Positions 1 through 64,000 of a DNA stretch of 64,000 bases are shown here, piece after piece. The notes under the pieces were generated by a model. It made no database searches, had not been told where the DNA came from, and was given only the letters and a program-made list of their open reading frames with translations. How positions within the stretch are numbered: position 1 is the first letter of the stretch; the number at the start of each line of letters is the position of its first letter. A program made the position numbers and the translations under genes. The stretch spans positions 1-64,000 of the forward strand of contig NZ_QOVK01000004.1 of the NCBI RefSeq assembly GCF_004104075.1. The letters run 5' to 3'. Source of the stretch: Leeuwenhoekiella polynyae (GTDB taxonomy: Bacteria; Bacteroidota; Bacteroidia; Flavobacteriales; Flavobacteriaceae).

Positions 1-44
1 AGTAAATGTAGAAATAGGGCTGGTTGCTATGGCTCACAACCTTA

Positions 45-86
45 AAAAGCTAGCTTTGGTCATCTAAAGCGAGACCAAAAGCTTTT
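45..86. other. imperfect inverted repeat at the window edge
   Basis: The arms AAAAGCT and TTTGGTC (bases 45-61, with a 3-base bulge) pair with GACCAAA and AGCTTTT (bases 73-86). It could be the terminator of a gene left of the window, but there is no clean T-tract on either side. Nothing else is recognisable in bases 1-149. Confidence 0.3.
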
Positions 87-149
87 AATTATTAACGATT
101 AACAATCCTACCCGATCCGTAAAACCAAAAAAAATAGCTACAGCAAAAA

Positions 150-183
150 AACAAAAAGACCGCCTAAATGTTTTTAGACGGCC
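150..183 (-). terminator. rho-independent terminator of the BNR propeller gene
   Basis: On the minus strand the stem CCGTCTAAA / TTTAGGCGG (one G-U pair) closes a short loop and is followed by a T-rich run (TCTTTTTG then TTTTTTT). It lies about 27 bases past the stop codon of the gene ending at 210. Confidence 0.8.
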
Positions 184-209
184 TCTTGTTGTTCTATAAA
201 ATTGTTTAA

Positions 210-3200
210 CTATTCTAATTTAAAGCTTTCTATTTCTTTAAAAGGAGAAATTTCTAACTGTTTCATTTGTGCTTCATATGCACTCCAGTCTTCTTTAAAG
301 AATGTATTTACTTCGCTAAGTGCAGTTTTCAATTCGTCTTCAGCTTGTTTGATTAGGGTGTTTTCTGTAGTTGTCAATCCATTAGGTCTGCTTTGTACAT
401 AACTACTTGCAAGATAAATACGATTAAGAACAGTAACCTCGGCATTGCGCGTGATACCCTGACGGTCATCTTCTTTACCTAAAAATAGCGCAATTTTCTC
501 GTCTATCTTCTTCACAATAGCTTCTGAACTGTCAATCTGGATTTTGTATTCTTCTTTGTCTAGCTTTTTTAAATCTGAAATGAAATCTTCAGCTATGGTT
601 TTACTTTCAACTAATTGTTTAACCGCATCTGCAGAAACCTGAGTCATATCTTCTAAATCTTTCTGAGCAGCATAAATTTCGTTGACACCACTTGCGGAAA
701 TATCCAAACGCGGATCACTTTTCACAGTTATCATTTCTGAATCTTCAAGAGTACCATAGCTCATCACAACTTTATAGTTTCCCGGTTTTACTGTCACGCC
801 ACCAGGCTCATAATCATTGTCACGAATGCGGCGCGAAGGCCTTTCAACCCCTTTTTCATCCAGAAACCATCTAAAGCTATACATCCCAGAAGGGTCTGGT
901 GTTTTAGTTTTTAGTGTTCTAATTAGGCGATCTCCATCATAAATATTGAGAAAAACGCTATCCCATTTGATTGCTGATTCTTCTTTTTCTGAGTCTTCAG
1001 CCTCATCATCAGATTCAGTCTTTTCAACTTTTTTAGGATTGAACATATACTTTATAAAAGCACCGCGCTCCCGATTAGTACCGCCATAAGTTGCATCTGC
1101 ACCAAAACGACTTCCGGTAGGTTGTTGTGAAGCATTTTGATACGCAACAGCAGGAGGAATTACCTCAAGAACAGTACCCTCTTCCATATTCATATTTACA
1201 CCTAGATCTGTATTAGCTGCAAGCGCTCTAAGCGGTTTAATATCATCTAAAACCCAAATAGAACGACCAAAAGTTGCAATTGCCAAATCATCTTCACGCT
1301 CCTGAATTACTAAATCTTTTACCGGGACAGTAGGAAAACCATTCGTCCATTTCTCCCAGTTTTCACCGGCATCAATAGACACGTATAATCCATCATCTGT
1401 ACCTAAAAACATAAGGTTAGGTTCTTCTTTATCTTCTAAAATGGCCAGAGCATAACTTTCTACATCATCTTCATCAACGATACTTTTCCACGATTTCCCA
1501 TAATCTGTAGTACGGTATACATAGGGTTTATAATCAAATCTCCGATAATTGTTAGCCACTAAGAGAGCTTCTCCTTTATTGGTTGCAGAAGCTTTGATCT
1601 GCGCGACCCAGCTTCCTTCAGGTAATCCTTTGATATTATTAGAAACATCTGTCCAGTCTTCACCACCATTTATTGTATAGAATACCTTACCATCATCAGA
1701 ACCTGTCCAGATCATATTTTTTTGAACAGGACTGGGTTCAATAACCAATATCGTAGTGTGGTTCTCGGCACCGGTAGCATCCATCGTTAAACCACCGCTT
1801 TCGCTTTGCTTTTGTTTTTCAGGATCATTAGTTGTAAGATCTGGTGAAATAACCTCCCAAGTCAATCCTTTATCAGTTGATTTATGTACATATTGACTGC
1901 CAAAATATAAGGTGCTGTTGTCAAACGGATCAATATTTATAGCTGCATTCCAGTTGAAGCGCAGTTCTACATCAGGATCAGTATGCGTAGGACGTACTGA
2001 ATAGTTAGAACCGGTTATCCAGTCATACCTGCTCACGTATCCTTGTTGACTCATAGACCAGCCATATTGCGAATCGTCACGGTCTGGAACAACATCAAAA
2101 CCATCTCCAAATGAAATTTCTTGCCAGTAGGAGTTACGTATGCCTTGTGCACGCCAGATATACGCCGGTCCACGCCAGCTACCATTGTCTTGCATACCTC
2201 CATAAACATTGTATGGGAATTCATTATCTACTGCAATGTGATAAAATTGCCCCACCGGAATGTTTTCTGCAAAACGCCACGTGCTTCCGCCATCGCGAGA
2301 GATGTTCAATCCACCGTCGTTTCCGTCAATCATAAAATCCGGATGTTCAGGATGGATGAAAAATGAGTGGTGATCGGGATGAACCCCATTATCTACTCCG
2401 TAAGCCGGCATCAATTCTTCAAAACTTTTCCCGCCATCTTCAGAAACGTTCACATAAGTAAAGACGCTATATACGCGATTCTCATTATTAGGAGCTACAT
2501 AAATTTCGGCATAGTAAAAAGGGCGATTCCCTATTTCATTCATATCATCATTTACCAATTTCCAATTTTCACCCCCATCTTCAGAGCGGTAAAGTCCGTT
2601 CTTTTTAGCTTCAACATAAGCATAAACAATGTTGGGTTTATTTGTAGCAATGGCAAGCCCCATTCTCCCTAATTCACCTTCAGGCAAGCCGTTTTTTGAG
2701 GTGATTTCTTTCCAAGTATCTCCACCATCATAAGTGATGTATAAGCCAGAACCTTCACCACCACTTTTAAAGAACCAAGGATCTCTTTTGTGTTCCCACA
2801 TCGCAGCGATAAGCTTATTGGGATTAGTTGGGTCCATCACAAGTTCTGCAGTACCCGTTTTTTTATTTACATAAAGTACTTTTTGCCACGTTTTTCCACC
2901 ATCTTTTGTGCGATATACCCCGCGTTCCTCATGTTCTCCCCAGGGAGAGCCTATTGCAGCGGCATAAATGATATCAGGATTTGAAGGATTTATACGCACT
3001 CTATAGATATGGCGTGTTTTTTCGAGCCCCATACATTTCCATGTTTTACCGCCATCTAAAGATTTATAAATACCAAAGCCACCATTTAAACTGTTTCTGG
3101 GGTTTCCCTCACCGGTTCCTAACCAGATTACAGAAGGGTTAGATTGCTGAATTGCCACAGAACCAATAGATGCCGTTGCTTCGTTTTCAAAAACCGGTTT

Positions 3201-3425
3201 CCAAGTAACACCACCAGATGTAGATTTCCACAAACCACCTGATGCAGAACCTGCATAAATAATGTCTGGATTATCTGTAACCACATCTATTGCGGTAATA
3301 CGACCACTCATACCGGCAGGTCCCACATTACGAGGTTTCATATCTTTTAAAAGGTCAAGATTTAGTTTTTGAGCAATTCCGATACTTGAAAAGCTTAGTA
3401 AACAGAGAAGTAAAATTTTTTTCAT
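210..3425 (-). CDS. secreted VPS10/sortilin-like BNR-repeat beta-propeller protein
   Basis: This 1071-residue protein has an N-terminal Sec signal peptide ending near GIAQ. The first ~750 residues are packed with BNR/Asp-box motifs (S-x-D-x-G-x-x-W, for example STSGGVTW, SLDGGKTW, RTKDGGKTW, SEDGGENW, SIDAGENW), the hallmark of sortilin/VPS10-type and sialidase-like propellers. From about residue 800 a charged linker leads to a C-terminal region ending in helical, Lys/Glu-rich sequence. Homologues are often labelled 'glycosyl hydrolase', but I see no catalytic signature, so a binding or peptidase-associated role is equally possible. No type IX sorting domain is visible at the C-terminus. It appears monocistronic, with its own terminator at 150-183. 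Substrate unknown. Confidence 0.88.
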   Translation of the reverse strand: MKKILLLCLLSFSSIGIAQKLNLDLLKDMKPRNVGPAGMSGRITAIDVVTDNPDIIYAGSASGGLWKSTSGGVTWKPVFENEATASIGSVAIQQSNPSVIWLGTGEGNPRNSLNGGFGIYKSLDGGKTWKCMGLEKTRHIYRVRINPSNPDIIYAAAIGSPWGEHEERGVYRTKDGGKTWQKVLYVNKKTGTAELVMDPTNPNKLIAAMWEHKRDPWFFKSGGEGSGLYITYDGGDTWKEITSKNGLPEGELGRMGLAIATNKPNIVYAYVEAKKNGLYRSEDGGENWKLVNDDMNEIGNRPFYYAEIYVAPNNENRVYSVFTYVNVSEDGGKSFEELMPAYGVDNGVHPDHHSFFIHPEHPDFMIDGNDGGLNISRDGGSTWRFAENIPVGQFYHIAVDNEFPYNVYGGMQDNGSWRGPAYIWRAQGIRNSYWQEISFGDGFDVVPDRDDSQYGWSMSQQGYVSRYDWITGSNYSVRPTHTDPDVELRFNWNAAINIDPFDNSTLYFGSQYVHKSTDKGLTWEVISPDLTTNDPEKQKQSESGGLTMDATGAENHTTILVIEPSPVQKNMIWTGSDDGKVFYTINGGEDWTDVSNNIKGLPEGSWVAQIKASATNKGEALLVANNYRRFDYKPYVYRTTDYGKSWKSIVDEDDVESYALAILEDKEEPNLMFLGTDDGLYVSIDAGENWEKWTNGFPTVPVKDLVIQEREDDLAIATFGRSIWVLDDIKPLRALAANTDLGVNMNMEEGTVLEVIPPAVAYQNASQQPTGSRFGADATYGGTNRERGAFIKYMFNPKKVEKTESDDEAEDSEKEESAIKWDSVFLNIYDGDRLIRTLKTKTPDPSGMYSFRWFLDEKGVERPSRRIRDNDYEPGGVTVKPGNYKVVMSYGTLEDSEMITVKSDPRLDISASGVNEIYAAQKDLEDMTQVSADAVKQLVESKTIAEDFISDLKKLDKEEYKIQIDSSEAIVKKIDEKIALFLGKEDDRQGITRNAEVTVLNRIYLASSYVQSRPNGLTTTENTLIKQAEDELKTALSEVNTFFKEDWSAYEAQMKQLEISPFKEIESFKLE

Positions 3426-3551
3426 GAAAGAATGTACTAAAGTTTTGTTCTAAGTTAACAAAAACTTAAAAGCTTAAGCGCGATGTGTATAATATTAGGC
3501 AGATTAACATAATATATCGCTAATTAACAAAAGCTTACGGTAGTCTTGTGA

Positions 3552-3579
3552 TTTGTTTAAGTCTTAGCTAATACCTTTG
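3552..3579 (+). promoter_or_regulatory. Bacteroidota-type promoter of the fasciclin gene
   Basis: TACCTTTG (3572-3579) matches the Bacteroidota -7 element TAnnTTTG exactly. TTTG at 3552-3555, or TTG at 3546-3548, can serve as the -33 element. The ATG at 3608 follows about 28 bases downstream. Confidence 0.6.
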
Positions 3580-3607
3580 AACAAAAGAAAATTCAAAAAC
3601 AATAATT

Positions 3608-4207
3608 ATGAAAAAGTTAGTTTTAAGTATGGCGATGATTGCAACTATCGCATTTACATCTTGTAAGGATAATGAAAAGTCTGAATCTGAAGACGTGATG
3701 ACCCAAGAAGAAGTTGCTATGGAAACAGAAACTTCTGCCGAAGCGACTATGCCAGAGCAAGAAACTATTGCTGCAATCGCAATGGATAATGATGATTTTA
3801 GTACGCTGGTAACAGCAGTAAAAGCAGCTGACCTTGCAGAAACTTTAAAAAGTGAAGGACCATTCACTGTATTTGCTCCTACTAATGCAGCATTTGATAA
3901 ACTACCAAAAGGAACTGTGGCAACGTTAACCGAAGCTGAAAACAAAGAGAAATTAGCAGATATTTTGAAATACCATGTAGTTTCTGGTGAATATATGGCA
4001 GCAGATATAATAAAAGCTATTCAAGATAATGATGGTAGTTTTACTATCGCGACTGTTGAAGGTGAAGAATTGACTGCTACTTTAGATGGAGAAAAGGTAA
4101 TCTTAACGGATGCAAATGGAAATAAATCTACTGTAGTTATGGCTGACGTAGATGCTTCTAATGGAGTAATTCATGCAATTGATGCAGTTGTAATGCCGAA
4201 ATCTTAA
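3608..4207 (+). CDS. fasciclin (FAS1) domain lipoprotein
   Basis: This 199-residue lipoprotein has the lipobox FTSC at about residue 20, then an acidic Glu/Thr-rich linker to about residue 55. One FAS1 domain follows (about 60-197). It has the conserved H1 stretch (GPFTVFAPTNAAFDKLP) and the H2-like end (NGVIHAIDAVVMP), with the YH motif (KYHVVSGEYM) between them. FAS1 domains mediate adhesion or polymer contact, and the protein is expected on the outer surface or in the periplasm. The gene stands alone, with a strong promoter upstream and a strong terminator at 4229-4255, so it is probably expressed independently and perhaps highly. Confidence 0.93.
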   Translation: MKKLVLSMAMIATIAFTSCKDNEKSESEDVMTQEEVAMETETSAEATMPEQETIAAIAMDNDDFSTLVTAVKAADLAETLKSEGPFTVFAPTNAAFDKLPKGTVATLTEAENKEKLADILKYHVVSGEYMAADIIKAIQDNDGSFTIATVEGEELTATLDGEKVILTDANGNKSTVVMADVDASNGVIHAIDAVVMPKS

Positions 4208-4228
4208 TTATACACATATAGAATTTAA

Positions 4229-4255
4229 AACCCTCCATTTCTGGAGGGTTTTTTT
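4229..4255 (+). terminator. rho-independent terminator of the fasciclin gene
   Basis: A perfect stem AACCCTCCA / TGGAGGGTT with a 4-base loop is followed by seven T residues, 21 bases after the stop codon at 4207. Confidence 0.92.
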
Positions 4256-4384
4256 ATGCATAAATGAAAGTGACTTTTTTATTGAAAAGTCAGGTTTTAT
4301 AAGTTGTTACGCCCAAAAATACGATTCATATTTTTTACTTCTTCCTGAGGTCAAAACTTCAAAATGCCGTAATTTTAATACACT

Positions 4385-5506
4385 ATGAAAAAGGAAACAT
4401 TAAGAAAGGGATTTGTATTTAAAAGCTACGAAGCCCCGGAACAATCGCTGTTTGACCAACTTTTTGAAATCTTTAAAGAATTGATCACACATACTTCTGG
4501 AGATTTTGATGAGGCAATGGATTGGTTAAAAGAACTTGACAAAGAATACAAGCTTACCAACGAAGACTATACCTTAGATGATTTTGTTCAGGAGCTTAAA
4601 GACAAGGGTTACATTCGAGAAGAGATAGAACCAGATGGTAACGGTGGTATGTCAATTACTGCAAAGACAGAACGTGCGATACGTCAGCGAGCGCTAGATC
4701 AAATCTTTGGGAAACTGAAACGTGGCGGAGCCGGAAATCATAAAACCAATAGAGTAGGACGTGGAGACGAGCATACCGGTGAATATCGGGAGTATCGTTT
4801 TGGGGATGCTCTTGAACGGGTTTCAATGACCGAAAGTCTCAAAAATGCTCAGATCAATAATGGCATTGGTAATTTTGATTTGACGGAAAAAGATCTGATC
4901 GTTGAAGAAACCCAGTTTAAAGCCCAGATGAGTACCGTTCTGATGATAGATATCAGTCACAGTATGATTCTTTACGGTGAAGATCGAATAACTCCGGCAA
5001 AAAAAGTTGCGATGGCTTTAGCCGAATTGATCACCACCCGCTATCCAAAAGATACGTTAGATATTATTGTTTTTGGGAATGATAGTTGGCCTATAAAAAT
5101 CAAAGATTTGCCGTATTTGCAAGTAGGACCGTATCACACCAATACAGTTGCCGGCTTACAATTAGCGATGGATATCCTTCGCCGTAAACGAAACACTAAC
5201 AAACAAATTTTTATGATAACTGATGGTAAGCCCAGCTGCGTGCGGGAACCAGATGGATTTTATTATAAAAACAGTGTAGGTCTAGACGATTATATTGTAA
5301 ACAAATGTTACAGTATGGCAAGTCAGGCCCGTAAGGTCAAGATCCCGATAACTACATTTATGATCGCTCAAGATCCTTATTTAATGAAGTTTGTGCGTCA
5401 ATTTACACAAGCTAATCAAGGGAAAGCTTTTTACACCGGTCTGCAAGGTCTGGGTGAGATGATTTTTGAAGATTATGAGACCAACAGAAAGAAAAGAATA
5501 CGCTAG
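4385..5506 (+). CDS. VWA-domain protein, partner of the downstream AAA ATPase
   Basis: This 373-residue cytoplasmic protein has no signal peptide. The N-terminal ~180 residues are helical and charged. A von Willebrand factor A domain starts near residue 184 with an intact MIDAS motif D189-x-S191-x-S193 (MIDISHSM). The later metal-site threonine and aspartate are plausible in the segments around HTNTVAG and FMITDGKPS. VWA proteins of this type pair with MoxR/magnesium-chelatase-like AAA ATPases and act as adaptors in metal insertion or protein-complex remodelling. The AAA gene follows 29 bases downstream with no terminator between, so the two form an operon. Substrate unknown. Confidence 0.9.
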   Translation: MKKETLRKGFVFKSYEAPEQSLFDQLFEIFKELITHTSGDFDEAMDWLKELDKEYKLTNEDYTLDDFVQELKDKGYIREEIEPDGNGGMSITAKTERAIRQRALDQIFGKLKRGGAGNHKTNRVGRGDEHTGEYREYRFGDALERVSMTESLKNAQINNGIGNFDLTEKDLIVEETQFKAQMSTVLMIDISHSMILYGEDRITPAKKVAMALAELITTRYPKDTLDIIVFGNDSWPIKIKDLPYLQVGPYHTNTVAGLQLAMDILRRKRNTNKQIFMITDGKPSCVREPDGFYYKNSVGLDDYIVNKCYSMASQARKVKIPITTFMIAQDPYLMKFVRQFTQANQGKAFYTGLQGLGEMIFEDYETNRKKRIR

Positions 5507-5535
5507 AAAAAGAATACTAAATCGAAAAAGAAACT

Positions 5536-6999
5536 ATGAGTAAACCAGCTATTAAAACACTAGGTGAGCTAAAAAAATCAGATTATATAAGCCGAGGTAT
5601 AAAAGATGAACTTCGTGCAAATCTGGTAAACAATATAAAAGCAGGTAAAAATTCATTTGAAGGAATTCACGGATATGAATATACGGTTATTCCAGAATTG
5701 GAAAGAGCCATTCTATCAAAGCATAACATCAATCTTTTAGGATTACGCGGGCAGGCAAAAACACGTTTGGCGCGTTTGATGGTTAAACTGTTAGATGAGT
5801 GGATTCCGGTGGTTGAAGGTTCAGAATTAAATGATGATCCGTTAAAACCTCTATCGCGCTATGCACAAGAATTGATCACCGAAAAAGGAGATGAGACACC
5901 AATTGTATGGATGCATCGTGATGAGCGTTTTGCTGAAAAACTCGCAACTCCAGATGTAACTGTAGCCGATTTGATAGGGGATGTTGACCCTATAAAAGCA
6001 GCCAATTTAAAATTGAGTTATGCCGATGATAGAGTGCTGCATTTTGGGATGATTCCACGGGCTAATCGTTGCATTTTTGTAATTAATGAATTACCCGATT
6101 TACAAGCGCGTATTCAGGTAGCATTATTTAATATTTTACAAGAAGGTGATATACAGATTCGAGGTTTTAAATTGAGACTTCCGTTAGACCTTCAATTTGT
6201 GTTTACGGCAAACCCCGAAGATTATACAAATAGAGGTAGTATTGTGACACCGCTTAAAGACCGTATCGGCTCTCAAATTCTTACACATTATCCAGAGAGT
6301 ATTGAGATCGCTCGTGCTATCACAGAGCAGGAAGCAAAGCGTGATGCACGTAATGAAGAACAAGTTTATGTACCTTCTTTAGCAAAAGACCTTTTAGAAC
6401 AAATAAGTTTTGAAGCTCGCGAGAGTGAATTTATAGACGTTAAAAGTGGAGTAAGTGCGCGTATGAGCATTACCGCTTTTGAAAATCTGTTGAGTACAGC
6501 TGAGCGTCGTTCATTATTGGCAGGTGATGATAAAACTACTGTTCGTCTTGGTGATTTTATGGGAATGATCCCTGCGATTACTGGTAAAGTAGAATTGGTT
6601 TATGAAGGCGAGCAGGAGGGAGCTGCATCTGTTGCACATACGTTGATAGGCGATGCGATTCAGACGTTATTTGTGACGTATTTCCCGGAAATAAAAAAAC
6701 TTGAAAAGCAGAACGAGAAAAGTCCGTATGACGAGATCGTGACCTGGTTTTTCGACCAAAGCGATTTTCAATTGCTAGATGATTTAACCGAAGAGGAATA
6801 TAAAAAGATGTTAGATTCGGTTACTCCTTTAGAAAAGCTTGTAAACGAATATTTGCCTGATTTAGAGCCAAAGGATAAGTACTTTATGAAAGAATTTATT
6901 TTATGGGCTTTGGTAGAATTTCAGAAGTTAAGCAAATACCGTATGACAGATGGTATACGTTTTAAAGATCTATATGGGAGCTACATAAGCGGACTGTAA
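5536..6999 (+). CDS. MoxR/magnesium-chelatase-type AAA+ ATPase
   Basis: This 487-residue soluble ATPase has a Walker A region GLRGQAKT at residues 69-76. The residue before the Lys is Ala rather than the usual Gly, but Lys-Thr are kept. Walker B is CIFVINELPDL, with the Glu preceded by Asn, as in the MoxR and magnesium-chelatase groups. Sensor 1 is FVFTANPEDYTNRG, followed by the arginine-containing LKDRIGSQI. It is longer than typical MoxR (~330 residues) and has a helical C-terminal extension. With the VWA protein upstream it forms the classical AAA-VWA chaperone pair. Such proteins are often named magnesium chelatase in Bacteroidota, but no chlorophyll or cobalamin gene is nearby, so that role is unlikely. 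Confidence 0.9.
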   Translation: MSKPAIKTLGELKKSDYISRGIKDELRANLVNNIKAGKNSFEGIHGYEYTVIPELERAILSKHNINLLGLRGQAKTRLARLMVKLLDEWIPVVEGSELNDDPLKPLSRYAQELITEKGDETPIVWMHRDERFAEKLATPDVTVADLIGDVDPIKAANLKLSYADDRVLHFGMIPRANRCIFVINELPDLQARIQVALFNILQEGDIQIRGFKLRLPLDLQFVFTANPEDYTNRGSIVTPLKDRIGSQILTHYPESIEIARAITEQEAKRDARNEEQVYVPSLAKDLLEQISFEARESEFIDVKSGVSARMSITAFENLLSTAERRSLLAGDDKTTVRLGDFMGMIPAITGKVELVYEGEQEGAASVAHTLIGDAIQTLFVTYFPEIKKLEKQNEKSPYDEIVTWFFDQSDFQLLDDLTEEEYKKMLDSVTPLEKLVNEYLPDLEPKDKYFMKEFILWALVEFQKLSKYRMTDGIRFKDLYGSYISGL

Positions 7000-7022
7000 G
7001 CTTTCGTCTTAATAAAGAAAAT

Positions 7023-7056
7023 AAAAAACCCGTTAAGCAGCACTTAACGGGTTTTT
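7023..7056. terminator. bidirectional terminator between the AAA and OmpA genes
   Basis: A perfect 11-bp stem AACCCGTTAAG / CTTAACGGGTT (7027-7037 and 7043-7053) has an A-run before it and a T-run after it, so it can stop both the plus-strand VWA-AAA operon and the minus-strand operon ending at 7171. Confidence 0.9.
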
Positions 7057-7073
7057 CTGATTTAAGGATTTGA

Positions 7074-7173
7074 TTTTATTGGCACCACCAAAGGATTAAA
7101 TACCCCGATACTTGGCTCGAAATTGAATTTTGTTTTCTAACGAATCCCTTGTGGGCCTGCTTGAGGTAGTTTA
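7074..7173 (-). repeat. stop-codon-anchored interspersed repeat, copy 1 (full length)
   Basis: Read on the minus strand, this 100-nt element begins with the TAA stop of the OmpA gene (TAAACTACC...), continues through ATTCGTTAGAAA and ATTTCGAG, and ends GGTGCCAATAAAA. Copy 2 at the end of gnd shares the start, the middle blocks and the end. It lies between the stop codon and the terminator at 7023-7056, so it should form part of the transcript's 3' untranslated region. Confidence 0.75.
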
Positions 7174-9048
7174 CTTTAGAATGGTAAATTCACTTCTTCT
7201 GTTAACGTCTTGTTGCTCTTCGGTACAATTCATATCGTTACAATCATTTATAGGATCTGTTTCACCATATCCTTTAGCTTGTAGGCGATCGCGATCGATA
7301 CCTTTAGAAACCAAATACTCTACTGTTGATTGCGCTCTCTTTTCAGATAATTCTTTATTATATTTATCAGAGCCACGCTGATCCGTATGAGATGCAACTT
7401 CGATACTCATCTCAGTATATTTTTGCATTAGATCTACAAGTTTATCTAGAATTACAGCAGCATCAGGACGTATACTTGATTTATCAAAATCAAAGTAGAT
7501 CTTTTCAAGATTTACCTGAGTTAATTGATTACGTTCGTTTACTGCTACTATATTTTCAGTGTCTGCATAAGCCGACATTTGTAGTTTAATGAGTGTCTTA
7601 GTATTCTGAGAATATTCAATTTTAACCTCTTTTTCTACTGGAGCATAAAGCGCCTTACTTGCTTTAATTTTATACAAATTATTAGGACGAACCATAAATT
7701 TGAAGCTTCCATCTGCTTCAGTAGTCATTTTTTGAATAGTTCCCGTTTCAGGTCTGAATAAGGTTACTTCTGCGCCTGGTAAAGGCTCAAGAGTTTTCTT
7801 ATCGTCTACGTTACCCAAGATCTGGTAATCAAGGTTAGGAAATGTTTCAAAACTATAAAGCTTGTCTTTTCCTGTTCGGTTAGAAGAGATAAAACCACTT
7901 GCCTCGCGTTCTTTTATGATCAACGCAAAATCATCTGCGTTAGAATTTATAGAACTTCCTAAGTTATATGCTTCCGCGAAAGCGCCAACTTCAGGATCAC
8001 TACTATACAAGTCAAGTCCACCCAAACCTTCAATACGGTTTGAAGCAAAATATAAATTGCCATTTTCTGAAACGTAAGGAAATTGCTCTAGTTTATCAGA
8101 GTTTATGTTTTTACCTAAATTAACTGGAGAACCAAAGGTGTTATTCCCCGTGATCTCAGCCTTATAAATATCAAAACTTCCAAATCCACCGGGCATATCA
8201 CTTGAGAAATAAAGGGTTTTCTCATCGGGGCTCAAGGCAGGATGCGCAACAGAATATTCATCAGAACTAATAGGCAACATCACAATGTTATCCCATTTAC
8301 CGGAAATTAATTCTGCGCTATAGAGTTGTAAAGGCGCGACTTTTGCACCGTTTAATTTTGTAAATTTATCACTGGTACGTGTAAAGTACATTTTTTGACC
8401 ATCTGCAGTAAATACAGCATTACTCTCGTGTGTATCTGTATTTATATTTCCGGGAAAAAAACCTTCATCAGTAATCGCTTCACCATTAGTTTTTGCGTAA
8501 TACAGATCCAGATAAGGTTTTCCCGTCCAAGGGTAAATAGGTCGGGCACCATTTCGGTTTGAAGCAAAAACAATTTGACGATCATAATAAGCAGCACCAA
8601 AATCATCGTAATCAGAAGCAGCATCTATAACTTCAGGTAAAAAGAACTGAGAAACCTTCATATCATGCGCTTCCATAGTTTTAAGAATATCTATGTTAGT
8701 ACCTGTGTAGTTAGTCAATATCTCGTTAGCTCTGTTATAATCTTTATTGCGTTTTAGTGCATCAGCATAGCGAAAATGTGCTTCAGGGGATCGCCCCTCA
8801 TTTATTTCCCAGGCAACGTCGTAAGCTTTTACAGCTTGAGTAGCATCACCAGTAAAATAATAGGCGTCAGCAAGATTTAAAGAAGCATCAGCATCTAATT
8901 CTGATTCATTCTCATAAGCGGTTATCGCTTCGGCATAAGCCTGACTTGCAAAAAGTTTGTTAGCTTTTTCAAGTGTTTTGTTTTGAGCAAATCCTACCTG
9001 ACAAACGGCTAGCAGAATGAAGAGTAGCGTATAATTTTTCATAGTCAT
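7171..9048 (-). CDS. OmpA-family protein with TPR and PD40 propeller (SprE/PorE-like partner of PorP/SprF)
   Basis: This 625-residue exported protein has a signal peptide ending near GFAQ. About residues 25-130 form TPR-like helices (KLFASQAYAEAITAYENE, LADAYYFTGDATQAVKAYD). A WD40-like PD40 propeller follows (about 140-400; HPALSPDEKTLYFSSDMPGG, FPYVSENGNLYFASNR), then a CarboxypepD_reg-like beta domain (about 415-500). The C-terminal OmpA peptidoglycan-binding domain holds IYFDFDKSSIRPDA and the typical SHTDQRGSDKYNKELSEKRA. This order matches proteins encoded beside PorP/SprF genes that couple the outer-membrane channel or anchor to peptidoglycan. It is last in a three-gene operon with PorP/SprF and the giant type B protein. 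Its stop codon is the first base triplet of a dispersed repeat. Confidence 0.92.
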   Translation of the reverse strand: MTMKNYTLLFILLAVCQVGFAQNKTLEKANKLFASQAYAEAITAYENESELDADASLNLADAYYFTGDATQAVKAYDVAWEINEGRSPEAHFRYADALKRNKDYNRANEILTNYTGTNIDILKTMEAHDMKVSQFFLPEVIDAASDYDDFGAAYYDRQIVFASNRNGARPIYPWTGKPYLDLYYAKTNGEAITDEGFFPGNINTDTHESNAVFTADGQKMYFTRTSDKFTKLNGAKVAPLQLYSAELISGKWDNIVMLPISSDEYSVAHPALSPDEKTLYFSSDMPGGFGSFDIYKAEITGNNTFGSPVNLGKNINSDKLEQFPYVSENGNLYFASNRIEGLGGLDLYSSDPEVGAFAEAYNLGSSINSNADDFALIIKEREASGFISSNRTGKDKLYSFETFPNLDYQILGNVDDKKTLEPLPGAEVTLFRPETGTIQKMTTEADGSFKFMVRPNNLYKIKASKALYAPVEKEVKIEYSQNTKTLIKLQMSAYADTENIVAVNERNQLTQVNLEKIYFDFDKSSIRPDAAVILDKLVDLMQKYTEMSIEVASHTDQRGSDKYNKELSEKRAQSTVEYLVSKGIDRDRLQAKGYGETDPINDCNDMNCTEEQQDVNRRSEFTILK

Positions 9049-9059
9049 AGTAGTTTTGA

Positions 9060-10004
9060 TTAAAAGAAGCGTGGTGATTTGCGGTAAGAAGGTAATTTGC
9101 CAAAAATATCAAAGTCAAAAAGAACCATGATCTCGTGACTACCGTTGTTGTACTCACCAAGATTTGAAGTGGTGTAATCATAAGCATAGCCTACGCGTAC
9201 TCCCGGTGTAACTTCAAAATTTACCATACCGGTAACTGCGTCATCCAGTCGGTAGCCTATACCTGCTTCAAAACGTTGATAAAAACGCACGTTTGCATTT
9301 ACATCTATACTTACCGGTGCACCGTTTACCCAGCGCGCCATAAACGAAGGTTTTACCTGAAAATCAGCTGATGGTTCAAACACATAACCACCTGTTAAGA
9401 AGTAATGTGTGTTTTCACTTCCTAAACGTTGCACCCCGTCTTCATCTTCAATATGTGTAGAAGCAACAAGGTTAGGAGCAGAAAGCCCTACATAATAACG
9501 CTCAGAAAAATAATAAGCACCTATACCAATTGTAGGATAGGTCTGGTTGATATTCTGCGCAAAAGAAGGATCTGTAGCAGGAGCACCACTGCCCAGTTGT
9601 AACCGGCTAAAATCTGTGCTAAAAAAAGAAGCACCGGCTTTAAGACCTAATGAAAGGGTTGCATTTTCCTGAATAGGTAGTTTATACGCAAAATCTGCAT
9701 TGATGTTAGTTTCCTGAACCACATCACCTATCTCATCGTGAACCAGATTTAAGCCTATTTCTACTTTTTCAGACATGGGTAAATGACCAAAGAATGTCGC
9801 TGTAGTAGGTGCACCATCTATACCAACCCACTGGGCACGATAAAGAGCTCCTACTTTAGCTTTATTTACTGAAGAGTATGCAGGGTTGATAACACTCATG
9901 TTATACATGTACTGGGTATACTCGGGATCTTGTTGAGCAAACAGACTTCCACATAAAAGAATGAATGTTGCAAATAATGTGAATCTTGAAGTTGTATTTA
10001 TCAT
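9060..10004 (-). CDS. PorP/SprF family type IX secretion outer-membrane protein
   Basis: I take the start at the ATG ending at 10004 (MINTTSRF), which puts AAAAGGA 8-9 bases upstream and gives a clean signal peptide ending at SLFAQ. A start 9 bases earlier is possible, and a longer frame would overlap the upstream gene by 46 bases. The mature protein opens with the family signature QDPEYTQYMYNMSVINPAYSS. It continues as a beta-barrel of about 14 predicted strands with a motif YKLPIQENATLSLGLKAG and ends in FDFDIFGK. PorP/SprF proteins cooperate with type IX secretion in exporting and anchoring proteins that carry the type B (gliding-motility) C-terminal domain. The gene immediately upstream encodes exactly such a protein. 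Confidence 0.93.
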   Translation of the reverse strand: MINTTSRFTLFATFILLCGSLFAQQDPEYTQYMYNMSVINPAYSSVNKAKVGALYRAQWVGIDGAPTTATFFGHLPMSEKVEIGLNLVHDEIGDVVQETNINADFAYKLPIQENATLSLGLKAGASFFSTDFSRLQLGSGAPATDPSFAQNINQTYPTIGIGAYYFSERYYVGLSAPNLVASTHIEDEDGVQRLGSENTHYFLTGGYVFEPSADFQVKPSFMARWVNGAPVSIDVNANVRFYQRFEAGIGYRLDDAVTGMVNFEVTPGVRVGYAYDYTTSNLGEYNNGSHEIMVLFDFDIFGKLPSYRKSPRFF

Positions 10005-10017
10005 TGGGAGCATCCTT

Positions 10018-13000
10018 TTATCTGTTGAGGTAAACTTTACCTTGTTTTGGGCTGGTTTGCCCATCGTTATAATTTATAATGTAGAAATACACACCGTTAG
10101 CAAGCGTATTACCCCCTAAACGGTTTTGATTGGCGTGACCATCCCAGAAACCAGTACTGCTGTCGCCTTTAAAAACAACCTGCCCGTAACGGTTAAAGAT
10201 CTCAATAGTATAATCTGGGTACACGATCTCCATATTTTTCATTTCAAAAAGATCATTGATACCATCTCCGTTAGGTGAGAATCCGTCAGGGATAAATACC
10301 GAATCGCAACCGCTTAGATCTACAGTAACTTCAAGTCTTTGGCTTCCTTCACAACCTGTTGCTGTATTTTGAGCTGTGATATAATAGGTTGTATTTGCCC
10401 TAAGTGGAGTAGAAGGGCTAACCACTGAAGTTCCTGTGGCAGAATCATAGGTAATTATGGTAAAAGAAGAACTGATATTAGCCTCAAGGTCTGCAACTGT
10501 TGGATCATCATTGATACAGAAAACAGCTCCATCACTAGTGATACTTGGAACAGCAGGATTTTCTAACGTGAAATCGACCACTGTTACCGGTAAATTTGTA
10601 GCACTACACTCTGTTGTGCTATTTTGAATGTCTAACAAATTAAACATTGTCAAACCTCCAGAATTAAAAACTGAGCTTTCAAGAATAACATCTGCACTTC
10701 CGCCGGTAAATTTGACAGTTTCTGTGATTATTTCAGATTCGGTTGCACCACTAAGTTGATAATAAATCTCATAATCAATATCAGATAATACTGTTGCGCC
10801 AGAAAGCCTCACGGTAACTGGTTCTCCAAAACAAACATCATTTGCAGTACCTGTAATGCCTGTCGCATCAGGTAACGGGAAAATTTCAAAATCATCATTA
10901 ACAGTTACAGGAACAGAAGAACAACCCGCATCACTATTAATTAAGGTCGCAGTAATGGTTGTTGTACCAGTTGCAGAAAGATTAATAGCAGGTATTTCAA
11001 ATGACCCTTGACCATTTGTGATTTCAACATCAGCTGTTAGGTCTTGTGCAGTATTAGAAACACTAAGATTGTAAGTAATGATGTAGTCGCCATCAGCAAG
11101 ATTTGCTCCTGCTGTGATCGTTACAAAACCATTTTTTGCAAGACATATATCTGAAGCTAATAAATCACCATCTGCAAGTTCTGGTACAGGATTTACTTCA
11201 AAAGAAGTTGAGGTTGCTGTTGTATTTGCACATGATGAACCTGGATCTGCAATAGAATTTATAGTAATCGTAGTTGAACCAGTATTTGTTATTGTTTCGG
11301 CAGCGATAGTTAATGAAGCTTCACCAGCTATAAATTCAATACTTGCATTATCTGAAAATGTATTTTCACCGATTAATTCATAGTTTATATCATAATTACC
11401 ATCGCTCAAATCTGAATTCGTAAAAAGTAATTCTGTGCTTTCACCAAAACAAACGGAGGCAACAGATAAAGTTGTATTTTCTAATGATGGCACTGGTAAT
11501 ACTTCAAAAGTTGTAGCGATAGGAAGCCCTGTCGCTGCACAACGCTGTGAAGCTGTAGCTAGACTAATAATAGTAATTGTAGTTGTACCCGCTTCAGCAA
11601 GTTGAGTTGCCGTTAAATCAAAAGTGGTTTTTCCACCTGTAAAAGTCACTTCAACATCAGTATCCTCAGCTGAAGGGTTTGCATCACTTAAATTATAAAC
11701 TAGTATATAATCTCCATCTTGAATCAAAGTAGGGTCTGTAGTAATAGTTACTGTATTTGCTGCATCTTCACAGGAGTCATCAATACTTACAACAGCACCA
11801 GTTGCATCTGGAGTTGCAATAATATTAAAAGAAGCAGTGGGATTGGCAAGATTATCTGCTTCACAAGTGCTAGCTGTGTTACTAACTGCGGTTAAGGTTA
11901 ATGTAGAATTACCATTAGCTAAAATAGCCTGAGGAAGATCAAAACTTCCGGTTCCATCAGTGATTGTTACATCGTCAGCAGGTTGATTTGTTGCTGTTAT
12001 GCTACCGGAAATGTCATAGGTGAAATTATAAGTTCCATCCACAAGATTAGGCGTATCTGATGAATCTGTAATGGTAACTGTAACCGTATCATCTTCACAC
12101 GTGTCGAGAATACTTACAGTTAGTGTTCGGGCATCTGGTTTTGGAGATACCGTGAATGTAGTAGTAATAGCTGCAGTGGTAGAGCAGCCTGTGCTGTTTT
12201 CAATAGCGTTTAGCGTTATAATATAATCATCTGAAGTTGCCAAATCATTAGCTAATAATGGGATTTCCGCTATCCCATCAGTAACTGTTACATTCTCTGC
12301 ATCATAGTCTTGAGTAGCAGTAGAACTGGCTAATGTGTATGAAAAAGTATATTCACCATCAGCAAGTTCGATTTCTGAAGTATTACCGGCATCAGAAATT
12401 GTTAGAGTTCCATCTTCACCAAAACATAAAGGCTGCTTTACACTCAATGCAGAATCACTAACATCAGGTAAAGCTACAATAGTTAGTGTATCACTTAAGT
12501 CATCTAACTTTACATCACAAGCATTTTGAGTATTGGGATCAATAATAGAAACCACTCGTATCGTAGCAACACCGGCTGCAGTAAAGAAATCAGGATTAAT
12601 ATTAAAACGACCAACACCTTCAGTCATAGAAAGTGTTACTGTATCTGTACCTGTGTTAGGAGCAGGACTAACGTTATAAGTAAGCTCATAATTACCATTA
12701 GGAATATCAGCGATATCACCTGTAATAGTAGCAACAGCATCTATAGGTAGTATATCTTCGCAAAAGATATCTTCATCAGGAGTAGTCAATTCTAACGCGG
12801 CATTTGTAAAATCTACAACTTCTTCAATAATTATTGCAACAGTTGTCTGACTGAAAGTACAAATAGGATTAACCGGTTGAACGGTATACGTAAATGTATA
12901 TGTACCAGGGCCAAAAGTGTCTCTGATATTTTGAATATCTATAGTACTATCATTAAATCCGTTTATTTCATTGGTTTGATTTTCAGTCCAAACCCCTCCG

Positions 13001-13722
13001 TTATCTTCACCAATGATAGCATCTCTAAGATTAAATGTTGTAAAACCACTTAGATCGTCGGTTTCACAAAATACAGTGTTAACAGTATTGTCTATAGAAC
13101 CAGAATCTGGAGCCTCTATAACTTCTACCATAACGGTACTCATCGTAGAAGGACAAGAGCCTTGAGACGCTACAGTATACGTGAAGGTATAATTGCCAGG
13201 TCCTGCTTGCTGCGCATTAAAAATTTGCCCGTTAAGTGCATTAGCTGGCCCAACAGTAATAGCCCAAGTTCCAAATAGAGTAGGGCTAGGACTAGAACCT
13301 ACAAACTGAAAGAGGTTTACATCGTTTTCGGTCTCGCAAGCCACACCATCGTTGTTATCACGACCTGCATAGCCTGCGAGAGTTACCGTTACAGTAGCTT
13401 GATTATCTGTACAGTCTGCAATGTCCTCTACAGTGTAGGTATAATTAAAGGTACCACCTCGGTTAATTAACCACGTGTTTAATTCACCGGTTGTGCCATT
13501 AAGACCACCACTGTTGTTGTCATCAGACCAGGTTCCGCCCGTTACCGGTGAACCATTGAGGGCAGCAAAAAGATCTATAAATTGGTTCGTTTCTTTATCA
13601 CAGGAGGTGGTAGAAGCATCTTCTCCAGCACATTGTGCGTATGATTTAGATGAAATTCCTGTAAGAAGTAAAAAGAAAAACAGGGGTGCTGCTTTTCCAA
13701 ACAAGGTAATTGTTTTATGCAT
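10018..13722 (-). CDS. giant T9SS type B cell-surface protein with gliding-motility C-terminal domain
   Basis: This 1234-residue surface protein has a signal peptide ending near SYAQ. About residues 30-310 contain PKD/Ig-like segments with paired cysteines (CAGEDASTTSCDKE; VFCETDDLSGFTTFNL). About residues 310-1040 contain some seven copies of a ~107-residue beta-sandwich repeat. Each copy opens like PDATGITGTANDVCFGE, with a cysteine, then a DGxYxxxYxL core and a cysteine near its end. The last ~90 residues are the CHU/gliding-motility C-terminal domain (FIPDGFSPNGDGINDLFEM, YTIEIFNRYGQVVFKG, LANGVYFYIINY, KQGKVYLNR), a type B signal for type IX export. Likely role: adhesion or surface filament. 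It heads an operon with PorP/SprF and OmpA genes. Confidence 0.92.
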   Translation of the reverse strand: MHKTITLFGKAAPLFFFLLLTGISSKSYAQCAGEDASTTSCDKETNQFIDLFAALNGSPVTGGTWSDDNNSGGLNGTTGELNTWLINRGGTFNYTYTVEDIADCTDNQATVTVTLAGYAGRDNNDGVACETENDVNLFQFVGSSPSPTLFGTWAITVGPANALNGQIFNAQQAGPGNYTFTYTVASQGSCPSTMSTVMVEVIEAPDSGSIDNTVNTVFCETDDLSGFTTFNLRDAIIGEDNGGVWTENQTNEINGFNDSTIDIQNIRDTFGPGTYTFTYTVQPVNPICTFSQTTVAIIIEEVVDFTNAALELTTPDEDIFCEDILPIDAVATITGDIADIPNGNYELTYNVSPAPNTGTDTVTLSMTEGVGRFNINPDFFTAAGVATIRVVSIIDPNTQNACDVKLDDLSDTLTIVALPDVSDSALSVKQPLCFGEDGTLTISDAGNTSEIELADGEYTFSYTLASSTATQDYDAENVTVTDGIAEIPLLANDLATSDDYIITLNAIENSTGCSTTAAITTTFTVSPKPDARTLTVSILDTCEDDTVTVTITDSSDTPNLVDGTYNFTYDISGSITATNQPADDVTITDGTGSFDLPQAILANGNSTLTLTAVSNTASTCEADNLANPTASFNIIATPDATGAVVSIDDSCEDAANTVTITTDPTLIQDGDYILVYNLSDANPSAEDTDVEVTFTGGKTTFDLTATQLAEAGTTTITIISLATASQRCAATGLPIATTFEVLPVPSLENTTLSVASVCFGESTELLFTNSDLSDGNYDINYELIGENTFSDNASIEFIAGEASLTIAAETITNTGSTTITINSIADPGSSCANTTATSTSFEVNPVPELADGDLLASDICLAKNGFVTITAGANLADGDYIITYNLSVSNTAQDLTADVEITNGQGSFEIPAINLSATGTTTITATLINSDAGCSSVPVTVNDDFEIFPLPDATGITGTANDVCFGEPVTVRLSGATVLSDIDYEIYYQLSGATESEIITETVKFTGGSADVILESSVFNSGGLTMFNLLDIQNSTTECSATNLPVTVVDFTLENPAVPSITSDGAVFCINDDPTVADLEANISSSFTIITYDSATGTSVVSPSTPLRANTTYYITAQNTATGCEGSQRLEVTVDLSGCDSVFIPDGFSPNGDGINDLFEMKNMEIVYPDYTIEIFNRYGQVVFKGDSSTGFWDGHANQNRLGGNTLANGVYFYIINYNDGQTSPKQGKVYLNR

Positions 13723-13830
13723 AGGAGTTGGGTTAGTAAAATTTAGTACAAGTATAACCGATTAATTACATATTGTATCGATTAAATGTAATAAATTATT
13801 AATTTTTCTCCTATATTTTAAAATTATTAA

Positions 13831-14841
13831 TTATAATTCTTCCTTTTTTCCGTCTGGATATATAGCAAATCTTTCGGTTGCGGGAGAATGGGTATGCTCA
13901 TTTGTAGACCATGGCCATCCTCCAAATTGGGTTTCCTGAAAATTAGAGAATGCCTTTTCAATATCCTGTCTTGAATTCCCCACAAAAGGACCGTGCTGAA
14001 CAACATGTTCACCAATAGGTTTTCCTTCTAAAAGAAGTAATTGAGCGGGAGCAGAACCATTTTTTAGCGTCAAGACCTCGTTAACATCAGCTTTTATTTG
14101 GTGCATAGGAGGGATGTCAAAACCTTCAGCGGCAATTGCATCACCTTCATAAAAATATAGCGATCGGTTAGCTCCATCAATTCCTTTAGGTACGGTAAAC
14201 TCTGCATTTGATTCTAATGAGATTAGCCAGATGTTGACATCGTTATCAGGATTTGCTGCCCAAGAGTCAGGTGCAGGGTCTAATGCTTTGTGACCATCAA
14301 AGCTCCCTGCGACAAGTTTAACTTCAATTTTATTTCCTTCTGAATCTTCTTTGGAAACAACAGGAATATTCTCATGCCACATCATTCCGAAATAAGGCTC
14401 GACGCTTTTACTTTTCGCAGGTAAATTCAACCAAATTTGAAACAACAAAAGTGGATTTTCTTTTTCGGTATTTATTAAAGGAAACATCTCACTGTGTTGA
14501 ACGCCTTTACCGGCAGTCATCCATTGTACATCACCTTTACCAAATCTACCTGAAGCACCTAACGAATCAGAATGGTCAACAAAACCGTGCTCTGCGATTG
14601 TTACGGTTTCAAAGCCCACATGAGGATGTGCAGGAAAACCAGGCACTTTAGAACCGTGATACATTGCCCAGCCGTCTTTTTTAGTAAAATCCTGACCAAT
14701 ATTACGACCGGCAAGAGAATCTACAGGGCCATATTTGCCATTTCCCTTAGGGAAATTATCATTATGAAAAGCACAAAATAAGAAGGGGTCTTGTGTATCC
14801 CATTGCATTTGTAAACGGGTTATTTTTTGTATTGCTGCCAT
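13831..14841 (-). CDS. pirin family protein (cupin)
   Basis: This 336-residue cytoplasmic bicupin has the N-terminal pirin motif HPHVGFETVTI, followed by HSDSLGASGRFGKGDVQWMTAGKGVQHSEMFP. These supply the conserved metal-binding His/Glu cluster of pirin and quercetinase-like proteins. The second cupin is in the C-terminal half (GEHVVQHGPFVGNSRQDIEKAF). Bacterial pirins are reported as quercetin dioxygenases or redox-sensing regulators; the sequence cannot tell which applies here. It is slightly longer than most family members (~290), with extra loops between the two cupins. It is a single gene between the convergent-reading giant protein and yjbQ. Confidence 0.93.
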   Translation of the reverse strand: MAAIQKITRLQMQWDTQDPFLFCAFHNDNFPKGNGKYGPVDSLAGRNIGQDFTKKDGWAMYHGSKVPGFPAHPHVGFETVTIAEHGFVDHSDSLGASGRFGKGDVQWMTAGKGVQHSEMFPLINTEKENPLLLFQIWLNLPAKSKSVEPYFGMMWHENIPVVSKEDSEGNKIEVKLVAGSFDGHKALDPAPDSWAANPDNDVNIWLISLESNAEFTVPKGIDGANRSLYFYEGDAIAAEGFDIPPMHQIKADVNEVLTLKNGSAPAQLLLLEGKPIGEHVVQHGPFVGNSRQDIEKAFSNFQETQFGGWPWSTNEHTHSPATERFAIYPDGKKEEL

Positions 14842-15001
14842 TGTAATTTACTTTAGGTGGAATACGAAGATACGAGCGACAAGTGTAATTTTAAAAATTA
14901 AAAAGCCCTACTTATAACATATTCATAAGAATTTAGCGATTATCAAATTTGTATTTTCACATTTGAATTAAAATCAGGTTAATTACCGAAAAACTAGCGT
15001 T

Positions 15002-15424
15002 GTGAATTTTTATCAAAAAGAAATCCATTTAAAAGCAAGAAGCCGCGGCTTTCATTTAATTACTACAGAAATTACCAGTCAGTTGGATGAATTGAGCAAT
15101 ATAAAAACCGGTCAATTGCAGGTGTTTATCAAGCATACTTCAGCGAGTTTGACCATAAATGAGAACGCCGATCCTACCGTGCGTCAGGATTTTGAAAGCC
15201 ATATGAATACAATGGTTCCTGAGAACGCACCGTATTACATACATACGTATGAAGGTCCAGACGATATGCCGGCTCATATAAAAGCTTCATTAATGGGAGC
15301 ATCAGTAACGATACCGGTAACCAACGGTCGCTTAAATCTGGGAACTTGGCAGGGTGTTTATTTGTGTGAGCACCGCAATAACGGGGGATCGCGTAAAGTA
15401 GTACTTACTTTACTTGGTAACTAA
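15002..15424 (+). CDS. YjbQ/UPF0047 family protein
   Basis: This 140-residue protein starts at a GTG codon; no ATG precedes the conserved N-terminus FYQKEIHLKARSRGFHLIT. It has the full family signature: KHTSASLTINENADPTVRQDFE, DDMPAHIKASLMGASVTIPV and the end NLGTWQGVYLCEHRN. The histidine and glutamate residues of these motifs form the putative metal/active site. E. coli YjbQ has weak thiamine-phosphate synthase activity and can substitute for ThiE, but the physiological role is unclear. Its stop codon is the first triplet of a truncated copy of the dispersed repeat described at 15422-15452. Confidence 0.93.
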   Translation: MNFYQKEIHLKARSRGFHLITTEITSQLDELSNIKTGQLQVFIKHTSASLTINENADPTVRQDFESHMNTMVPENAPYYIHTYEGPDDMPAHIKASLMGASVTIPVTNGRLNLGTWQGVYLCEHRNNGGSRKVVLTLLGN

Positions 15425-15452
15425 ATTACCCTGAGGAAAGCCCATAAAGCAT
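15422..15452 (+). repeat. stop-codon-anchored interspersed repeat, copy 4 (truncated 5' part)
   Basis: Starting at the yjbQ stop codon, the sequence TAAATTACCCTGAGGAAAGC then CCATAAAGCAT matches the first ~31 bases of copy 3 (TAAACTACCTTGAGGTAAGC, CTAGGAGGCAT) with few differences. The rest of the element is missing or unrecognisable. The orientation relative to the host gene is the same as in the other three copies. Confidence 0.55.
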
Positions 15453-15494
15453 AATCTGGAAACATCTCCTGAACTCTAGCCGAGCCTCATAGAT

Positions 15495-16325
15495 TTATAA
15501 AACTCGATTACCGAGTAAACGTTCTTTAGCTTCTATAAGTTGCTCAAGAATGTGTTCTACGCCATTTTCGTTATTACTCTTAGTTTGATATTTAGCAGCT
15601 TTTGTAACGTTAGGATGCGCATTTTGCATAGCAAAACTATAATCTGCAAGGCCTATCATTTCTAAGTCGTTATTGTAATCACCAAAAGCCATTGTTTCGG
15701 CTTTTGTAATATTCAGACTGTTTTGTAAAATTTTAAGAGCGCGACCTTTATCAGTGTCCAGGTGGCTGATGTCTAACCAGTTCTCACCACTAACTTTTAC
15801 TTTAACCTGATCTTCTAATTTTTGAGCGATAGGATAAGTGGTCTCTTCTGAACCTCCAAAGCTATAAACCGCGATTTTAAAGAAATGGTCGTTGCTTATT
15901 TCAGTTAGATCTGGTACGCGTTTAAACTTGGTATAATATTCCTGAAAAATTTCAATAAAAGGTTCGTGGTCAGATTCTACATAGGCTTGCTCTTTTCCGC
16001 AAAGTACAATGTGCGCATCTTCAATTTCACGCATTTGACGTATTAAACCGTGTACGACTTCTACATCTACTGTACAGGTATCTAAAACTTCTGTGTTCTG
16101 AACGGTAATTCCACCGTTTTCAGCAACTACTGTAATCTCATCTTTAATTAGGTCTAATTTGTCTATGATGCTGAAATATTGTCTTCCGCTGGCGGCAACA
16201 AATTGAATATTGTGTTTTTGAAGGTCTTTAAATAATTCAAAAAATCGTGGACTTACTTTTCCCTGATCATTAAGGAGTGTCCCGTCCATGTCTGTAACGA
16301 CTAATTTTACTTGTGTCAAATCCAT
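15495..16325 (-). CDS. Cof-type HAD-IIB family sugar-phosphate phosphatase
   Basis: This 276-residue protein has the HAD motif I VVTDMDGTLLNDQG near residue 10 (catalytic Asp pair D-x-D-G-T), motif II AASGRQYFS, motif III Lys near KGRALKIL and motif IV AFGDYNNDLEMI. The C2-type cap between motifs II and III assigns it to the Cof/YbiV group, which hydrolyses small sugar or nucleotide phosphates. It is cytoplasmic. A hairpin terminator of the upstream S10 peptidase gene lies just before its start codon, so it is probably transcribed from its own promoter. Confidence 0.93.
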   Translation of the reverse strand: MDLTQVKLVVTDMDGTLLNDQGKVSPRFFELFKDLQKHNIQFVAASGRQYFSIIDKLDLIKDEITVVAENGGITVQNTEVLDTCTVDVEVVHGLIRQMREIEDAHIVLCGKEQAYVESDHEPFIEIFQEYYTKFKRVPDLTEISNDHFFKIAVYSFGGSEETTYPIAQKLEDQVKVKVSGENWLDISHLDTDKGRALKILQNSLNITKAETMAFGDYNNDLEMIGLADYSFAMQNAHPNVTKAAKYQTKSNNENGVEHILEQLIEAKERLLGNRVL

Positions 16326-16331
16326 ATTTGC

Positions 16332-16368
16332 AAAAATAACCCATAAACACTAGCTGTGTTTATGGGTT
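16332..16368 (-). terminator. rho-independent terminator of the S10 peptidase gene
   Basis: A perfect 13-bp stem AACCCATAAACAC / GTGTTTATGGGTT with a 5-base loop is followed on the minus strand by ATTTTTG. It sits between the S10 peptidase stop (16418) and the start of the HAD gene (16325). Confidence 0.85.
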
Positions 16369-16417
16369 CTATTAATTCATTCTTAAATTACATTGAATTT
16401 TTGAGATTTCTATTTTT

Positions 16418-17917
16418 TCAATATTTAGCTGCTTGATCGATACTTATACTTGCCTTTTCTATAAAATCACGTAAATCCTGATTTGCCGTTTTAAGATCTT
16501 CAGCACGCAGATACATCATATGACCACTGCGATATCCTTTAAAATCCATACGGTCTGTAAACTTCCCGTTGATGTTGATCTGACTCATAATATATTTAGC
16601 ATTAAAATAGGTACAAGCTCCATCATAATACCCAGACTGAACCATCAGATGCAGATTAGCGTTCATTCCCATAGCATCTCTTAAATCAGAACCGGTATGA
16701 TTATTAGAGCGATCCCAAGGGTGAACATCACCAAACAAATCATAAGTTAAATCCGTTTTAAAGCCTAACTCTTCGCGCATATAGTAATTGATGGCCGGTG
16801 TAAAACTATGAAGCCAGGAGGTTAATTCGCTGTTATAATCTGGAGAAGAACCTGCATCTGCGATGTCTAATCCTTTATAGCGTGAATCTAAACGACCAAT
16901 AGTAAACCCTTCTTTGTCACGTAGAAGATCTTTCCAGAAATAATTAAATGGTACAGCAAGATTGTTTTGATTCACTGTCTTTTCTGAAAGACCAGAGTAG
17001 TATGCAATTTTTTTAACTGCAGCTTGTTTTTCAGTTGCAGAAGCATAACCTCCTTTTGCTAAAACAGGGAGTAACTCGTTAACGGCATATTCCTCAACTT
17101 CGGGAAGCATCTCAGTTAAATCTTTATTCTGAAGAGCAGGAGGTAGGGCGTTGTGATACCAGGCAGCAGCTGCAAAGTAAGGTAAACGGTTAGCGATCTC
17201 TACAGGACCTTCAAATTCAAATCCAATTTCGGTAGGAGATACCAGAACTACCCCATTTAAGTACATCCAGTTGCGTTGCTGTAAGGCTTTAGCTAAGCCT
17301 GATACCCGCGTCGTGCCATAACTCTCACCGATTATAAACTTAGGAGAACGCCAGCGGTTGTGACGTGTTACAAATGTGTTTACCCAATCAGCCAAATAAG
17401 CGATATCAGAATTCACACCAAAAAATTGATCTCTTTTAGGAAGATTACCTTCTAAATCAGGGACCATTCTACTATAGCCCGTATTCACCGGATTTACAAA
17501 AACAATATCTGCTACATCTAAAACAGAATTAGGATTGTCTTTGATGCCATAAGGCTGAACAGGAAATCCTTCATCTGTAATTTTTAAGATTCGGGGACCG
17601 GTATACGCAATATGCATCCATACGGAAGCAGAACCGGGACCACCATTAAAGCTTATAAGCAATGGTCTGGTTTGGTTATCTTTAATATCGGTTCTGGAAT
17701 AATAGGTGTAATTTAAAGTTGCTACGGGATTACCCATGTCGTCCCAAACCGGCTGAAAACCTAATTCTGCCTGATACGGGATTGTTTTGCCTTTTATTGC
17801 AACGCTATGATTAGAAATAATTGTCGTGTCAACCGGAACGCTAACTTTTTGAGCTGTAAGCGTGGTGAAAAAACCAAAAGCTAACAGGCTTTTAAAAAAT
17901 GTAATTTTTAGATTCAT
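16418..17917 (-). CDS. S10 family serine carboxypeptidase
   Basis: This 499-residue exported protein has a signal peptide ending near TLTAQ. The alpha/beta-hydrolase carboxypeptidase core has the oxyanion motif FNGGPGSASVWMH. The nucleophile is S199 in GESYGTTR. The Asp of the triad is most likely in GYYDGACTY, and the His lies in GYRSGHMMY near residue 470. Family S10 enzymes remove C-terminal residues; bacterial members of this clade are periplasmic or extracellular and are little studied. The gene has its own terminator at 16332-16368, and the downstream amidohydrolase is separately arranged on the same strand. Confidence 0.93.
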   Translation of the reverse strand: MNLKITFFKSLLAFGFFTTLTAQKVSVPVDTTIISNHSVAIKGKTIPYQAELGFQPVWDDMGNPVATLNYTYYSRTDIKDNQTRPLLISFNGGPGSASVWMHIAYTGPRILKITDEGFPVQPYGIKDNPNSVLDVADIVFVNPVNTGYSRMVPDLEGNLPKRDQFFGVNSDIAYLADWVNTFVTRHNRWRSPKFIIGESYGTTRVSGLAKALQQRNWMYLNGVVLVSPTEIGFEFEGPVEIANRLPYFAAAAWYHNALPPALQNKDLTEMLPEVEEYAVNELLPVLAKGGYASATEKQAAVKKIAYYSGLSEKTVNQNNLAVPFNYFWKDLLRDKEGFTIGRLDSRYKGLDIADAGSSPDYNSELTSWLHSFTPAINYYMREELGFKTDLTYDLFGDVHPWDRSNNHTGSDLRDAMGMNANLHLMVQSGYYDGACTYFNAKYIMSQININGKFTDRMDFKGYRSGHMMYLRAEDLKTANQDLRDFIEKASISIDQAAKY

Positions 17918-18030
17918 TTAGTGAAAAGTTTAATTCTGAAAACTTAAAATTAATCAAACCTTAGCTTAATACGTTGAAATAGGTGGTCGAGATTTGATAA
18001 TAAAAACTTCTAAAAAATCAAGAATTGATT

Positions 18031-19434
18031 TTAATAGGTGCTTGTTTTTAGAAGTTTTTCTAAATCTTCAGAACTCAATGTTTTTCCACTTTTAATTACC
18101 ATAAAAATATCTTGAGTGTTTTGAATATTTTCAAGCGGATTGGAATTGAGCAAAACTAAGTCTGCAGCTGCGCCACTTTTGATTTCCGGAAGTTGCTTTT
18201 GTAAAAAATTTGACCCATTAGAAGCAGAAGTCTGTAAAGCTTGTAGCGGAGTTAAACCAGCAGCTACTAAAGCTTTTAATTCTTTGTGAAGTGAAATTCC
18301 GGGATAGGTATAGGAGTTGAATGCACCACTGTCTGAACCAGCTAAAAGTTTCACATTATTTGCAGCAAGTTCTCCAGCCAGTTTTACAAATACCGAATCC
18401 AGATTTTTACGCATAATTACAAATTCCGGGGAAGCATTTTTAGCACTATTTATACGATCAGCATAGGTTTTTTGAATTCCGGGCCCTATGTATTTTAAGT
18501 ATTCGTCAGTGGTGTGGTCGGTTTCATCAAGATGGCTTAAGGTGTGCCCTATGTGTAAAGTAGGCACTACATAAACATCATTTTCTTTAAGCTTAGAAAA
18601 AGTTTCTTGAGCTACCGAATCTGAATACGTTTTCATCACGCGGTCTAAGGAATTCCAGAACCCTGTTTCGTTATTTCTAACAGCTTCGGTGATTGTGATT
18701 TCTTCTATAGAACATCCTTTTAAAACATAATATAAATGCTCAATAGCATCAATGCCTGTGTTTGTAGTTTCTTCAACCGTAACGGTATACGGCATATGAC
18801 CGCTGGTAATCATTCCACGTTTTTCTGCTTCAGCGATAACTTTTAAATAATTCTCGCCATTAATTTTGCTGTCATAGATCTTTACAAAATCTACATTCAA
18901 TTGCTCTAAAGAGTCTAAAGCAGTATTGATTTCTTCATTATTAGAAACCTCAAGTGAACCAGCCCAAGTCGCCCCGGGACCGTCTATCTTAGGCCCTGAA
19001 GTATAAATTGTAGGCCCCACCAGGTTACCGTCAGCGATTTGTTTTTGCCATTCTTTTATAGCGGTTGTCAAATCACCGTCGGCATCGCGTACTGTTGTAA
19101 TACCGTTTGCAATAAAGAGGTTGAGTAATTTTTTATTTTCTTCTGTAAGCTCTTTTCCACCTCTAAAATGAACGTGGTTATCCCAAAGCCCCGTCATTAG
19201 ATATTTGCCGCTTCCATCGATTTGCTGTGCTGCAGAACTGGTTAAAAGGTCTTTGCTTTTTATAATGGAATGAATGGTATCTCCTGCGATGAATACCGAT
19301 TGATCTTTAAGGATTTCACCGGTTTCTAAATCTATGATATTCACATTGTGAATCGCTGCACTAAATTGCGGCGGTGGGTTTCCGCAGGAATTGAAAAGTA
19401 AAGCTGAAAGAATAAGCGTGAAAATCAGTCGCAT
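18031..19434 (-). CDS. amidohydrolase-family lipoprotein (imidazolonepropionase/prolidase-like)
   Basis: This 467-residue lipoprotein has the lipobox FNSC near residue 18. The metal-dependent TIM-barrel hydrolase has H-x-H in WDNHVHFRGG (~residue 88), a metal-binding His in GHMPYT, a further His in PTLHIGH, and the catalytic Asp in AGSDSGAFNSY. The C-terminal beta-sandwich is typical (AADLVLLNSNPLENI). The closest functional groups are secreted dipeptidases and Xaa-Pro dipeptidase-like amidohydrolases; the substrate cannot be told from sequence. Its 3' end contains an AT-rich nested hairpin (about 18003-18060) partly inside the coding sequence that may serve as terminator. Confidence 0.9.
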   Translation of the reverse strand: MRLIFTLILSALLFNSCGNPPPQFSAAIHNVNIIDLETGEILKDQSVFIAGDTIHSIIKSKDLLTSSAAQQIDGSGKYLMTGLWDNHVHFRGGKELTEENKKLLNLFIANGITTVRDADGDLTTAIKEWQKQIADGNLVGPTIYTSGPKIDGPGATWAGSLEVSNNEEINTALDSLEQLNVDFVKIYDSKINGENYLKVIAEAEKRGMITSGHMPYTVTVEETTNTGIDAIEHLYYVLKGCSIEEITITEAVRNNETGFWNSLDRVMKTYSDSVAQETFSKLKENDVYVVPTLHIGHTLSHLDETDHTTDEYLKYIGPGIQKTYADRINSAKNASPEFVIMRKNLDSVFVKLAGELAANNVKLLAGSDSGAFNSYTYPGISLHKELKALVAAGLTPLQALQTSASNGSNFLQKQLPEIKSGAAADLVLLNSNPLENIQNTQDIFMVIKSGKTLSSEDLEKLLKTSTY

Positions 19435-19496
19435 TTGAGGGATTTTTAAATTTCTAGAAAATTACTGCAATCTATTCAATTAGGAAATCTATAAAA

Positions 19497-19524
19497 GCAA
19501 AAGAGCCCCATAACAGGAGCTCTT
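19497..19524 (-). terminator. rho-independent terminator of gnd
   Basis: On the minus strand the 9-bp stem AAGAGCTCC / GGGGCTCTT (one G-U) is followed by TTGCTTTTAT. It lies on the far side of the repeat that starts at the gnd stop codon, so the repeat is inside the gnd transcript. Confidence 0.7.
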
Positions 19525-19547
19525 ATACTTTATATTTAAGAGGATAA

Positions 19548-19648
19548 TTTTATTGGCATCGCCAGAGGGTTTACTATTCAGAAGCTTGTCTCGAAATAGG
19601 AAATTTGTTTCTAACGAATTCCTCGTAAGCTTACCCTTGGGTAATTTA
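19548..19648 (-). repeat. stop-codon-anchored interspersed repeat, copy 2 (full length)
   Basis: Read on the minus strand, this 101-nt element starts with the TAA stop of gnd (TAAATTACCCAAGGGTAAGC) and includes ATTCGTTAGAAA, ATTTCGAGACAAG and the 3' end CGATGCCAATAAAA. The first 14 bases after the stop can fold as TTACC-CAAG-GGTAA. It matches copy 1 along its whole length with block-wise divergence. Confidence 0.75.
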
Positions 19649-21058
19649 CTTACCCCATTCGGTATGAAAAACACCTTCACGATCTATACGCTCGTAGGTA
19701 TGAGAACCAAAGTTGTCACGCTGTGCCTGAATCAAGTTGAGCGGTAAATGACTTGAAGTATATGCTTCAAAATAATTTAATGCACTAGAAAGTCCGGGAA
19801 CCGGAATACCGCTTTGAGCTGCATAAGCTACAGTTTCGCGAACAGAAGCTAACGTACCCTGAACTTTATCAACAAATGAAGGCGCTAACAGCAAGTTAGG
19901 TAGTTCTTTATCTGCGGTGTAGGCGTCAGAAATATCTTCTAATAAACCTGCACGTATGATACAACCTGCTCTCCATATTTTTGCAATTACAGACATATCT
20001 AAATCATATTCATACTCTTTAGAAGCATCAGCAAGCTGGTGTAAACCTTGTGCATAAGCTACGATAAACGCAAAATATAAAGACTCTTCTGCAAGCGCAA
20101 TGATCTTATCTTTATCAATAGGTTGTGGTTCCGGGCGACTGTACAATTTATCAGCAACGATACGCTCGTCTTTTAATGCAGAAATCTCACGCATACTAAC
20201 CGCAACGTCTATTGTTGGGACTGGTATACCTAAATCCATTGCATTTTGAGAAGTCCATTTACCAGTACCTTTTTGCTTGGCTTTGTCTAATATTTTGTCA
20301 ACCAATCTACCATCACCCAAGTCATCTTCTTGTTTAAAGATTTCCGCAGTAATTTCAACTAAAAAGGATTGCAAACGGCCTTTATTCCACAAGTCATAAA
20401 CCTGATGCAGTTCGTCGTTATCTAAACCTACAGACTTTCTCAATAAGTCATAGATCTCTGATGTTAATTGCATCAAACCGTATTCAATACCATTATGAAC
20501 CATCTTCACGTAGTTTCCTGCAGATTTAGGGCCTAAATGCGCTACACAAGGCTCACCGTTAAATTTAGCCGAAACAGCTTCAAAAATAGGTTTAATATGC
20601 GTGTAAGCTTCTGCATTACCGCCGGGCATAATACTAGGTCCTTTACGAGCACCTTCTGCACCGCCACTAACACCAGCACCAAAGAAATTAATACCTTTTT
20701 CTTTTAAATAAGCTTCACGACGGTCTGTGTCTGTGAAGAATGAGTTACCCCCATCTATTATAATATCACCTTTATCAAGATGTGGTAATAAAGTTTCTAT
20801 TACTTGATCTACAATTTTACCTGCAGGAACAAGCAGCATAATTTTTCGGGGAGCAGCCAGGGCATCTACAAAAGTTTCTATTTCGGTAGAAGCATCTACT
20901 TTTTCTAAATTTCCACCTTCTTTCTTTAAAGCATCAACTTTTTCCTGATCTAGGTCATAGCCAAAAGCTTTAAAATCGTTGTCTGCGACGTTTAATATAA
21001 AGTTGCGTCCCATAACACCGAGACCTACCAGGCCAAAATCATAATTTTTATGCTCCAT
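19646..21058 (-). CDS. gnd: 6-phosphogluconate dehydrogenase, decarboxylating
   Basis: This 470-residue enzyme oxidises 6-phosphogluconate to ribulose 5-phosphate and CO2 with NADP+. It has the N-terminal Rossmann motif GLVGLGVMGRNF and the substrate-binding GVSGGAEGARKGPSIMPGG. The catalytic region is KMVHNGIEYGLMQ (Lys and Glu), and the conserved C-terminal end reads FHTEWGK with the Arg-containing REGVFHT. The length is typical of the long, NADP-type enzyme. It lies divergent from zwf-pgl across a 205-base intergenic region, so all three oxidative pentose-phosphate genes share one control region. Its stop codon opens a dispersed repeat, followed by the terminator at 19497-19524. Confidence 0.97.
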   Translation of the reverse strand: MEHKNYDFGLVGLGVMGRNFILNVADNDFKAFGYDLDQEKVDALKKEGGNLEKVDASTEIETFVDALAAPRKIMLLVPAGKIVDQVIETLLPHLDKGDIIIDGGNSFFTDTDRREAYLKEKGINFFGAGVSGGAEGARKGPSIMPGGNAEAYTHIKPIFEAVSAKFNGEPCVAHLGPKSAGNYVKMVHNGIEYGLMQLTSEIYDLLRKSVGLDNDELHQVYDLWNKGRLQSFLVEITAEIFKQEDDLGDGRLVDKILDKAKQKGTGKWTSQNAMDLGIPVPTIDVAVSMREISALKDERIVADKLYSRPEPQPIDKDKIIALAEESLYFAFIVAYAQGLHQLADASKEYEYDLDMSVIAKIWRAGCIIRAGLLEDISDAYTADKELPNLLLAPSFVDKVQGTLASVRETVAYAAQSGIPVPGLSSALNYFEAYTSSHLPLNLIQAQRDNFGSHTYERIDREGVFHTEWGK

Positions 21059-21263
21059 AATAATGAGTTATTGTTCTTTTTAATTTGACACCATAATGTT
21101 TTTATAAAGCCTCCCGTGTGCCGTAAAGATGCCTTATTTTTGTATTGGTTAAAGCCAAAATTAAATGATAACATTGACTTTTTACTGCTTTATTCTATAA
21201 ACTCATGTTATAATTGCAAATAACCAACTAACACACCATAAAACTGAAAATCATTATTTTTTT

Positions 21264-22802
21264 ATGAATAATACATCTAACCAGCTATTGGTAATTTTTG
21301 GAGCGTCTGGAGATTTAACGGCTCGTAAACTTATCCCTGCTCTATACAATTTATATGAAGGCGGACATTTCCCTGAAAATTTTGCGGTTTTGGGAGCGAG
21401 TAGAAGTGACCTCACTGATGAAGAATTTAGAAAACGCGTAGTTTATGAGAGTCCGTTTTTAAAAGAACAAGTAAAAAAGAAAGATAAAGACTTCATCAAG
21501 AAGTTTGCAGATATAATGTTTTATTCAGATTTAGGAAGTGATTATGATTCTGAATATAGCAACTTGAATAAGCGTATTGAAGCGCTTAACAAAGAACATA
21601 AACTAGACGAGAACTATACCTTTTATCTTTCTACGCCACCTAGTTTGTATGAGCCTATTGCAAAAAATCTTTCAGATCAAGGGCTAACTAAAGGTTCTGG
21701 TACTGACAAAGCTTTTAGACGTATCGTTGTTGAAAAACCATTTGGTTATAGTCTCGAGACAGCAAAAGAGTTGAACATAGGCTTACAGAAGTATTTTAAG
21801 GAAAAGCAGATCTACCGTATAGATCATTATTTAGGAAAAGAAACTGTACAGAACTTAATGGTTACCCGTTTCTCTAACTCTATTTTTGAGCCGCTTTGGA
21901 ATCGTAACTACATTCACCACGTGCAAATCACTAATGCCGAAACGGTAGGAGTAGAGAAGCGTGGTGGTTATTATGATAAGTCTGGAGCTTTACGCGATAT
22001 GTTTCAGAGTCACTTATTACAGATTGTTTCGCTTATCGTTATGGAGCCACCTATAAGTGCAGAGGCTGATGAGATACATAATGAAAAGGTAAAAGCGTTG
22101 AAGTCAATAAGAATGATGACTAGTAAAGACGACCTTTTCAATAATACAATGAAGGGGCAATATGTAGCTTCTAGTATAGACGGAAAACGCGTAAAAGGCT
22201 ATCGTGAAGAAGAAGGTGTAGACCCTGAATCTAAAACCGAAACCTATGCGGCTGTTAAGTTTTTTGTAGACAACTGGCGTTGGAAAGATGTACCATTTTA
22301 TGTACGTACTGCTAAGCGTATGCCTACTAAAGTAACCGAAGTGGTTATTCACTTTAAAACACCGCATCATCAGGTCTTTAAAGAGCAAGACGTTAATAAT
22401 AAAGATAATAAGCTGGTTATACGTATTCAGCCAGATGAAGGTATCCTCATCAAATTTGGTGTAAAAGTACCCGGGCAAGGCTTTAAAGTAGAACGCGCAA
22501 ATATGGACTTTTACTACAGCAGTCTTGCAGATAAAAATATTATGGATGCTTACGAGCGTTTATTACTTGATGCTATGCAGGGAGATACTACTCTATATGC
22601 GCGAGCAGATGAAGTGGAAGCGGCCTGGGCATTTGTTGATCCTATTTTAGATTATTGGGCTAATGATAAAGATGTTCCTACTTACGGTTATCCTGCCGGA
22701 ACCTGGGGACCTAAAAATTCTGATGATCTTATAGAAGATAGTAACGGCTGGAGAAATCCGGGAGAGCTATTGACAGACGAAACCGGTTTCTGTATTATTT
22801 AA
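21264..22802 (+). CDS. zwf: glucose-6-phosphate 1-dehydrogenase
   Basis: This 512-residue enzyme catalyses the first step of the oxidative pentose-phosphate pathway. It shows the nucleotide-binding motif IFGASGDLTARKLIPALYNL at the N-terminus, the EKPFGYS segment and the active-site signature RIDHYLGKETVQN (residues ~184-196, with the catalytic His downstream region). The C-terminal part has typical RADEVEAAW and YPAGTWGP motifs. The start codon ATG at 21264 follows an A/T-rich leader with no strong Shine-Dalgarno site, as usual in this phylum. pgl follows 30 bases later, forming a zwf-pgl operon divergent from gnd. Confidence 0.97.
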   Translation: MNNTSNQLLVIFGASGDLTARKLIPALYNLYEGGHFPENFAVLGASRSDLTDEEFRKRVVYESPFLKEQVKKKDKDFIKKFADIMFYSDLGSDYDSEYSNLNKRIEALNKEHKLDENYTFYLSTPPSLYEPIAKNLSDQGLTKGSGTDKAFRRIVVEKPFGYSLETAKELNIGLQKYFKEKQIYRIDHYLGKETVQNLMVTRFSNSIFEPLWNRNYIHHVQITNAETVGVEKRGGYYDKSGALRDMFQSHLLQIVSLIVMEPPISAEADEIHNEKVKALKSIRMMTSKDDLFNNTMKGQYVASSIDGKRVKGYREEEGVDPESKTETYAAVKFFVDNWRWKDVPFYVRTAKRMPTKVTEVVIHFKTPHHQVFKEQDVNNKDNKLVIRIQPDEGILIKFGVKVPGQGFKVERANMDFYYSSLADKNIMDAYERLLLDAMQGDTTLYARADEVEAAWAFVDPILDYWANDKDVPTYGYPAGTWGPKNSDDLIEDSNGWRNPGELLTDETGFCII

Positions 22803-22832
22803 ATTAATTTTTTAATTATAAAACTTCCATTG

Positions 22833-23543
22833 ATGGATTTACATATAAAAGAAACAAAGCAGTTAGTAGCTGAAGCGTTTTCTGAATTTTTTAAAGAAAA
22901 GTGTTCAACCGGTGATGATGTACATATCGCATTATCTGGCGGAAGCACTCCTAAAATAGTTTTTGATCATTTAGCTGCAGAATATGGAGCTGAAATTGAT
23001 TGGTCAAAAGTTTTCTTGTATTGGGGTGATGAGCGTTGCGTACCACCTTCAGATTCAGAGAGTAATTATAAAATGACGGTAGAGCACCTCATTTCTAAAA
23101 TTGATATTCCAGAAGAAAATATCTTCAGAATTCTAGGTGAAGATGATCCTGAAGAAGAAGCAAAACGGTATTCTAACGTTCTTGATGAGCAATTGCCTAA
23201 AGCGAACGGAATTCCCTGTTTTGACTTGGTAATGCTGGGTATGGGAGATGATGGCCATACTGTTTCTATTTTTCCTTACAATATAGAATTATGGGAAATG
23301 CCCGAGAATTGCCGTGTAGCAAAACATCCTGACAGCGGTCAACAACGTGTAACATTTACCGGTAAGATTGTAAATAATGCAAAGACGATTGCATTTTTAG
23401 TAACCGGCGCCGGTAAAACTGAAAAAGTGACCAGTATCATAAAAGAGCAAGAAGGGTATAAACAATATCCTGCAAGTTTAGTCTCTCCTAAACAAGGTGA
23501 ATTGCACTGGTTTTTAGATCAGGACGCAGCAGCAGGATTTTAA
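22833..23543 (+). CDS. pgl: 6-phosphogluconolactonase
   Basis: This 236-residue cytoplasmic enzyme hydrolyses 6-phosphogluconolactone, the second step of the pathway begun by zwf just upstream. Motifs are ALSGGSTPK (phosphate binding), YWGDERCVPPSDSESNY and GMGDDGHTVSIFP, all diagnostic of the NagB/SugarP-isomerase-like lactonase family. I use the ATG at 22833 (MDLHIKE); the codon before it is a TTG that could only add one residue. The stop at 23543 converges with the CDF transporter gene, leaving 14 bases between, and no terminator hairpin is visible there. Confidence 0.95.
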   Translation: MDLHIKETKQLVAEAFSEFFKEKCSTGDDVHIALSGGSTPKIVFDHLAAEYGAEIDWSKVFLYWGDERCVPPSDSESNYKMTVEHLISKIDIPEENIFRILGEDDPEEEAKRYSNVLDEQLPKANGIPCFDLVMLGMGDDGHTVSIFPYNIELWEMPENCRVAKHPDSGQQRVTFTGKIVNNAKTIAFLVTGAGKTEKVTSIIKEQEGYKQYPASLVSPKQGELHWFLDQDAAAGF

Positions 23544-23557
23544 GAAATAATCTAGTA

Positions 23558-24439
23558 TTAAGGACAATTCCCAGGCTCAACATGAATTAAAATAAAGTTG
23601 AGGTTGGGAATTTCTTCTTTAAGATGATCCTGTAAGCGGTGTGCTATCTCGTGACCTTCAGCAACTGTAATGCTTCCATCAACTATTGCGTGTAAATCCA
23701 GATGATAACTCATTCCGGCTTTTCTGATGAATGCCTTTTCGGTATCGATAACTCCGGGAACTTCTAAAGCCTTTTCACGCACTGCTTCAATGACATCATC
23801 ATAGCGGTTTTCATCCATTATTTCGCCTAAAGCAGGTCTAAAAATAAGGTACGCGTTATATAGAATTATTCCGGAAGCAAAAAGCGCAGCCCAGTCATCA
23901 GCCGTTTCAAATCCTTTTCCAAAAATTATAGCAATAGAGATTCCTAAGAAAGCCATTATCGACGTAATGGCATCGCTGCGGTGATGCCAGGCATCAGCTT
24001 TAAGAGAAGAACTGTTTGTCTCTTTACTGCGTTTTAAAACAATTCTGAAAGATATTTCTTTCCAGATAATTATTGTGGCAAGCACTGCAAGCGTCCAGGG
24101 TTTTGGAGTTTCCTGAGGTGTAATTAGAAGAATATTCTGCACACTTTCATATGCTATAAAAGTTGCTGAAGTAACTAAAAAAGCTACCACCATAAACGTG
24201 ATGAGCGGCTCTATTTTACCGTGCCCGTAAGGATGATTATCATCGGCAGGTCGCTCTGCATATTTGAGGCCGAAAAGCACTAATAAAGAAGCAAAAATAT
24301 CTGCTGTAGATTCTATAGCATCAGCAATAAGCGCATACGAGTTTCCAAAAATACCAGCTAAGCCTTTAGCAATAGCCAGTATAGTATTACCTACAATACT
24401 AAAATAAGTGGCACTAATTGCAGATTTGGTTTTGCTCAT
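23558..24439 (-). CDS. cation diffusion facilitator (CDF) family transporter
   Basis: This 293-residue inner-membrane protein has about six transmembrane helices in the first ~200 residues. CDF metal-site motifs are present: an Asp pair in ALIADAIESTADI, the HPYGHGKIE loop, and the second site HHRSDAITS. The C-terminal cytoplasmic domain has the fold typical of CDF dimers (MSYHLDLHAIVDGSITVAEGHEIAHRLQDHL). It exports divalent metal ions (Zn, Co, Fe or Mn) by proton antiport; the transmembrane metal ligands H-D fit a zinc- or iron-type member, but selectivity is uncertain. It is not obviously in an operon with neighbours. Confidence 0.93.
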   Translation of the reverse strand: MSKTKSAISATYFSIVGNTILAIAKGLAGIFGNSYALIADAIESTADIFASLLVLFGLKYAERPADDNHPYGHGKIEPLITFMVVAFLVTSATFIAYESVQNILLITPQETPKPWTLAVLATIIIWKEISFRIVLKRSKETNSSSLKADAWHHRSDAITSIMAFLGISIAIIFGKGFETADDWAALFASGIILYNAYLIFRPALGEIMDENRYDDVIEAVREKALEVPGVIDTEKAFIRKAGMSYHLDLHAIVDGSITVAEGHEIAHRLQDHLKEEIPNLNFILIHVEPGNCP

Positions 24440-24519
24440 CGCTTTATTGTAGATTTAAGGGAGCGCAAAGGTCACACATTTAAGCGGCCTAAAAGAAAAA
24501 ATAAGCGTTAAGATTTGTG

Positions 24520-24576
24520 TTTATTGGCACAATGCAATACGTTGAATGCCTCCTAGGCTTACCTCAAGGTAGTTTA
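24520..24576 (-). repeat. stop-codon-anchored interspersed repeat, copy 3 (internally deleted)
   Basis: Read on the minus strand, this 57-nt element starts at the TAA stop of the MscS gene (TAAACTACCTTGAGGTAAGC) and ends TGTGCCAATAAA. It has both ends of the element but lacks about 40 bases of the middle. Its first part can fold as TACC-TTGA-GGTA. Confidence 0.7.
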
Positions 24577-25680
24577 CTTATCTCTAAGCAAATCTGACTT
24601 ATCTGGTTCTTTTATAGATTTTTCGACTTTTTTACTATCCTCACGCTTTTGCATTTCAATACGAGTACGCGGTAAACTATGCGGATAATTTTCCTGAATA
24701 AAGATCACGAGTTTCTCTCTTACGTGTACCCGTAGATCCCAAGCAGTAGGAGAGTCTATCGCACTCATTAAAGCACGGGTTTCAACCATTTCATTATTAG
24801 TATCTGTCACCTGAAGCACGTTGACCTCACCATCCCATAAGTCAGTATTTTTTAGGATACGGGTAAGTTCTTCACGCAAGGCGTCAAAGGGAACATTATA
24901 ATCAGTATAGATAAAAACAGTTCCCAAAATATCTGAGGAGTTACGCGTCCAGTTTTGAAAGGGTTGTTCTATAAAATAAGTAGTTGGTAAAACAAGGCGT
25001 CGTTTATCCCAGATTTTTACAACAACGTAGGTTAGATATATTTCTTCAATACGACCCCATTCTCCTTCTACAACCACCACATCATCTAAACGGATGGGTT
25101 GTGTAAATGCAATCTGTATCCCCGCCATTAAAGTACCTAATGCTTTCTGCGCAGCAAAACCAATTATAATCCCTGCAATACCAGCTGAGGTAAGCATGCT
25201 AACACCAATAGAGCGAATACTATCAAAACTCATCAGCGCTATACTTACTGCAAAAAGTATGATTAGAAACATCAAAACACGTTCTAATACTGTGAATTGT
25301 GTGTAAATCTTACGAGCGTGTACATTATCTGAAGCGCTCATGTCGTATTTGATTAAAATATTGCTCTTAAAAGCTTTTAGAATAACAATTAAAATCCAGG
25401 TTATACTCAATATGAAAAGTAAGGTACTGGTATGAGAAAGTACTTCTTCATTTATAAACTCAAGTATCTTATCATTTGTTTTAAGAATACGAGTCACTAA
25501 AGCCAGCATAAACAGCACCAATGGAATTCGTATTCTTCCGGCAAAATTTACCGGTAGGATATTTTTTGGACTCTTGCCTAATTTTCGAAAAAAGTAAAAG
25601 ATCAGACCAAAAATAATTATTCCCGCAAGGAGCGTAATGAGTAAAAATTTTGATGTGTGAGAGTCTAAATAGTTAAGCAT
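24574..25680 (-). CDS. MscS-type mechanosensitive ion channel
   Basis: This 368-residue inner-membrane protein has a first hydrophobic segment near residues 12-32, three to four further transmembrane helices, and a core MscS pore helix and beta domain (residues ~165-245; GIAGIIIGFAAQKALGTLMAG, PIRLDDVVVVEGEWGRIEEI, VLPTTYFIEQPFQNW). The soluble C-terminal domain ends in a charged Lys/Glu/Asp tail. It is a pressure-relief channel in hypo-osmotic shock. It is larger than E. coli MscS (286) because of the extra N-terminal helices and tail, and is typical of the longer MscS-like proteins. Its stop codon starts copy 3 of the dispersed repeat. Confidence 0.92.
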   Translation of the reverse strand: MLNYLDSHTSKFLLITLLAGIIIFGLIFYFFRKLGKSPKNILPVNFAGRIRIPLVLFMLALVTRILKTNDKILEFINEEVLSHTSTLLFILSITWILIVILKAFKSNILIKYDMSASDNVHARKIYTQFTVLERVLMFLIILFAVSIALMSFDSIRSIGVSMLTSAGIAGIIIGFAAQKALGTLMAGIQIAFTQPIRLDDVVVVEGEWGRIEEIYLTYVVVKIWDKRRLVLPTTYFIEQPFQNWTRNSSDILGTVFIYTDYNVPFDALREELTRILKNTDLWDGEVNVLQVTDTNNEMVETRALMSAIDSPTAWDLRVHVREKLVIFIQENYPHSLPRTRIEMQKREDSKKVEKSIKEPDKSDLLRDK

Positions 25681-25795
25681 AATGCAGGTTTTCTATATTC
25701 ATTTTTGAATTTAAGCGGTAACCTCTCTAAATTAAGTTAAGATTATTTAAAATTTTTAATACAAGTTAACTATAACGTTGGTTAGTTTTAGATGT

Positions 25796-25827
25796 AAAAA
25801 AAGCGCTGTATAAAAACAGCGCCTTTT
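25796..25827 (-). terminator. rho-independent terminator of the first susCD operon
   Basis: On the minus strand the stem GGCGCTGT / ACAGCGCT with a TTTTAT loop is followed by a run of seven T residues. It lies about 26 bases beyond the SusD stop codon (25853). Confidence 0.88.
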
Positions 25828-25852
25828 AGCTTAAATAAAAATTTATTTACAA

Positions 25853-27487
25853 TTAACCATTCGTATAACCCGGGTTTTGAGTTAACTCTGCTTCTTTATT
25901 CAACTGAATTTCTCTTAATGGGATAGGGAACAATTCGTGGAATTCTTGTAAACCTTCAATGCGCATTGTTTGTGGTAAGGGGATACTTTCATCTTGTACA
26001 TTTAAGCGCGTTGCACGTTCTACAAGCATTTTAGTACGCATTAACGTCATTCTTCTATTTTCTTCTGCTAATAATTCACGTACGCGCTCATCAAGTATAA
26101 AATCAAGATCCATATCACCAGCACTTACTTGTGGAGCTTCGGCTCGAGTTCTAAGAATATTTATAGTTGTAGCTGCTCCTCCTGGATTATTTTGCATTAC
26201 TTGTGCTTCTGCTTTAAGTAGATAGGTTTCACCAAGTCTCATTAGTATAAAATCTTTCCACATACCAAAACCAAATACGTCAGCAGGGTCAAAATGTCCC
26301 CATTTTAATGTATATGGTTGAATTCTTGCTAATGTGTCTATCCCTGTATAGGGTACTAGCTCCCCGTAGATATCAGAAAAATTGGGATCTGGGTTATTAT
26401 ATCTAAAACGTTTGTGAATGTTGTATTTAGAATTACGCATATCCGTATCATCATAGAGGTCATAAATAACCCAGTTATTCAACCGAATACGAGCAACACC
26501 ACGTCCACCCAAAGAATCAGCCGGAATCATACCATTGATATTATGATATCCTGCCCCCCAAATTCTACGGTGTTGTGGATTACCACTTGAACCACCACGA
26601 ACGTCTGCCGGGTTTTCATTTTCAAGAACCCAGATAGCTTCTGTATTTCCTTGTGAACGTCTTTGATTTCCTTTGAAGAACATATCAGAAAAAGGATCTC
26701 CCGGTTCACTAGACTTTACACCATATCGCTCGTCAACAAGTTGAAATGCCTGACTGTTTATAATAATGTTAGCTTGATCTTCTGCTAAGTCTGGTTGCCC
26801 GCTTCTAAGATAGAAAGTCGCAAAAAGTTGGTGTGCAGCATACTTATTTACACGAGATTCAAATTCTGGAGCAGAAGTAGGTTCGCCTAAGTTTGCTGTT
26901 GCAAAAGTTAAATCTTCTTCAATTTGTGCATTGATTTCTTCTAATGAATTACGCGTATAATCAAAGCGTGCTTCGGTAACCGGCTCTGTAATGAGTGGAA
27001 CCCCACCAAATAGTGTTGCTAGATTATTATACGCATAGGCTCTAAAGAATCGCGCTTCAGCATTGATCGCATCTTTTTCTTCCTGAGCTATTTCTTCTGA
27101 AGTATTGTTTTCAACACTAGAAATTATACTATTTGTATTTTCTACCATATTATACCAAAGCTGCCAGCTTTGATAAGCAGCATTATCATCTGTTGTAAGC
27201 TGATTGTATTTATAGTAAGGAACTTCTATTCCCTGAGGTTCTGTAGGCCACGTAATGTCTGTACCGGCTTGCCAAACGCATAACCAACCCTGATCCCCAC
27301 TCCGGGTCTCAAAAGTGCTTAACATTTGATACAATCCTATCAGTTGAGCCTTATAACCCAATTCATCATTTAACGTTTCTGGTGTAAAATCAGAACGTAT
27401 TTCTTCTTCAAGAAAATCGTCACCACAAGAGCTAAGCACAAGGTTTAACCCAAGTAGCACAATTATTAGTTTAGATATATTTTTCAT
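25853..27487 (-). CDS. SusD/RagB-family outer-membrane glycan-binding lipoprotein (first pair)
   Basis: I place the start at the ATG ending at 27487 (MKNISKLI), giving a signal peptide with lipobox LSSC and a mature protein of about 525 residues; an upstream ATG would add a charged 15-residue tail. SusD features: TPR-like helices in ARFFRAYAYNNLATLFGGVPLIT, the LGETYLLKAEAQVM helix near the C-terminus, and ERVRELLAEENRRMTLMR, ending in the usual FPIPLREIQLNKEAELTQNPGY. SusD proteins cap the SusC transporter and bind oligosaccharide at the cell surface. The gene follows susC with 31 bases between and ends at a terminator. Substrate not determinable; see the shared dyad with the distal enzyme operon. 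Confidence 0.95.
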   Translation of the reverse strand: MKNISKLIIVLLGLNLVLSSCGDDFLEEEIRSDFTPETLNDELGYKAQLIGLYQMLSTFETRSGDQGWLCVWQAGTDITWPTEPQGIEVPYYKYNQLTTDDNAAYQSWQLWYNMVENTNSIISSVENNTSEEIAQEEKDAINAEARFFRAYAYNNLATLFGGVPLITEPVTEARFDYTRNSLEEINAQIEEDLTFATANLGEPTSAPEFESRVNKYAAHQLFATFYLRSGQPDLAEDQANIIINSQAFQLVDERYGVKSSEPGDPFSDMFFKGNQRRSQGNTEAIWVLENENPADVRGGSSGNPQHRRIWGAGYHNINGMIPADSLGGRGVARIRLNNWVIYDLYDDTDMRNSKYNIHKRFRYNNPDPNFSDIYGELVPYTGIDTLARIQPYTLKWGHFDPADVFGFGMWKDFILMRLGETYLLKAEAQVMQNNPGGAATTINILRTRAEAPQVSAGDMDLDFILDERVRELLAEENRRMTLMRTKMLVERATRLNVQDESIPLPQTMRIEGLQEFHELFPIPLREIQLNKEAELTQNPGYTNG

Positions 27488-27518
27488 AAAGTTTATCTTT
27501 TTGTGTTTTTCCAATTTT

Positions 27519-30503
27519 TTACAACGATACATTAACCCCCACTGAGTAAGTACGTACTACAGGGTAGTTGTTTGTCCAACCATCAGAACCTCTGTATTGC
27601 TGATCACTTTCAGGATCCCAACCTATCCAGTCTGTCCAGGTATATAAGTTTCTACCGGCTACATAAAACACAAGATTAGAAAGACCAAATTGCTCAATCT
27701 TTTCTGAAGGGAATCTATAACTTATACGAGCATCCTTGAGCCTCACGTAACTTGCATCTCTAGGATAGCCATAACCTAATGTATTGCGATAGGTAAGTGA
27801 TGGAAATTCGTTGCTTTGGTTTTCTGGAGTCCAATACCCAACATCTTGTGGAGTGTTCCTTCTAGATAACTCATCACCATAGTTGATATCTGGGTTTCCT
27901 TTAAGAACTCCCTGTACGGTTTGAATAAAGAAAGACAAATCAAAATTCTTGTAAGAGATGGTATTCGTAATACCACCAGTCCATTTAGGTAGTGAACTTC
28001 CTAAGTATTTACGATCGTTTTCCGGTTCAATTACACCATCACCGTTTACATCTTCAAACTTCAAATCACCGGGATTAGCATTAAAACTACCGGTATCCTC
28101 ACCTTCTTGCCAAACGCCTACCATATTATAATCGTAAATAGCACCAAGTGACTTGCCAATAAACCACCTACTTGGGATATCGTCTTCACCATCACCATAA
28201 AGGTCTAAAATCTCATTTTTAAACGTAGAGAAATTCACATTGGTTTCCCATCTGAAATCTCCTGTATCAATATTAGTAGAGCTGATGCTAAATTCAAAAC
28301 CTCTGTTTTCTACGGCACCAATATTTTCTATAATACTTGTAGTACCTGTTAGCGCAGGGATACTTCTATTTACAAGTAAGTCTTCAGTTTTAGACTTATA
28401 AGCCTCTACAGTACCATTAATTCTATTGTTGAAAAATCCAAAGTCTAAACCAATATTACTGGATAGCGTTGTCTCCCACTTAAGGTTTGGATTTCCCAGA
28501 CCATCAATAAATGTACCTGTATACGACTGCCCTCCAAAAGGATATAGCAATGTTCCTACACGAGTTTGTGTCTGGTTGATGCCAACTCCACGGTTACCGG
28601 TCTCACCAATAGAAAAACGTAATTTAAGATTACTTACAGCATCTGCATTTTCCATAAAGGCTTCTTTGTGAATATTCCATCCTAAAGCGGCAGAAGGAAA
28701 GACACCATATTTACTGGTATTTGCACCAAAAGCAGAGTACCCATCACGTCTTACGGTAAACGTAAACAAGTATTTGCTGTCGTAATTATAGTTCAAACGC
28801 CCCATTTGAGAAAGTAGGGTAGAACGTCTGCTATAAGTACCACCGGTGATATTCTCTGCAGCTCCAATATTGTTATAAGATAGTTGATCGTTTACAAAAC
28901 CAACACCCGTTAAAGATTCCTGAAAGAATTCAGTTGCTTGAGAACTGTATAAAGCAGTCAGGTCTAAATTGTGTTTTCCAAAGCTTTTAGAATACTTCAG
29001 GATATTTTCAATAATCCATACTTTTTCTTCATCACCTCCCACATTAGCTGTACCGCGGTTGTCATTAGCAGCACGACCAGTGTAATTTCTGTACATATAC
29101 GGATTGAATGTATATGAAGCATTAATACGATAAGATAAACCTTCAGCAAATCCCGGTGTGATTTCTGCAAAAGCATTTCCAGAAAGTGTACGCTCTCTTT
29201 CAACACGATCAGTTTGCAATCCTAATAGTGGGTTTTCATAAAGAAGTTCAGGAAGCATAGGATTTATAATGACTTCACCATTTTCATCATAGGGTACTGA
29301 GTATGGACTCATAGCTGTTGCTAACAAAAGGTTAGCTCTACCACCGTCAAAATTATTATTAGCAAAGAAGGCGTTTAATCCCACTTTTAAATAATCGGTA
29401 AGTTGCACGTCGATATTAGAACGTAACGTTAATTTCTGGTAATCATAACCTTCAATAACCCCTTTTTGATCTAGGTAACTGCCAGATAGGAAGTATTTTG
29501 TACTCTCGTTACCCCCTCGTATACTCAGGTTGTGTTCTTGAATAATCCCTGTTCGGGTTACTTCATCAAACCAATCAGTTGATCTTCCTGCATCGTAGTT
29601 AGCAATCTCACTTTGGTTAGCTAAAATGCGATCTTGCTCAGCTCCCGGATTATTTTGGCTGAAAAAATCAGCATATTTTTGAACGTATGCATCTGGCCCA
29701 AGTGGTTTAAGAATATTTGCAAATTCTTCAAAGGCACCATACGTACTATAATTGATAACAGGTTCACCTGTTACACCTCGTTTAGTTTGAATAAGAATAA
29801 CCCCATTGGAACCACGAGTACCATAAATAGCAACTGCAGATGCATCTTTAAGAATTTGAATAGATTGAATATCTCTAGTATTAATATCATTTAGAGTACC
29901 TGTAAAAGGAATTCCGTCAAGAACTATAAACGGACTAGTACTACCCGTGATAGAATTTACACCACGTACCTGAATAGATCCAGAAGAACCGGGAACAGAT
30001 GATCCCTGACTAATATTAAGACCAGCAGTCGTACCTTGAATAGCTTGAGTAAGGTTAGTAACCGGTAAGTTTTCTAAGCGATCTTCATCAACTGAAGATA
30101 CCGATCCGGTTACATCAGATTTTTTCTGACTACCGTATCCCACGACAACGATTTCGTCTAAAACCCCCATATCTTCTTGAAGAGAAGTGTTGAGTGTAGT
30201 TTGACCATTTACCGGTAACTCAATCGTTTTCATTCCTACATAAGAAAAAACAAGTACTGCATCTGAACCAACTTCAAGTTCGTAGTTTCCATCAAAGTCT
30301 GTAGTCGTACCATTAGAAGTTCCTTTTTCTATTACAGTAACTCCAGGTAGGGGCATATTATCTGCGGCTGTTGTAACCGTTCCGCTAATTGTTTGCTGTA
30401 TTCCTGTTTTCACTTTTGCAATTCCATCATAAGGAAATGCAATAAGCGTTAACAAAAAGCTGCAAATCAAAATAGACTTAAAGCGTAAAGTTTTTTGTCT
30501 CAT
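27519..30503 (-). CDS. SusC/RagA-family TonB-dependent outer-membrane transporter (first pair)
   Basis: This 994-residue protein has a signal peptide, an N-terminal CarboxypepD_reg domain (ISGTVTTAADNMPLPGVTVIEKGT), a TonB-box-like segment VVVGYGSQKKSDVTGS, a plug domain (VTNLTQAIQGTTAGLNISQ, VLDGIPF, ILKDASAVAIYGTRGSNGVILIQTK) and a large beta-barrel to the C-terminus (YSVGVNVSL). With the adjacent SusD it imports oligosaccharides across the outer membrane. Its promoter region holds a perfect 57-bp palindrome 16 bases from the start codon. It diverges from the double GH43 enzyme at 30927. The dyad shared with the GH43 and BNR_4 genes suggests common regulation. Confidence 0.96.
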   Translation of the reverse strand: MRQKTLRFKSILICSFLLTLIAFPYDGIAKVKTGIQQTISGTVTTAADNMPLPGVTVIEKGTSNGTTTDFDGNYELEVGSDAVLVFSYVGMKTIELPVNGQTTLNTSLQEDMGVLDEIVVVGYGSQKKSDVTGSVSSVDEDRLENLPVTNLTQAIQGTTAGLNISQGSSVPGSSGSIQVRGVNSITGSTSPFIVLDGIPFTGTLNDINTRDIQSIQILKDASAVAIYGTRGSNGVILIQTKRGVTGEPVINYSTYGAFEEFANILKPLGPDAYVQKYADFFSQNNPGAEQDRILANQSEIANYDAGRSTDWFDEVTRTGIIQEHNLSIRGGNESTKYFLSGSYLDQKGVIEGYDYQKLTLRSNIDVQLTDYLKVGLNAFFANNNFDGGRANLLLATAMSPYSVPYDENGEVIINPMLPELLYENPLLGLQTDRVERERTLSGNAFAEITPGFAEGLSYRINASYTFNPYMYRNYTGRAANDNRGTANVGGDEEKVWIIENILKYSKSFGKHNLDLTALYSSQATEFFQESLTGVGFVNDQLSYNNIGAAENITGGTYSRRSTLLSQMGRLNYNYDSKYLFTFTVRRDGYSAFGANTSKYGVFPSAALGWNIHKEAFMENADAVSNLKLRFSIGETGNRGVGINQTQTRVGTLLYPFGGQSYTGTFIDGLGNPNLKWETTLSSNIGLDFGFFNNRINGTVEAYKSKTEDLLVNRSIPALTGTTSIIENIGAVENRGFEFSISSTNIDTGDFRWETNVNFSTFKNEILDLYGDGEDDIPSRWFIGKSLGAIYDYNMVGVWQEGEDTGSFNANPGDLKFEDVNGDGVIEPENDRKYLGSSLPKWTGGITNTISYKNFDLSFFIQTVQGVLKGNPDINYGDELSRRNTPQDVGYWTPENQSNEFPSLTYRNTLGYGYPRDASYVRLKDARISYRFPSEKIEQFGLSNLVFYVAGRNLYTWTDWIGWDPESDQQYRGSDGWTNNYPVVRTYSVGVNVSL

Positions 30504-30518
30504 AAAATAAATAATAGT

Positions 30519-30575
30519 TTATTACTGAATATTTGATAAATGTCAATATGACATTTATCAAATATTCAGTAATAA
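30519..30575. repeat. perfect 57-bp palindrome before the first susC gene
   Basis: Two 27-bp arms match without error around a 3-base centre (left arm 30519-30545, right arm 30549-30575). The edge lies 15 bases before the SusC start codon on the minus strand, so the element would be in the 5' untranslated region or promoter. It contains operator site 1 at its core. Confidence 0.9.
30536..30558. promoter_or_regulatory. putative operator ATAAATGT-N7-ACATTTAT, site 1 (first susC)
   Basis: A perfect 8-bp dyad with a 7-base spacer CAATATG lies at the core of the palindrome, 33 bases upstream of the SusC start codon. The same arms and spacing occur at sites 2 and 3. Confidence 0.55.
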
Positions 30576-30798
30576 TTTATATAGACATGGTGGGTAAATT
30601 GATTTTTAAGAGGGGGTAAATCAGTCAATATTAATTAATTCGCTTAATATTAAATCTTTAAGTGCTTACTTGCATATCGAATATTTGTCAATATGTTTGT
30701 TGAATTGATACTTATTTAACTCAAAATCTTGTTTAGATCATTGGTTAAGTTTTTTTTACAAGTATAATTGGGTTAAATTGAATCGGTATTTATTAAAA

Positions 30799-30821
30799 AT
30801 AAATGTAAATAGAACATTTAT
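30799..30821. promoter_or_regulatory. putative operator ATAAATGT-N7-ACATTTAT, site 2 (double GH43)
   Basis: Arms are identical to site 1, with spacer AAATAGA. The dyad extends to 13 bp per arm (30794-30806 and 30814-30826). It is 105 bases upstream of the GH43 start codon; its centre is 263 bp from the centre of site 1, very close to 25 helical turns. Confidence 0.55.
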
Positions 30822-30926
30822 TTTTATTTTATTTGTAGATATAATATTCACAATTCTGAACTAGTATCTTTTAGTTTGAATATTAAGAATATTCCTTTAA
30901 TGAATTATTTATAAAGCATCATTCAA

Positions 30927-33092
30927 ATGTTAAAATCTAAATTGGTTTTTGTTTTCGCTGTAGTATTTTCAACTTTTTTTTCTTCCTGTGTTACGACAGA
31001 AAAAGAAGATGACTTCTCTGCATATCTTTTTGTGTATTTCACAGGTAATGGTCCTGGGGAAGAAGCTGTTCATTATGCCCTTAGTAAAAATGGATATGAC
31101 TATTATGCACTAAATAATGATAAGCCTATTGTATCTACAGATAGTATAAGTACCACAGGTGGCGTGAGAGATCCTCATATTTTAAGAGGAGAAGATGGTA
31201 ATTTTTATATGGTGCTTACTGACCTAAAGACAAACGAAGGATGGAATAATACCGGAATTATTTTAGCAAAATCATCTGACTTGATAAATTGGGAAACCAG
31301 CAGAATAGATCTTGCCAAAAAGTTTTCTGAATTTAGTGATATTACTCGGGCTTGGGCTCCTCAAACTATATATGATGCAGAGGCTGGTAAGTATATGATC
31401 TATTTCTCAATGTTGCAGCCCGGTGGTTATGATAAAGTATATTATACGTATGCAAATGAAGATTTTACAGGTTTAGAAACTGTTCCTGAACACTTATTTT
31501 ACAGTCCGGATGAGAAGTCTTGTATTGACGCAGATATCATCAAAAAGGGAAATAAATTTTATATGTTCTATAAAACCGAAGGCACAGCTACTAAGGGGAT
31601 TCGGGTTGCGGTTTCTGATAGTTTGACGTCTGGTTATGTACCTGAAGAAGGGTACAAAGACCAAACAGATAGAGCGGTTGAAGGTTCGTCTGTGTTTAAA
31701 ATGATCGACAGCGATACGTATATTTTACTATATGATATGTATATCGACGGTAAATATCAATTTGCAGAAAGTACAGACTTATTAAACTTTAAAGCTTTAG
31801 GTGCTGATAAGATCTCGATGAATTTTCACCCGCGTCATGGAACGATAATTCCTGTTACAGAAGCAGAAGCTACTTCGTTGTTAAAGGAATTTCCTTCTGT
31901 AGATTTGCCGTTGATTGTTGGAGCTAATGGAGCTGCCATTCGTAAACAAAATATAGTAGTAAACCCAGAAGAAGCATCGGTTTATTTACCGGTTTATACA
32001 GATAGTAGTTTGACAGATTTAGCTCCGGAGTTAGTTGCTTTTCCTGGGGTTTCAATTGTAGAAAATGGAGCTAAAGACTTTTCAACAGGCGCTAATTCTT
32101 ACACGCTTAGCTTACCAGACGGATCTCAGAAAATATATAGTGTAGCAGCAGCCGTTGCTAATAATCCGGTTTTAGATGGTTTCTATGCAGACCCTGAGAT
32201 TATTTATTCTTATAAAGATGAAAAATTCTATTTATACCCTACGAGTGATGGTTTTGATGGCTGGAGTGGAACCTATTTTAAAACTTTTTCTTCTAAAGAT
32301 TTAGTTCACTGGAAAGATGAAGGTGTTATTGTAGATCTTCTTAAAGATGTCTCTTGGGCTAATAGAAATGCCTGGGCACCATGTATTGCAGAAAAGGAAA
32401 TAGATGGAGCATATAAATACTTCTATTACTTTTCTGCAGCACAAAATATAGGTTTAGCAACCGCAGATAATCCTGCCGGCCCTTTTATAGACATGGGTAA
32501 AGCTTTCGTAGGGGAGAAGCCTGATGCAGTAAAGCGTAGAGGAGGTCAGATTATAGACCCTGATGTTTTTATTGATCCGCAGAGCGGAAAGGGATATTTT
32601 TATTGGGGTAATGGTTATATGGCAGGCGCAGAGCTTGATGAAAATATGATGTCTTATAAAGAGGAAACTTTAAAGGAGCTTACACCAGATGGAACGTATA
32701 GAGAAGGGACTGAAGTGTTTTTTAGAAAGGGAAAATATTACTTTTTATGGTCTGAAGATGACACAAGAAGTCCTAATTATCGCGTACGTTATGCTACCGC
32801 TGAAACACCATTAGGTCCCCTAACTATTCCAGAAGAGAATATGGTGATTCAAAAAGATGAAGAGGCAGAAATCTACGGTACGGGTCATAATTCGGTAATT
32901 AATGTGCCGGGTACAGACGATTGGTATATCGTTTACCACCGTTTTACACGTCCTAAAGGAATTAGTATGGGAGGTCCTGCAGGTTTTCATAGAGAAGTAT
33001 GTATAGATAAACTTACGTTTGCAGAAGACGGTAGTATATTAGAAGTAACTCCTACAGTAGCTGGTATAGCACCAATTACGATTTCTGAATAA
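30927..33092 (+). CDS. two-domain glycoside hydrolase family 43 lipoprotein
   Basis: This 721-residue lipoprotein has the lipobox FSSC near residue 21. The first GH43-like five-bladed propeller is at residues ~25-320, with a candidate base Asp in TTGGVRDPHIL, Asp pKa-modulator in CIDADIIKKG and acid Glu in VEGSSVFKM. A linker (~330-410) follows, then a second GH43 domain (~412-721) with candidate base in LDGFYADPEI, Asp in IDPDVFIDP and acid Glu in REGTEVFFRKGKYYF. Both domains appear to keep the three acidic residues, so both may be active; typical substrates are arabinosides, xylosides or galactosides. It is divergent from susC and carries operator site 2 upstream. A strong terminator at 33138 ends it. 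Confidence 0.9.
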   Translation: MLKSKLVFVFAVVFSTFFSSCVTTEKEDDFSAYLFVYFTGNGPGEEAVHYALSKNGYDYYALNNDKPIVSTDSISTTGGVRDPHILRGEDGNFYMVLTDLKTNEGWNNTGIILAKSSDLINWETSRIDLAKKFSEFSDITRAWAPQTIYDAEAGKYMIYFSMLQPGGYDKVYYTYANEDFTGLETVPEHLFYSPDEKSCIDADIIKKGNKFYMFYKTEGTATKGIRVAVSDSLTSGYVPEEGYKDQTDRAVEGSSVFKMIDSDTYILLYDMYIDGKYQFAESTDLLNFKALGADKISMNFHPRHGTIIPVTEAEATSLLKEFPSVDLPLIVGANGAAIRKQNIVVNPEEASVYLPVYTDSSLTDLAPELVAFPGVSIVENGAKDFSTGANSYTLSLPDGSQKIYSVAAAVANNPVLDGFYADPEIIYSYKDEKFYLYPTSDGFDGWSGTYFKTFSSKDLVHWKDEGVIVDLLKDVSWANRNAWAPCIAEKEIDGAYKYFYYFSAAQNIGLATADNPAGPFIDMGKAFVGEKPDAVKRRGGQIIDPDVFIDPQSGKGYFYWGNGYMAGAELDENMMSYKEETLKELTPDGTYREGTEVFFRKGKYYFLWSEDDTRSPNYRVRYATAETPLGPLTIPEENMVIQKDEEAEIYGTGHNSVINVPGTDDWYIVYHRFTRPKGISMGGPAGFHREVCIDKLTFAEDGSILEVTPTVAGIAPITISE

Positions 33093-33095
33093 TAT

Positions 33096-33110
33096 TTAAC
33101 GACAGTATCT
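33096..33110. repeat. left flanking imperfect direct repeat of the scar region
   Basis: TTAACGACAGTATCT here matches TTAACAACAGTATCC at 35332-35346 in 13 of 15 positions. The two copies lie at the outer edges of the gene-poor region, so they could be old att or target-site duplications. Confidence 0.35.
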
Positions 33111-33137
33111 AAGATTTTGTGGAAACAGAATTTCAGC

Positions 33138-33171
33138 GGGTTTGGCTTTTTATAGCTGAACCCTTTTTTTT
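33138..33171 (+). terminator. rho-independent terminator of the double GH43 gene
   Basis: The stem GGGTTTGGCT / AGCTGAACCC (two G-U pairs) with a short loop is followed by eight T residues, 45 bases after the stop codon. Confidence 0.85.
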
Positions 33172-33249
33172 AAATATAGATAAGAATTGGTTAAATATTA
33201 GCCCCAGTTATGAATTGAGGTCGTCCACTTTTAGTGATCTGCACTAATT

Positions 33250-33330
33250 CTCCTAAATTCCTTTCAAGGCTTTATGAGTTTTTAACGGAATTCTGTCGCT
33301 ATTCTGACCAAAAGGATGCCTGCTATACAA
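33250..33330 (+). repeat. diverged ~80-base repeat, copy A
   Basis: CTCCTAAATTCC...CAAGGCTT...TTAACGGAA...GAC-CAAAAGGAT aligns with copy B at roughly 70 percent identity with one indel. There is no open frame of useful length. Confidence 0.5.
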
Positions 33331-33849
33331 TATTCTTGAAAGTGAACGGAGCGTCCGTATTCTGAAATATACTTATGGAATAGAATCCCTATGGGTATTG
33401 AAAATTCGTTTTTAAGTATGCCGTTAAAATAAATCCCCGTATTGGCCTATCAGGAGGTTGTCGTTAAATTTGACGGGAGCGTAACGTAGCTGGCGGCCGA
33501 GTTAAGCGCATGCAGTATAACGAACAAAAAAATTAGAGAACCTCTTGTAAGCTTTGATTTTTTGGTTCGTTTTTTCATCGATGGAAATCAAAGATTCACG
33601 AAGTCTCGTGAAATAGATAACTCCTTAGTAAAAAATAGAACAGAAATACTAATTGAAGTTGTATTATCGTTTTCTTAAGCTCACTTTTTGCTATTGATTA
33701 TAAAGCTCGTGAATCTCCTAACGTCGATTTGCTCGTGACCTCTACGAGGTATGGAATTTATTGCTTCTTTGAACAGTGCATTTGGTTCCCTGCGGTCGTC
33801 GGATGCAGAAAAAAAGAGCGTTTTTTTAGGTATTTTAAAACCGCCATAA

Positions 33850-33930
33850 CCTCCCTAAACTTTCTCCAAGGCTTCGAAAATTCTTAACAGAAACTTCTGG
33901 CTATACTGAAGAAAAGGAATACTAAAGAAT
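33850..33930 (+). repeat. diverged ~80-base repeat, copy B
   Basis: CTCCCTAAACTTTC...CAAGGCTT...TTAACAGAAA...GAAAAGGAAT is the partner of copy A, about 600 bases downstream and in the same orientation. Confidence 0.5.
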
Positions 33931-34464
33931 GAAATTAACACTACGATTGAAGTTAGATTCAGAATGAAGAGTATTCTGTTTCTATGCTGTGTTGCAGTAA
34001 AAGCCCATTTTATCTGAATGTTTTAAGGGTCTGCTTTTTAGACCTGTAGTAAAACAAGCAAATACCGCAGCGTTGGATGTGGGGCTTGCATCCGACGAGT
34101 GTAACGAGAGGAATGCACAGGCGCAGCGGTTTGCCATCCGCCTGATAAGGGGTTTGTGTCGTTTTCAAGGGTGTAAAAATAAGCCTAGCTTTTTTTGTTT
34201 AGCTTACTTGATTGCATGGTTTTAGTGTTTGTGAACCTCTTAAAGTCGGTTTCTTTTTTGCATTGCCTAAAAAAGAAAGAGACGCTTTAGTTTCAAGGCT
34301 ACCTGAAGTTATCGGTCATTCCTGTGGATTTTGCATACAATAAATGAAAAACGGTAGGGATAAGTCTCCTATCCCAGTCACTCATATTTAGTAGGAATCG
34401 TCTTAAGATGCGTATAGTTAATCCTAAAGTAAGTCCATAGTAACTCCATATTCACCCACAAAAA

Positions 34465-34513
34465 GTGTGGTAAAGTGTGGTTGCAGTGTGGTTGGAGTGT
34501 GGGGTCAGTGTGG
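34465..34513 (+). repeat. five GTGTGG iterons at one-helical-turn spacing
   Basis: GTGTGG starts at 34465, 34475, 34486, 34497 and 34508 (steps of 10, 11, 11 and 11 bases). The hexamer is fixed while the 4-5 bases between vary. The array lies just upstream of the broken antitoxin gene. Such phased arrays are typical of protein-binding sites in replication origins, recombination sites or autoregulated promoters. Confidence 0.75.
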
Positions 34514-34657
34514 ACTCATTATGCTTTTCTCGGGAGGTATCCTAGAGAATTCCATATACGAAAGCAGCTTGATTATGGAATAAGCTATTCCATGCAAGGA
34601 GATTTTAAATCGATGAGAATTTCAGGTCAAAATCAGAGTAACACAAAATTAAATGCT

Positions 34658-34880
34658 ATGTTACCCGATCTGGAAAAAGTTAGAAGCATTCATCCCGGGG
34701 CAGTTTTAAAACGTGCTCTAAAAAAGAAAGGTATGACCGCAAGCGATTTTAAACGGACGAAGATCTGTAAATCCTACACGTTCCATCAAGTTGGCTCAAG
34801 TATTTGATGCACGTGCAGATTACTTTATGCTGCTACAGGCCTGTTATGATGCGCAGCAGGCTGTAGAAACAAAGTCCTAA
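34658..34880 (+). pseudogene. broken XRE/HigA-like antitoxin gene
   Basis: The ATG at 34658 opens a good antitoxin N-terminus (DLEKVRSIHPGAVLKRALKKKGM). After residue ~30 the frame leaves the family. In a different frame from about 34755 the typical C-terminal half resumes (NGRRSVNPTRSIKLAQVF, then DARADYFMLLQACYDAQQ) and ends at TAA 34880. Roughly 20 residues containing the recognition helix are missing at the junction, so the cause is an internal deletion with frameshift. A complete family member would bind its own promoter DNA; this one cannot. The two fragments follow the iteron array at 34465. Confidence 0.7.
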
Positions 34881-34907
34881 GCGAACGCCCAATTTAAAGT
34901 ATTTTAG

Positions 34908-35133
34908 AAAAACGCTTTTTGGGATACCCAATTGGATAAAATCGATTGGAATACCCCATAAGCGAGCCGTTATAAAACGGGTGCTCGAACGAGGTAATCA
35001 GGAAGAAATAGAGGAGCTCATTGATTTTTACGAAAATCAGACTCTTTCAAAGGTCGTTCAATCCATCAAGAAGAGTTATCTGCCTCCTTTTGAGGAGAAT
35101 GTTAAGCCTTATAGCTTTGCTGAATACCGATGA
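34908..35133 (+). pseudogene. frameshifted DUF6922-like gene remnant
   Basis: From 34908 one frame reads KNAFWDTQLDKIDWNT. A one-base gain near 34955 (run of C residues) shifts the frame, and the protein continues HKRAVIKRVLERGNQEEIEEL, then IDFYENQTLSKVVQSIKKSY and a stop at 35133. The order FWDT, IDW, HKR, VLERGN is what I recall of the small DUF6922-type proteins encoded before AbiEii-type toxins in Bacteroidota. No in-frame start codon survives. The assignment rests on memory of the family pattern. Confidence 0.55.
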
Positions 35134-35309
35134 GGCTTTACCTAAATAGTGCTTCTGATTTGCTTTGGAAGTTCACTTAAAGGCTTGATGAAGATTCCGG
35201 AATTGGATTCGTTTTAGATTGGTCGGGGTACTTCATAAGCCTTCAGTTAGGCCACCGGGAATCTGTGGATATTGATTTGTTTACAGACGCTATTGTTTAT
35301 TTCAATTGA
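35130..35309 (+). pseudogene. truncated AbiEii/AbiGii-type nucleotidyltransferase toxin remnant
   Basis: An ATGA overlap with the preceding remnant's stop marks the old start. The frame reads MRLYLNSASDLLWKFT, hits a stop, then continues in frame to SLQLGHRESVDIDLFTD, the hallmark nucleotidyltransferase segment of AbiEii-family toxins (usual form GGTALxLQxGHRxSxDxDLF). The GG of the active-site motif is lost (DWSGYFI). It breaks off about 60 residues in; family members run to 200-300. It is clearly non-functional. Confidence 0.65.
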
Positions 35310-35331
35310 AAAATATATCATTTTAAATTAA

Positions 35332-35346
35332 TTAACAACAGTATCC
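35332..35346. repeat. right flanking imperfect direct repeat of the scar region
   Basis: TTAACAACAGTATCC is the partner of 33096-33110. It overlaps the foot of the hairpin at the end of the HTCS gene. Confidence 0.35.
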
Positions 35347-35377
35347 CTATTCCGTGAATTACCCTCGGGGAACAGGG
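35345..35377 (-). terminator. hairpin directly after the HTCS stop codon
   Basis: On the minus strand CCCTGTTCC / GGAATAGGG (one G-U) encloses a 15-base loop, two bases after the stop at 35379. There is no T-run, so it may be a weak terminator or an mRNA 3'-end stabiliser. Confidence 0.45.
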
Positions 35378-35378
35378 T

Positions 35379-38300
35379 TTAACTCGGTTTAAAAGCAGAG
35401 GGCGGTTTACCATACTTTTCTTTAAAAATCTTCCGGAAGTATTTTGCGTCACCAAAACCAACTTCATAGGCAGCTTGCGAGATGGTGAATTTTTCCTTTT
35501 TTATTAAATAAGCTGCGTGCTCAATTTTTATATTTCTTATGTATTCATTGATGTTTTGACCTGTTATTGCTTTGATTTTTCGGTAAAGGGAAGATCTACT
35601 CATACCTATTTTTTCTGAAACAACTTCTACGGTCTTAATACCTTGCTGCATATTATCAAAAACTATTTTGTGGAATTCAGATAAAAATTCTTTTTCTAGA
35701 TCTAATAGCCTTTTTTGATCATTATCCTCTTCAGATAAATTAGATTCTGCAAATCGTTGTAGAAGCTTTACCCGGTTTTCAATAAGATTAGTAACTCTTG
35801 CTTTAAGCACCTGTACATTAAAGGGTTTAAGCATATAATCGTCAGCGCCTTCAGTATAGCCGGTTTCAATCATCTCAAAGTTACTTTTAGCAGATAATAA
35901 AATTATGGGAATGTGTGAAGTTTCCTTTTTATTTTTTATAAAATTACAAAGGTCAATTCCGCTTTTGACGGGCATCATAATGTCGCTTATAATCAGATCT
36001 GGTATATAGTTTATAGCTTTTTCAATACCTTCTTCGCCGTCTTCTGCATGAATGAGGTCATATTCCTGAGCTAACGTACTATCCAGAAATTCTAGAATAT
36101 CTGGGTTATCATCAATGAGTAGGATAAGCTTTCTTTTATTTTCTGGAGAAGCAAGAATGTTTTTAACCTCTCTTTTTTCAACGTTTAAATTATTAGTATT
36201 GATCTGGTGTTCAATTAATTTTTTATCATCTAGTGGGTAATTGTTATCGGTGAGATACTCATCAAGTAAGCTTTCATCTTTAGGAATATATAAAGTAAAG
36301 ACGCTTCCTTTTCCTTCTTTGCTAGTGACTTCTAGCGTTCCTTTATGTAGCTCAGCAAAACGCTTAGAAAGGGCAAGACCAATGCCGCTTCCATCTTTTT
36401 TAAGAGAGGTATTAGACTGATAATACCATTCAAATATATTATTTAGATCTTGGGCCTTAATGCCGCTGCCATTATCGCTAACCTTTAAGATTAACTGTTG
36501 TTCATCTTGCGTAAGTTCAACGTATATTTTTTCACCTTTTGGGCTGTATTTAATAGCATTTGAAACAAGGTTATTGATAATTACTTGAATTTTTTCTAAA
36601 TCACAATAAACACGAAGAGGTGTCTGAGGCATTGTGATAACTAACTCAATACTTTTTTTCTTTAGCAGCGGATCATAACTAGCAAGCCAGTTGGCCAAAT
36701 TCTTAGTTAAGTTGTATTGATTAATGTTCAATTTGCTTAAACCCTTTTCACTTTTTCTAAACTCAAGCAGTTTGTTTATAAACTGTAACAGGTTGTCTGC
36801 ATTGCGTTTTATGAGTTTTAAGCTTTTACGATGTTGTTTGTGTACGGTCTCCTCTAGCAGGGTTTCTAAAGGAGCCAATATTAAAGTTAATGGAGTTTTT
36901 AATTCATGAGAAAAGCCGGTGTAAAATCGAATACGCTCTTCATTTAATTCGTTTTCAAGTTGTCTCTGTTTTTGCTCAAAAACTAAAGAATTTTGAAGCT
37001 TAATACGCTCTGCATAATAATTGAGACTTATCCAAAAGAGGAATATAAATACAACTATATAAAGAATGAATGCTGGTATTGTTTTCCAAATGGGCGGGAG
37101 TATAGTAATTTTTAAATCTTTAAAAATTGCAGGATTACCTTGGTTTTGAGCTTTGATTTTTAAGGTATAATCACCTGGTGTAAGATTGCTGAAATTAATT
37201 CGGGTTGAATTTTTTAAATCAATCCAGTGATTATCATAGCCTTCTAAGGAGTAAGAGTAATTTGTATTAGATGCAAATGGATAATTTAAGTTTGTGAAAT
37301 CTAAAGAGAAATTAGTCTGGTCATGGTTTAACTGAATTTTTTCTGTGAATAAAATAGATTCAGTCAAAAGACTTTTTGGTTCTTCTGGTTTTATAGGAAC
37401 ATCATTATCAAAAAGTTTAAAGTTCTTTATAATAATATTATTTTTAGGAGCACTAACTTTTAATTGTTCGGGTTTAAAAACATTTAAGCCTTTGTTACCA
37501 CCAAAGTATATATGACCAGATTTACTTTTAAATGTAGCCCCTATGTTGTATTCACTCTTTTGAATGTTATTGAAAGAATTTAAACTTTCTACCTCTCCTT
37601 TTTTGTAATTGTATTTAGTGATGCCTTTATATGTGCCTAAGAATATAGTTTCGTAATCATGAACTACGATACTGTTTACAGTATTGTTGCTTAATCCGTT
37701 AGCTTCGGTATAATTTAAAGCAGTTTCATCATCATCATTAAAATGAATAACCCCTCCATATTTTAAACCTGCAACAATACTATCGTCGTTAAGAACTTTG
37801 ATGCAAAAAACTACATTATTAGTTAAGCCTTCTAGGTTTCCATTATAAAATGATTTTACGTCTCCTGTTTTAGGATTAAACCTTATGATTCCATTTCCAT
37901 ACGTAGCCATCCATAATACGCCGTGACTATCTTCATCAATGGCTCTAATATCCATACGACTTGAAATCTTATCTAGGTCACTGCTGTAATTAAATGTATT
38001 CGTGTTATCGTCGTATTTAAACAAACCGCCTCTATTTGTACCTACCCATACATTTCCATTTTTGGCTTGAAATAAGCATCTCACGTCGCTACCGTCTTTA
38101 TTCTCACCTTTGAGGTAATATTGCCAGTTTTTTGTTTTTGTGTTATATCTATTAAGTCCGCCTTGGTAGGTGCCTATCCAGATATTTGCATTAGAATCTT
38201 CAAAAATTGTATTGATATGGTCTGTTGTTAAGCCATTTTTTTTACTCATAACACCATGATTAAAAAGACCGGTTTCTGGGGAATATGTATCAATACCTCC

Positions 38301-39470
38301 GCCATCTGTTGCTAAGTAGACCTTTCCGTTTTGCGATTCAAACATTCCGTTAATACGGTTATGTACTAACTTTTGACCACCCATCAGGTTGTTTTTTATC
38401 AACTTTATAGGCTCTCCAGAAGGATCAACAAAGTTGACTCCTGCGTTAGTACCTATCCACATAAAACCATTTCTATCTTTCTTTAAAGCATTAATAGAGG
38501 CATTGTAAACACTTGTTCCGTTTTCTTTTGGGGTGTATTTTATAACATTAAATTTTTTTTTGTCTTTTGTTATAGCATCTATATCAAATACATTAAGCCC
38601 CCCTTTATAGGTGCCTACCCACAATTTTCCCAAATTGTCTTCTTCTATAGCTAAAATTTGATCATTGCTTAGTCTTTGAGAATTTTTACCTTCTGTTATA
38701 TTTATTTGCTCACCAGAATTTAAGAGGCCTATTAAACCTTGACTTGTACCAATCCATAAATTATTATGGCTATCAACAAAAAGAGTGTTGATTTGAGCGA
38801 CAGTTTCATTATTTATCTTTAGTGGTATATGTGTGATTTTATGGGATTTTAAATCAAATTTATCTAGCCCATTATCAAAAGATCCTACCCACAAAGTCTC
38901 TTTTTGTTTGGTCATGCAAGAGACTTTTACAGAAGCTAATCCATTAGTGTTTTGATCTCCTTGACCATAATAAAGTTTTTCCTCGAAGCCTTCATATATA
39001 AGTAACCCCTGGTTATATGCTCCTACAGCGTAAGTACCATCACCAAGATCTTCATAAGAATTGATGCTTTGTCTTAGGTATGGATTGTAATTGTTGAGTA
39101 AATCAAATTTTTCAATTCTTTGGTTATAAATATTAAGACCACCATCTGTTGCTAAAATGATTTCTCCAGCCTCGTTAAGTGATACATCTTGGATGTAATT
39201 ATTACTCAGCATGGAGTTCTCTCTTCTGTAGATTTTAAAATCTGCTCCATCATATCTGTTAAGTCCGTCAGAAGTTCCTATCCAAATGAAACCTAAAGAA
39301 TCTTGCTCGATAGTTTTTACAATATTGTTAGAAAGTCCTTGCTGTGTATCGAGGCTATAAAATGTAAGTCTGTTACTAAGTGGAAAAGCTTCTTGATCAT
39401 CGTTTTTTTGAGCAAAAAGAAAAGTGTTGACTAAGCCTGTGATTAACAAAAAAAAGTATTTTAAATTCAT
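35379..39470 (-). CDS. hybrid two-component system sensor-regulator (HTCS)
   Basis: This 1363-residue one-protein two-component system has a signal peptide (to ~20), then a periplasmic sensor of about 14 two-bladed Reg_prop propeller repeats (FIWIGTSDGLNRYDG, LWVGTYKGGLNVFD and others, to ~690). A Y_Y_Y domain (SYSLEGYDNHWIDL) and a transmembrane helix (~795-815) follow. The histidine-kinase domain has phospho-acceptor H855 in FSHELKTPLTL and the ATPase motifs NLVSNAIKYSP, DNGSGI and GIGLALSK. The receiver domain has phospho-acceptor D1163 in DLIISDIMMP. A C-terminal AraC-type HTH ends it (VGFGDAKYFRKIFKEKYG). HTCS proteins bind a breakdown oligosaccharide in the periplasm and switch on the PUL beside them. 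This one diverges from the GH43/susCD operon at 39734 and probably controls it. Confidence 0.95.
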   Translation of the reverse strand: MNLKYFFLLITGLVNTFLFAQKNDDQEAFPLSNRLTFYSLDTQQGLSNNIVKTIEQDSLGFIWIGTSDGLNRYDGADFKIYRRENSMLSNNYIQDVSLNEAGEIILATDGGLNIYNQRIEKFDLLNNYNPYLRQSINSYEDLGDGTYAVGAYNQGLLIYEGFEEKLYYGQGDQNTNGLASVKVSCMTKQKETLWVGSFDNGLDKFDLKSHKITHIPLKINNETVAQINTLFVDSHNNLWIGTSQGLIGLLNSGEQINITEGKNSQRLSNDQILAIEEDNLGKLWVGTYKGGLNVFDIDAITKDKKKFNVIKYTPKENGTSVYNASINALKKDRNGFMWIGTNAGVNFVDPSGEPIKLIKNNLMGGQKLVHNRINGMFESQNGKVYLATDGGGIDTYSPETGLFNHGVMSKKNGLTTDHINTIFEDSNANIWIGTYQGGLNRYNTKTKNWQYYLKGENKDGSDVRCLFQAKNGNVWVGTNRGGLFKYDDNTNTFNYSSDLDKISSRMDIRAIDEDSHGVLWMATYGNGIIRFNPKTGDVKSFYNGNLEGLTNNVVFCIKVLNDDSIVAGLKYGGVIHFNDDDETALNYTEANGLSNNTVNSIVVHDYETIFLGTYKGITKYNYKKGEVESLNSFNNIQKSEYNIGATFKSKSGHIYFGGNKGLNVFKPEQLKVSAPKNNIIIKNFKLFDNDVPIKPEEPKSLLTESILFTEKIQLNHDQTNFSLDFTNLNYPFASNTNYSYSLEGYDNHWIDLKNSTRINFSNLTPGDYTLKIKAQNQGNPAIFKDLKITILPPIWKTIPAFILYIVVFIFLFWISLNYYAERIKLQNSLVFEQKQRQLENELNEERIRFYTGFSHELKTPLTLILAPLETLLEETVHKQHRKSLKLIKRNADNLLQFINKLLEFRKSEKGLSKLNINQYNLTKNLANWLASYDPLLKKKSIELVITMPQTPLRVYCDLEKIQVIINNLVSNAIKYSPKGEKIYVELTQDEQQLILKVSDNGSGIKAQDLNNIFEWYYQSNTSLKKDGSGIGLALSKRFAELHKGTLEVTSKEGKGSVFTLYIPKDESLLDEYLTDNNYPLDDKKLIEHQINTNNLNVEKREVKNILASPENKRKLILLIDDNPDILEFLDSTLAQEYDLIHAEDGEEGIEKAINYIPDLIISDIMMPVKSGIDLCNFIKNKKETSHIPIILLSAKSNFEMIETGYTEGADDYMLKPFNVQVLKARVTNLIENRVKLLQRFAESNLSEEDNDQKRLLDLEKEFLSEFHKIVFDNMQQGIKTVEVVSEKIGMSRSSLYRKIKAITGQNINEYIRNIKIEHAAYLIKKEKFTISQAAYEVGFGDAKYFRKIFKEKYGKPPSAFKPS

Positions 39471-39733
39471 GTTAATGTCAAGTATTTAATTTTTTGAAAA
39501 ATTAAGAAATAATTAGGGATTTAAATTTCGTGATGACTATTATTTAATAAATTAAGCTATTTGTGAGCAATTTGACCGCATACCCCCCTAAATTTTATTG
39601 ATATAGCCCTTCTTAATAACTCTTAAATGTTAGAAAATTGTGAAGGTTGTTTTAAGTATTTGTAGTGAACAGCTATAAATTAAAAATAACACAGAATATC
39701 AAAATTGATAATTAAGGCTATAAAACCAAGTTG

Positions 39734-40861
39734 ATGAGATTTTTACTTATTCTTAGTTTAATAATTACACAAAGTTGCACAGGGCAAAATCTAAATAATT
39801 CTTCATTTACTCCTGGAGATATTTGGAAAGATGCAGATGGCAATCATATAAATGCTCACGGAGGTGGTTTTTATTACGAAGATGGGACTTACTTCTGGTA
39901 TGGGGAACATAAAAATCAAAACAGTTTAGCACAGGTTGGTGTACGTGTTTATAGCTCTGATGATTTATATAACTGGAAAAATGAAGGAGTGGCATTGTCT
40001 GTAAGTACTGACCCTAATTCTGAAATTACAACAGGGTCTGTAATAGAAAGACCTAAAGTTATTTATAATAAGAAAACTGATAAGTATGTAATGTGGTTTC
40101 ATCTAGAATTAAAGGGTCAAGGCTATGCTGCCGCTCGTACCGGTGTAGCGATAAGTGACAATCCTTTAGGCCCCTTTAAATACATTAAATCATTTAGACC
40201 TAATACTAAGATATGGCCTAAAAATATAGATGATTCAGAGAAAGTTTACAATGAAGAAGATGAAAAGTTAGAATGGTGGACACCAGAATGGAAGGAATCT
40301 TTAATAGATGGATTGTATGTGCGTAGAGATTTTGAAGAAGGTCAGATGTCAAGAGATATGACGGTTTATGTTGATGATGATGGTAAAGCATACCACGTAC
40401 ATTCTTCAGAAGAAAATCAAACCTTACATATATCGCTTCTTACTGATGATTATTTAGATTTTACAGACACTTATGTACGTGTTCAGGAAGGCGGTCAGAA
40501 TGAAGCACCTGCAGTTTTTAAGTCAGGTAACACATATTATATGATAACTTCAGGTTTAACAGGTTGGGATCCTAACCCTGCACGATCGTTTAAATCAAAA
40601 TCAATGTTGGGTCCTTGGGAAAAATTAGGTAATCCTGCAGTGGGTGAGGAGGCAGAATTAACCTTCAGGTCTCAAAGTACATTTGTGTTGCCGGTCGCAG
40701 GTAAAAAAGACGCTTATATCTATATGGGAGATCGTTGGAATCCTAAAAATCATAGGGATGGCAGATATATATGGTTACCTATATCTATAACTAATGGGAA
40801 ACCAGAATTCAAATGGCATGATGAATGGGATTTGTCATTTTTTGACACATTAGCACCTTGA
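39734..40861 (+). CDS. GH43 lipoprotein of exo-beta-1,3-galactanase type
   Basis: The start is the ATG at 39734 (a TTG precedes it), with lipobox TQSC and 375 residues. The mature protein opens GDIWKDADGNHINAHGGGFYY with FWYGEHKNQ. In place of the usual catalytic-base Asp of GH43 it has the INAHGGG segment, as in subfamily 24 exo-beta-1,3-galactanases, which lack that Asp and are reported to use a glutamine. Q314 in the conserved RSQSTFVLP is the matching candidate here. Acidic residues in GGQNEAPAVFKSGN would supply the acid Glu. The 260 bases to the divergent HTCS hold no clear promoter motif. It is the first enzyme of the PUL. Related subfamily 34 members look similar, so the subfamily is provisional. 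Confidence 0.85.
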   Translation: MRFLLILSLIITQSCTGQNLNNSSFTPGDIWKDADGNHINAHGGGFYYEDGTYFWYGEHKNQNSLAQVGVRVYSSDDLYNWKNEGVALSVSTDPNSEITTGSVIERPKVIYNKKTDKYVMWFHLELKGQGYAAARTGVAISDNPLGPFKYIKSFRPNTKIWPKNIDDSEKVYNEEDEKLEWWTPEWKESLIDGLYVRRDFEEGQMSRDMTVYVDDDGKAYHVHSSEENQTLHISLLTDDYLDFTDTYVRVQEGGQNEAPAVFKSGNTYYMITSGLTGWDPNPARSFKSKSMLGPWEKLGNPAVGEEAELTFRSQSTFVLPVAGKKDAYIYMGDRWNPKNHRDGRYIWLPISITNGKPEFKWHDEWDLSFFDTLAP

Positions 40862-41049
40862 TTAATTCTTAAAATAGCGATCAAGTTTTAGAGATATCTC
40901 AATCGATTGAGTTTAAAACTAAAATTTAATAATAAATAAATAACCAACTAATAAATAGACAATTATGGATGAAAAAAATCAAAAAACATCAAGTGAACCT
41001 ATTAAAGTTAAAAGTATCGAAAAATAGTTACTAATAAGAGATTCTGATT
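40862..41049 (+). promoter_or_regulatory. leader before the second susC: two abutting palindromes
   Basis: GAGATATCTC (40891-40900) and CTCAATCGATTGAG (40898-40911) overlap head to tail. A 20-codon micro-frame (40965-41027, ATG to TAG) follows, before the SusC start. The HTCS could bind here, but the sequence shows no proof. Confidence 0.35.
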
Positions 41050-44000
41050 ATGATTAAAAAATATTTAATGTACCAAAAAGCTGGAATAATTCTTTTGCTT
41101 TGCTTGCTACTCAATTCAATATCCACAGATTTGTATGGAGCAAGTTTATCATCAAAGCCTCCTCAAAAAGTTATTACAGGAACTATATTAGAGGGTGATA
41201 GTAGTACACCACTTCCTGGTGTAACCATTGTAGAAAAGGGAACCAAAAATGGTACAAGTACAGATTTTGATGGAAAATATTCTATATCCGTATCAGCGGG
41301 TGCTACTCTAGTATTTACTTACGTAGGCTTTGTTAGTCAAGAAGTAGTTGTAGGTGATGAGTCTCAGATAGACTTGACCTTAAGTCCTGATATGGATACC
41401 TTAGAAGAAACAGTTGTTATTGGGTTTGGAGGTAAACAGAAAAAGGGTAGTGTTGTTAGCTCTATAACAACAATTAACCCTAAAGAATTAAAGGGACCAA
41501 CAAATAACCTTACAACAATGATGGCGGGGCGTGTATCTGGTATGATTGCTTATCAGAGAACTGGAGAGCCGGGAGCAGATAATTCTGACTTCTTTATACG
41601 TGGACTGGGAACTTTTGGTTCAGGTAAGCGTAACCCCTTAATTTTAATTGACGGAATAGAGTCTACAACAACTGATATGGCTCGTATTCAACCCGATGAT
41701 ATAGATAGTTTTTCGGTATTGAAGGATGCAGCAGCAGCGTCTGTATATGGGGCTCGAGGAGCAAACGGGGTTGTTTTGATCAGTACCAAAAGTGGTAAAG
41801 CAGGAGAAACTCAGTTTAATTTTAGATCTGAAACACGAGTTTCGGCAAACACTACAAACTTCAATTTTGCAGATAATATTACGTATATGAATCTAGCAAA
41901 TGAAGCAGCCCTTACGCGTGACCGTAATGCAATTTTACCTTATTCTCAAACTAAGATAGATAGAACTGCTCAAGGAGACAATCCCTTACTCTATCCTAGT
42001 AATAATTGGATTGATCAACTTGTTAAGGATTATACTGTAAATCAAAGTTTGAACTTAAATGTAAGCGGAGGTAGTGAGAAGGCAAGGTATTATGTTTCTG
42101 GAACCTATAATATAGATAATGGTGTGCTTGATGTTGCTGGGATTAATAACTTCAACAGTAATATAAAGCTTCGTAACTATTCTATAAGAAGTAACATTAA
42201 TCTACAGCTTACTCCTACCACAGAAGCTATTATAAGAGTTTCAGGTCAGTTTGATGATTATAATGGACCTGTAGGAGGTGGTCAGGCAATTTTTAATAGT
42301 GCTGTTTGGTCTAACCCGGTTGCATTTCCTGCAATTTATCCTTCAGAATTACTTCCTTTTATAGAGCATCCTCTTTTTGGAGGAGCACCTACAGGCGTTG
42401 CTTCTGAAACGTTGTTGAATAACCCGTATGCTCAGATGGTAAGGGGGTATCAAACAAGAAAGACTTCTACTATTCGCCCACAATTAGAATTGAAACAAGA
42501 TTTATCTTTTATAACAGAAGGTCTTAGAGTGCGTACAATGGGATATCTGAGTAGATATTCTACATATAATGTTTCTAGACAATATAACCCCTTTTTTTAT
42601 AGCTCATATTTAAACCCTATTGATGGTAATATTGAACTTCAGGTTTTAAATGACGGGAGTGCTAGTTCTATAGGTACTGTAGGGCAAGAATATTTAGGTT
42701 ATGATGAAGGTGATAAATTATTAGATTCTAGGATATATAATGAGACTGCTATCAATTACGACAGAACTTTTGGAGAAAAACACGCTGTTTCTGTAATGTT
42801 ACTTAATTTAATATCCAGTTATGAAAACGGAAACTCTGGTAGTGTACAAAGTTCTTTAGCAAGTAGAAACCATGGTGTATCAGGACGATTTACTTATGCA
42901 TATGATAATCGCTATATGTTTGAAGGAAATTTTGGGTATAATGGTTCTGAGCGTTTTGCAAGAGGTAGTAGGTATGGTTTCTTCCCTTCGGTAGGTTTGG
43001 GGTATCGTATTTCTAATGAGAAATTCTTTGAACCTTTAAAGGATGTTGTATCTAATTTAAAATTTAGAGTTACTTATGGCTTTGTAGGTAATGATCAGAT
43101 AGGTAACACAGAAGATAGATTTTTCTACCTATCTAATGTTAACTTAGACGATGGAAACTATGGTGTAAGTTTTGGACAAGACTTTGGATATTATCGTAAT
43201 GGAGTTTATATCTCAAGATATTCAAATTATGATATTGGTTGGGAAGAATCAGAGCAAGTAAATTTAGGAGTAGATATAGGACTGTTTGGAGATCTTAATA
43301 TCGTAGCAGATATCTTTAGACAGAATAGAACAAATATTCTACAGACTAGATCTAATATAGGTTCTGCTCTGGGTTTAACAGCTACTCCACAAGCAAACTT
43401 TGCTAAGTTAGAGAGTTATGGTCTTGACCTTACTGCAGATTACAACAAGCAGTTGGGAAAATATTTATGGACGCAATTGAGAGCTAATTTTACCTATGCA
43501 GATAATGAGATTTTAGAATATGATGAGGTCGATTACCCGGAGAATTTAGCATACAGGTCGCAGATAGGTCAAAACGCTTCTCAGGTTTATGGGTATATCG
43601 CTGAACGTCTTTTTGTAGATCAGGAAGAGGTAGATAATTCCCCTACGCAGTTTGGAGAATATACAGGTGGAGATATAAAATATCGTGACGTTAATGGAGA
43701 TGGGGTTATCTCACAGAGTGATATGGTGCCAATTGGTAACCCTACTACTCCGAAGATCATTTATGGTTTTGGAGGTACAATAGGTTATAAAGCCTTTGAT
43801 TTGAGTGTGTTCTTTCAAGGATCTGCGGGTTCCAGCTTTTTCATCAACCCACAGAATATTTCTCCTTTTGTTATAAATGGCGGAGCACAAAATGGACTGC
43901 TCAAAGTTGTAGCAGAGGATTACTGGTCAGAGGAGAACCGTGACGTTTACGCATTTTGGCCCCGTTTAAGTCAGACTTTTATAGAGAATAATAACCAGAC

Positions 44001-44238
44001 TTCCACTTGGTGGATGCGTAACGGAGATTTCTTAAGATTAAAAACTTTAGAGGTTGGCTTTAATGCTCCACAAAAATTTCTAGAAAAATTTCATATTAAA
44101 AGTTTACGTCTTTATGCTAGCGGTCTTAACCTGGCTGTGTGGAGCAACTTTGATTTATGGGATCCTGAAATGGGAGGTAACGGTTTAGGATATCCTATTC
44201 AATCGGTATACAACTTAGGCTTACAAGTAAACTTTTAA
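41050..44238 (+). CDS. SusC/RagA-family TonB-dependent outer-membrane transporter (second pair)
   Basis: This 1062-residue protein has a signal peptide, then a CarboxypepD_reg domain (VITGTILEGDSSTPLPGVTIVE, with DFDGKYSISVSAGATLVF), a TonB-box-like stretch TVVIGFGGKQKKGSV and a plug (NNLTTMMAGRVSGMIAY, LILIDGIES, VLKDAAAASVYGARGANGVVLI). A long beta-barrel ends in YNLGLQVNF. It imports the oligosaccharides produced by surface enzymes of this PUL together with the SusD that follows 36 bases later. It shares the N-terminal carboxypeptidase-regulatory and plug architecture with the transporter at 27519-30503 but is clearly a different paralogue. Confidence 0.96.
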   Translation: MIKKYLMYQKAGIILLLCLLLNSISTDLYGASLSSKPPQKVITGTILEGDSSTPLPGVTIVEKGTKNGTSTDFDGKYSISVSAGATLVFTYVGFVSQEVVVGDESQIDLTLSPDMDTLEETVVIGFGGKQKKGSVVSSITTINPKELKGPTNNLTTMMAGRVSGMIAYQRTGEPGADNSDFFIRGLGTFGSGKRNPLILIDGIESTTTDMARIQPDDIDSFSVLKDAAAASVYGARGANGVVLISTKSGKAGETQFNFRSETRVSANTTNFNFADNITYMNLANEAALTRDRNAILPYSQTKIDRTAQGDNPLLYPSNNWIDQLVKDYTVNQSLNLNVSGGSEKARYYVSGTYNIDNGVLDVAGINNFNSNIKLRNYSIRSNINLQLTPTTEAIIRVSGQFDDYNGPVGGGQAIFNSAVWSNPVAFPAIYPSELLPFIEHPLFGGAPTGVASETLLNNPYAQMVRGYQTRKTSTIRPQLELKQDLSFITEGLRVRTMGYLSRYSTYNVSRQYNPFFYSSYLNPIDGNIELQVLNDGSASSIGTVGQEYLGYDEGDKLLDSRIYNETAINYDRTFGEKHAVSVMLLNLISSYENGNSGSVQSSLASRNHGVSGRFTYAYDNRYMFEGNFGYNGSERFARGSRYGFFPSVGLGYRISNEKFFEPLKDVVSNLKFRVTYGFVGNDQIGNTEDRFFYLSNVNLDDGNYGVSFGQDFGYYRNGVYISRYSNYDIGWEESEQVNLGVDIGLFGDLNIVADIFRQNRTNILQTRSNIGSALGLTATPQANFAKLESYGLDLTADYNKQLGKYLWTQLRANFTYADNEILEYDEVDYPENLAYRSQIGQNASQVYGYIAERLFVDQEEVDNSPTQFGEYTGGDIKYRDVNGDGVISQSDMVPIGNPTTPKIIYGFGGTIGYKAFDLSVFFQGSAGSSFFINPQNISPFVINGGAQNGLLKVVAEDYWSEENRDVYAFWPRLSQTFIENNNQTSTWWMRNGDFLRLKTLEVGFNAPQKFLEKFHIKSLRLYASGLNLAVWSNFDLWDPEMGGNGLGYPIQSVYNLGLQVNF

Positions 44239-44274
44239 TTAGCGATGATGATGAAAGAATTTAAAACAGTTAAA

Positions 44275-46230
44275 ATGAAAACATTAACTATGAAAAAATG
44301 TTCACTTTGGAAAAAGCTGGGTGTTGCTATTGCTATTCCAATGATGTTGAATTTACAATCTTGTGAAGACTCATTTTTAGATGTAGTACCAGATAACGTA
44401 GCAACAATTGATCAGGCTTTTAAATTGCGCAACGAGGCAGAAAAATACTTGTTTACTTGTTATGCTTATATGCCTAGAAACGGGAGTCTGATTCACAATC
44501 CGGCAATGTTAGCCGGAGACGAAATGTGGATACCTGATCAGCGACAGGCACTGACTATTTATTCATTAGATATAGCAATGGGTAATCAACGTGTTTCAAA
44601 TCCGTATTTTAATGCATGGGACGGGTATTATGATGGAGGTGGTCCTGGAGATGGATATAACCTCTTTGATGGGATACGACATTGCAATATATTTATTGAA
44701 AATTTGAGTGACGCTAGTAAGGTTCCTGATATTCAGCCTAGTGAGCGGGAGCGTTGGATTGCAGAGGCTAAATTTCTCAAAGCTTATTATCATTTTTATT
44801 TAATGAGAATGTATGGTCCCATACCGGTTATGAGAGAGAATATTCCTGTTGATGCGCCAAGTGAAGTCTTAGATGTTAGTCGTGATAATTGGAATGAGAG
44901 TATCGCATATCTTGTAGAGTTATGTGATGAAGCTATCGCTATTTTACCTCCTTCTATAACTGATATAAATTCAGAACTAGGTAGAATCACAAGACCGATT
45001 GCATTGGGTTTAAAAACACGTATTTTATTAACAGATGCGAGCCCTTTATTTAATGGTAATTCAGATTTGGCCGGTTTGGTAAATAAAGATGGTACGCAAT
45101 TATTTGATACAGATTATGATGCCTCAAAATGGAAATTAGCAGCTGATGCAGCTTTAACAGCTATTGAAGCTTCTGAAAATGCAGGTCATTCACTATATGA
45201 GTTTCCGGGATCAGGTTTTACCTTAACAGATACTACGACCCAAAAGCTAAGCATTCGAAATGCAGTATCAGAACGTTGGAATTCAGAAGTAATCTGGGGA
45301 AATACAGTAAGTCGAACGAGTGAAATACAATTACATGCTATGGCGCCATTAACTATTGAGCATTCTCACAATAATGCACATAAAATAATGTCTCCAACTC
45401 TTAAAATAGCACAACAGTTTTATACTAAAAACGGAGTGCCAATTGATGAAGATACTACGTTAGACTTTAGTGATATTCTTGAGTTGAGAGAGGCCGGTGC
45501 TTCAGAAAAAAACAATATAAGACAGGGTTATACCACTTCTATTTTAAATTATGACCGGGAGCCCAGATTTTATGCAGATTTAGGTTTTGATGGATCTATC
45601 TGGTATAAGTACGATAGCGGTTCTGACGATACTAAATTTCATATAGAGGGTAAATACAATGATTATGCAGGAAGTAATACAGCCTTCTTCTTTAATATGA
45701 CAGGATATTATGTGAAGAAATTAGTGAATTGGAATCAAAGTTTTGGAGAATCATCAGCGTCTTATAGAGATTATGCTTGGCCCGAATTAAGACTTGCCGA
45801 TCTATATCTTATGTATGCCGAAGCTTTAAATGAAGTACAAGGTCCTACCCCTGAAGTTTTTGAATATTTAGATAGAGTTAGAGATCGAGCTGGTCTAGAT
45901 GGAGTACAGGAATCTTGGGCTAACTTTTCTTCAAACCCTAATAAGCCTAATTCTAAAGAAGGATTAAGAGCTATTATTCATCAAGAACGCAATATAGAAA
46001 TGGCCTTTGAGGGGAGTCGTTTTTGGGATATTCGCAGATGGAAAGAGGCTTCTCGAGAGTTTAATGAACCCATACGCGGTTGGAATGTTTTTGGAGAAGA
46101 CGAGGCATCATATTATCAGGTTAGAACTGTTTTTCAACAGCGATTTGTTTCACCTAGAGATTACTTCTGGCCTCTTGCAGAAAATACATTATTACAAAAT
46201 TCAAATTTGGTTCAAAACCTAGGATGGTAA
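44275..46230 (+). CDS. SusD/RagB-family outer-membrane glycan-binding lipoprotein (second pair)
   Basis: I choose the ATG at 44275 (MKTLTMKKCS), which keeps the n-region short. Starts at 44245 or 44290 are also possible. The lipobox LQSC is followed by a mature protein of about 620 residues. SusD features: helices ERWIAEAKFLKAYYHFYLMRMYGPIPV, LRLADLYLMYAEALNEV and LRAIIHQERNIEMAFEGSRFWDIRRWK, and the C-terminal FVSPRDYFWPLAENTLLQN. It is larger than the first SusD (about 545 residues). It is expected to bind the PUL's polysaccharide at the surface and close the SusC transporter. Confidence 0.95.
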   Translation: MKTLTMKKCSLWKKLGVAIAIPMMLNLQSCEDSFLDVVPDNVATIDQAFKLRNEAEKYLFTCYAYMPRNGSLIHNPAMLAGDEMWIPDQRQALTIYSLDIAMGNQRVSNPYFNAWDGYYDGGGPGDGYNLFDGIRHCNIFIENLSDASKVPDIQPSERERWIAEAKFLKAYYHFYLMRMYGPIPVMRENIPVDAPSEVLDVSRDNWNESIAYLVELCDEAIAILPPSITDINSELGRITRPIALGLKTRILLTDASPLFNGNSDLAGLVNKDGTQLFDTDYDASKWKLAADAALTAIEASENAGHSLYEFPGSGFTLTDTTTQKLSIRNAVSERWNSEVIWGNTVSRTSEIQLHAMAPLTIEHSHNNAHKIMSPTLKIAQQFYTKNGVPIDEDTTLDFSDILELREAGASEKNNIRQGYTTSILNYDREPRFYADLGFDGSIWYKYDSGSDDTKFHIEGKYNDYAGSNTAFFFNMTGYYVKKLVNWNQSFGESSASYRDYAWPELRLADLYLMYAEALNEVQGPTPEVFEYLDRVRDRAGLDGVQESWANFSSNPNKPNSKEGLRAIIHQERNIEMAFEGSRFWDIRRWKEASREFNEPIRGWNVFGEDEASYYQVRTVFQQRFVSPRDYFWPLAENTLLQNSNLVQNLGW

Positions 46231-46258
46231 TAGAATAACAAAATTAAATAGAGATATT

Positions 46259-47461
46259 ATGAATTGGAAATTATTTAAAAAGATGGGTTTTTACCTGATA
46301 GCCGCTATGCTTATAGTTGGTTGTTCAGAAGAAGATGTTAATGAGCCTTTAGAAAATAATTCTGAAAAACCGGGTCAGGTAACAGATATCATAGTAGAAA
46401 ACCTAGCAGGAAAAGCCAAGCTAAGTTATACATTACCTAAAGATCAGGATCTTTTATACATCAAAGCAGATTATGTTTTAGAAAACGGTAGAGAAATGAA
46501 TGTAAAATCATCCTACTATAACAGTTCAATGATTTTAGAAGGATTTTCTGGTAATTCTGAAGTTGAGATTTCGGTTACAACAGTTAATCGAAGCGAAGTT
46601 GAATCAGATCCTGTTCGTATAACCGTAGCTCCTAATCTGGCACCTATATATGATGTATATGAGAGTTTAGAAGTGTCACCTGCATTTGGGGGTATTTATG
46701 TTTCTGCGGACAACCCAGAACGAGAAGACATCGCTATTCTCGTAATGGAACAAGATGAGTATGGTGACTGGGTTACTTTAGGAAACAGTGTTTATACATC
46801 TACTAATGAAGTGAAAAGTACCCTAAGAGGTATGGATACAATAAACAAGAAGTTCGCTATTGCAGTAAGAGATAGATGGTTAAATTATACAGATACTTTG
46901 TTTGCGGAGATCAAACCATTATTTGAAGAAGCAATTCCTAAGTCTGGTTACAGAGGAGTTAGACTGCCTAATGATGCACCATTTCATCCATCAACTTCTT
47001 TAGAAGGTTTATGGAATGGAAATATTATGGATTGGCCACAAATTTATCTTACTGAGGGTACTTACACAGCCTCTAACCACATACTTACATTTGACATGGG
47101 AGTGCAGGCAAAATTGAGTAGAATTGTGATTTGGGATTATCCTGAGTATTTTAATGGTAGGTCTTATTACTATTTAGCGTGTATGAAACGCTTTAGAATA
47201 TATGGGTCTGATGTTTTAGAGACATCAGGAGATCTTTCTAAATGGACATTGCTGGGAGAATATGAAGAGGTAAAGCCTTCTGGCTTACCCTATGGGCAGC
47301 AAACTAATGAAGATTATCAAACTGCAAATGCTGGTTTTAGTTGGGATATTCCTATAGAGATGCCACGAGTGAGGTATATAAGAATAGAAAATTTAGAGAA
47401 TTGGGCTGGAGGAAGACAATTTGCTATAGGAGAACTTCAGGCATATGGCAATTCACAGTAG
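46259..47461 (+). CDS. DUF4959/DUF5126/DUF5000 surface lipoprotein
   Basis: This 400-residue lipoprotein has the lipobox IVGC near residue 22. An N-terminal Fn3-like DUF4959 segment (~37-125; PGQVTDIIVENLAGKAKLSY) is followed by a DUF5126-like part (~127-215; YESLEVSPAFGGIYVSADN). The C-terminal DUF5000 discoidin-like part (~235-400; GLWNGNIMDWP, FDMGVQAKLSRIVIWDY, RIENLENWAGGRQFAIGELQAYG) suggests carbohydrate binding. Proteins of this layout sit just after SusD in many Bacteroidota PULs and are believed to be surface glycan-binding partners. No enzyme motif is visible. Confidence 0.85.
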   Translation: MNWKLFKKMGFYLIAAMLIVGCSEEDVNEPLENNSEKPGQVTDIIVENLAGKAKLSYTLPKDQDLLYIKADYVLENGREMNVKSSYYNSSMILEGFSGNSEVEISVTTVNRSEVESDPVRITVAPNLAPIYDVYESLEVSPAFGGIYVSADNPEREDIAILVMEQDEYGDWVTLGNSVYTSTNEVKSTLRGMDTINKKFAIAVRDRWLNYTDTLFAEIKPLFEEAIPKSGYRGVRLPNDAPFHPSTSLEGLWNGNIMDWPQIYLTEGTYTASNHILTFDMGVQAKLSRIVIWDYPEYFNGRSYYYLACMKRFRIYGSDVLETSGDLSKWTLLGEYEEVKPSGLPYGQQTNEDYQTANAGFSWDIPIEMPRVRYIRIENLENWAGGRQFAIGELQAYGNSQ

Positions 47462-47483
47462 TAACACAAAAAATAGTATTCAT

Positions 47484-49226
47484 ATGAAAACATTTAAAAA
47501 ACAATTTTTTCTCTTGCTGTGTTTTGTGGCTTTAGTCCTTGTTGCAGCTTGTTCAGATGAGATGGAAGATTACAGAAAATTTACTGAAGGCGGTGAAATT
47601 AACTATACAGAAAAAATGGACTCTATAAAAGTATTTACAGGAAGAGAAAGACTGTATTTACAGGGCATAGTTAATGCAGATCCTAAAATTACAAGTTTTA
47701 GAGTGTATTGGAACAGTAAAGCTGATTCTGTAGTAGTACCGGTAACCCGTACTAAACCAGTAGATACCTTAAGTGTATATATAGATGATTTAGAAGAAAA
47801 TATATACAACCTTGAAGTTCGTACCTATGATGATGAGCTAAATAGTTCTATACCAGTAAATATAACAGCAGAAGTATATGGCTCGCGATATCAGAATACA
47901 CTTTATAATAGACCTGTTATAAGTAATGTTTTGATTGGTAATGATTTAACGGTGAGTTATTCGTCAATGGATTTAACCACTGGGGTTTTAGGTACAGAAA
48001 TTCAATATACATCTAGCAATACTTCTGAAATAGAAGAATTTTATGTGCCTATTGATTCAGCTATGGCTTTTATAGAAGATTTTACGAGCGGTTCAGAATA
48101 TCAATATCGAACGATTTTTAAACCGGAACCTACTAGTATAGATACGTTCTATACCGATTATCAAGGCTATATTCCAGAGCCAAAATTGACAGATCCTCCT
48201 TATCTTTTGAACAGCTCTTATCCTTTTGAAATTTTAGAAGGTGGAAGTCGCTGGGGAACTCCAGTAGGTTGGATACACAATGAGGCTGCACTTAGCCATG
48301 GGGGATATGGGGCTTTAGATGGTGAATTATTTGATCTGGAAAGTGGTTGGGGTGAACCTGACCTAATAAATGCAAAAGTTTATCAAACAGTGATTTTACC
48401 TGCAGGTACCTATGCATATTCTATAAATATTGCTGAGACTAATTATGAGGGAGCAGATAATAACTTAGATAAAGCGTACTTCACAGTAGCAAAAGGCCCA
48501 CAATTACCAGATGTATCTGAAGTAGAGACATCTTCTGAAACGCTTGCATATGAACGAGTTAATAAAGCTAACGGACTTAATAGCTTACTCACGTTTACAT
48601 TAGAAGAAACAACACAATTATCTATAGGTGTTCAGACTACAAACGATGGTGGAGCAGGTAGGTATCTTAAGATTAATTCTTTTAAGTTAAATCAATTTTC
48701 TAAAGCACCCTATCTTGAAAATGCAGTTGCACCTTATAAATTGTCTTCAAGTGGAAGTCGATGGGGAACTCCTGAAAATTGGATACATAATGATGCTGCA
48801 ATGAATCATACAGATAATGGGCCTCAAGGTGCATATGATGGGAACTCAGCAAAATGGGATTTAGAAAGTGGTTGGGGACAACCTAATATCGTAAATGGTA
48901 AAGTTTATCAAGTTTTATTTTTAGAACCAGGTACCTACACGTATACTGTGACAATTTTTGCGACAAACTATACTGGTACTCGGGGTACCTCTGATCAAGC
49001 TTATTTTGTTGTTGCAGAGGGGGAAACATTACCTGATGTAGCTGACGTTGAAACAGCTGAAGAAACTCTAGTCTATGATAGGGTTGACTCAGCAAATGAC
49101 AATACAAGAATTTTAAGTTTTACAATTTCAGAACCAACTAAAGTAGCTATAGGCGGAGAAACTACTAATGAAGAGGGGGTAGGTCGTTTTTTACAAGTGG
49201 AGTCATTTAAACTGGTAAAACAATAA
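47484..49226 (+). CDS. DUF4998 surface lipoprotein with duplicated DUF5013-like module
   Basis: I use the ATG at 47484 (MKTFKKQF), which gives a lipobox VAAC; the longer frame overlaps the preceding gene. An N-terminal DUF4998 domain (~20-210) is followed by two copies of a ~165-residue DUF5013-like module (~225-400 and ~405-580). Both copies contain GSRWGTP..WIHN, DLESGWGxPxxxNxKVYQ, LPAGTYxYxxxIxxTNYxG and a GRxLxxxSFKL end. The modules are likely glycan-binding beta-sandwiches. With its neighbour at 46259 it forms the surface-binding set of this PUL. A perfect hairpin (49248-49280) separates it from the GH16 gene. Confidence 0.83.
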   Translation: MKTFKKQFFLLLCFVALVLVAACSDEMEDYRKFTEGGEINYTEKMDSIKVFTGRERLYLQGIVNADPKITSFRVYWNSKADSVVVPVTRTKPVDTLSVYIDDLEENIYNLEVRTYDDELNSSIPVNITAEVYGSRYQNTLYNRPVISNVLIGNDLTVSYSSMDLTTGVLGTEIQYTSSNTSEIEEFYVPIDSAMAFIEDFTSGSEYQYRTIFKPEPTSIDTFYTDYQGYIPEPKLTDPPYLLNSSYPFEILEGGSRWGTPVGWIHNEAALSHGGYGALDGELFDLESGWGEPDLINAKVYQTVILPAGTYAYSINIAETNYEGADNNLDKAYFTVAKGPQLPDVSEVETSSETLAYERVNKANGLNSLLTFTLEETTQLSIGVQTTNDGGAGRYLKINSFKLNQFSKAPYLENAVAPYKLSSSGSRWGTPENWIHNDAAMNHTDNGPQGAYDGNSAKWDLESGWGQPNIVNGKVYQVLFLEPGTYTYTVTIFATNYTGTRGTSDQAYFVVAEGETLPDVADVETAEETLVYDRVDSANDNTRILSFTISEPTKVAIGGETTNEEGVGRFLQVESFKLVKQ

Positions 49227-49247
49227 ACAGGTCATTTTTTTAATTGA

Positions 49248-49280
49248 AAACAGGAAGCAGATTCTAACTGCTTCCTGTTT
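49248..49280. terminator. perfect intra-operon hairpin between the surface-protein and GH16 genes
   Basis: A 13-bp stem AAACAGGAAGCAG / CTGCTTCCTGTTT with a 7-base loop is followed by ATAATAG rather than a T-run. It may partly terminate transcription or protect the 3' end of the susCD mRNA, lowering expression of downstream enzymes. Confidence 0.55.
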
Positions 49281-49301
49281 ATAATAGTATAGCTCTAAAT
49301 C

Positions 49302-50471
49302 ATGAAATCATCTTATATAGAAAAACTTTATTTACTAGGAATACTATTAGTTTTATTTTCATGTTCTGACGAAAATAATAATGATTTGGCATCAATAGAA
49401 AAGCCAGATATTGAGGTAACGAGTCAAGTTCCCACTGTACAGATTGAACAGGTTATAAATATTCTTGAGTCTTCAATGACGATTACAGCATATATAACAG
49501 ATAATGGAGGAGCATCGGTATTAAGCCGTGGAATTTCGGTATCAGTTAAAGAAGAGCTTGCAGAAAGCGATACACAATTTGCTGCAAATACTGTCAAAGC
49601 TTCAGGAGAGTTTACTGCAGATATTTCTGGTCTTAAAGAAAATACAACATATTTTATTAGAGCATACGCTGAAAATAAAGCAGGGATAGCCTATGGAGAT
49701 GTTATAAGTGTAGTAACTAAGGCTGAAATAAAGCCGGTTATAATTGTTGACTCTGAAAGTTTTACATCTCAAGATAAATTTGATGAGACTTGGAATATGC
49801 TGTACCCGTGGGGATCAGATCATAATGGGTCTGCCCGCATGTTTTCTGATAACGTATCTTTAAAAGAAGGGGGTGTTTTAGAAATAATAGCAAAGTGGAC
49901 TAATTGGGAATGGGAGGGGTATAGCACAGCAGATCCTCATTTACGTATCACTTTTCATTCCGGAGCAATACATGCTAAAGATAAGATACGTGTTACAGAA
50001 GAATTACCCTATTGGGAGATAAGTGGGGAATTTATGGCACCAACTGTTCCCAGTTCATGGCCAGCATTTTGGATAAGTGGCTCAGATTCTTGGCCTCCAG
50101 AAGTAGATATTTTAGAATTCAAAGGTACCACATCTAATTTACAAAATACAGTTACTGGTCCGTCTTGGGATAAGACAATATGGACAACTGTTTTAACAGA
50201 TGTTCCTGATGCGGCAACAAGCTGGCACAGTTATAAATTGATTTTGCGTCGTATTGATGAGATAGATACGGCTGTTAATATGTATATAGATGGAGAGTTG
50301 AGATCTAGCGAGATTAAAGATTACACCAATAAACCGTTTTGGCTAATTATTAATATGCAAATGGAAGGAGCTAGCGGAGCAACTAATGATGAGAGTATAG
50401 TACGCTCAGAAGATCAGGTTTTTAGTGCGCGTAATATTAAAGTTGTGGCAACCCCTCAAGCTCAAAATTAA
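49302..50471 (+). CDS. glycoside hydrolase family 16 lipoprotein with N-terminal Fn3-like domain
   Basis: This 389-residue lipoprotein has the lipobox LFSC. An Fn3-like domain (~45-140; VLSRGISVSVK, ASGEFTADISGLKENTTYF) precedes the GH16 beta-jelly-roll. The catalytic motif is E267-x-D269-x-x-E272 (PPEVDILEF), the beta-bulge form, with WPAFWISGSDSWPP before it. GH16 members cleave beta-1,3 or beta-1,4 bonds in laminarin, agar, porphyran, carrageenan or galactan. The gene follows the surface proteins and precedes a zincin-like gene that carries the same N-terminal domain. In this gene set an endo-galactanase is the best guess; the substrate is not proven. Confidence 0.9.
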   Translation: MKSSYIEKLYLLGILLVLFSCSDENNNDLASIEKPDIEVTSQVPTVQIEQVINILESSMTITAYITDNGGASVLSRGISVSVKEELAESDTQFAANTVKASGEFTADISGLKENTTYFIRAYAENKAGIAYGDVISVVTKAEIKPVIIVDSESFTSQDKFDETWNMLYPWGSDHNGSARMFSDNVSLKEGGVLEIIAKWTNWEWEGYSTADPHLRITFHSGAIHAKDKIRVTEELPYWEISGEFMAPTVPSSWPAFWISGSDSWPPEVDILEFKGTTSNLQNTVTGPSWDKTIWTTVLTDVPDAATSWHSYKLILRRIDEIDTAVNMYIDGELRSSEIKDYTNKPFWLIINMQMEGASGATNDESIVRSEDQVFSARNIKVVATPQAQN

Positions 50472-50486
50472 AAAAACACTTAAGTT

Positions 50487-51716
50487 ATGAGATTAAATAT
50501 GAATATAATATATATAAGCAGATTAGCATGTTCAATACTGTTTATTTTCACTTTATTATCCTGTAGTAGTTCTGACAATACAGATGATGTGATTATAGAG
50601 TCAAGTCCTACTCCAGAAGAAAATATTGTACAAGCAGTATTAAGTATTCAAGAGGTATCAAATATAGATACATTCAATGCGATTGTACATGCTGCTGTAA
50701 CTGATGATGGTAATGGCAGTATTTCTGAACGAGGTATTTATTTAAGTACCACTCCTGACTCAAATGAAGGAGACAAATATTTAGCCTCGAGCGTTAAAGG
50801 GTCTGGTGAGTTTACGGTGAGTCTAACGGGTTTAAAACAGGTAACTACATATTATGCTAAACCTTATGCTGTAAATGAAGCAGGTGTAGTTTATGGCGAT
50901 GAGGTTAATTTTAAAACATTAATTGCAGAGTCAGCCTTATTTAATCCGGAAGTGATCTCAATATCTGGTGCTCACGATATTTTTGTAGAAGTAGAACTTA
51001 TAGATCGTGGAGATTTACCCATTACAGAAATGGGAGTCGTGTGGGGAATTGAAGAAGTACCAACAATAGACAACAATAAAATAATTCACGCTACTATAGA
51101 AGATCATTTTAAACTACGTATAACAGATCTTGAAGAGCAGTCGGTATATTTTATTCGTCCTTATAAGATATCTGATGGTGAGGCAGTTTACGGAAGACAG
51201 ATGATTATTTCTACCATTCCAGAGGGTAATTTTACTTGGTCGTTTAATGGTACCTTAGATTTGAACAATCCTATTCACGCCCGTATAAAGAGTGCTTTCG
51301 ATGAGGCGACCTGGTACTTTAATAACTTCACTTCAATAAATAAGCATGTCACGGTTAATTATTCACCAGGCACTCCAACAGCTAATGCTAATTTTGACGG
51401 GTGGATTAATATGGGGCCAGTTGAAAGTTACCAAAGAACAGGTACAGCATTACATGAAATGGCTCATTCAGTTGGTGTAGGAACACATTGGAAGTATGAT
51501 GATTTATTTACAGATAATCGTTATAATGGAGAAAGAGCTGCAGAAATCATACAATTGATGAGCGGTGATGATGAGGAATATATTAGAAAATCAGGTGTTC
51601 ATTTTTGGCCATATGGTATTAACGGAGCTCATGAAGATACGGGTGAAGAAGACTTATACATTACCCACTGTTTAATCTTACAGGGAATGAAAACTGATGG
51701 GCTACCTTCAAATTAA
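50487..51716 (+). CDS. secreted zincin-like metalloprotein (HExxH)
   Basis: This 409-residue lipoprotein has the lipobox LLSC near residue 26. Two Fn3-like domains are visible (~45-140 and ~145-250). The first closely resembles the N-terminal domain of the GH16 protein before it (GSGEFTVSLTGLKQVTTYY). The C-terminal ~160 residues carry H323-E324-M-A-H327-S-V-G-V-G-T-H334. The arrangement HExxHxxGxxxH is one residue longer than the metzincin HExxHxxGxxH, so the third ligand may be H334 or another residue. A cleavage role in a PUL would be on glycoprotein cores, such as the protein part of arabinogalactan proteins, but a purely structural zinc protein is possible. Confidence 0.8.
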   Translation: MRLNMNIIYISRLACSILFIFTLLSCSSSDNTDDVIIESSPTPEENIVQAVLSIQEVSNIDTFNAIVHAAVTDDGNGSISERGIYLSTTPDSNEGDKYLASSVKGSGEFTVSLTGLKQVTTYYAKPYAVNEAGVVYGDEVNFKTLIAESALFNPEVISISGAHDIFVEVELIDRGDLPITEMGVVWGIEEVPTIDNNKIIHATIEDHFKLRITDLEEQSVYFIRPYKISDGEAVYGRQMIISTIPEGNFTWSFNGTLDLNNPIHARIKSAFDEATWYFNNFTSINKHVTVNYSPGTPTANANFDGWINMGPVESYQRTGTALHEMAHSVGVGTHWKYDDLFTDNRYNGERAAEIIQLMSGDDEEYIRKSGVHFWPYGINGAHEDTGEEDLYITHCLILQGMKTDGLPSN

Positions 51717-51737
51717 TAAATTCAAAAGCTGTTAGTT

Positions 51738-51760
51738 ATAAATGTTATTTGTACATTTAT
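51738..51760. promoter_or_regulatory. putative operator ATAAATGT-N7-ACATTTAT, site 3 (BNR_4 gene)
   Basis: The 8-bp arms equal sites 1 and 2, with spacer TATTTGT and two further matching bases on each side (TT/AA). It lies between the zincin gene stop (51716) and the BNR_4 start (51772), 11 bases before that ATG. It may start a second transcription unit inside the PUL. Confidence 0.55.
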
Positions 51761-51771
51761 AATTTATTCTT

Positions 51772-53103
51772 ATGAGATTGTTTTACTTAAAGTTTTTAGT
51801 TCTTTTGATTAGCAGTATAAGCATATTTTCTGCTTGTAAAGGCTTGTCAGATGTTGCTTTTAAAAAAAGTATTATTGGTTCTGGCTGGGCAAACAATTCT
51901 ATTAATACAGTTATTTTTAGGCAAAATGCGGTAACCACGCACGATAATGTTCAATTCGCAGCTTATTACGATGCAGAATCTTATTTAATACTTGCCAAGA
52001 GAATACTTCCTGACGGAGAATGGGAGGTACATCAAACGCAATATACTGGAAATACGAAAGATGCGCATAATGCGATAAGTATCGCTATTGACGGCGAAGG
52101 CTATATACACGTTAGTTGGGATCACCATAATAACCCGTTGCGGTATGCACGTAGTCTAGAACCTTTAGGTCTGGAGCTAGGCGAAAAACAAAAAATGTCT
52201 GGGATAGAAGAAGCCAAAGTAACCTATCCGCAGTTTTATAATCTTGTTAATACTGAAAAATTACTGTATTTATACCGGTCTGGTGAATCTGGCGAGGGAA
52301 TATTAGTAGTTAATACATACAATCCTCAAGCTCAAAAATGGTCACAACTTTATCAAAATCTAATAGATGGGGAAGGGGAGCGCAATGCGTATTGGCAGGC
52401 TTATGTAGATAAGCAAGGAACAATACATCTTTCTTGGGTATGGCGTGAGACCTATGACGTATCTACAAATCACGACATAGCTTATGCAAAATCTACAGAT
52501 GAAGGAAAAACCTGGATGCGTTCTACTGGAGAAGCCTATCAATTACCTATCACGCAAGAGACAGCAGAGTATGCATGGAAAATTCCCCAAAATAGCAGTT
52601 TGATCAATCAAACTTCAATGACTACTGATGCTTCTGGAAATCCGTATATCGCAAACTATTGGAATGTAGATGGAAAAACCCAATATCAAATTGTTTATCT
52701 CGAAGATGGTATTTGGAAAAAAGAAAACTCAAACTTTCGAGACTCTGGGTTTAAGTTAGGTGGTGGGGGTACAAAAAAAATACCAATAAGCAGACCGGAA
52801 ATATTTGTTCAAAATGAAGGAAATAAAAAGACGGTTTATTTACTTTATAGAGATGACCTGCGTGGTAGCAAAATCACGATGGCCTACAAAAATTTTGCTT
52901 CTCAAAATGATTGGAAACTCTTAGACCTGACTGATGTAAGTGTTGGAGACTGGGAGCCCAATTTTGATAAACAGTTATTTAAACAAACCGGAAAATTACA
53001 CATATTTCAGCAAGAGGTCACTCAGGTTGATGGCGAAGGCTTGACCAATAAAACGGCGACGCCTGTTCAACTTTTAGAATTAGATACTTTACCCTTAAAC
53101 TAA
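51772..53103 (+). CDS. BNR_4-type beta-propeller, candidate uronate lyase or rhamnosidase
   Basis: This 443-residue exported protein has a hydrophobic N-terminus ending SACKG (lipobox-like). A seven-bladed propeller of the BNR_4 family follows, with repeats AISIAIDGEGYIHVSWDHHNN, IHLSWVWRETYD and FVQNEGNKKTVYLLYRDD. The H118-H119 pair in WDHHNN is a conserved feature of the family and may be catalytic or metal binding. The same fold occurs in ulvan lyases (PL24/PL25), the rhamnose-glucuronate lyase PL27 and GH145. All of these act at uronic acid-rhamnose sites, so a role on such side chains is plausible. The partial GH88/GH105 gene downstream would consume a lyase product. Confidence 0.8.
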   Translation: MRLFYLKFLVLLISSISIFSACKGLSDVAFKKSIIGSGWANNSINTVIFRQNAVTTHDNVQFAAYYDAESYLILAKRILPDGEWEVHQTQYTGNTKDAHNAISIAIDGEGYIHVSWDHHNNPLRYARSLEPLGLELGEKQKMSGIEEAKVTYPQFYNLVNTEKLLYLYRSGESGEGILVVNTYNPQAQKWSQLYQNLIDGEGERNAYWQAYVDKQGTIHLSWVWRETYDVSTNHDIAYAKSTDEGKTWMRSTGEAYQLPITQETAEYAWKIPQNSSLINQTSMTTDASGNPYIANYWNVDGKTQYQIVYLEDGIWKKENSNFRDSGFKLGGGGTKKIPISRPEIFVQNEGNKKTVYLLYRDDLRGSKITMAYKNFASQNDWKLLDLTDVSVGDWEPNFDKQLFKQTGKLHIFQQEVTQVDGEGLTNKTATPVQLLELDTLPLN

Positions 53104-53130
53104 AAAAGCTTTTTAAAGACAATCAAATAA

Positions 53131-56241
<3,111 letters not shown>

Positions 56242-56251
56242 TACGTGATAG

Positions 56252-58213
56252 ATGAAAAATATAAGCTTTAAGAAAGTAGTTCAGATTTTAATTTTAATAA
56301 CAGCACCTTTAGTTTGGAGTCAAGATACGCTTACCCGTGTTACGAGTCCAGATGAAGGCTTGGTAGTTCAGCTTAAGCTTAAAGCAAGCAACATTTTTTA
56401 TTCAGTAGAACTTGATGGCGAATCTTTTTTGGAAGATTCGCCTTTAGGCTTAATGACTTCGATAGGAGATTTCACAAAAGGATTGACTTTTGAAAATTCA
56501 GACATACAAACTATTTCTGAATCGTATGAATTGAAAAATGCTAAAGTGAATCAGGTGAGTTATACAGCAAACGAACTTGTAGCAACTTTCACTAATGCTA
56601 AAAAAGATACCTTAAAAGTAGTTTTTAGAGTTGAAGATAACGATATCGCATTTTCTTACAAATTAATAGGAAAAGATCTGAATACTAAAGTTAAGATCTT
56701 ATCTGAGGCTACAGGTTTTAATTTACCAGACGATGCGACTTCTTTTATTACGCATCAAGCCTTACCGTTAACAGGCTGGGAAGAAACCAAACCTTCTTAT
56801 GAAGAAGAATATACTTTTGATGAAAAATTAGGAACTCCGTCACAATATGGTGTTGGTTATACGTTTCCTGCGTTATTTAAAAATGCAGAGCAGGGTTGGG
56901 TTCTAATTTCTGAAACCGGAGTAGATGGAACGTATCCCGGTTCGCGATTGGGAGAATCTACACAAGACGGATTATTCCCGCTTGCATTTCCTCAAGAAGG
57001 TGAGAATAACGGTATAGGAGAAGCTTTTGCAAGTATGGCAATGCCTGCTAGCACACCATGGCGTACCATTTCTATAGGAAAATCATTAAAACCTATTGTT
57101 GAGTCTACTATTGCTTTTGATGTTGTAGAGGAACGTTACGAGGCATCTGTAGCTTATAAAATGGGTAAAGCAACCTGGAGTTGGATCGTTTGGCAAGATG
57201 CCAGTATGAATTATGACGATCAGGTACTATTTATAGATCTGGCTTCAGAGATGGAGTTTGAGTATATTCTTGTAGATGCTAACTGGGACTCTGTAATTGG
57301 TCGGGAGCGTTTTGTTGAATTGGTAAACTATGCCAAATCTAAAGATGTCGAAATTTTACTTTGGTACAACTCTAACGGCTTTTGGAATAATGCTCCACAG
57401 ACTCCACAAGATTTGATGAATACTGCCTATAAACGCCAAAAAGAAATGGCGTGGCTTCAAGAAATAGGAGTTAAAGGAATAAAGGTTGACTTCTTTGGTG
57501 GAGACAAGCAGGTAACCATGCAGCTTTATGAAGATATTCTTACTGATGCTAATACCTATGGTCTTGCAGTTGTCTTTCACGGCTGTACATTGCCTAGAGG
57601 ATGGCAACGTATGTATCCTAACTTTGTTTCTTCAGAAGCGGTATTGGCTTCAGAGAATTTGGTTTTTACACAAGAAGCTTCAGATATGCACGCGTTTAAA
57701 AGCACGCTGCATCCGTTTATAAGAAACTCAGTTGCTTCGATGGATTTTGGTCCCGTATTCTTAAACAAAAAGCTTTCGAGAGATCAGAAAGGAGGCTCTA
57801 TTCGTAAAACAACAGAAGCTTTTGAATTAGCAACAGGAGTTCTTTATTTTTCACCTATTCAGCATTTTGGTTTAACACCTAATAATCTAGAAGAACAACC
57901 TGATTTTGTTTTAGACTTTTTAAAAGAGGTTCCTACAGTTTGGGATGAGATCGTTTACGTAGGTGGCGAGCCGGGAGATTATGCAGCAATCGCCCGTCGA
58001 AAAGGTGATAAATGGTATATCGCAATTACAAACGGTGAACAAAAAGATAAAACTTTAGAGCTGAATCTTCCTATGTTGAAAAATACAGAACTTACACTTA
58101 TCTATGATGCAAAAGATCGCTCAGCAGCAACTAAAACAGTAAAAATAAAAAAGAACGGAACATTTAATATTGATGTTTTGGGAGAAGGTGGTGCGCTACT
58201 TATCTCGAAATAA
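56252..58213 (+). CDS. glycoside hydrolase family 97 (retaining-type)
   Basis: This 653-residue protein has a signal peptide ending near VWSQ. The N-terminal beta-super-sandwich (~25-290) and the TIM barrel (~295-560; MGKATWSWIVWQD) with a C-terminal beta domain are clear. D413 in GIKVDFFGGD takes the place of the nucleophile in retaining GH97 (alpha-galactosidase or beta-L-arabinopyranosidase type). The inverting SusB-type alpha-glucosidases use a glutamate pair instead. HGCTLPRGWQRMYPNFVSSEAV is also typical. Calcium-dependent in known members. It follows GH2 by 10 bases, so the two enzymes are translated as neighbours. Confidence 0.93.
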   Translation: MKNISFKKVVQILILITAPLVWSQDTLTRVTSPDEGLVVQLKLKASNIFYSVELDGESFLEDSPLGLMTSIGDFTKGLTFENSDIQTISESYELKNAKVNQVSYTANELVATFTNAKKDTLKVVFRVEDNDIAFSYKLIGKDLNTKVKILSEATGFNLPDDATSFITHQALPLTGWEETKPSYEEEYTFDEKLGTPSQYGVGYTFPALFKNAEQGWVLISETGVDGTYPGSRLGESTQDGLFPLAFPQEGENNGIGEAFASMAMPASTPWRTISIGKSLKPIVESTIAFDVVEERYEASVAYKMGKATWSWIVWQDASMNYDDQVLFIDLASEMEFEYILVDANWDSVIGRERFVELVNYAKSKDVEILLWYNSNGFWNNAPQTPQDLMNTAYKRQKEMAWLQEIGVKGIKVDFFGGDKQVTMQLYEDILTDANTYGLAVVFHGCTLPRGWQRMYPNFVSSEAVLASENLVFTQEASDMHAFKSTLHPFIRNSVASMDFGPVFLNKKLSRDQKGGSIRKTTEAFELATGVLYFSPIQHFGLTPNNLEEQPDFVLDFLKEVPTVWDEIVYVGGEPGDYAAIARRKGDKWYIAITNGEQKDKTLELNLPMLKNTELTLIYDAKDRSAATKTVKIKKNGTFNIDVLGEGGALLISK

Positions 58214-58238
58214 TTGAGATTGAAACCCTAATTGATAA

Positions 58239-61200
58239 ATGAAATCTTCAAACCACATACTATTCATTATCCTGATATTTTCAGGGTTTTTGGTTGTGGG
58301 GTGCAAAGAAAAGCAGCCTTTATTTTTGGAGAGATCAATAGCAGATACAGGGGTAGATTTTGAAAATACCCTAGTAGAAACTCCAGACTATAACGTTTTG
58401 ACTTATGAATACTTTTACAATGGAGCAGGAGTAGGTGTAGGTGATTTAAATGGTGACGGCTTAGCTGATGTGTATCTCTCAGGAAACCAAGTTGAAAATA
58501 AACTGTTTCTTAATAAAGGTGATTTTAAGTTTCAAGATATCACCCAAAAATCTGGAATTCAGGAAAAAAAGTGTTGGAAAACGGGTGTAAGTATAGTAGA
58601 TGTTAATGGCGACGGACTATTAGATATTTATTTATCCTATTCGGGAAATGCTCCCGGAGAATCTGCTACGACCCCTGTACGTAAAGATTATAAGGGTCGT
58701 TCAAATCAATTATTCATCAACACAGGGAATTCGCCTGAAGGTATTCCGGTTTTTGAAGAAAAGGCTCAGGAATATGGACTATCGGGTATTGGGACTTTCA
58801 GTACGCAGGCTTATTTTTTAGATTATGATCTAGATGGTGATTTGGATATGTTTCTCCTTAATCACGCCAATAAATTTTACAATACCTTATTCAATGTCGG
58901 TGTTCTTAGAAAAAAACGCCATCCCTATTACGGCAATAAATTATTTAAAAATAACAATAATTTTTTTGAAGAAGTTTCTGAAGAAGCCGGGATTATAGGT
59001 TCAGGTGTAAATTTTGGGTTAAGTGCTGCAATAAGTGATCTCAATCAAGATGGCTATCCTGATGTTTATGTGACCAATGATTATGAGGAGCAAGATTTTT
59101 TATATTTAAATAACGGTGATGGAACTTTTAAGGAAATAACGAAAACTGTGTTTGGTCACTTGTCTAATTTTGGAATGGGTTCTGATATTGCAGATATCAA
59201 CAACGACGGATTGCAAGATATTTTTGTGGCTGATATGTGGCCAGAAGATAATTATAGGCAAAAAGCGCTAAAAGGTCCAGATCAATACAATAGATATCAG
59301 CGTCTAATAGATAGTGGCTACCATTATCAGTATATGCGCAACACGTTACAATTGAACAGAGGACTTTCTCCTAAAGATTCTATTTTACGGTTTAGCGAGG
59401 TTGGGCAACTATTTGGTGTTTCAAATACAGACTGGAGTTGGGCACCTTTACTGGCAGATTATGACAACGACGGTCGTAAAGATTTATTCATAACCAATGG
59501 CTTTTTAAGAGATTTCAGCAATCTCGATTTTTTAAATTATACGGTTAATAATGAAGTTCAAAAAGCACAGGATAATCAACAAGCAGTAGATTTACCGAAG
59601 CTCATAAGTGAGATGCCTGCAACCAAGATAGCTAATTATGCTTATCAAAATACCGGAAGTCTAAAATTTAAAGATGTCACAAAAGAATGGGGTCTTTCTC
59701 AAAAAACGGTTTCTAATGCAGCCGCTTATGCAGATTTTGATAATGACGGAGATTTGGATCTTATTATAAATAATCTAAATCAGCCGGTTCTTCTTTATGA
59801 AAATACTGCTCAAAACCAAAAGAATAATTTCATAAAAATCAAGCTTGAGGGAACTACTAAAAATACGCTCGCACTTGGGGCTAAGGTTTATGTCAATTTA
59901 GAGAATGGGACTTCTATTTTTCAGGAAGCGTATTACGGTAGAGGATATCAATCTTCAGTAGAGCCCATTATGACTATTGGTTTAGGGGAAGCTGAGCGTA
60001 TTAAAAACTTACAAGTCATTTGGCCTTCAAAGACGGTTACAGAATTAGATAATCTTGATGTTAACCAAACGCTAACTCTTTCAGAAAAAAATGCCAAGAA
60101 CTCTTTAATATTTAAACTCATTCCGCAAGACCAATTACTTACTGATATTACACAAGATTCTCAGCTAAATTTTAAGCATACTGAGAATAATTATGTCGAT
60201 TTTAATACCGAAAGTTTAATTCCCTATCAACTTTCAAGAATGGGAGGTAAGGCAAGTGTTGCAGATGTAAATGCAGACGGTAATGATGACGTTTACCTGG
60301 AAGGAGCACGAGGGCAAACCGGTATTTTATATTTAGGAACAGACACCGGAACTTTAGAAGAAAACAATATAAATCAGCCTTGGACAAGTGTTTTAGATAG
60401 TTCGCAGGAAGATACTGCCTCTTTGTTTTTTGATGCAGATGGAGACCAGGATTTGGATTTATACATCGTAAGCGGCGGAAATGAGAAGGTTAATGGTGAT
60501 GCCTATTATCAAGACCGTTTATATATCAATGACGGAAAGGGATCTTTTCGCAAAGCGGAAAATAGCCTCCCGGATATGAAGTTCAGTGGAGGTGTTGTTA
60601 CAGCTTCAGATTTTGATAAAGACGGGGACCTTGATATTTTTGTGGGTGGTCGCTTGAACGGAAATAGTTATCCCCTTATTCCTCGAAGCACGATTTTGCT
60701 TAATGATGGTAATGCAAAATTTTTAGCATTAAGAAATTTTGATCTTGAAAAAGTAGGAATGGTTACTGACGCTGTATGGGAAGATATTAATGCTGATTCC
60801 TGGCCAGATCTAGTACTTGTTGGTGAGTGGATGCCTATCACAATTTTTATAAACACAAACGGAATACTTACGAATCAAACGCAAGCTTATGGTTTAGCCG
60901 ATTCAAATGGCTGGTGGTTGACCATTAAACCTCATGACATTGATAATGATGGGGATACCGATTTTTTATTGGGAAATTTAGGAGCAAATATACCTTTTAC
61001 GGCTTCGCCTACAGAACCTATGCGTTACTACATTCAGGATATAGATAATAACGGTCGTATAGACCCTATATTGACGCATTACATCAATGGAGTAAGTTAC
61101 CCCGTTCCTGGTAGAGACGAACTATTAGGGCAAGTTCCGCGTTTGAAAAAACACTATAAAACTTACGAAAGTTATGCTGCTACTTCTACAGATGATTTGC

Positions 61201-61619
61201 TTAAAACTGCAGCAATCAAACCGCGTTTTACGTATCAAATCAATGAACTCAAATCCTCTTATTTAGAGAATACAGGTGATGGTAAGTTTAAATTGAACGT
61301 TATGCCGGAAGAACTTCAGGTTTCTGCAATACAAGATTTTGTAATAGCTGATTTTGATGCTGATGGTCAAAATGAAATATTAGCCGCTGGTAATCTTTTT
61401 CCGTTTCGGGTAAATATTGGGCGTCTTGATGCATCTTTCGGTACAATCTTCACCTACGATTCAGGAAAGATTTTAACTGAAGGTTTCACGAATAAAACCT
61501 GGTTAGATGGTGATGTGAGATACCTCGCTGTGATGAATTTTAATTCGGGTGAAAAGCGCTTACTGGTAACGCGTAATGATGATTTTGCAACTATGCATAA
61601 AATTAAAAATTCACAATAA
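58239..61619 (+). CDS. FG-GAP/VCBS repeat lipoprotein with ASPIC/UnbV domain
   Basis: This 1126-residue lipoprotein has the lipobox VVGC near residue 22. The first half has FG-GAP/VCBS propeller repeats with calcium-binding loops (GDLNGDGLADVYLSGN, DVNGDGLLDIYLS, DYDLDGDLDMFLL, DNDGRKDLFITN). An ASPIC/UnbV segment lies at ~545-625 (LALGAKVYVNLENG, QVIWPSKTVTELDNL). A second set of FG-GAP repeats follows (~655-1080). CRTAC1/UnbV-type proteins occur in many Bacteroidota PULs beside SusCD; the function is unknown, and a carbohydrate-binding or surface scaffold role is assumed. The stop codon TAA shares its last base with the ATG of the next gene, so translational coupling is likely. Confidence 0.88.
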   Translation: MKSSNHILFIILIFSGFLVVGCKEKQPLFLERSIADTGVDFENTLVETPDYNVLTYEYFYNGAGVGVGDLNGDGLADVYLSGNQVENKLFLNKGDFKFQDITQKSGIQEKKCWKTGVSIVDVNGDGLLDIYLSYSGNAPGESATTPVRKDYKGRSNQLFINTGNSPEGIPVFEEKAQEYGLSGIGTFSTQAYFLDYDLDGDLDMFLLNHANKFYNTLFNVGVLRKKRHPYYGNKLFKNNNNFFEEVSEEAGIIGSGVNFGLSAAISDLNQDGYPDVYVTNDYEEQDFLYLNNGDGTFKEITKTVFGHLSNFGMGSDIADINNDGLQDIFVADMWPEDNYRQKALKGPDQYNRYQRLIDSGYHYQYMRNTLQLNRGLSPKDSILRFSEVGQLFGVSNTDWSWAPLLADYDNDGRKDLFITNGFLRDFSNLDFLNYTVNNEVQKAQDNQQAVDLPKLISEMPATKIANYAYQNTGSLKFKDVTKEWGLSQKTVSNAAAYADFDNDGDLDLIINNLNQPVLLYENTAQNQKNNFIKIKLEGTTKNTLALGAKVYVNLENGTSIFQEAYYGRGYQSSVEPIMTIGLGEAERIKNLQVIWPSKTVTELDNLDVNQTLTLSEKNAKNSLIFKLIPQDQLLTDITQDSQLNFKHTENNYVDFNTESLIPYQLSRMGGKASVADVNADGNDDVYLEGARGQTGILYLGTDTGTLEENNINQPWTSVLDSSQEDTASLFFDADGDQDLDLYIVSGGNEKVNGDAYYQDRLYINDGKGSFRKAENSLPDMKFSGGVVTASDFDKDGDLDIFVGGRLNGNSYPLIPRSTILLNDGNAKFLALRNFDLEKVGMVTDAVWEDINADSWPDLVLVGEWMPITIFINTNGILTNQTQAYGLADSNGWWLTIKPHDIDNDGDTDFLLGNLGANIPFTASPTEPMRYYIQDIDNNGRIDPILTHYINGVSYPVPGRDELLGQVPRLKKHYKTYESYAATSTDDLLKTAAIKPRFTYQINELKSSYLENTGDGKFKLNVMPEELQVSAIQDFVIADFDADGQNEILAAGNLFPFRVNIGRLDASFGTIFTYDSGKILTEGFTNKTWLDGDVRYLAVMNFNSGEKRLLVTRNDDFATMHKIKNSQ

Positions 61620-62524
61620 TGCTTGAGAGATCTACAACATATCTGATTACTTGTTTTTTTGTTTCAATAGCGCTCAGTTCGTGTGGTATTAAACCGAAGG
61701 AAAATAAGGAAGCTAAAATCCCAATACCTCAGGGTTATGAATTGATCTGGCACGACGAATTCAATTCAGGAGAGAAGCCTGATCCTGATTCCTGGTCGTA
61801 CGAGCACGGTTTTGTACGCAACAACGAGTTGCAATGGTATCAGGAAGCAAACGCGACCCTAATTAACGGCAACCTGATAATTACCGGTAAACGCGAAGAG
61901 CTCGTAAACCCAGATTATAATGCAGGTAGTGGCGATTGGAAAAGAAGTCGAAAAGCAGCTCAGTATACCTCGTCAAGCATCAATACAAGGGGGAAATTCC
62001 AATTTCAATATGGTATTGTCGAAGTTCGTGCTAAAATTGATACCGCAAGTGGAATGTGGCCCGCGATCTGGACGTTAGGCATTGAAAAAGGCTGGCCATC
62101 AAATGGCGAGATCGATATGATGGAGTACTATCAGATTGATGGAAAGCCACATATCCTGGCAAATGCCGCCTGGGGTGCAAACTGGAAAAACGTTTCCTGG
62201 GACAGTGCCAAAATTCCGTTTATTGAGTTTTTAAAGAAAGACCCGCAATGGCCAGAAAAATTCCACAATTGGAAAATGGAATGGACGCCTGATTTCATCA
62301 AATTATACCTTGATGACGAACTCTTAAATGAAATTGATTTAGCCAAAACTAAAAATCCGGATGGCTCTAACGGCTTTCACCAACCGCATTATATGTTACT
62401 CAATCTGGCGATAGGTTCCAATGGGGGCGATCCTTCTCAAACTCAATTTCCCAAAGAATACCTAGTAGATTATGTGAGAATTTTTCAGAAACACGGTCAA
62501 ATATTAAATGGAGTTAATAAATGA
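61619..62524 (+). CDS. second glycoside hydrolase family 16 lipoprotein
   Basis: This 301-residue lipoprotein has the lipobox LSSC. It has no accessory domain and a complete GH16 core: LIWHDEFNSGEKPDPDSWS, NNELQWYQEANATLINGNL, the catalytic E164-x-D166-x-x-E169 (NGEIDMMEYY) and MLLNLAIGSNGGDP near the end, all typical of the laminarinase/endo-galactanase side of the family. Its first codon overlaps the preceding stop and its 3' end overlaps DUF2264 by 4 bases (ATGA). The PUL carries two GH16 genes that differ in length and N-terminus, so two chain-cleavage specificities are likely. Confidence 0.94.
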   Translation: MLERSTTYLITCFFVSIALSSCGIKPKENKEAKIPIPQGYELIWHDEFNSGEKPDPDSWSYEHGFVRNNELQWYQEANATLINGNLIITGKREELVNPDYNAGSGDWKRSRKAAQYTSSSINTRGKFQFQYGIVEVRAKIDTASGMWPAIWTLGIEKGWPSNGEIDMMEYYQIDGKPHILANAAWGANWKNVSWDSAKIPFIEFLKKDPQWPEKFHNWKMEWTPDFIKLYLDDELLNEIDLAKTKNPDGSNGFHQPHYMLLNLAIGSNGGDPSQTQFPKEYLVDYVRIFQKHGQILNGVNK

Positions 62525-63735
62525 GAACAGTTAAAGAAGTTTTGATCTTTTGTTGTCTTGCGTTGGTTTTAGGTAGTTTCAAAAGTCAAGCTCAACAAGG
62601 AGAGCGGGAGTACATGGTTGAGACTATGCTAAAAATAGCAGATCCTGTTTTAAAGAATTTAGCAAAAGATAAACTTAAGGTTAATATGCCTGTAGAACGT
62701 TCCCCGGGCGCATGGGATGACCGCACACACGTTACCTATCTTGAGGCTTTTGGGCGTTTATATTCAGGTATGGCACCATGGTTAGAGTTGGGGGCAGATG
62801 ACACAAAAGAAGGTAAACTGCGTAAAAAATACATTGACCTTGTGATTCAATGCTTAGAAAATGCAACTGATCCTGATGCTGATGACTTTATGAATTTTAA
62901 TAAAGATGCGCAGCCTCTAGTGGACGCAGCTTTTTTAGCACAAGGATTATTACGGTCTCCTACTCAGGTTTGGGATAAGTTAGATGAAGAGACTCAGCAA
63001 AGCACTATCAAAGCTTTGAAGTCTACACGAGTTATCACACCGTATTACAGCAATTGGCTTTTATTTTCTGGGATGGTAGAAGCAGCTTTAGAAAAATTTG
63101 ACAAAAGTGGAGATATGCTGCGTATAGATTATGGCTTAAATAAACACAAAGAGTGGTATTTAGGAGACGGGATGTACGGTGATGGCCCAGATTTTCATTG
63201 GGATTATTATAACAGTTTTGTGATACAGCCTTTCCTTTTAGATATTCATCAGACACTTCAGGAAACTGGTAAAGGTAAAGACCGGGACTTTAAGCTTGTT
63301 AAAGACCGGGCAACACGTTATGCAGGAATTCAAGAACGACTTATAGGTCCAGAAGGTACGTATCCACCTATCGGCAGGTCTTTAGCATATCGCTTTGGTG
63401 CGTTTCAATTATTGTCTCACGTAGCTCTTAGAAAAGAACTTCCAGAAGGTGTACAACCAGCTCAAGTAAGAGAAGCTTTGTATACTATGGTCAAAAGGCA
63501 AATACAAGCACCAGGGACTTTTGATGAAAACGGTTGGTTAAAAGTTGGCCTATACGGAGCTCAAAATAATATTGGAGAAGGGTATATCTCAACAGGAAGC
63601 TTGTATTTATGTTCTGAAGTTTTTCTGATTCTTGGTCTCCCTGAGAATGCTGCTTTATGGTCAGACCCATATGTCGCCTGGACACAGAAAAAAATATGGA
63701 GTGGAGAAACCATTTCAATTGATCACGCCCACTAA
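62521..63735 (+). CDS. DUF2264 domain protein
   Basis: This 404-residue protein has a signal peptide ending near SFKSQAQQ. The core is a helical (alpha/alpha)6-type DUF2264 domain (YLEAFGRLYSGMAPWLELG, SPTQVWDKLD, NWLLFSGMVEAALEKF, YGDGPDFHWDYYNSFVIQPFLLD, RYAGIQERLIGPEGTYPPIGRS, VGLYGAQNNIGEGYISTGSLYLC). Some DUF2264 proteins are, as I recall, placed in GH family 154 (beta-glucuronidases of arabinogalactan systems), but I could not check this. No other motif is recognised. It overlaps GH16 by 4 bases and is followed 30 bases later by a GH88/GH105-like gene. Confidence 0.88.
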   Translation: MRTVKEVLIFCCLALVLGSFKSQAQQGEREYMVETMLKIADPVLKNLAKDKLKVNMPVERSPGAWDDRTHVTYLEAFGRLYSGMAPWLELGADDTKEGKLRKKYIDLVIQCLENATDPDADDFMNFNKDAQPLVDAAFLAQGLLRSPTQVWDKLDEETQQSTIKALKSTRVITPYYSNWLLFSGMVEAALEKFDKSGDMLRIDYGLNKHKEWYLGDGMYGDGPDFHWDYYNSFVIQPFLLDIHQTLQETGKGKDRDFKLVKDRATRYAGIQERLIGPEGTYPPIGRSLAYRFGAFQLLSHVALRKELPEGVQPAQVREALYTMVKRQIQAPGTFDENGWLKVGLYGAQNNIGEGYISTGSLYLCSEVFLILGLPENAALWSDPYVAWTQKKIWSGETISIDHAH

Positions 63736-63765
63736 TAAAGACACAAAAAAATCAATATCTAAGAA

Positions 63766-64000
63766 ATGAATTTAAAAAACCATCTAAAAAGTTTTGTACC
63801 TCTAGGTTTCAGCACCCTCTTACTCATAAGCTGTAAAAATAGCACTGAAGATAAAGCACAGGTTATAAACCAAGAATCTGTAGAGACAGGATTACCTGAA
63901 AGTAAAGATTCTGTATTAAAGATCATAAATTCTGTGAATGAGCACTGGCAAAATACCCATCCTGAACCAGGTTCTGCTTTTTGGCATCCGGCAGCGTATC
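63766..64000 (+). CDS. GH88/GH105-type unsaturated uronyl hydrolase (N-terminal part, cut by the window edge)
   Basis: The first 78 codons are visible. A lipobox LISC near residue 23 is followed by an acidic linker and VLKIINSVNEHWQNTHPEP, with FWHPAAY at the edge. This is the start pattern of GH88/GH105 proteins (VNDYW ... FWxxAAYxTGN), which hydrolyse unsaturated uronic acids left by polysaccharide lyases. Because the active-site residues lie beyond the window, the assignment is provisional. Confidence 0.65.
   Translation, partial: MNLKNHLKSFVPLGFSTLLLISCKNSTEDKAQVINQESVETGLPESKDSVLKIINSVNEHWQNTHPEPGSAFWHPAAY

What the first reader, a model, noticed from the sequence alone, without database searches (positions are those of the whole stretch)
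30536..51760. Three perfect copies of one dyad, ATAAATGT-N7-ACATTTAT, link two SusCD loci
Sites at 30536-30558 (before the first susC), 30799-30821 (before the divergent double GH43) and 51738-51760 (11 bases before the BNR_4 gene, deep in the second PUL) have identical 8-bp arms and identical 7-base spacing; only the spacer differs. All lie between genes, directly before PUL genes. This suggests one regulator controls the first susCD pair, the GH43 and the distal enzyme operon from 51772 on. No matching site was seen before the second susC. Sites 1 and 2 are 263 bp apart, close to 25 helical turns, which would allow looping. The regulator is unknown: the HTCS is one candidate, an unlinked GntR- or LacI-type repressor another.
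Basis: partly seen in the sequence, partly recalled or inferred. Interest (0 to 1): 0.78.

Follow-up and report, generated by a model that had tools for sequence, protein, structure and literature searches.

The report
Operators of an unlinked galactose-type regulator
Three identical DNA palindromes in front of sugar-digestion genes of a marine bacterium look like docking sites for a galactose-sensing relative of a known arabinose repressor encoded elsewhere in the genome, which would explain how the cell ties breakdown of a polysaccharide to use of one of its sugars.

Summary
The three perfect ATAAATGT-N7-ACATTTAT dyads are real. The whole 4.79 Mb genome holds only four, none with one mismatch, against 0.007-0.016 expected; the fourth also precedes a PUL-type gene. 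Sites in front of the double GH43 and of BNR_4 (a GH145/PL42-type enzyme of arabinogalactan breakdown) occur in 9 of 9 genus genomes carrying the PUL, mostly with changed spacers and flanks. None lies before the second susC. They are operators.

The regulator is most likely neither the HTCS nor a GntR/LacI protein. It is an unlinked NUDIX + winged-helix protein of the NrtR family (contig C14), a sister branch of the arabinose repressor AraR. AraR's published operator has the same geometry, AAGTGT-N7-ACACTT. The residue contacting the G that is A here (K179) is lost in this branch; the contacts to TGT remain. In other Flavobacteriaceae, members often lie beside galactokinase with this dyad, letter for letter in 9 loci. 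In the one genus genome with this as its only NrtR-type gene, the two intergenic sites precede galKT and a galE operon. The pocket change F36 to V/I/L would admit D-galactose.

Inferred, not shown: galactose as effector, repression, and exclusion of AraR at these sites. Looping is not supported.

The parts
30536..30558 (.). Operator 1, ATAAATGT-CAATATG-ACATTTAT, before susC1
   Evidence: 0 mismatches; site starting 55-62 bp before susC1 in 4 of 5 close orthologues
30514..30580 (.). Longer palindrome around operator 1 (32-nt arms, 94%, 3-nt loop)
   Evidence: also in the close relative G006, not in G003; meaning unknown
30799..30821 (.). Operator 2, ATAAATGT-AAATAGA-ACATTTAT, before the double GH43
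   Evidence: 0 mismatches; a site before this gene in 9 of 9 genomes with the PUL, six perfect, three with TAAAATGT in one arm
51738..51760 (.). Operator 3, ATAAATGT-TATTTGT-ACATTTAT, 11 bases before BNR_4
   Evidence: 0 mismatches; site starting at -31 to -34 of the start codon in 9 of 9 genomes, seven perfect, ACGT variants in two
27519..30503 (-). susC1 (TonB-dependent receptor), predicted target
   Evidence: Pfam
25853..27532 (-). susD1, predicted target in operon with susC1
   Evidence: Pfam
30927..33092 (+). Double GH43 protein, predicted target
   Evidence: Pfam; residues 411-710 match PDB 3qz4, E 8.6e-111
51772..53103 (+). BNR_4 protein of the GH145/PL42 kind, first gene of the predicted target operon
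   Evidence: Pfam; PDB 4irt, 5muk, 5mum, 5mvh at E 8.4e-133 or better, which PMC8406133 calls GH145 enzymes (passages)
53134..63735 (+). Downstream genes: GH2, GH97, FG-GAP/ASPIC, GH16, DUF2264
   Evidence: Pfam; co-directional; operon inferred from spacing
35379..39470 (-). HTCS, considered as binder and judged unlikely
   Evidence: Pfam; orthologues in 9 of 13 genus genomes
41050..46230 (+). susC2-susD2, no operator in front
   Evidence: Pfam; 0 of 7 orthologues with a site

Best explanation
The dyads are operators of an unlinked NUDIX/NrtR-family transcription factor, a galactose-type sister branch of AraR. In this genome it is the 241-aa protein at contig C14:97802-98527. A dimer puts one recognition helix into each ATGT half-site, 7 bp apart, and probably represses susC1D1, the double GH43, the BNR_4-GH2-GH97-GH16 operon and the C11 GH43 genes, along with galKT and its own gene. 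Rising free galactose inside the cell would turn the DNA-binding domains out of register and release the genes. The HTCS probably controls the rest, including susC2D2 (not tested). SHOWN by computation: the sites, their rarity, their conservation, the shared motif class at galKT and at the regulator's own gene, and the matching shift between one DNA-contact residue and the operator base. INFERRED: that this protein binds these three sites, that it represses, that galactose is the ligand.
For: Geometry: AraR's tested oligos hold, as I parse them, AAGTGT-N7-ACAC and AAGTGT-N7-ACACTT (PMC4666351); these dyads are AAATGT-N7-ACATTT. Contact logic: in the AraR-DNA crystal K179 contacts the G that is A here; the C14 protein has P at 179 and keeps R180, N181, K184, K204, R205. 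Covariation in 80 loci: 53 proteins without K/R at 179 hold 25 WWAAAYGT-N7-ACRTTTWW sites in 24 loci (1.015 Mb; reversed control 0); 27 with K/R hold 0 (0.506 Mb). galK/galT lies in the stretch held (up to 10 kb each side) in 33 of 53 against 2 of 27; ara genes in 1 of 53 against 6 of 27. Perfect ATAAATGT-N7-ACATTTAT stands between galK and this gene in 9 loci (six Aquimarina, one each of Cellulophaga, Flavicella, Christiangramia), and after it before galKT in G091. Own genome: 13 consensus sites against 1 in the control, among them galKT and the regulator's own gene at -34. G009 has only this NrtR-type gene; of its three consensus sites one lies between SSF and galKT, one before a HAD gene followed by galE, and the third inside an lpxC-like gene. 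The BNR_4 site carries ACGT in G001 and G011, the form at galKT and at the regulator. L188 has one stretch with BNR_4, this regulator and a susC with one consensus site and one with 1 mismatch. Pocket: R34, R86, H131 kept; F36 is V, I or L in 35 of 35 gal-linked rows and F (6) or Y (1) in 7 ara-linked rows, where AraR lines C4 and C5 of arabinose; galactose differs from L-arabinose there by a CH2OH (recalled).
Against: No binding or expression data. AraR is present in all 9 genomes that have the PUL, and its genus sites often have one ATGT arm, so AraR could bind too. A consensus site also stands before araB, and others before kduI and an SDR-uxuA pair, kept in G003, so the regulon is wider than galactose or the motif is shared. 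29 of 53 loci of the branch have no perfect consensus site in the stretch held, and 20 of 53 no galK/galT. L181 is gal-linked with K179 and a GTGT site; L192 is gal-linked with R179. V36 is not exclusive: 11 Chitinophagaceae rows with K179 and neither gene cluster have it. The Fisher tests ignore relatedness. G010 lacks the susC1-proximal site.
Confidence: 0.76

Rival explanations
1. The sites are bound by the genome's AraR orthologue (contig C8, beside araB/araD-like, GH51, GH43 and GH127 genes) and respond to L-arabinose.
For: Same spacing; genus AraR sites are AAGTGT-N7-ACATTT with one ATGT arm; a site without any G stands before araB; AraR is present in all 9 genomes with the PUL; arabinogalactan holds arabinose; PMC4666351 predicts AraR control of GH43, GH2, GH97 and SusCD genes in Bacteroides.
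Against: AraR keeps K179, which contacts the G missing here; G009 and G007 lack AraR and AraR-type sites but still have 3 and 4 consensus sites of the present kind (in G009 one of the three is coding, in G007 the places were not seen); the BNR_4 site drifts to ACGT, the form at galKT and the C14 gene.
Confidence: 0.15
2. The window's HTCS binds the dyads through its AraC-type domain.
For: Gene lies between the two susCD loci; orthologues occur in the same 9 genus genomes as the PUL.
Against: [quoted passage not shown] the second susC, next to the HTCS, has no site in 7 of 7; consensus-class sites lie before gal genes in G009 without this HTCS.
Confidence: 0.05
3. Another family (Crp-like, LacI, GntR) binds the dyads.
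For: The Bacteroides Crp-like motif TATGTTnTAnAACATA (PMC3878776) has similar arms; no binding data exclude it, and such genes were not scanned.
Against: That motif has 6 bp between GT and AC, not 7; no pair of these arms at any other spacing from 0 to 29 in the window; the repeated neighbourhood with NrtR-type genes points elsewhere.
Confidence: 0.03
4. The dyads are RNA hairpins or repeats without a regulator.
For: Site 1 is part of a long palindrome.
Against: Arms kept while spacers and flanks change, in front of starts of the same genes; A+T-rich arms; reversed control 0 of 149 genomes.
Confidence: 0.01

Closest known systems
AraR of Bacteroides thetaiotaomicron (BT0354; PDB 5bs6, 5dd4, 5ddg, 5deq), NrtR family
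   Same: NUDIX + NrtR winged helix; operator of two short arms 7 bp apart; contacts R180, N181, K184, K204, R205; sugar contacts R34, R86, H131; in print, predicted joint control of PULs with HTCS
   Different: K179 lost and operator G replaced by A; pocket F36, G48, F129 changed; gene neighbours of the branch galKT, not ara genes; effector unknown
XylR of B. thetaiotaomicron (BT0791), NrtR family
   Same: Same family; a likely orthologue beside xylA/xylB-like genes exists in this genome (C1)
   Different: Recognition helix DKPNFRRK; no dyad of this kind at 2 or fewer mismatches upstream of the C1 gene
HTCS regulons of Bacteroides (PMC3878776)
   Same: PUL with HTCS and SusCD
   Different: Direct repeats with long spacer instead of an inverted repeat
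Bacteroides Crp-like palindrome (PMC3878776)
   Same: A+T-rich palindrome with TATGT/ACATA arms
   Different: 6-bp instead of 7-bp spacer; other flanking bases

Membership tests
NrtR family (NUDIX-related regulators) | NUDIX domain followed by NrtR winged-helix domain | tested here: met
   C14 protein: PF00293 and PF21906 over cut-off
NrtR family (NUDIX-related regulators) | Binds a palindromic operator as a dimer | not testable with these tools
   Site in front of its own gene at -34 is suggestive only
AraR (arabinose regulator) | Operator with 7-bp spacer between GTGT-type arms | tested here: inconclusive
   Spacer 7 met; G of the arm replaced by A
AraR (arabinose regulator) | DNA-contact residues K179, R180, N181, K184, K204, R205 all conserved | tested here: not met
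   5 of 6 kept, K179 is P in the C14 protein
AraR (arabinose regulator) | Gene clustered with arabinose catabolism | tested here: not met
   C14 gene stands beside a histidine kinase and a response regulator; loci without K/R179 are gal-linked in 33 of 53, ara-linked in 1 of 53
AraR (arabinose regulator) | Arabinose pocket R34, R86, H131 with F36, G48, F129 | tested here: not met
   The three polar residues kept; V36, S48, L129 in the close orthologues L140 and L141 and, read from alignment A1, in the C14 protein
AraR (arabinose regulator) | Responds to L-arabinose | not testable with these tools
   Needs ligand assay
HTCS regulon | Direct-repeat operator with long spacer before susC | tested here: not met
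   Inverted repeat; no site before susC2
GntR or LacI operator | Family-typical operator and linked regulator | not tested
   No scan of GntR or LacI genes was made; judged from the AraR match

The most novel reading that the evidence does not exclude
Flavobacteriaceae have a galactose-responsive NUDIX repressor, an undescribed sister of AraR and XylR, that ties galKT/galE to arabinogalactan and other galactan PULs. Its DNA and sugar specificity moved together by a few residues (K179 lost with operator G to A; F36 to V/I/L with arabinose to galactose), giving a natural series for re-specification of a NUDIX sugar sensor.
Probability: 0.6. Interest if true: 0.62.

Novelty: new variant of a known kind. 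Interest (0 to 1): 0.52.

Why it matters
Regulation of marine polysaccharide utilization loci is mostly read off linked HTCS genes (my view of the field, not a call). Here the binding sites point to an unlinked monosaccharide sensor whose regulon joins arabinogalactan enzymes with galactose catabolism, so part of the PUL would be switched by the released sugar and part (susC2D2, without a site) by other means, perhaps the HTCS. The branch occurs in many Flavobacteriaceae of the 80 loci kept, and the two members scanned (C14 and G091) reach no NCBIfam cut-off, so such proteins are likely to carry generic names. The paired shift of contact residue and operator base makes a clear, cheap test of specificity.

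Tried and rejected
HTCS as binder: judged unlikely on published motif type and on sites in a genome without it. The CRP/FNR-type gene next to the fourth site on C11 was considered as regulator and dropped: it stands beside a cation-transport ATPase and cbb3 oxidase genes. DNA looping between sites 1 and 2: not supported, phase not kept. The 3-mismatch matches: no better than control and set aside. Of the 13 consensus sites in the own genome, C6:189793 lies inside a gene (lpxC by recall) and C39:14564 has no clear target; both are counted in the 13. G031 has one perfect site without a clear target gene. Literature: ten searches, listings only, of which some were capped (10 of 252 shown, 25 of 684, 10 of 140); none of the listed papers was seen to describe a galactose-type NrtR regulator in Flavobacteriia. 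Subscription papers and RegPrecise were not searchable. Five papers were opened, in passages or single sections only. Structure prediction and fold search were not used. Rows dropped: the tree and the residue table lack the C14 protein itself; L140 and L141 (95 and 92% identical) stand for it.
Full report
WHAT IS THERE. Over the whole genome of 4,794,008 bases there are four perfect sites and none with one mismatch; 0.007 to 0.016 would be expected from window composition under three Markov orders. The fourth, C11:107423, precedes a 358-aa protein without a Pfam match (a GH43-like look is my reading) followed by a gene with two GH43 stretches. Of 149 genomes searched, own included, 11 hold a perfect site: 9 of 13 in the genus plus G031 and G091; the reversed pattern gives 0 in all 149.

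CONSERVATION. Nine of 13 genus genomes hold an HTCS orthologue, and these nine have the PUL genes. A site stands before BNR_4 in 9 of 9, starting at -31 to -34 of the start codon; seven are perfect and two (G001, G011) carry ACGT in place of ATGT in one or both arms. One stands before the double GH43 in 9 of 9, six perfect and three with TAAAATGT in one arm. susC1 has its own site in 4 of the 5 close orthologues among the stretches fetched (in G001 with TTAAATGT arms); G010 lacks it, and the G011 gene is only 40% identical and not counted. The second susC has none in 7 of 7. In G003 and G010 no second susCD was seen and the site lies between HTCS and BNR_4. Spacers and flanks differ among most of these genomes (G006 shares those of the window) while the arms stay.

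WHAT THE TARGETS DO. The BNR_4 protein matches PDB entries 4irt, 5muk, 5mum and 5mvh at E 8.4e-133 or better; PMC8406133 and PMC8377490 (passages) describe these as GH145, to be renamed PL42, and tie the family to rhamnose-glucuronate caps of arabinogalactan. With GH2, GH97, GH16 and GH43 genes this makes arabinogalactan the likely substrate (inference).

FINDING THE REGULATOR. In G091, of another family in the order, three perfect sites lie between an SSF transporter and a sulfatase, before a susC, and between a NUDIX + NrtR winged-helix gene and galactokinase-galT. That pointed to AraR, the NrtR-family arabinose repressor (PMC4666351; passages, sections 11 and 14). Its tested operators have the same 7-bp spacing with AAGTGT arms. 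The own genome has four NrtR-type matches: C8, beside arabinose genes (AraR); C1, beside xylA/xylB-like genes (XylR-like), with a partial copy of that type at the end of C24; and C14, beside a histidine kinase and a response regulator. The C14 protein has helix DPRNFRKK where AraR has DKRNFRKR: the lysine that touches the operator G is gone, the residues for TGT remain. The operator base at that place is A here. The C14 gene has AAAAACGT-N7-ACGTTTAA at -34, and galKT on C3 has ATAAACGT-N7-ACATTTAA.

TEST IN OTHER GENERA. Without K or R: 53 loci, 25 consensus sites in 24 of them, reversed control 0, galK/galT near in 33, ara genes in 1. With K or R: 27 loci, 0 sites, galK/galT in 2, ara genes in 6. 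Fisher p is 5.5e-6 for loci with sites, 2.5e-6 for galK/galT and 0.005 for ara genes, with relatedness ignored. Exceptions: L181 is gal-linked with K179 and a GTGT site, which fits the contact logic but breaks the link of residue and sugar; L192 is gal-linked with R179; L216 is ara-linked without K179. The tree of 86 rows needs two changes for each label, none of 500 shuffles as low.

G009. This genus member has one NrtR-type gene, 82% identical to the C14 protein. Its three consensus sites: between SSF and galKT; before a HAD gene followed by galE (best NCBIfam match galE, 261 bits against a cut-off of 262.3, the gene being cut by the stretch end); and one inside an lpxC-like gene, as in the own genome. 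So galactose genes carry the motif without AraR or XylR.

EFFECTOR. AraR binds arabinose by R34, R86 and H131, all kept in the rows compared. F36, by C4 and C5 of arabinose, is V (20), I (13) or L (2) in 35 gal-linked rows, and F (6) or Y (1) in 7 ara-linked rows; but 11 Chitinophagaceae rows with K179 and no linked sugar genes also have V. D-galactose is L-arabinose plus CH2OH at C5 (recalled). Galactose is therefore the best guess, untested.

LIMITS. AraR is present in all nine PUL genomes and may share sites; its genus sites are AAGTGT-N7-ACATTT (10 of 13 genomes; none in G009 and G007, which lack AraR, nor in G008, which has one). A G-free site before araB is open between the two. Sites before kduI and an SDR-uxuA pair, kept in G003, suggest a wider regulon, including uronates, or a third regulator. 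Repression is taken from AraR and from the position of operator 3 just before the start codon; promoters were not mapped. Genus: 92 consensus sites in 13 genomes against 15 in the control, so about one in six may be chance.

Noticed in passing
window 30514-30580: Operator 1 lies in a long near-perfect palindrome (32-nt arms, 94%), also in the close relative G006 but not in G003; purpose unknown.
   Followed up: partly
G000 C1:548283 and C1:569341 (L133, L134): Consensus-class sites with a TAAAATGT arm before kduI and before an SDR-uxuA pair, kept before the same genes in G003. Uronate genes may belong to the regulon or to a regulator with a similar motif.
   Followed up: partly
L018:13608 and 13729; L120:9313 and 9436: Two asymmetric sites (AAGTGT-N7-ACATTT type and YTGT-N7-ACATTTAT) about 120 bp apart before AraR in G000 and G011, probably AraR's own operators.
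   Followed up: partly
window 30822-30837: TTTTATTTTATTTGTA directly after operator 2 is kept in G003 and G011; may be part of the promoter, so that the operator would overlap it.
   Followed up: no
G000 C24:54346 (L115): A partial second XylR-like gene at the contig end.
   Followed up: no
G010 C9:5127-9185 and C9:469380-473357: Two HTCS genes, 58 and 57% identical to the window's HTCS, in one genome; only the second was examined and stands by the site-bearing PUL.
   Followed up: no
L188:5902-17976: Flavobacterium sp. MLJ.10 locus with BNR_4, a C14-type regulator and a susC preceded by one consensus site and one with 1 mismatch: the regulator inside a PUL-like stretch.
   Followed up: partly
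L245, L255, L264 (G000 C6:34853, C10:11120, C12:37044): The three AAGTGT-type (AraR-like) sites of the own genome lie by an HTCS-like gene, sugar-hydrolase-like genes and a GH43-like gene (by reading, no family search), none in this window.
   Followed up: partly
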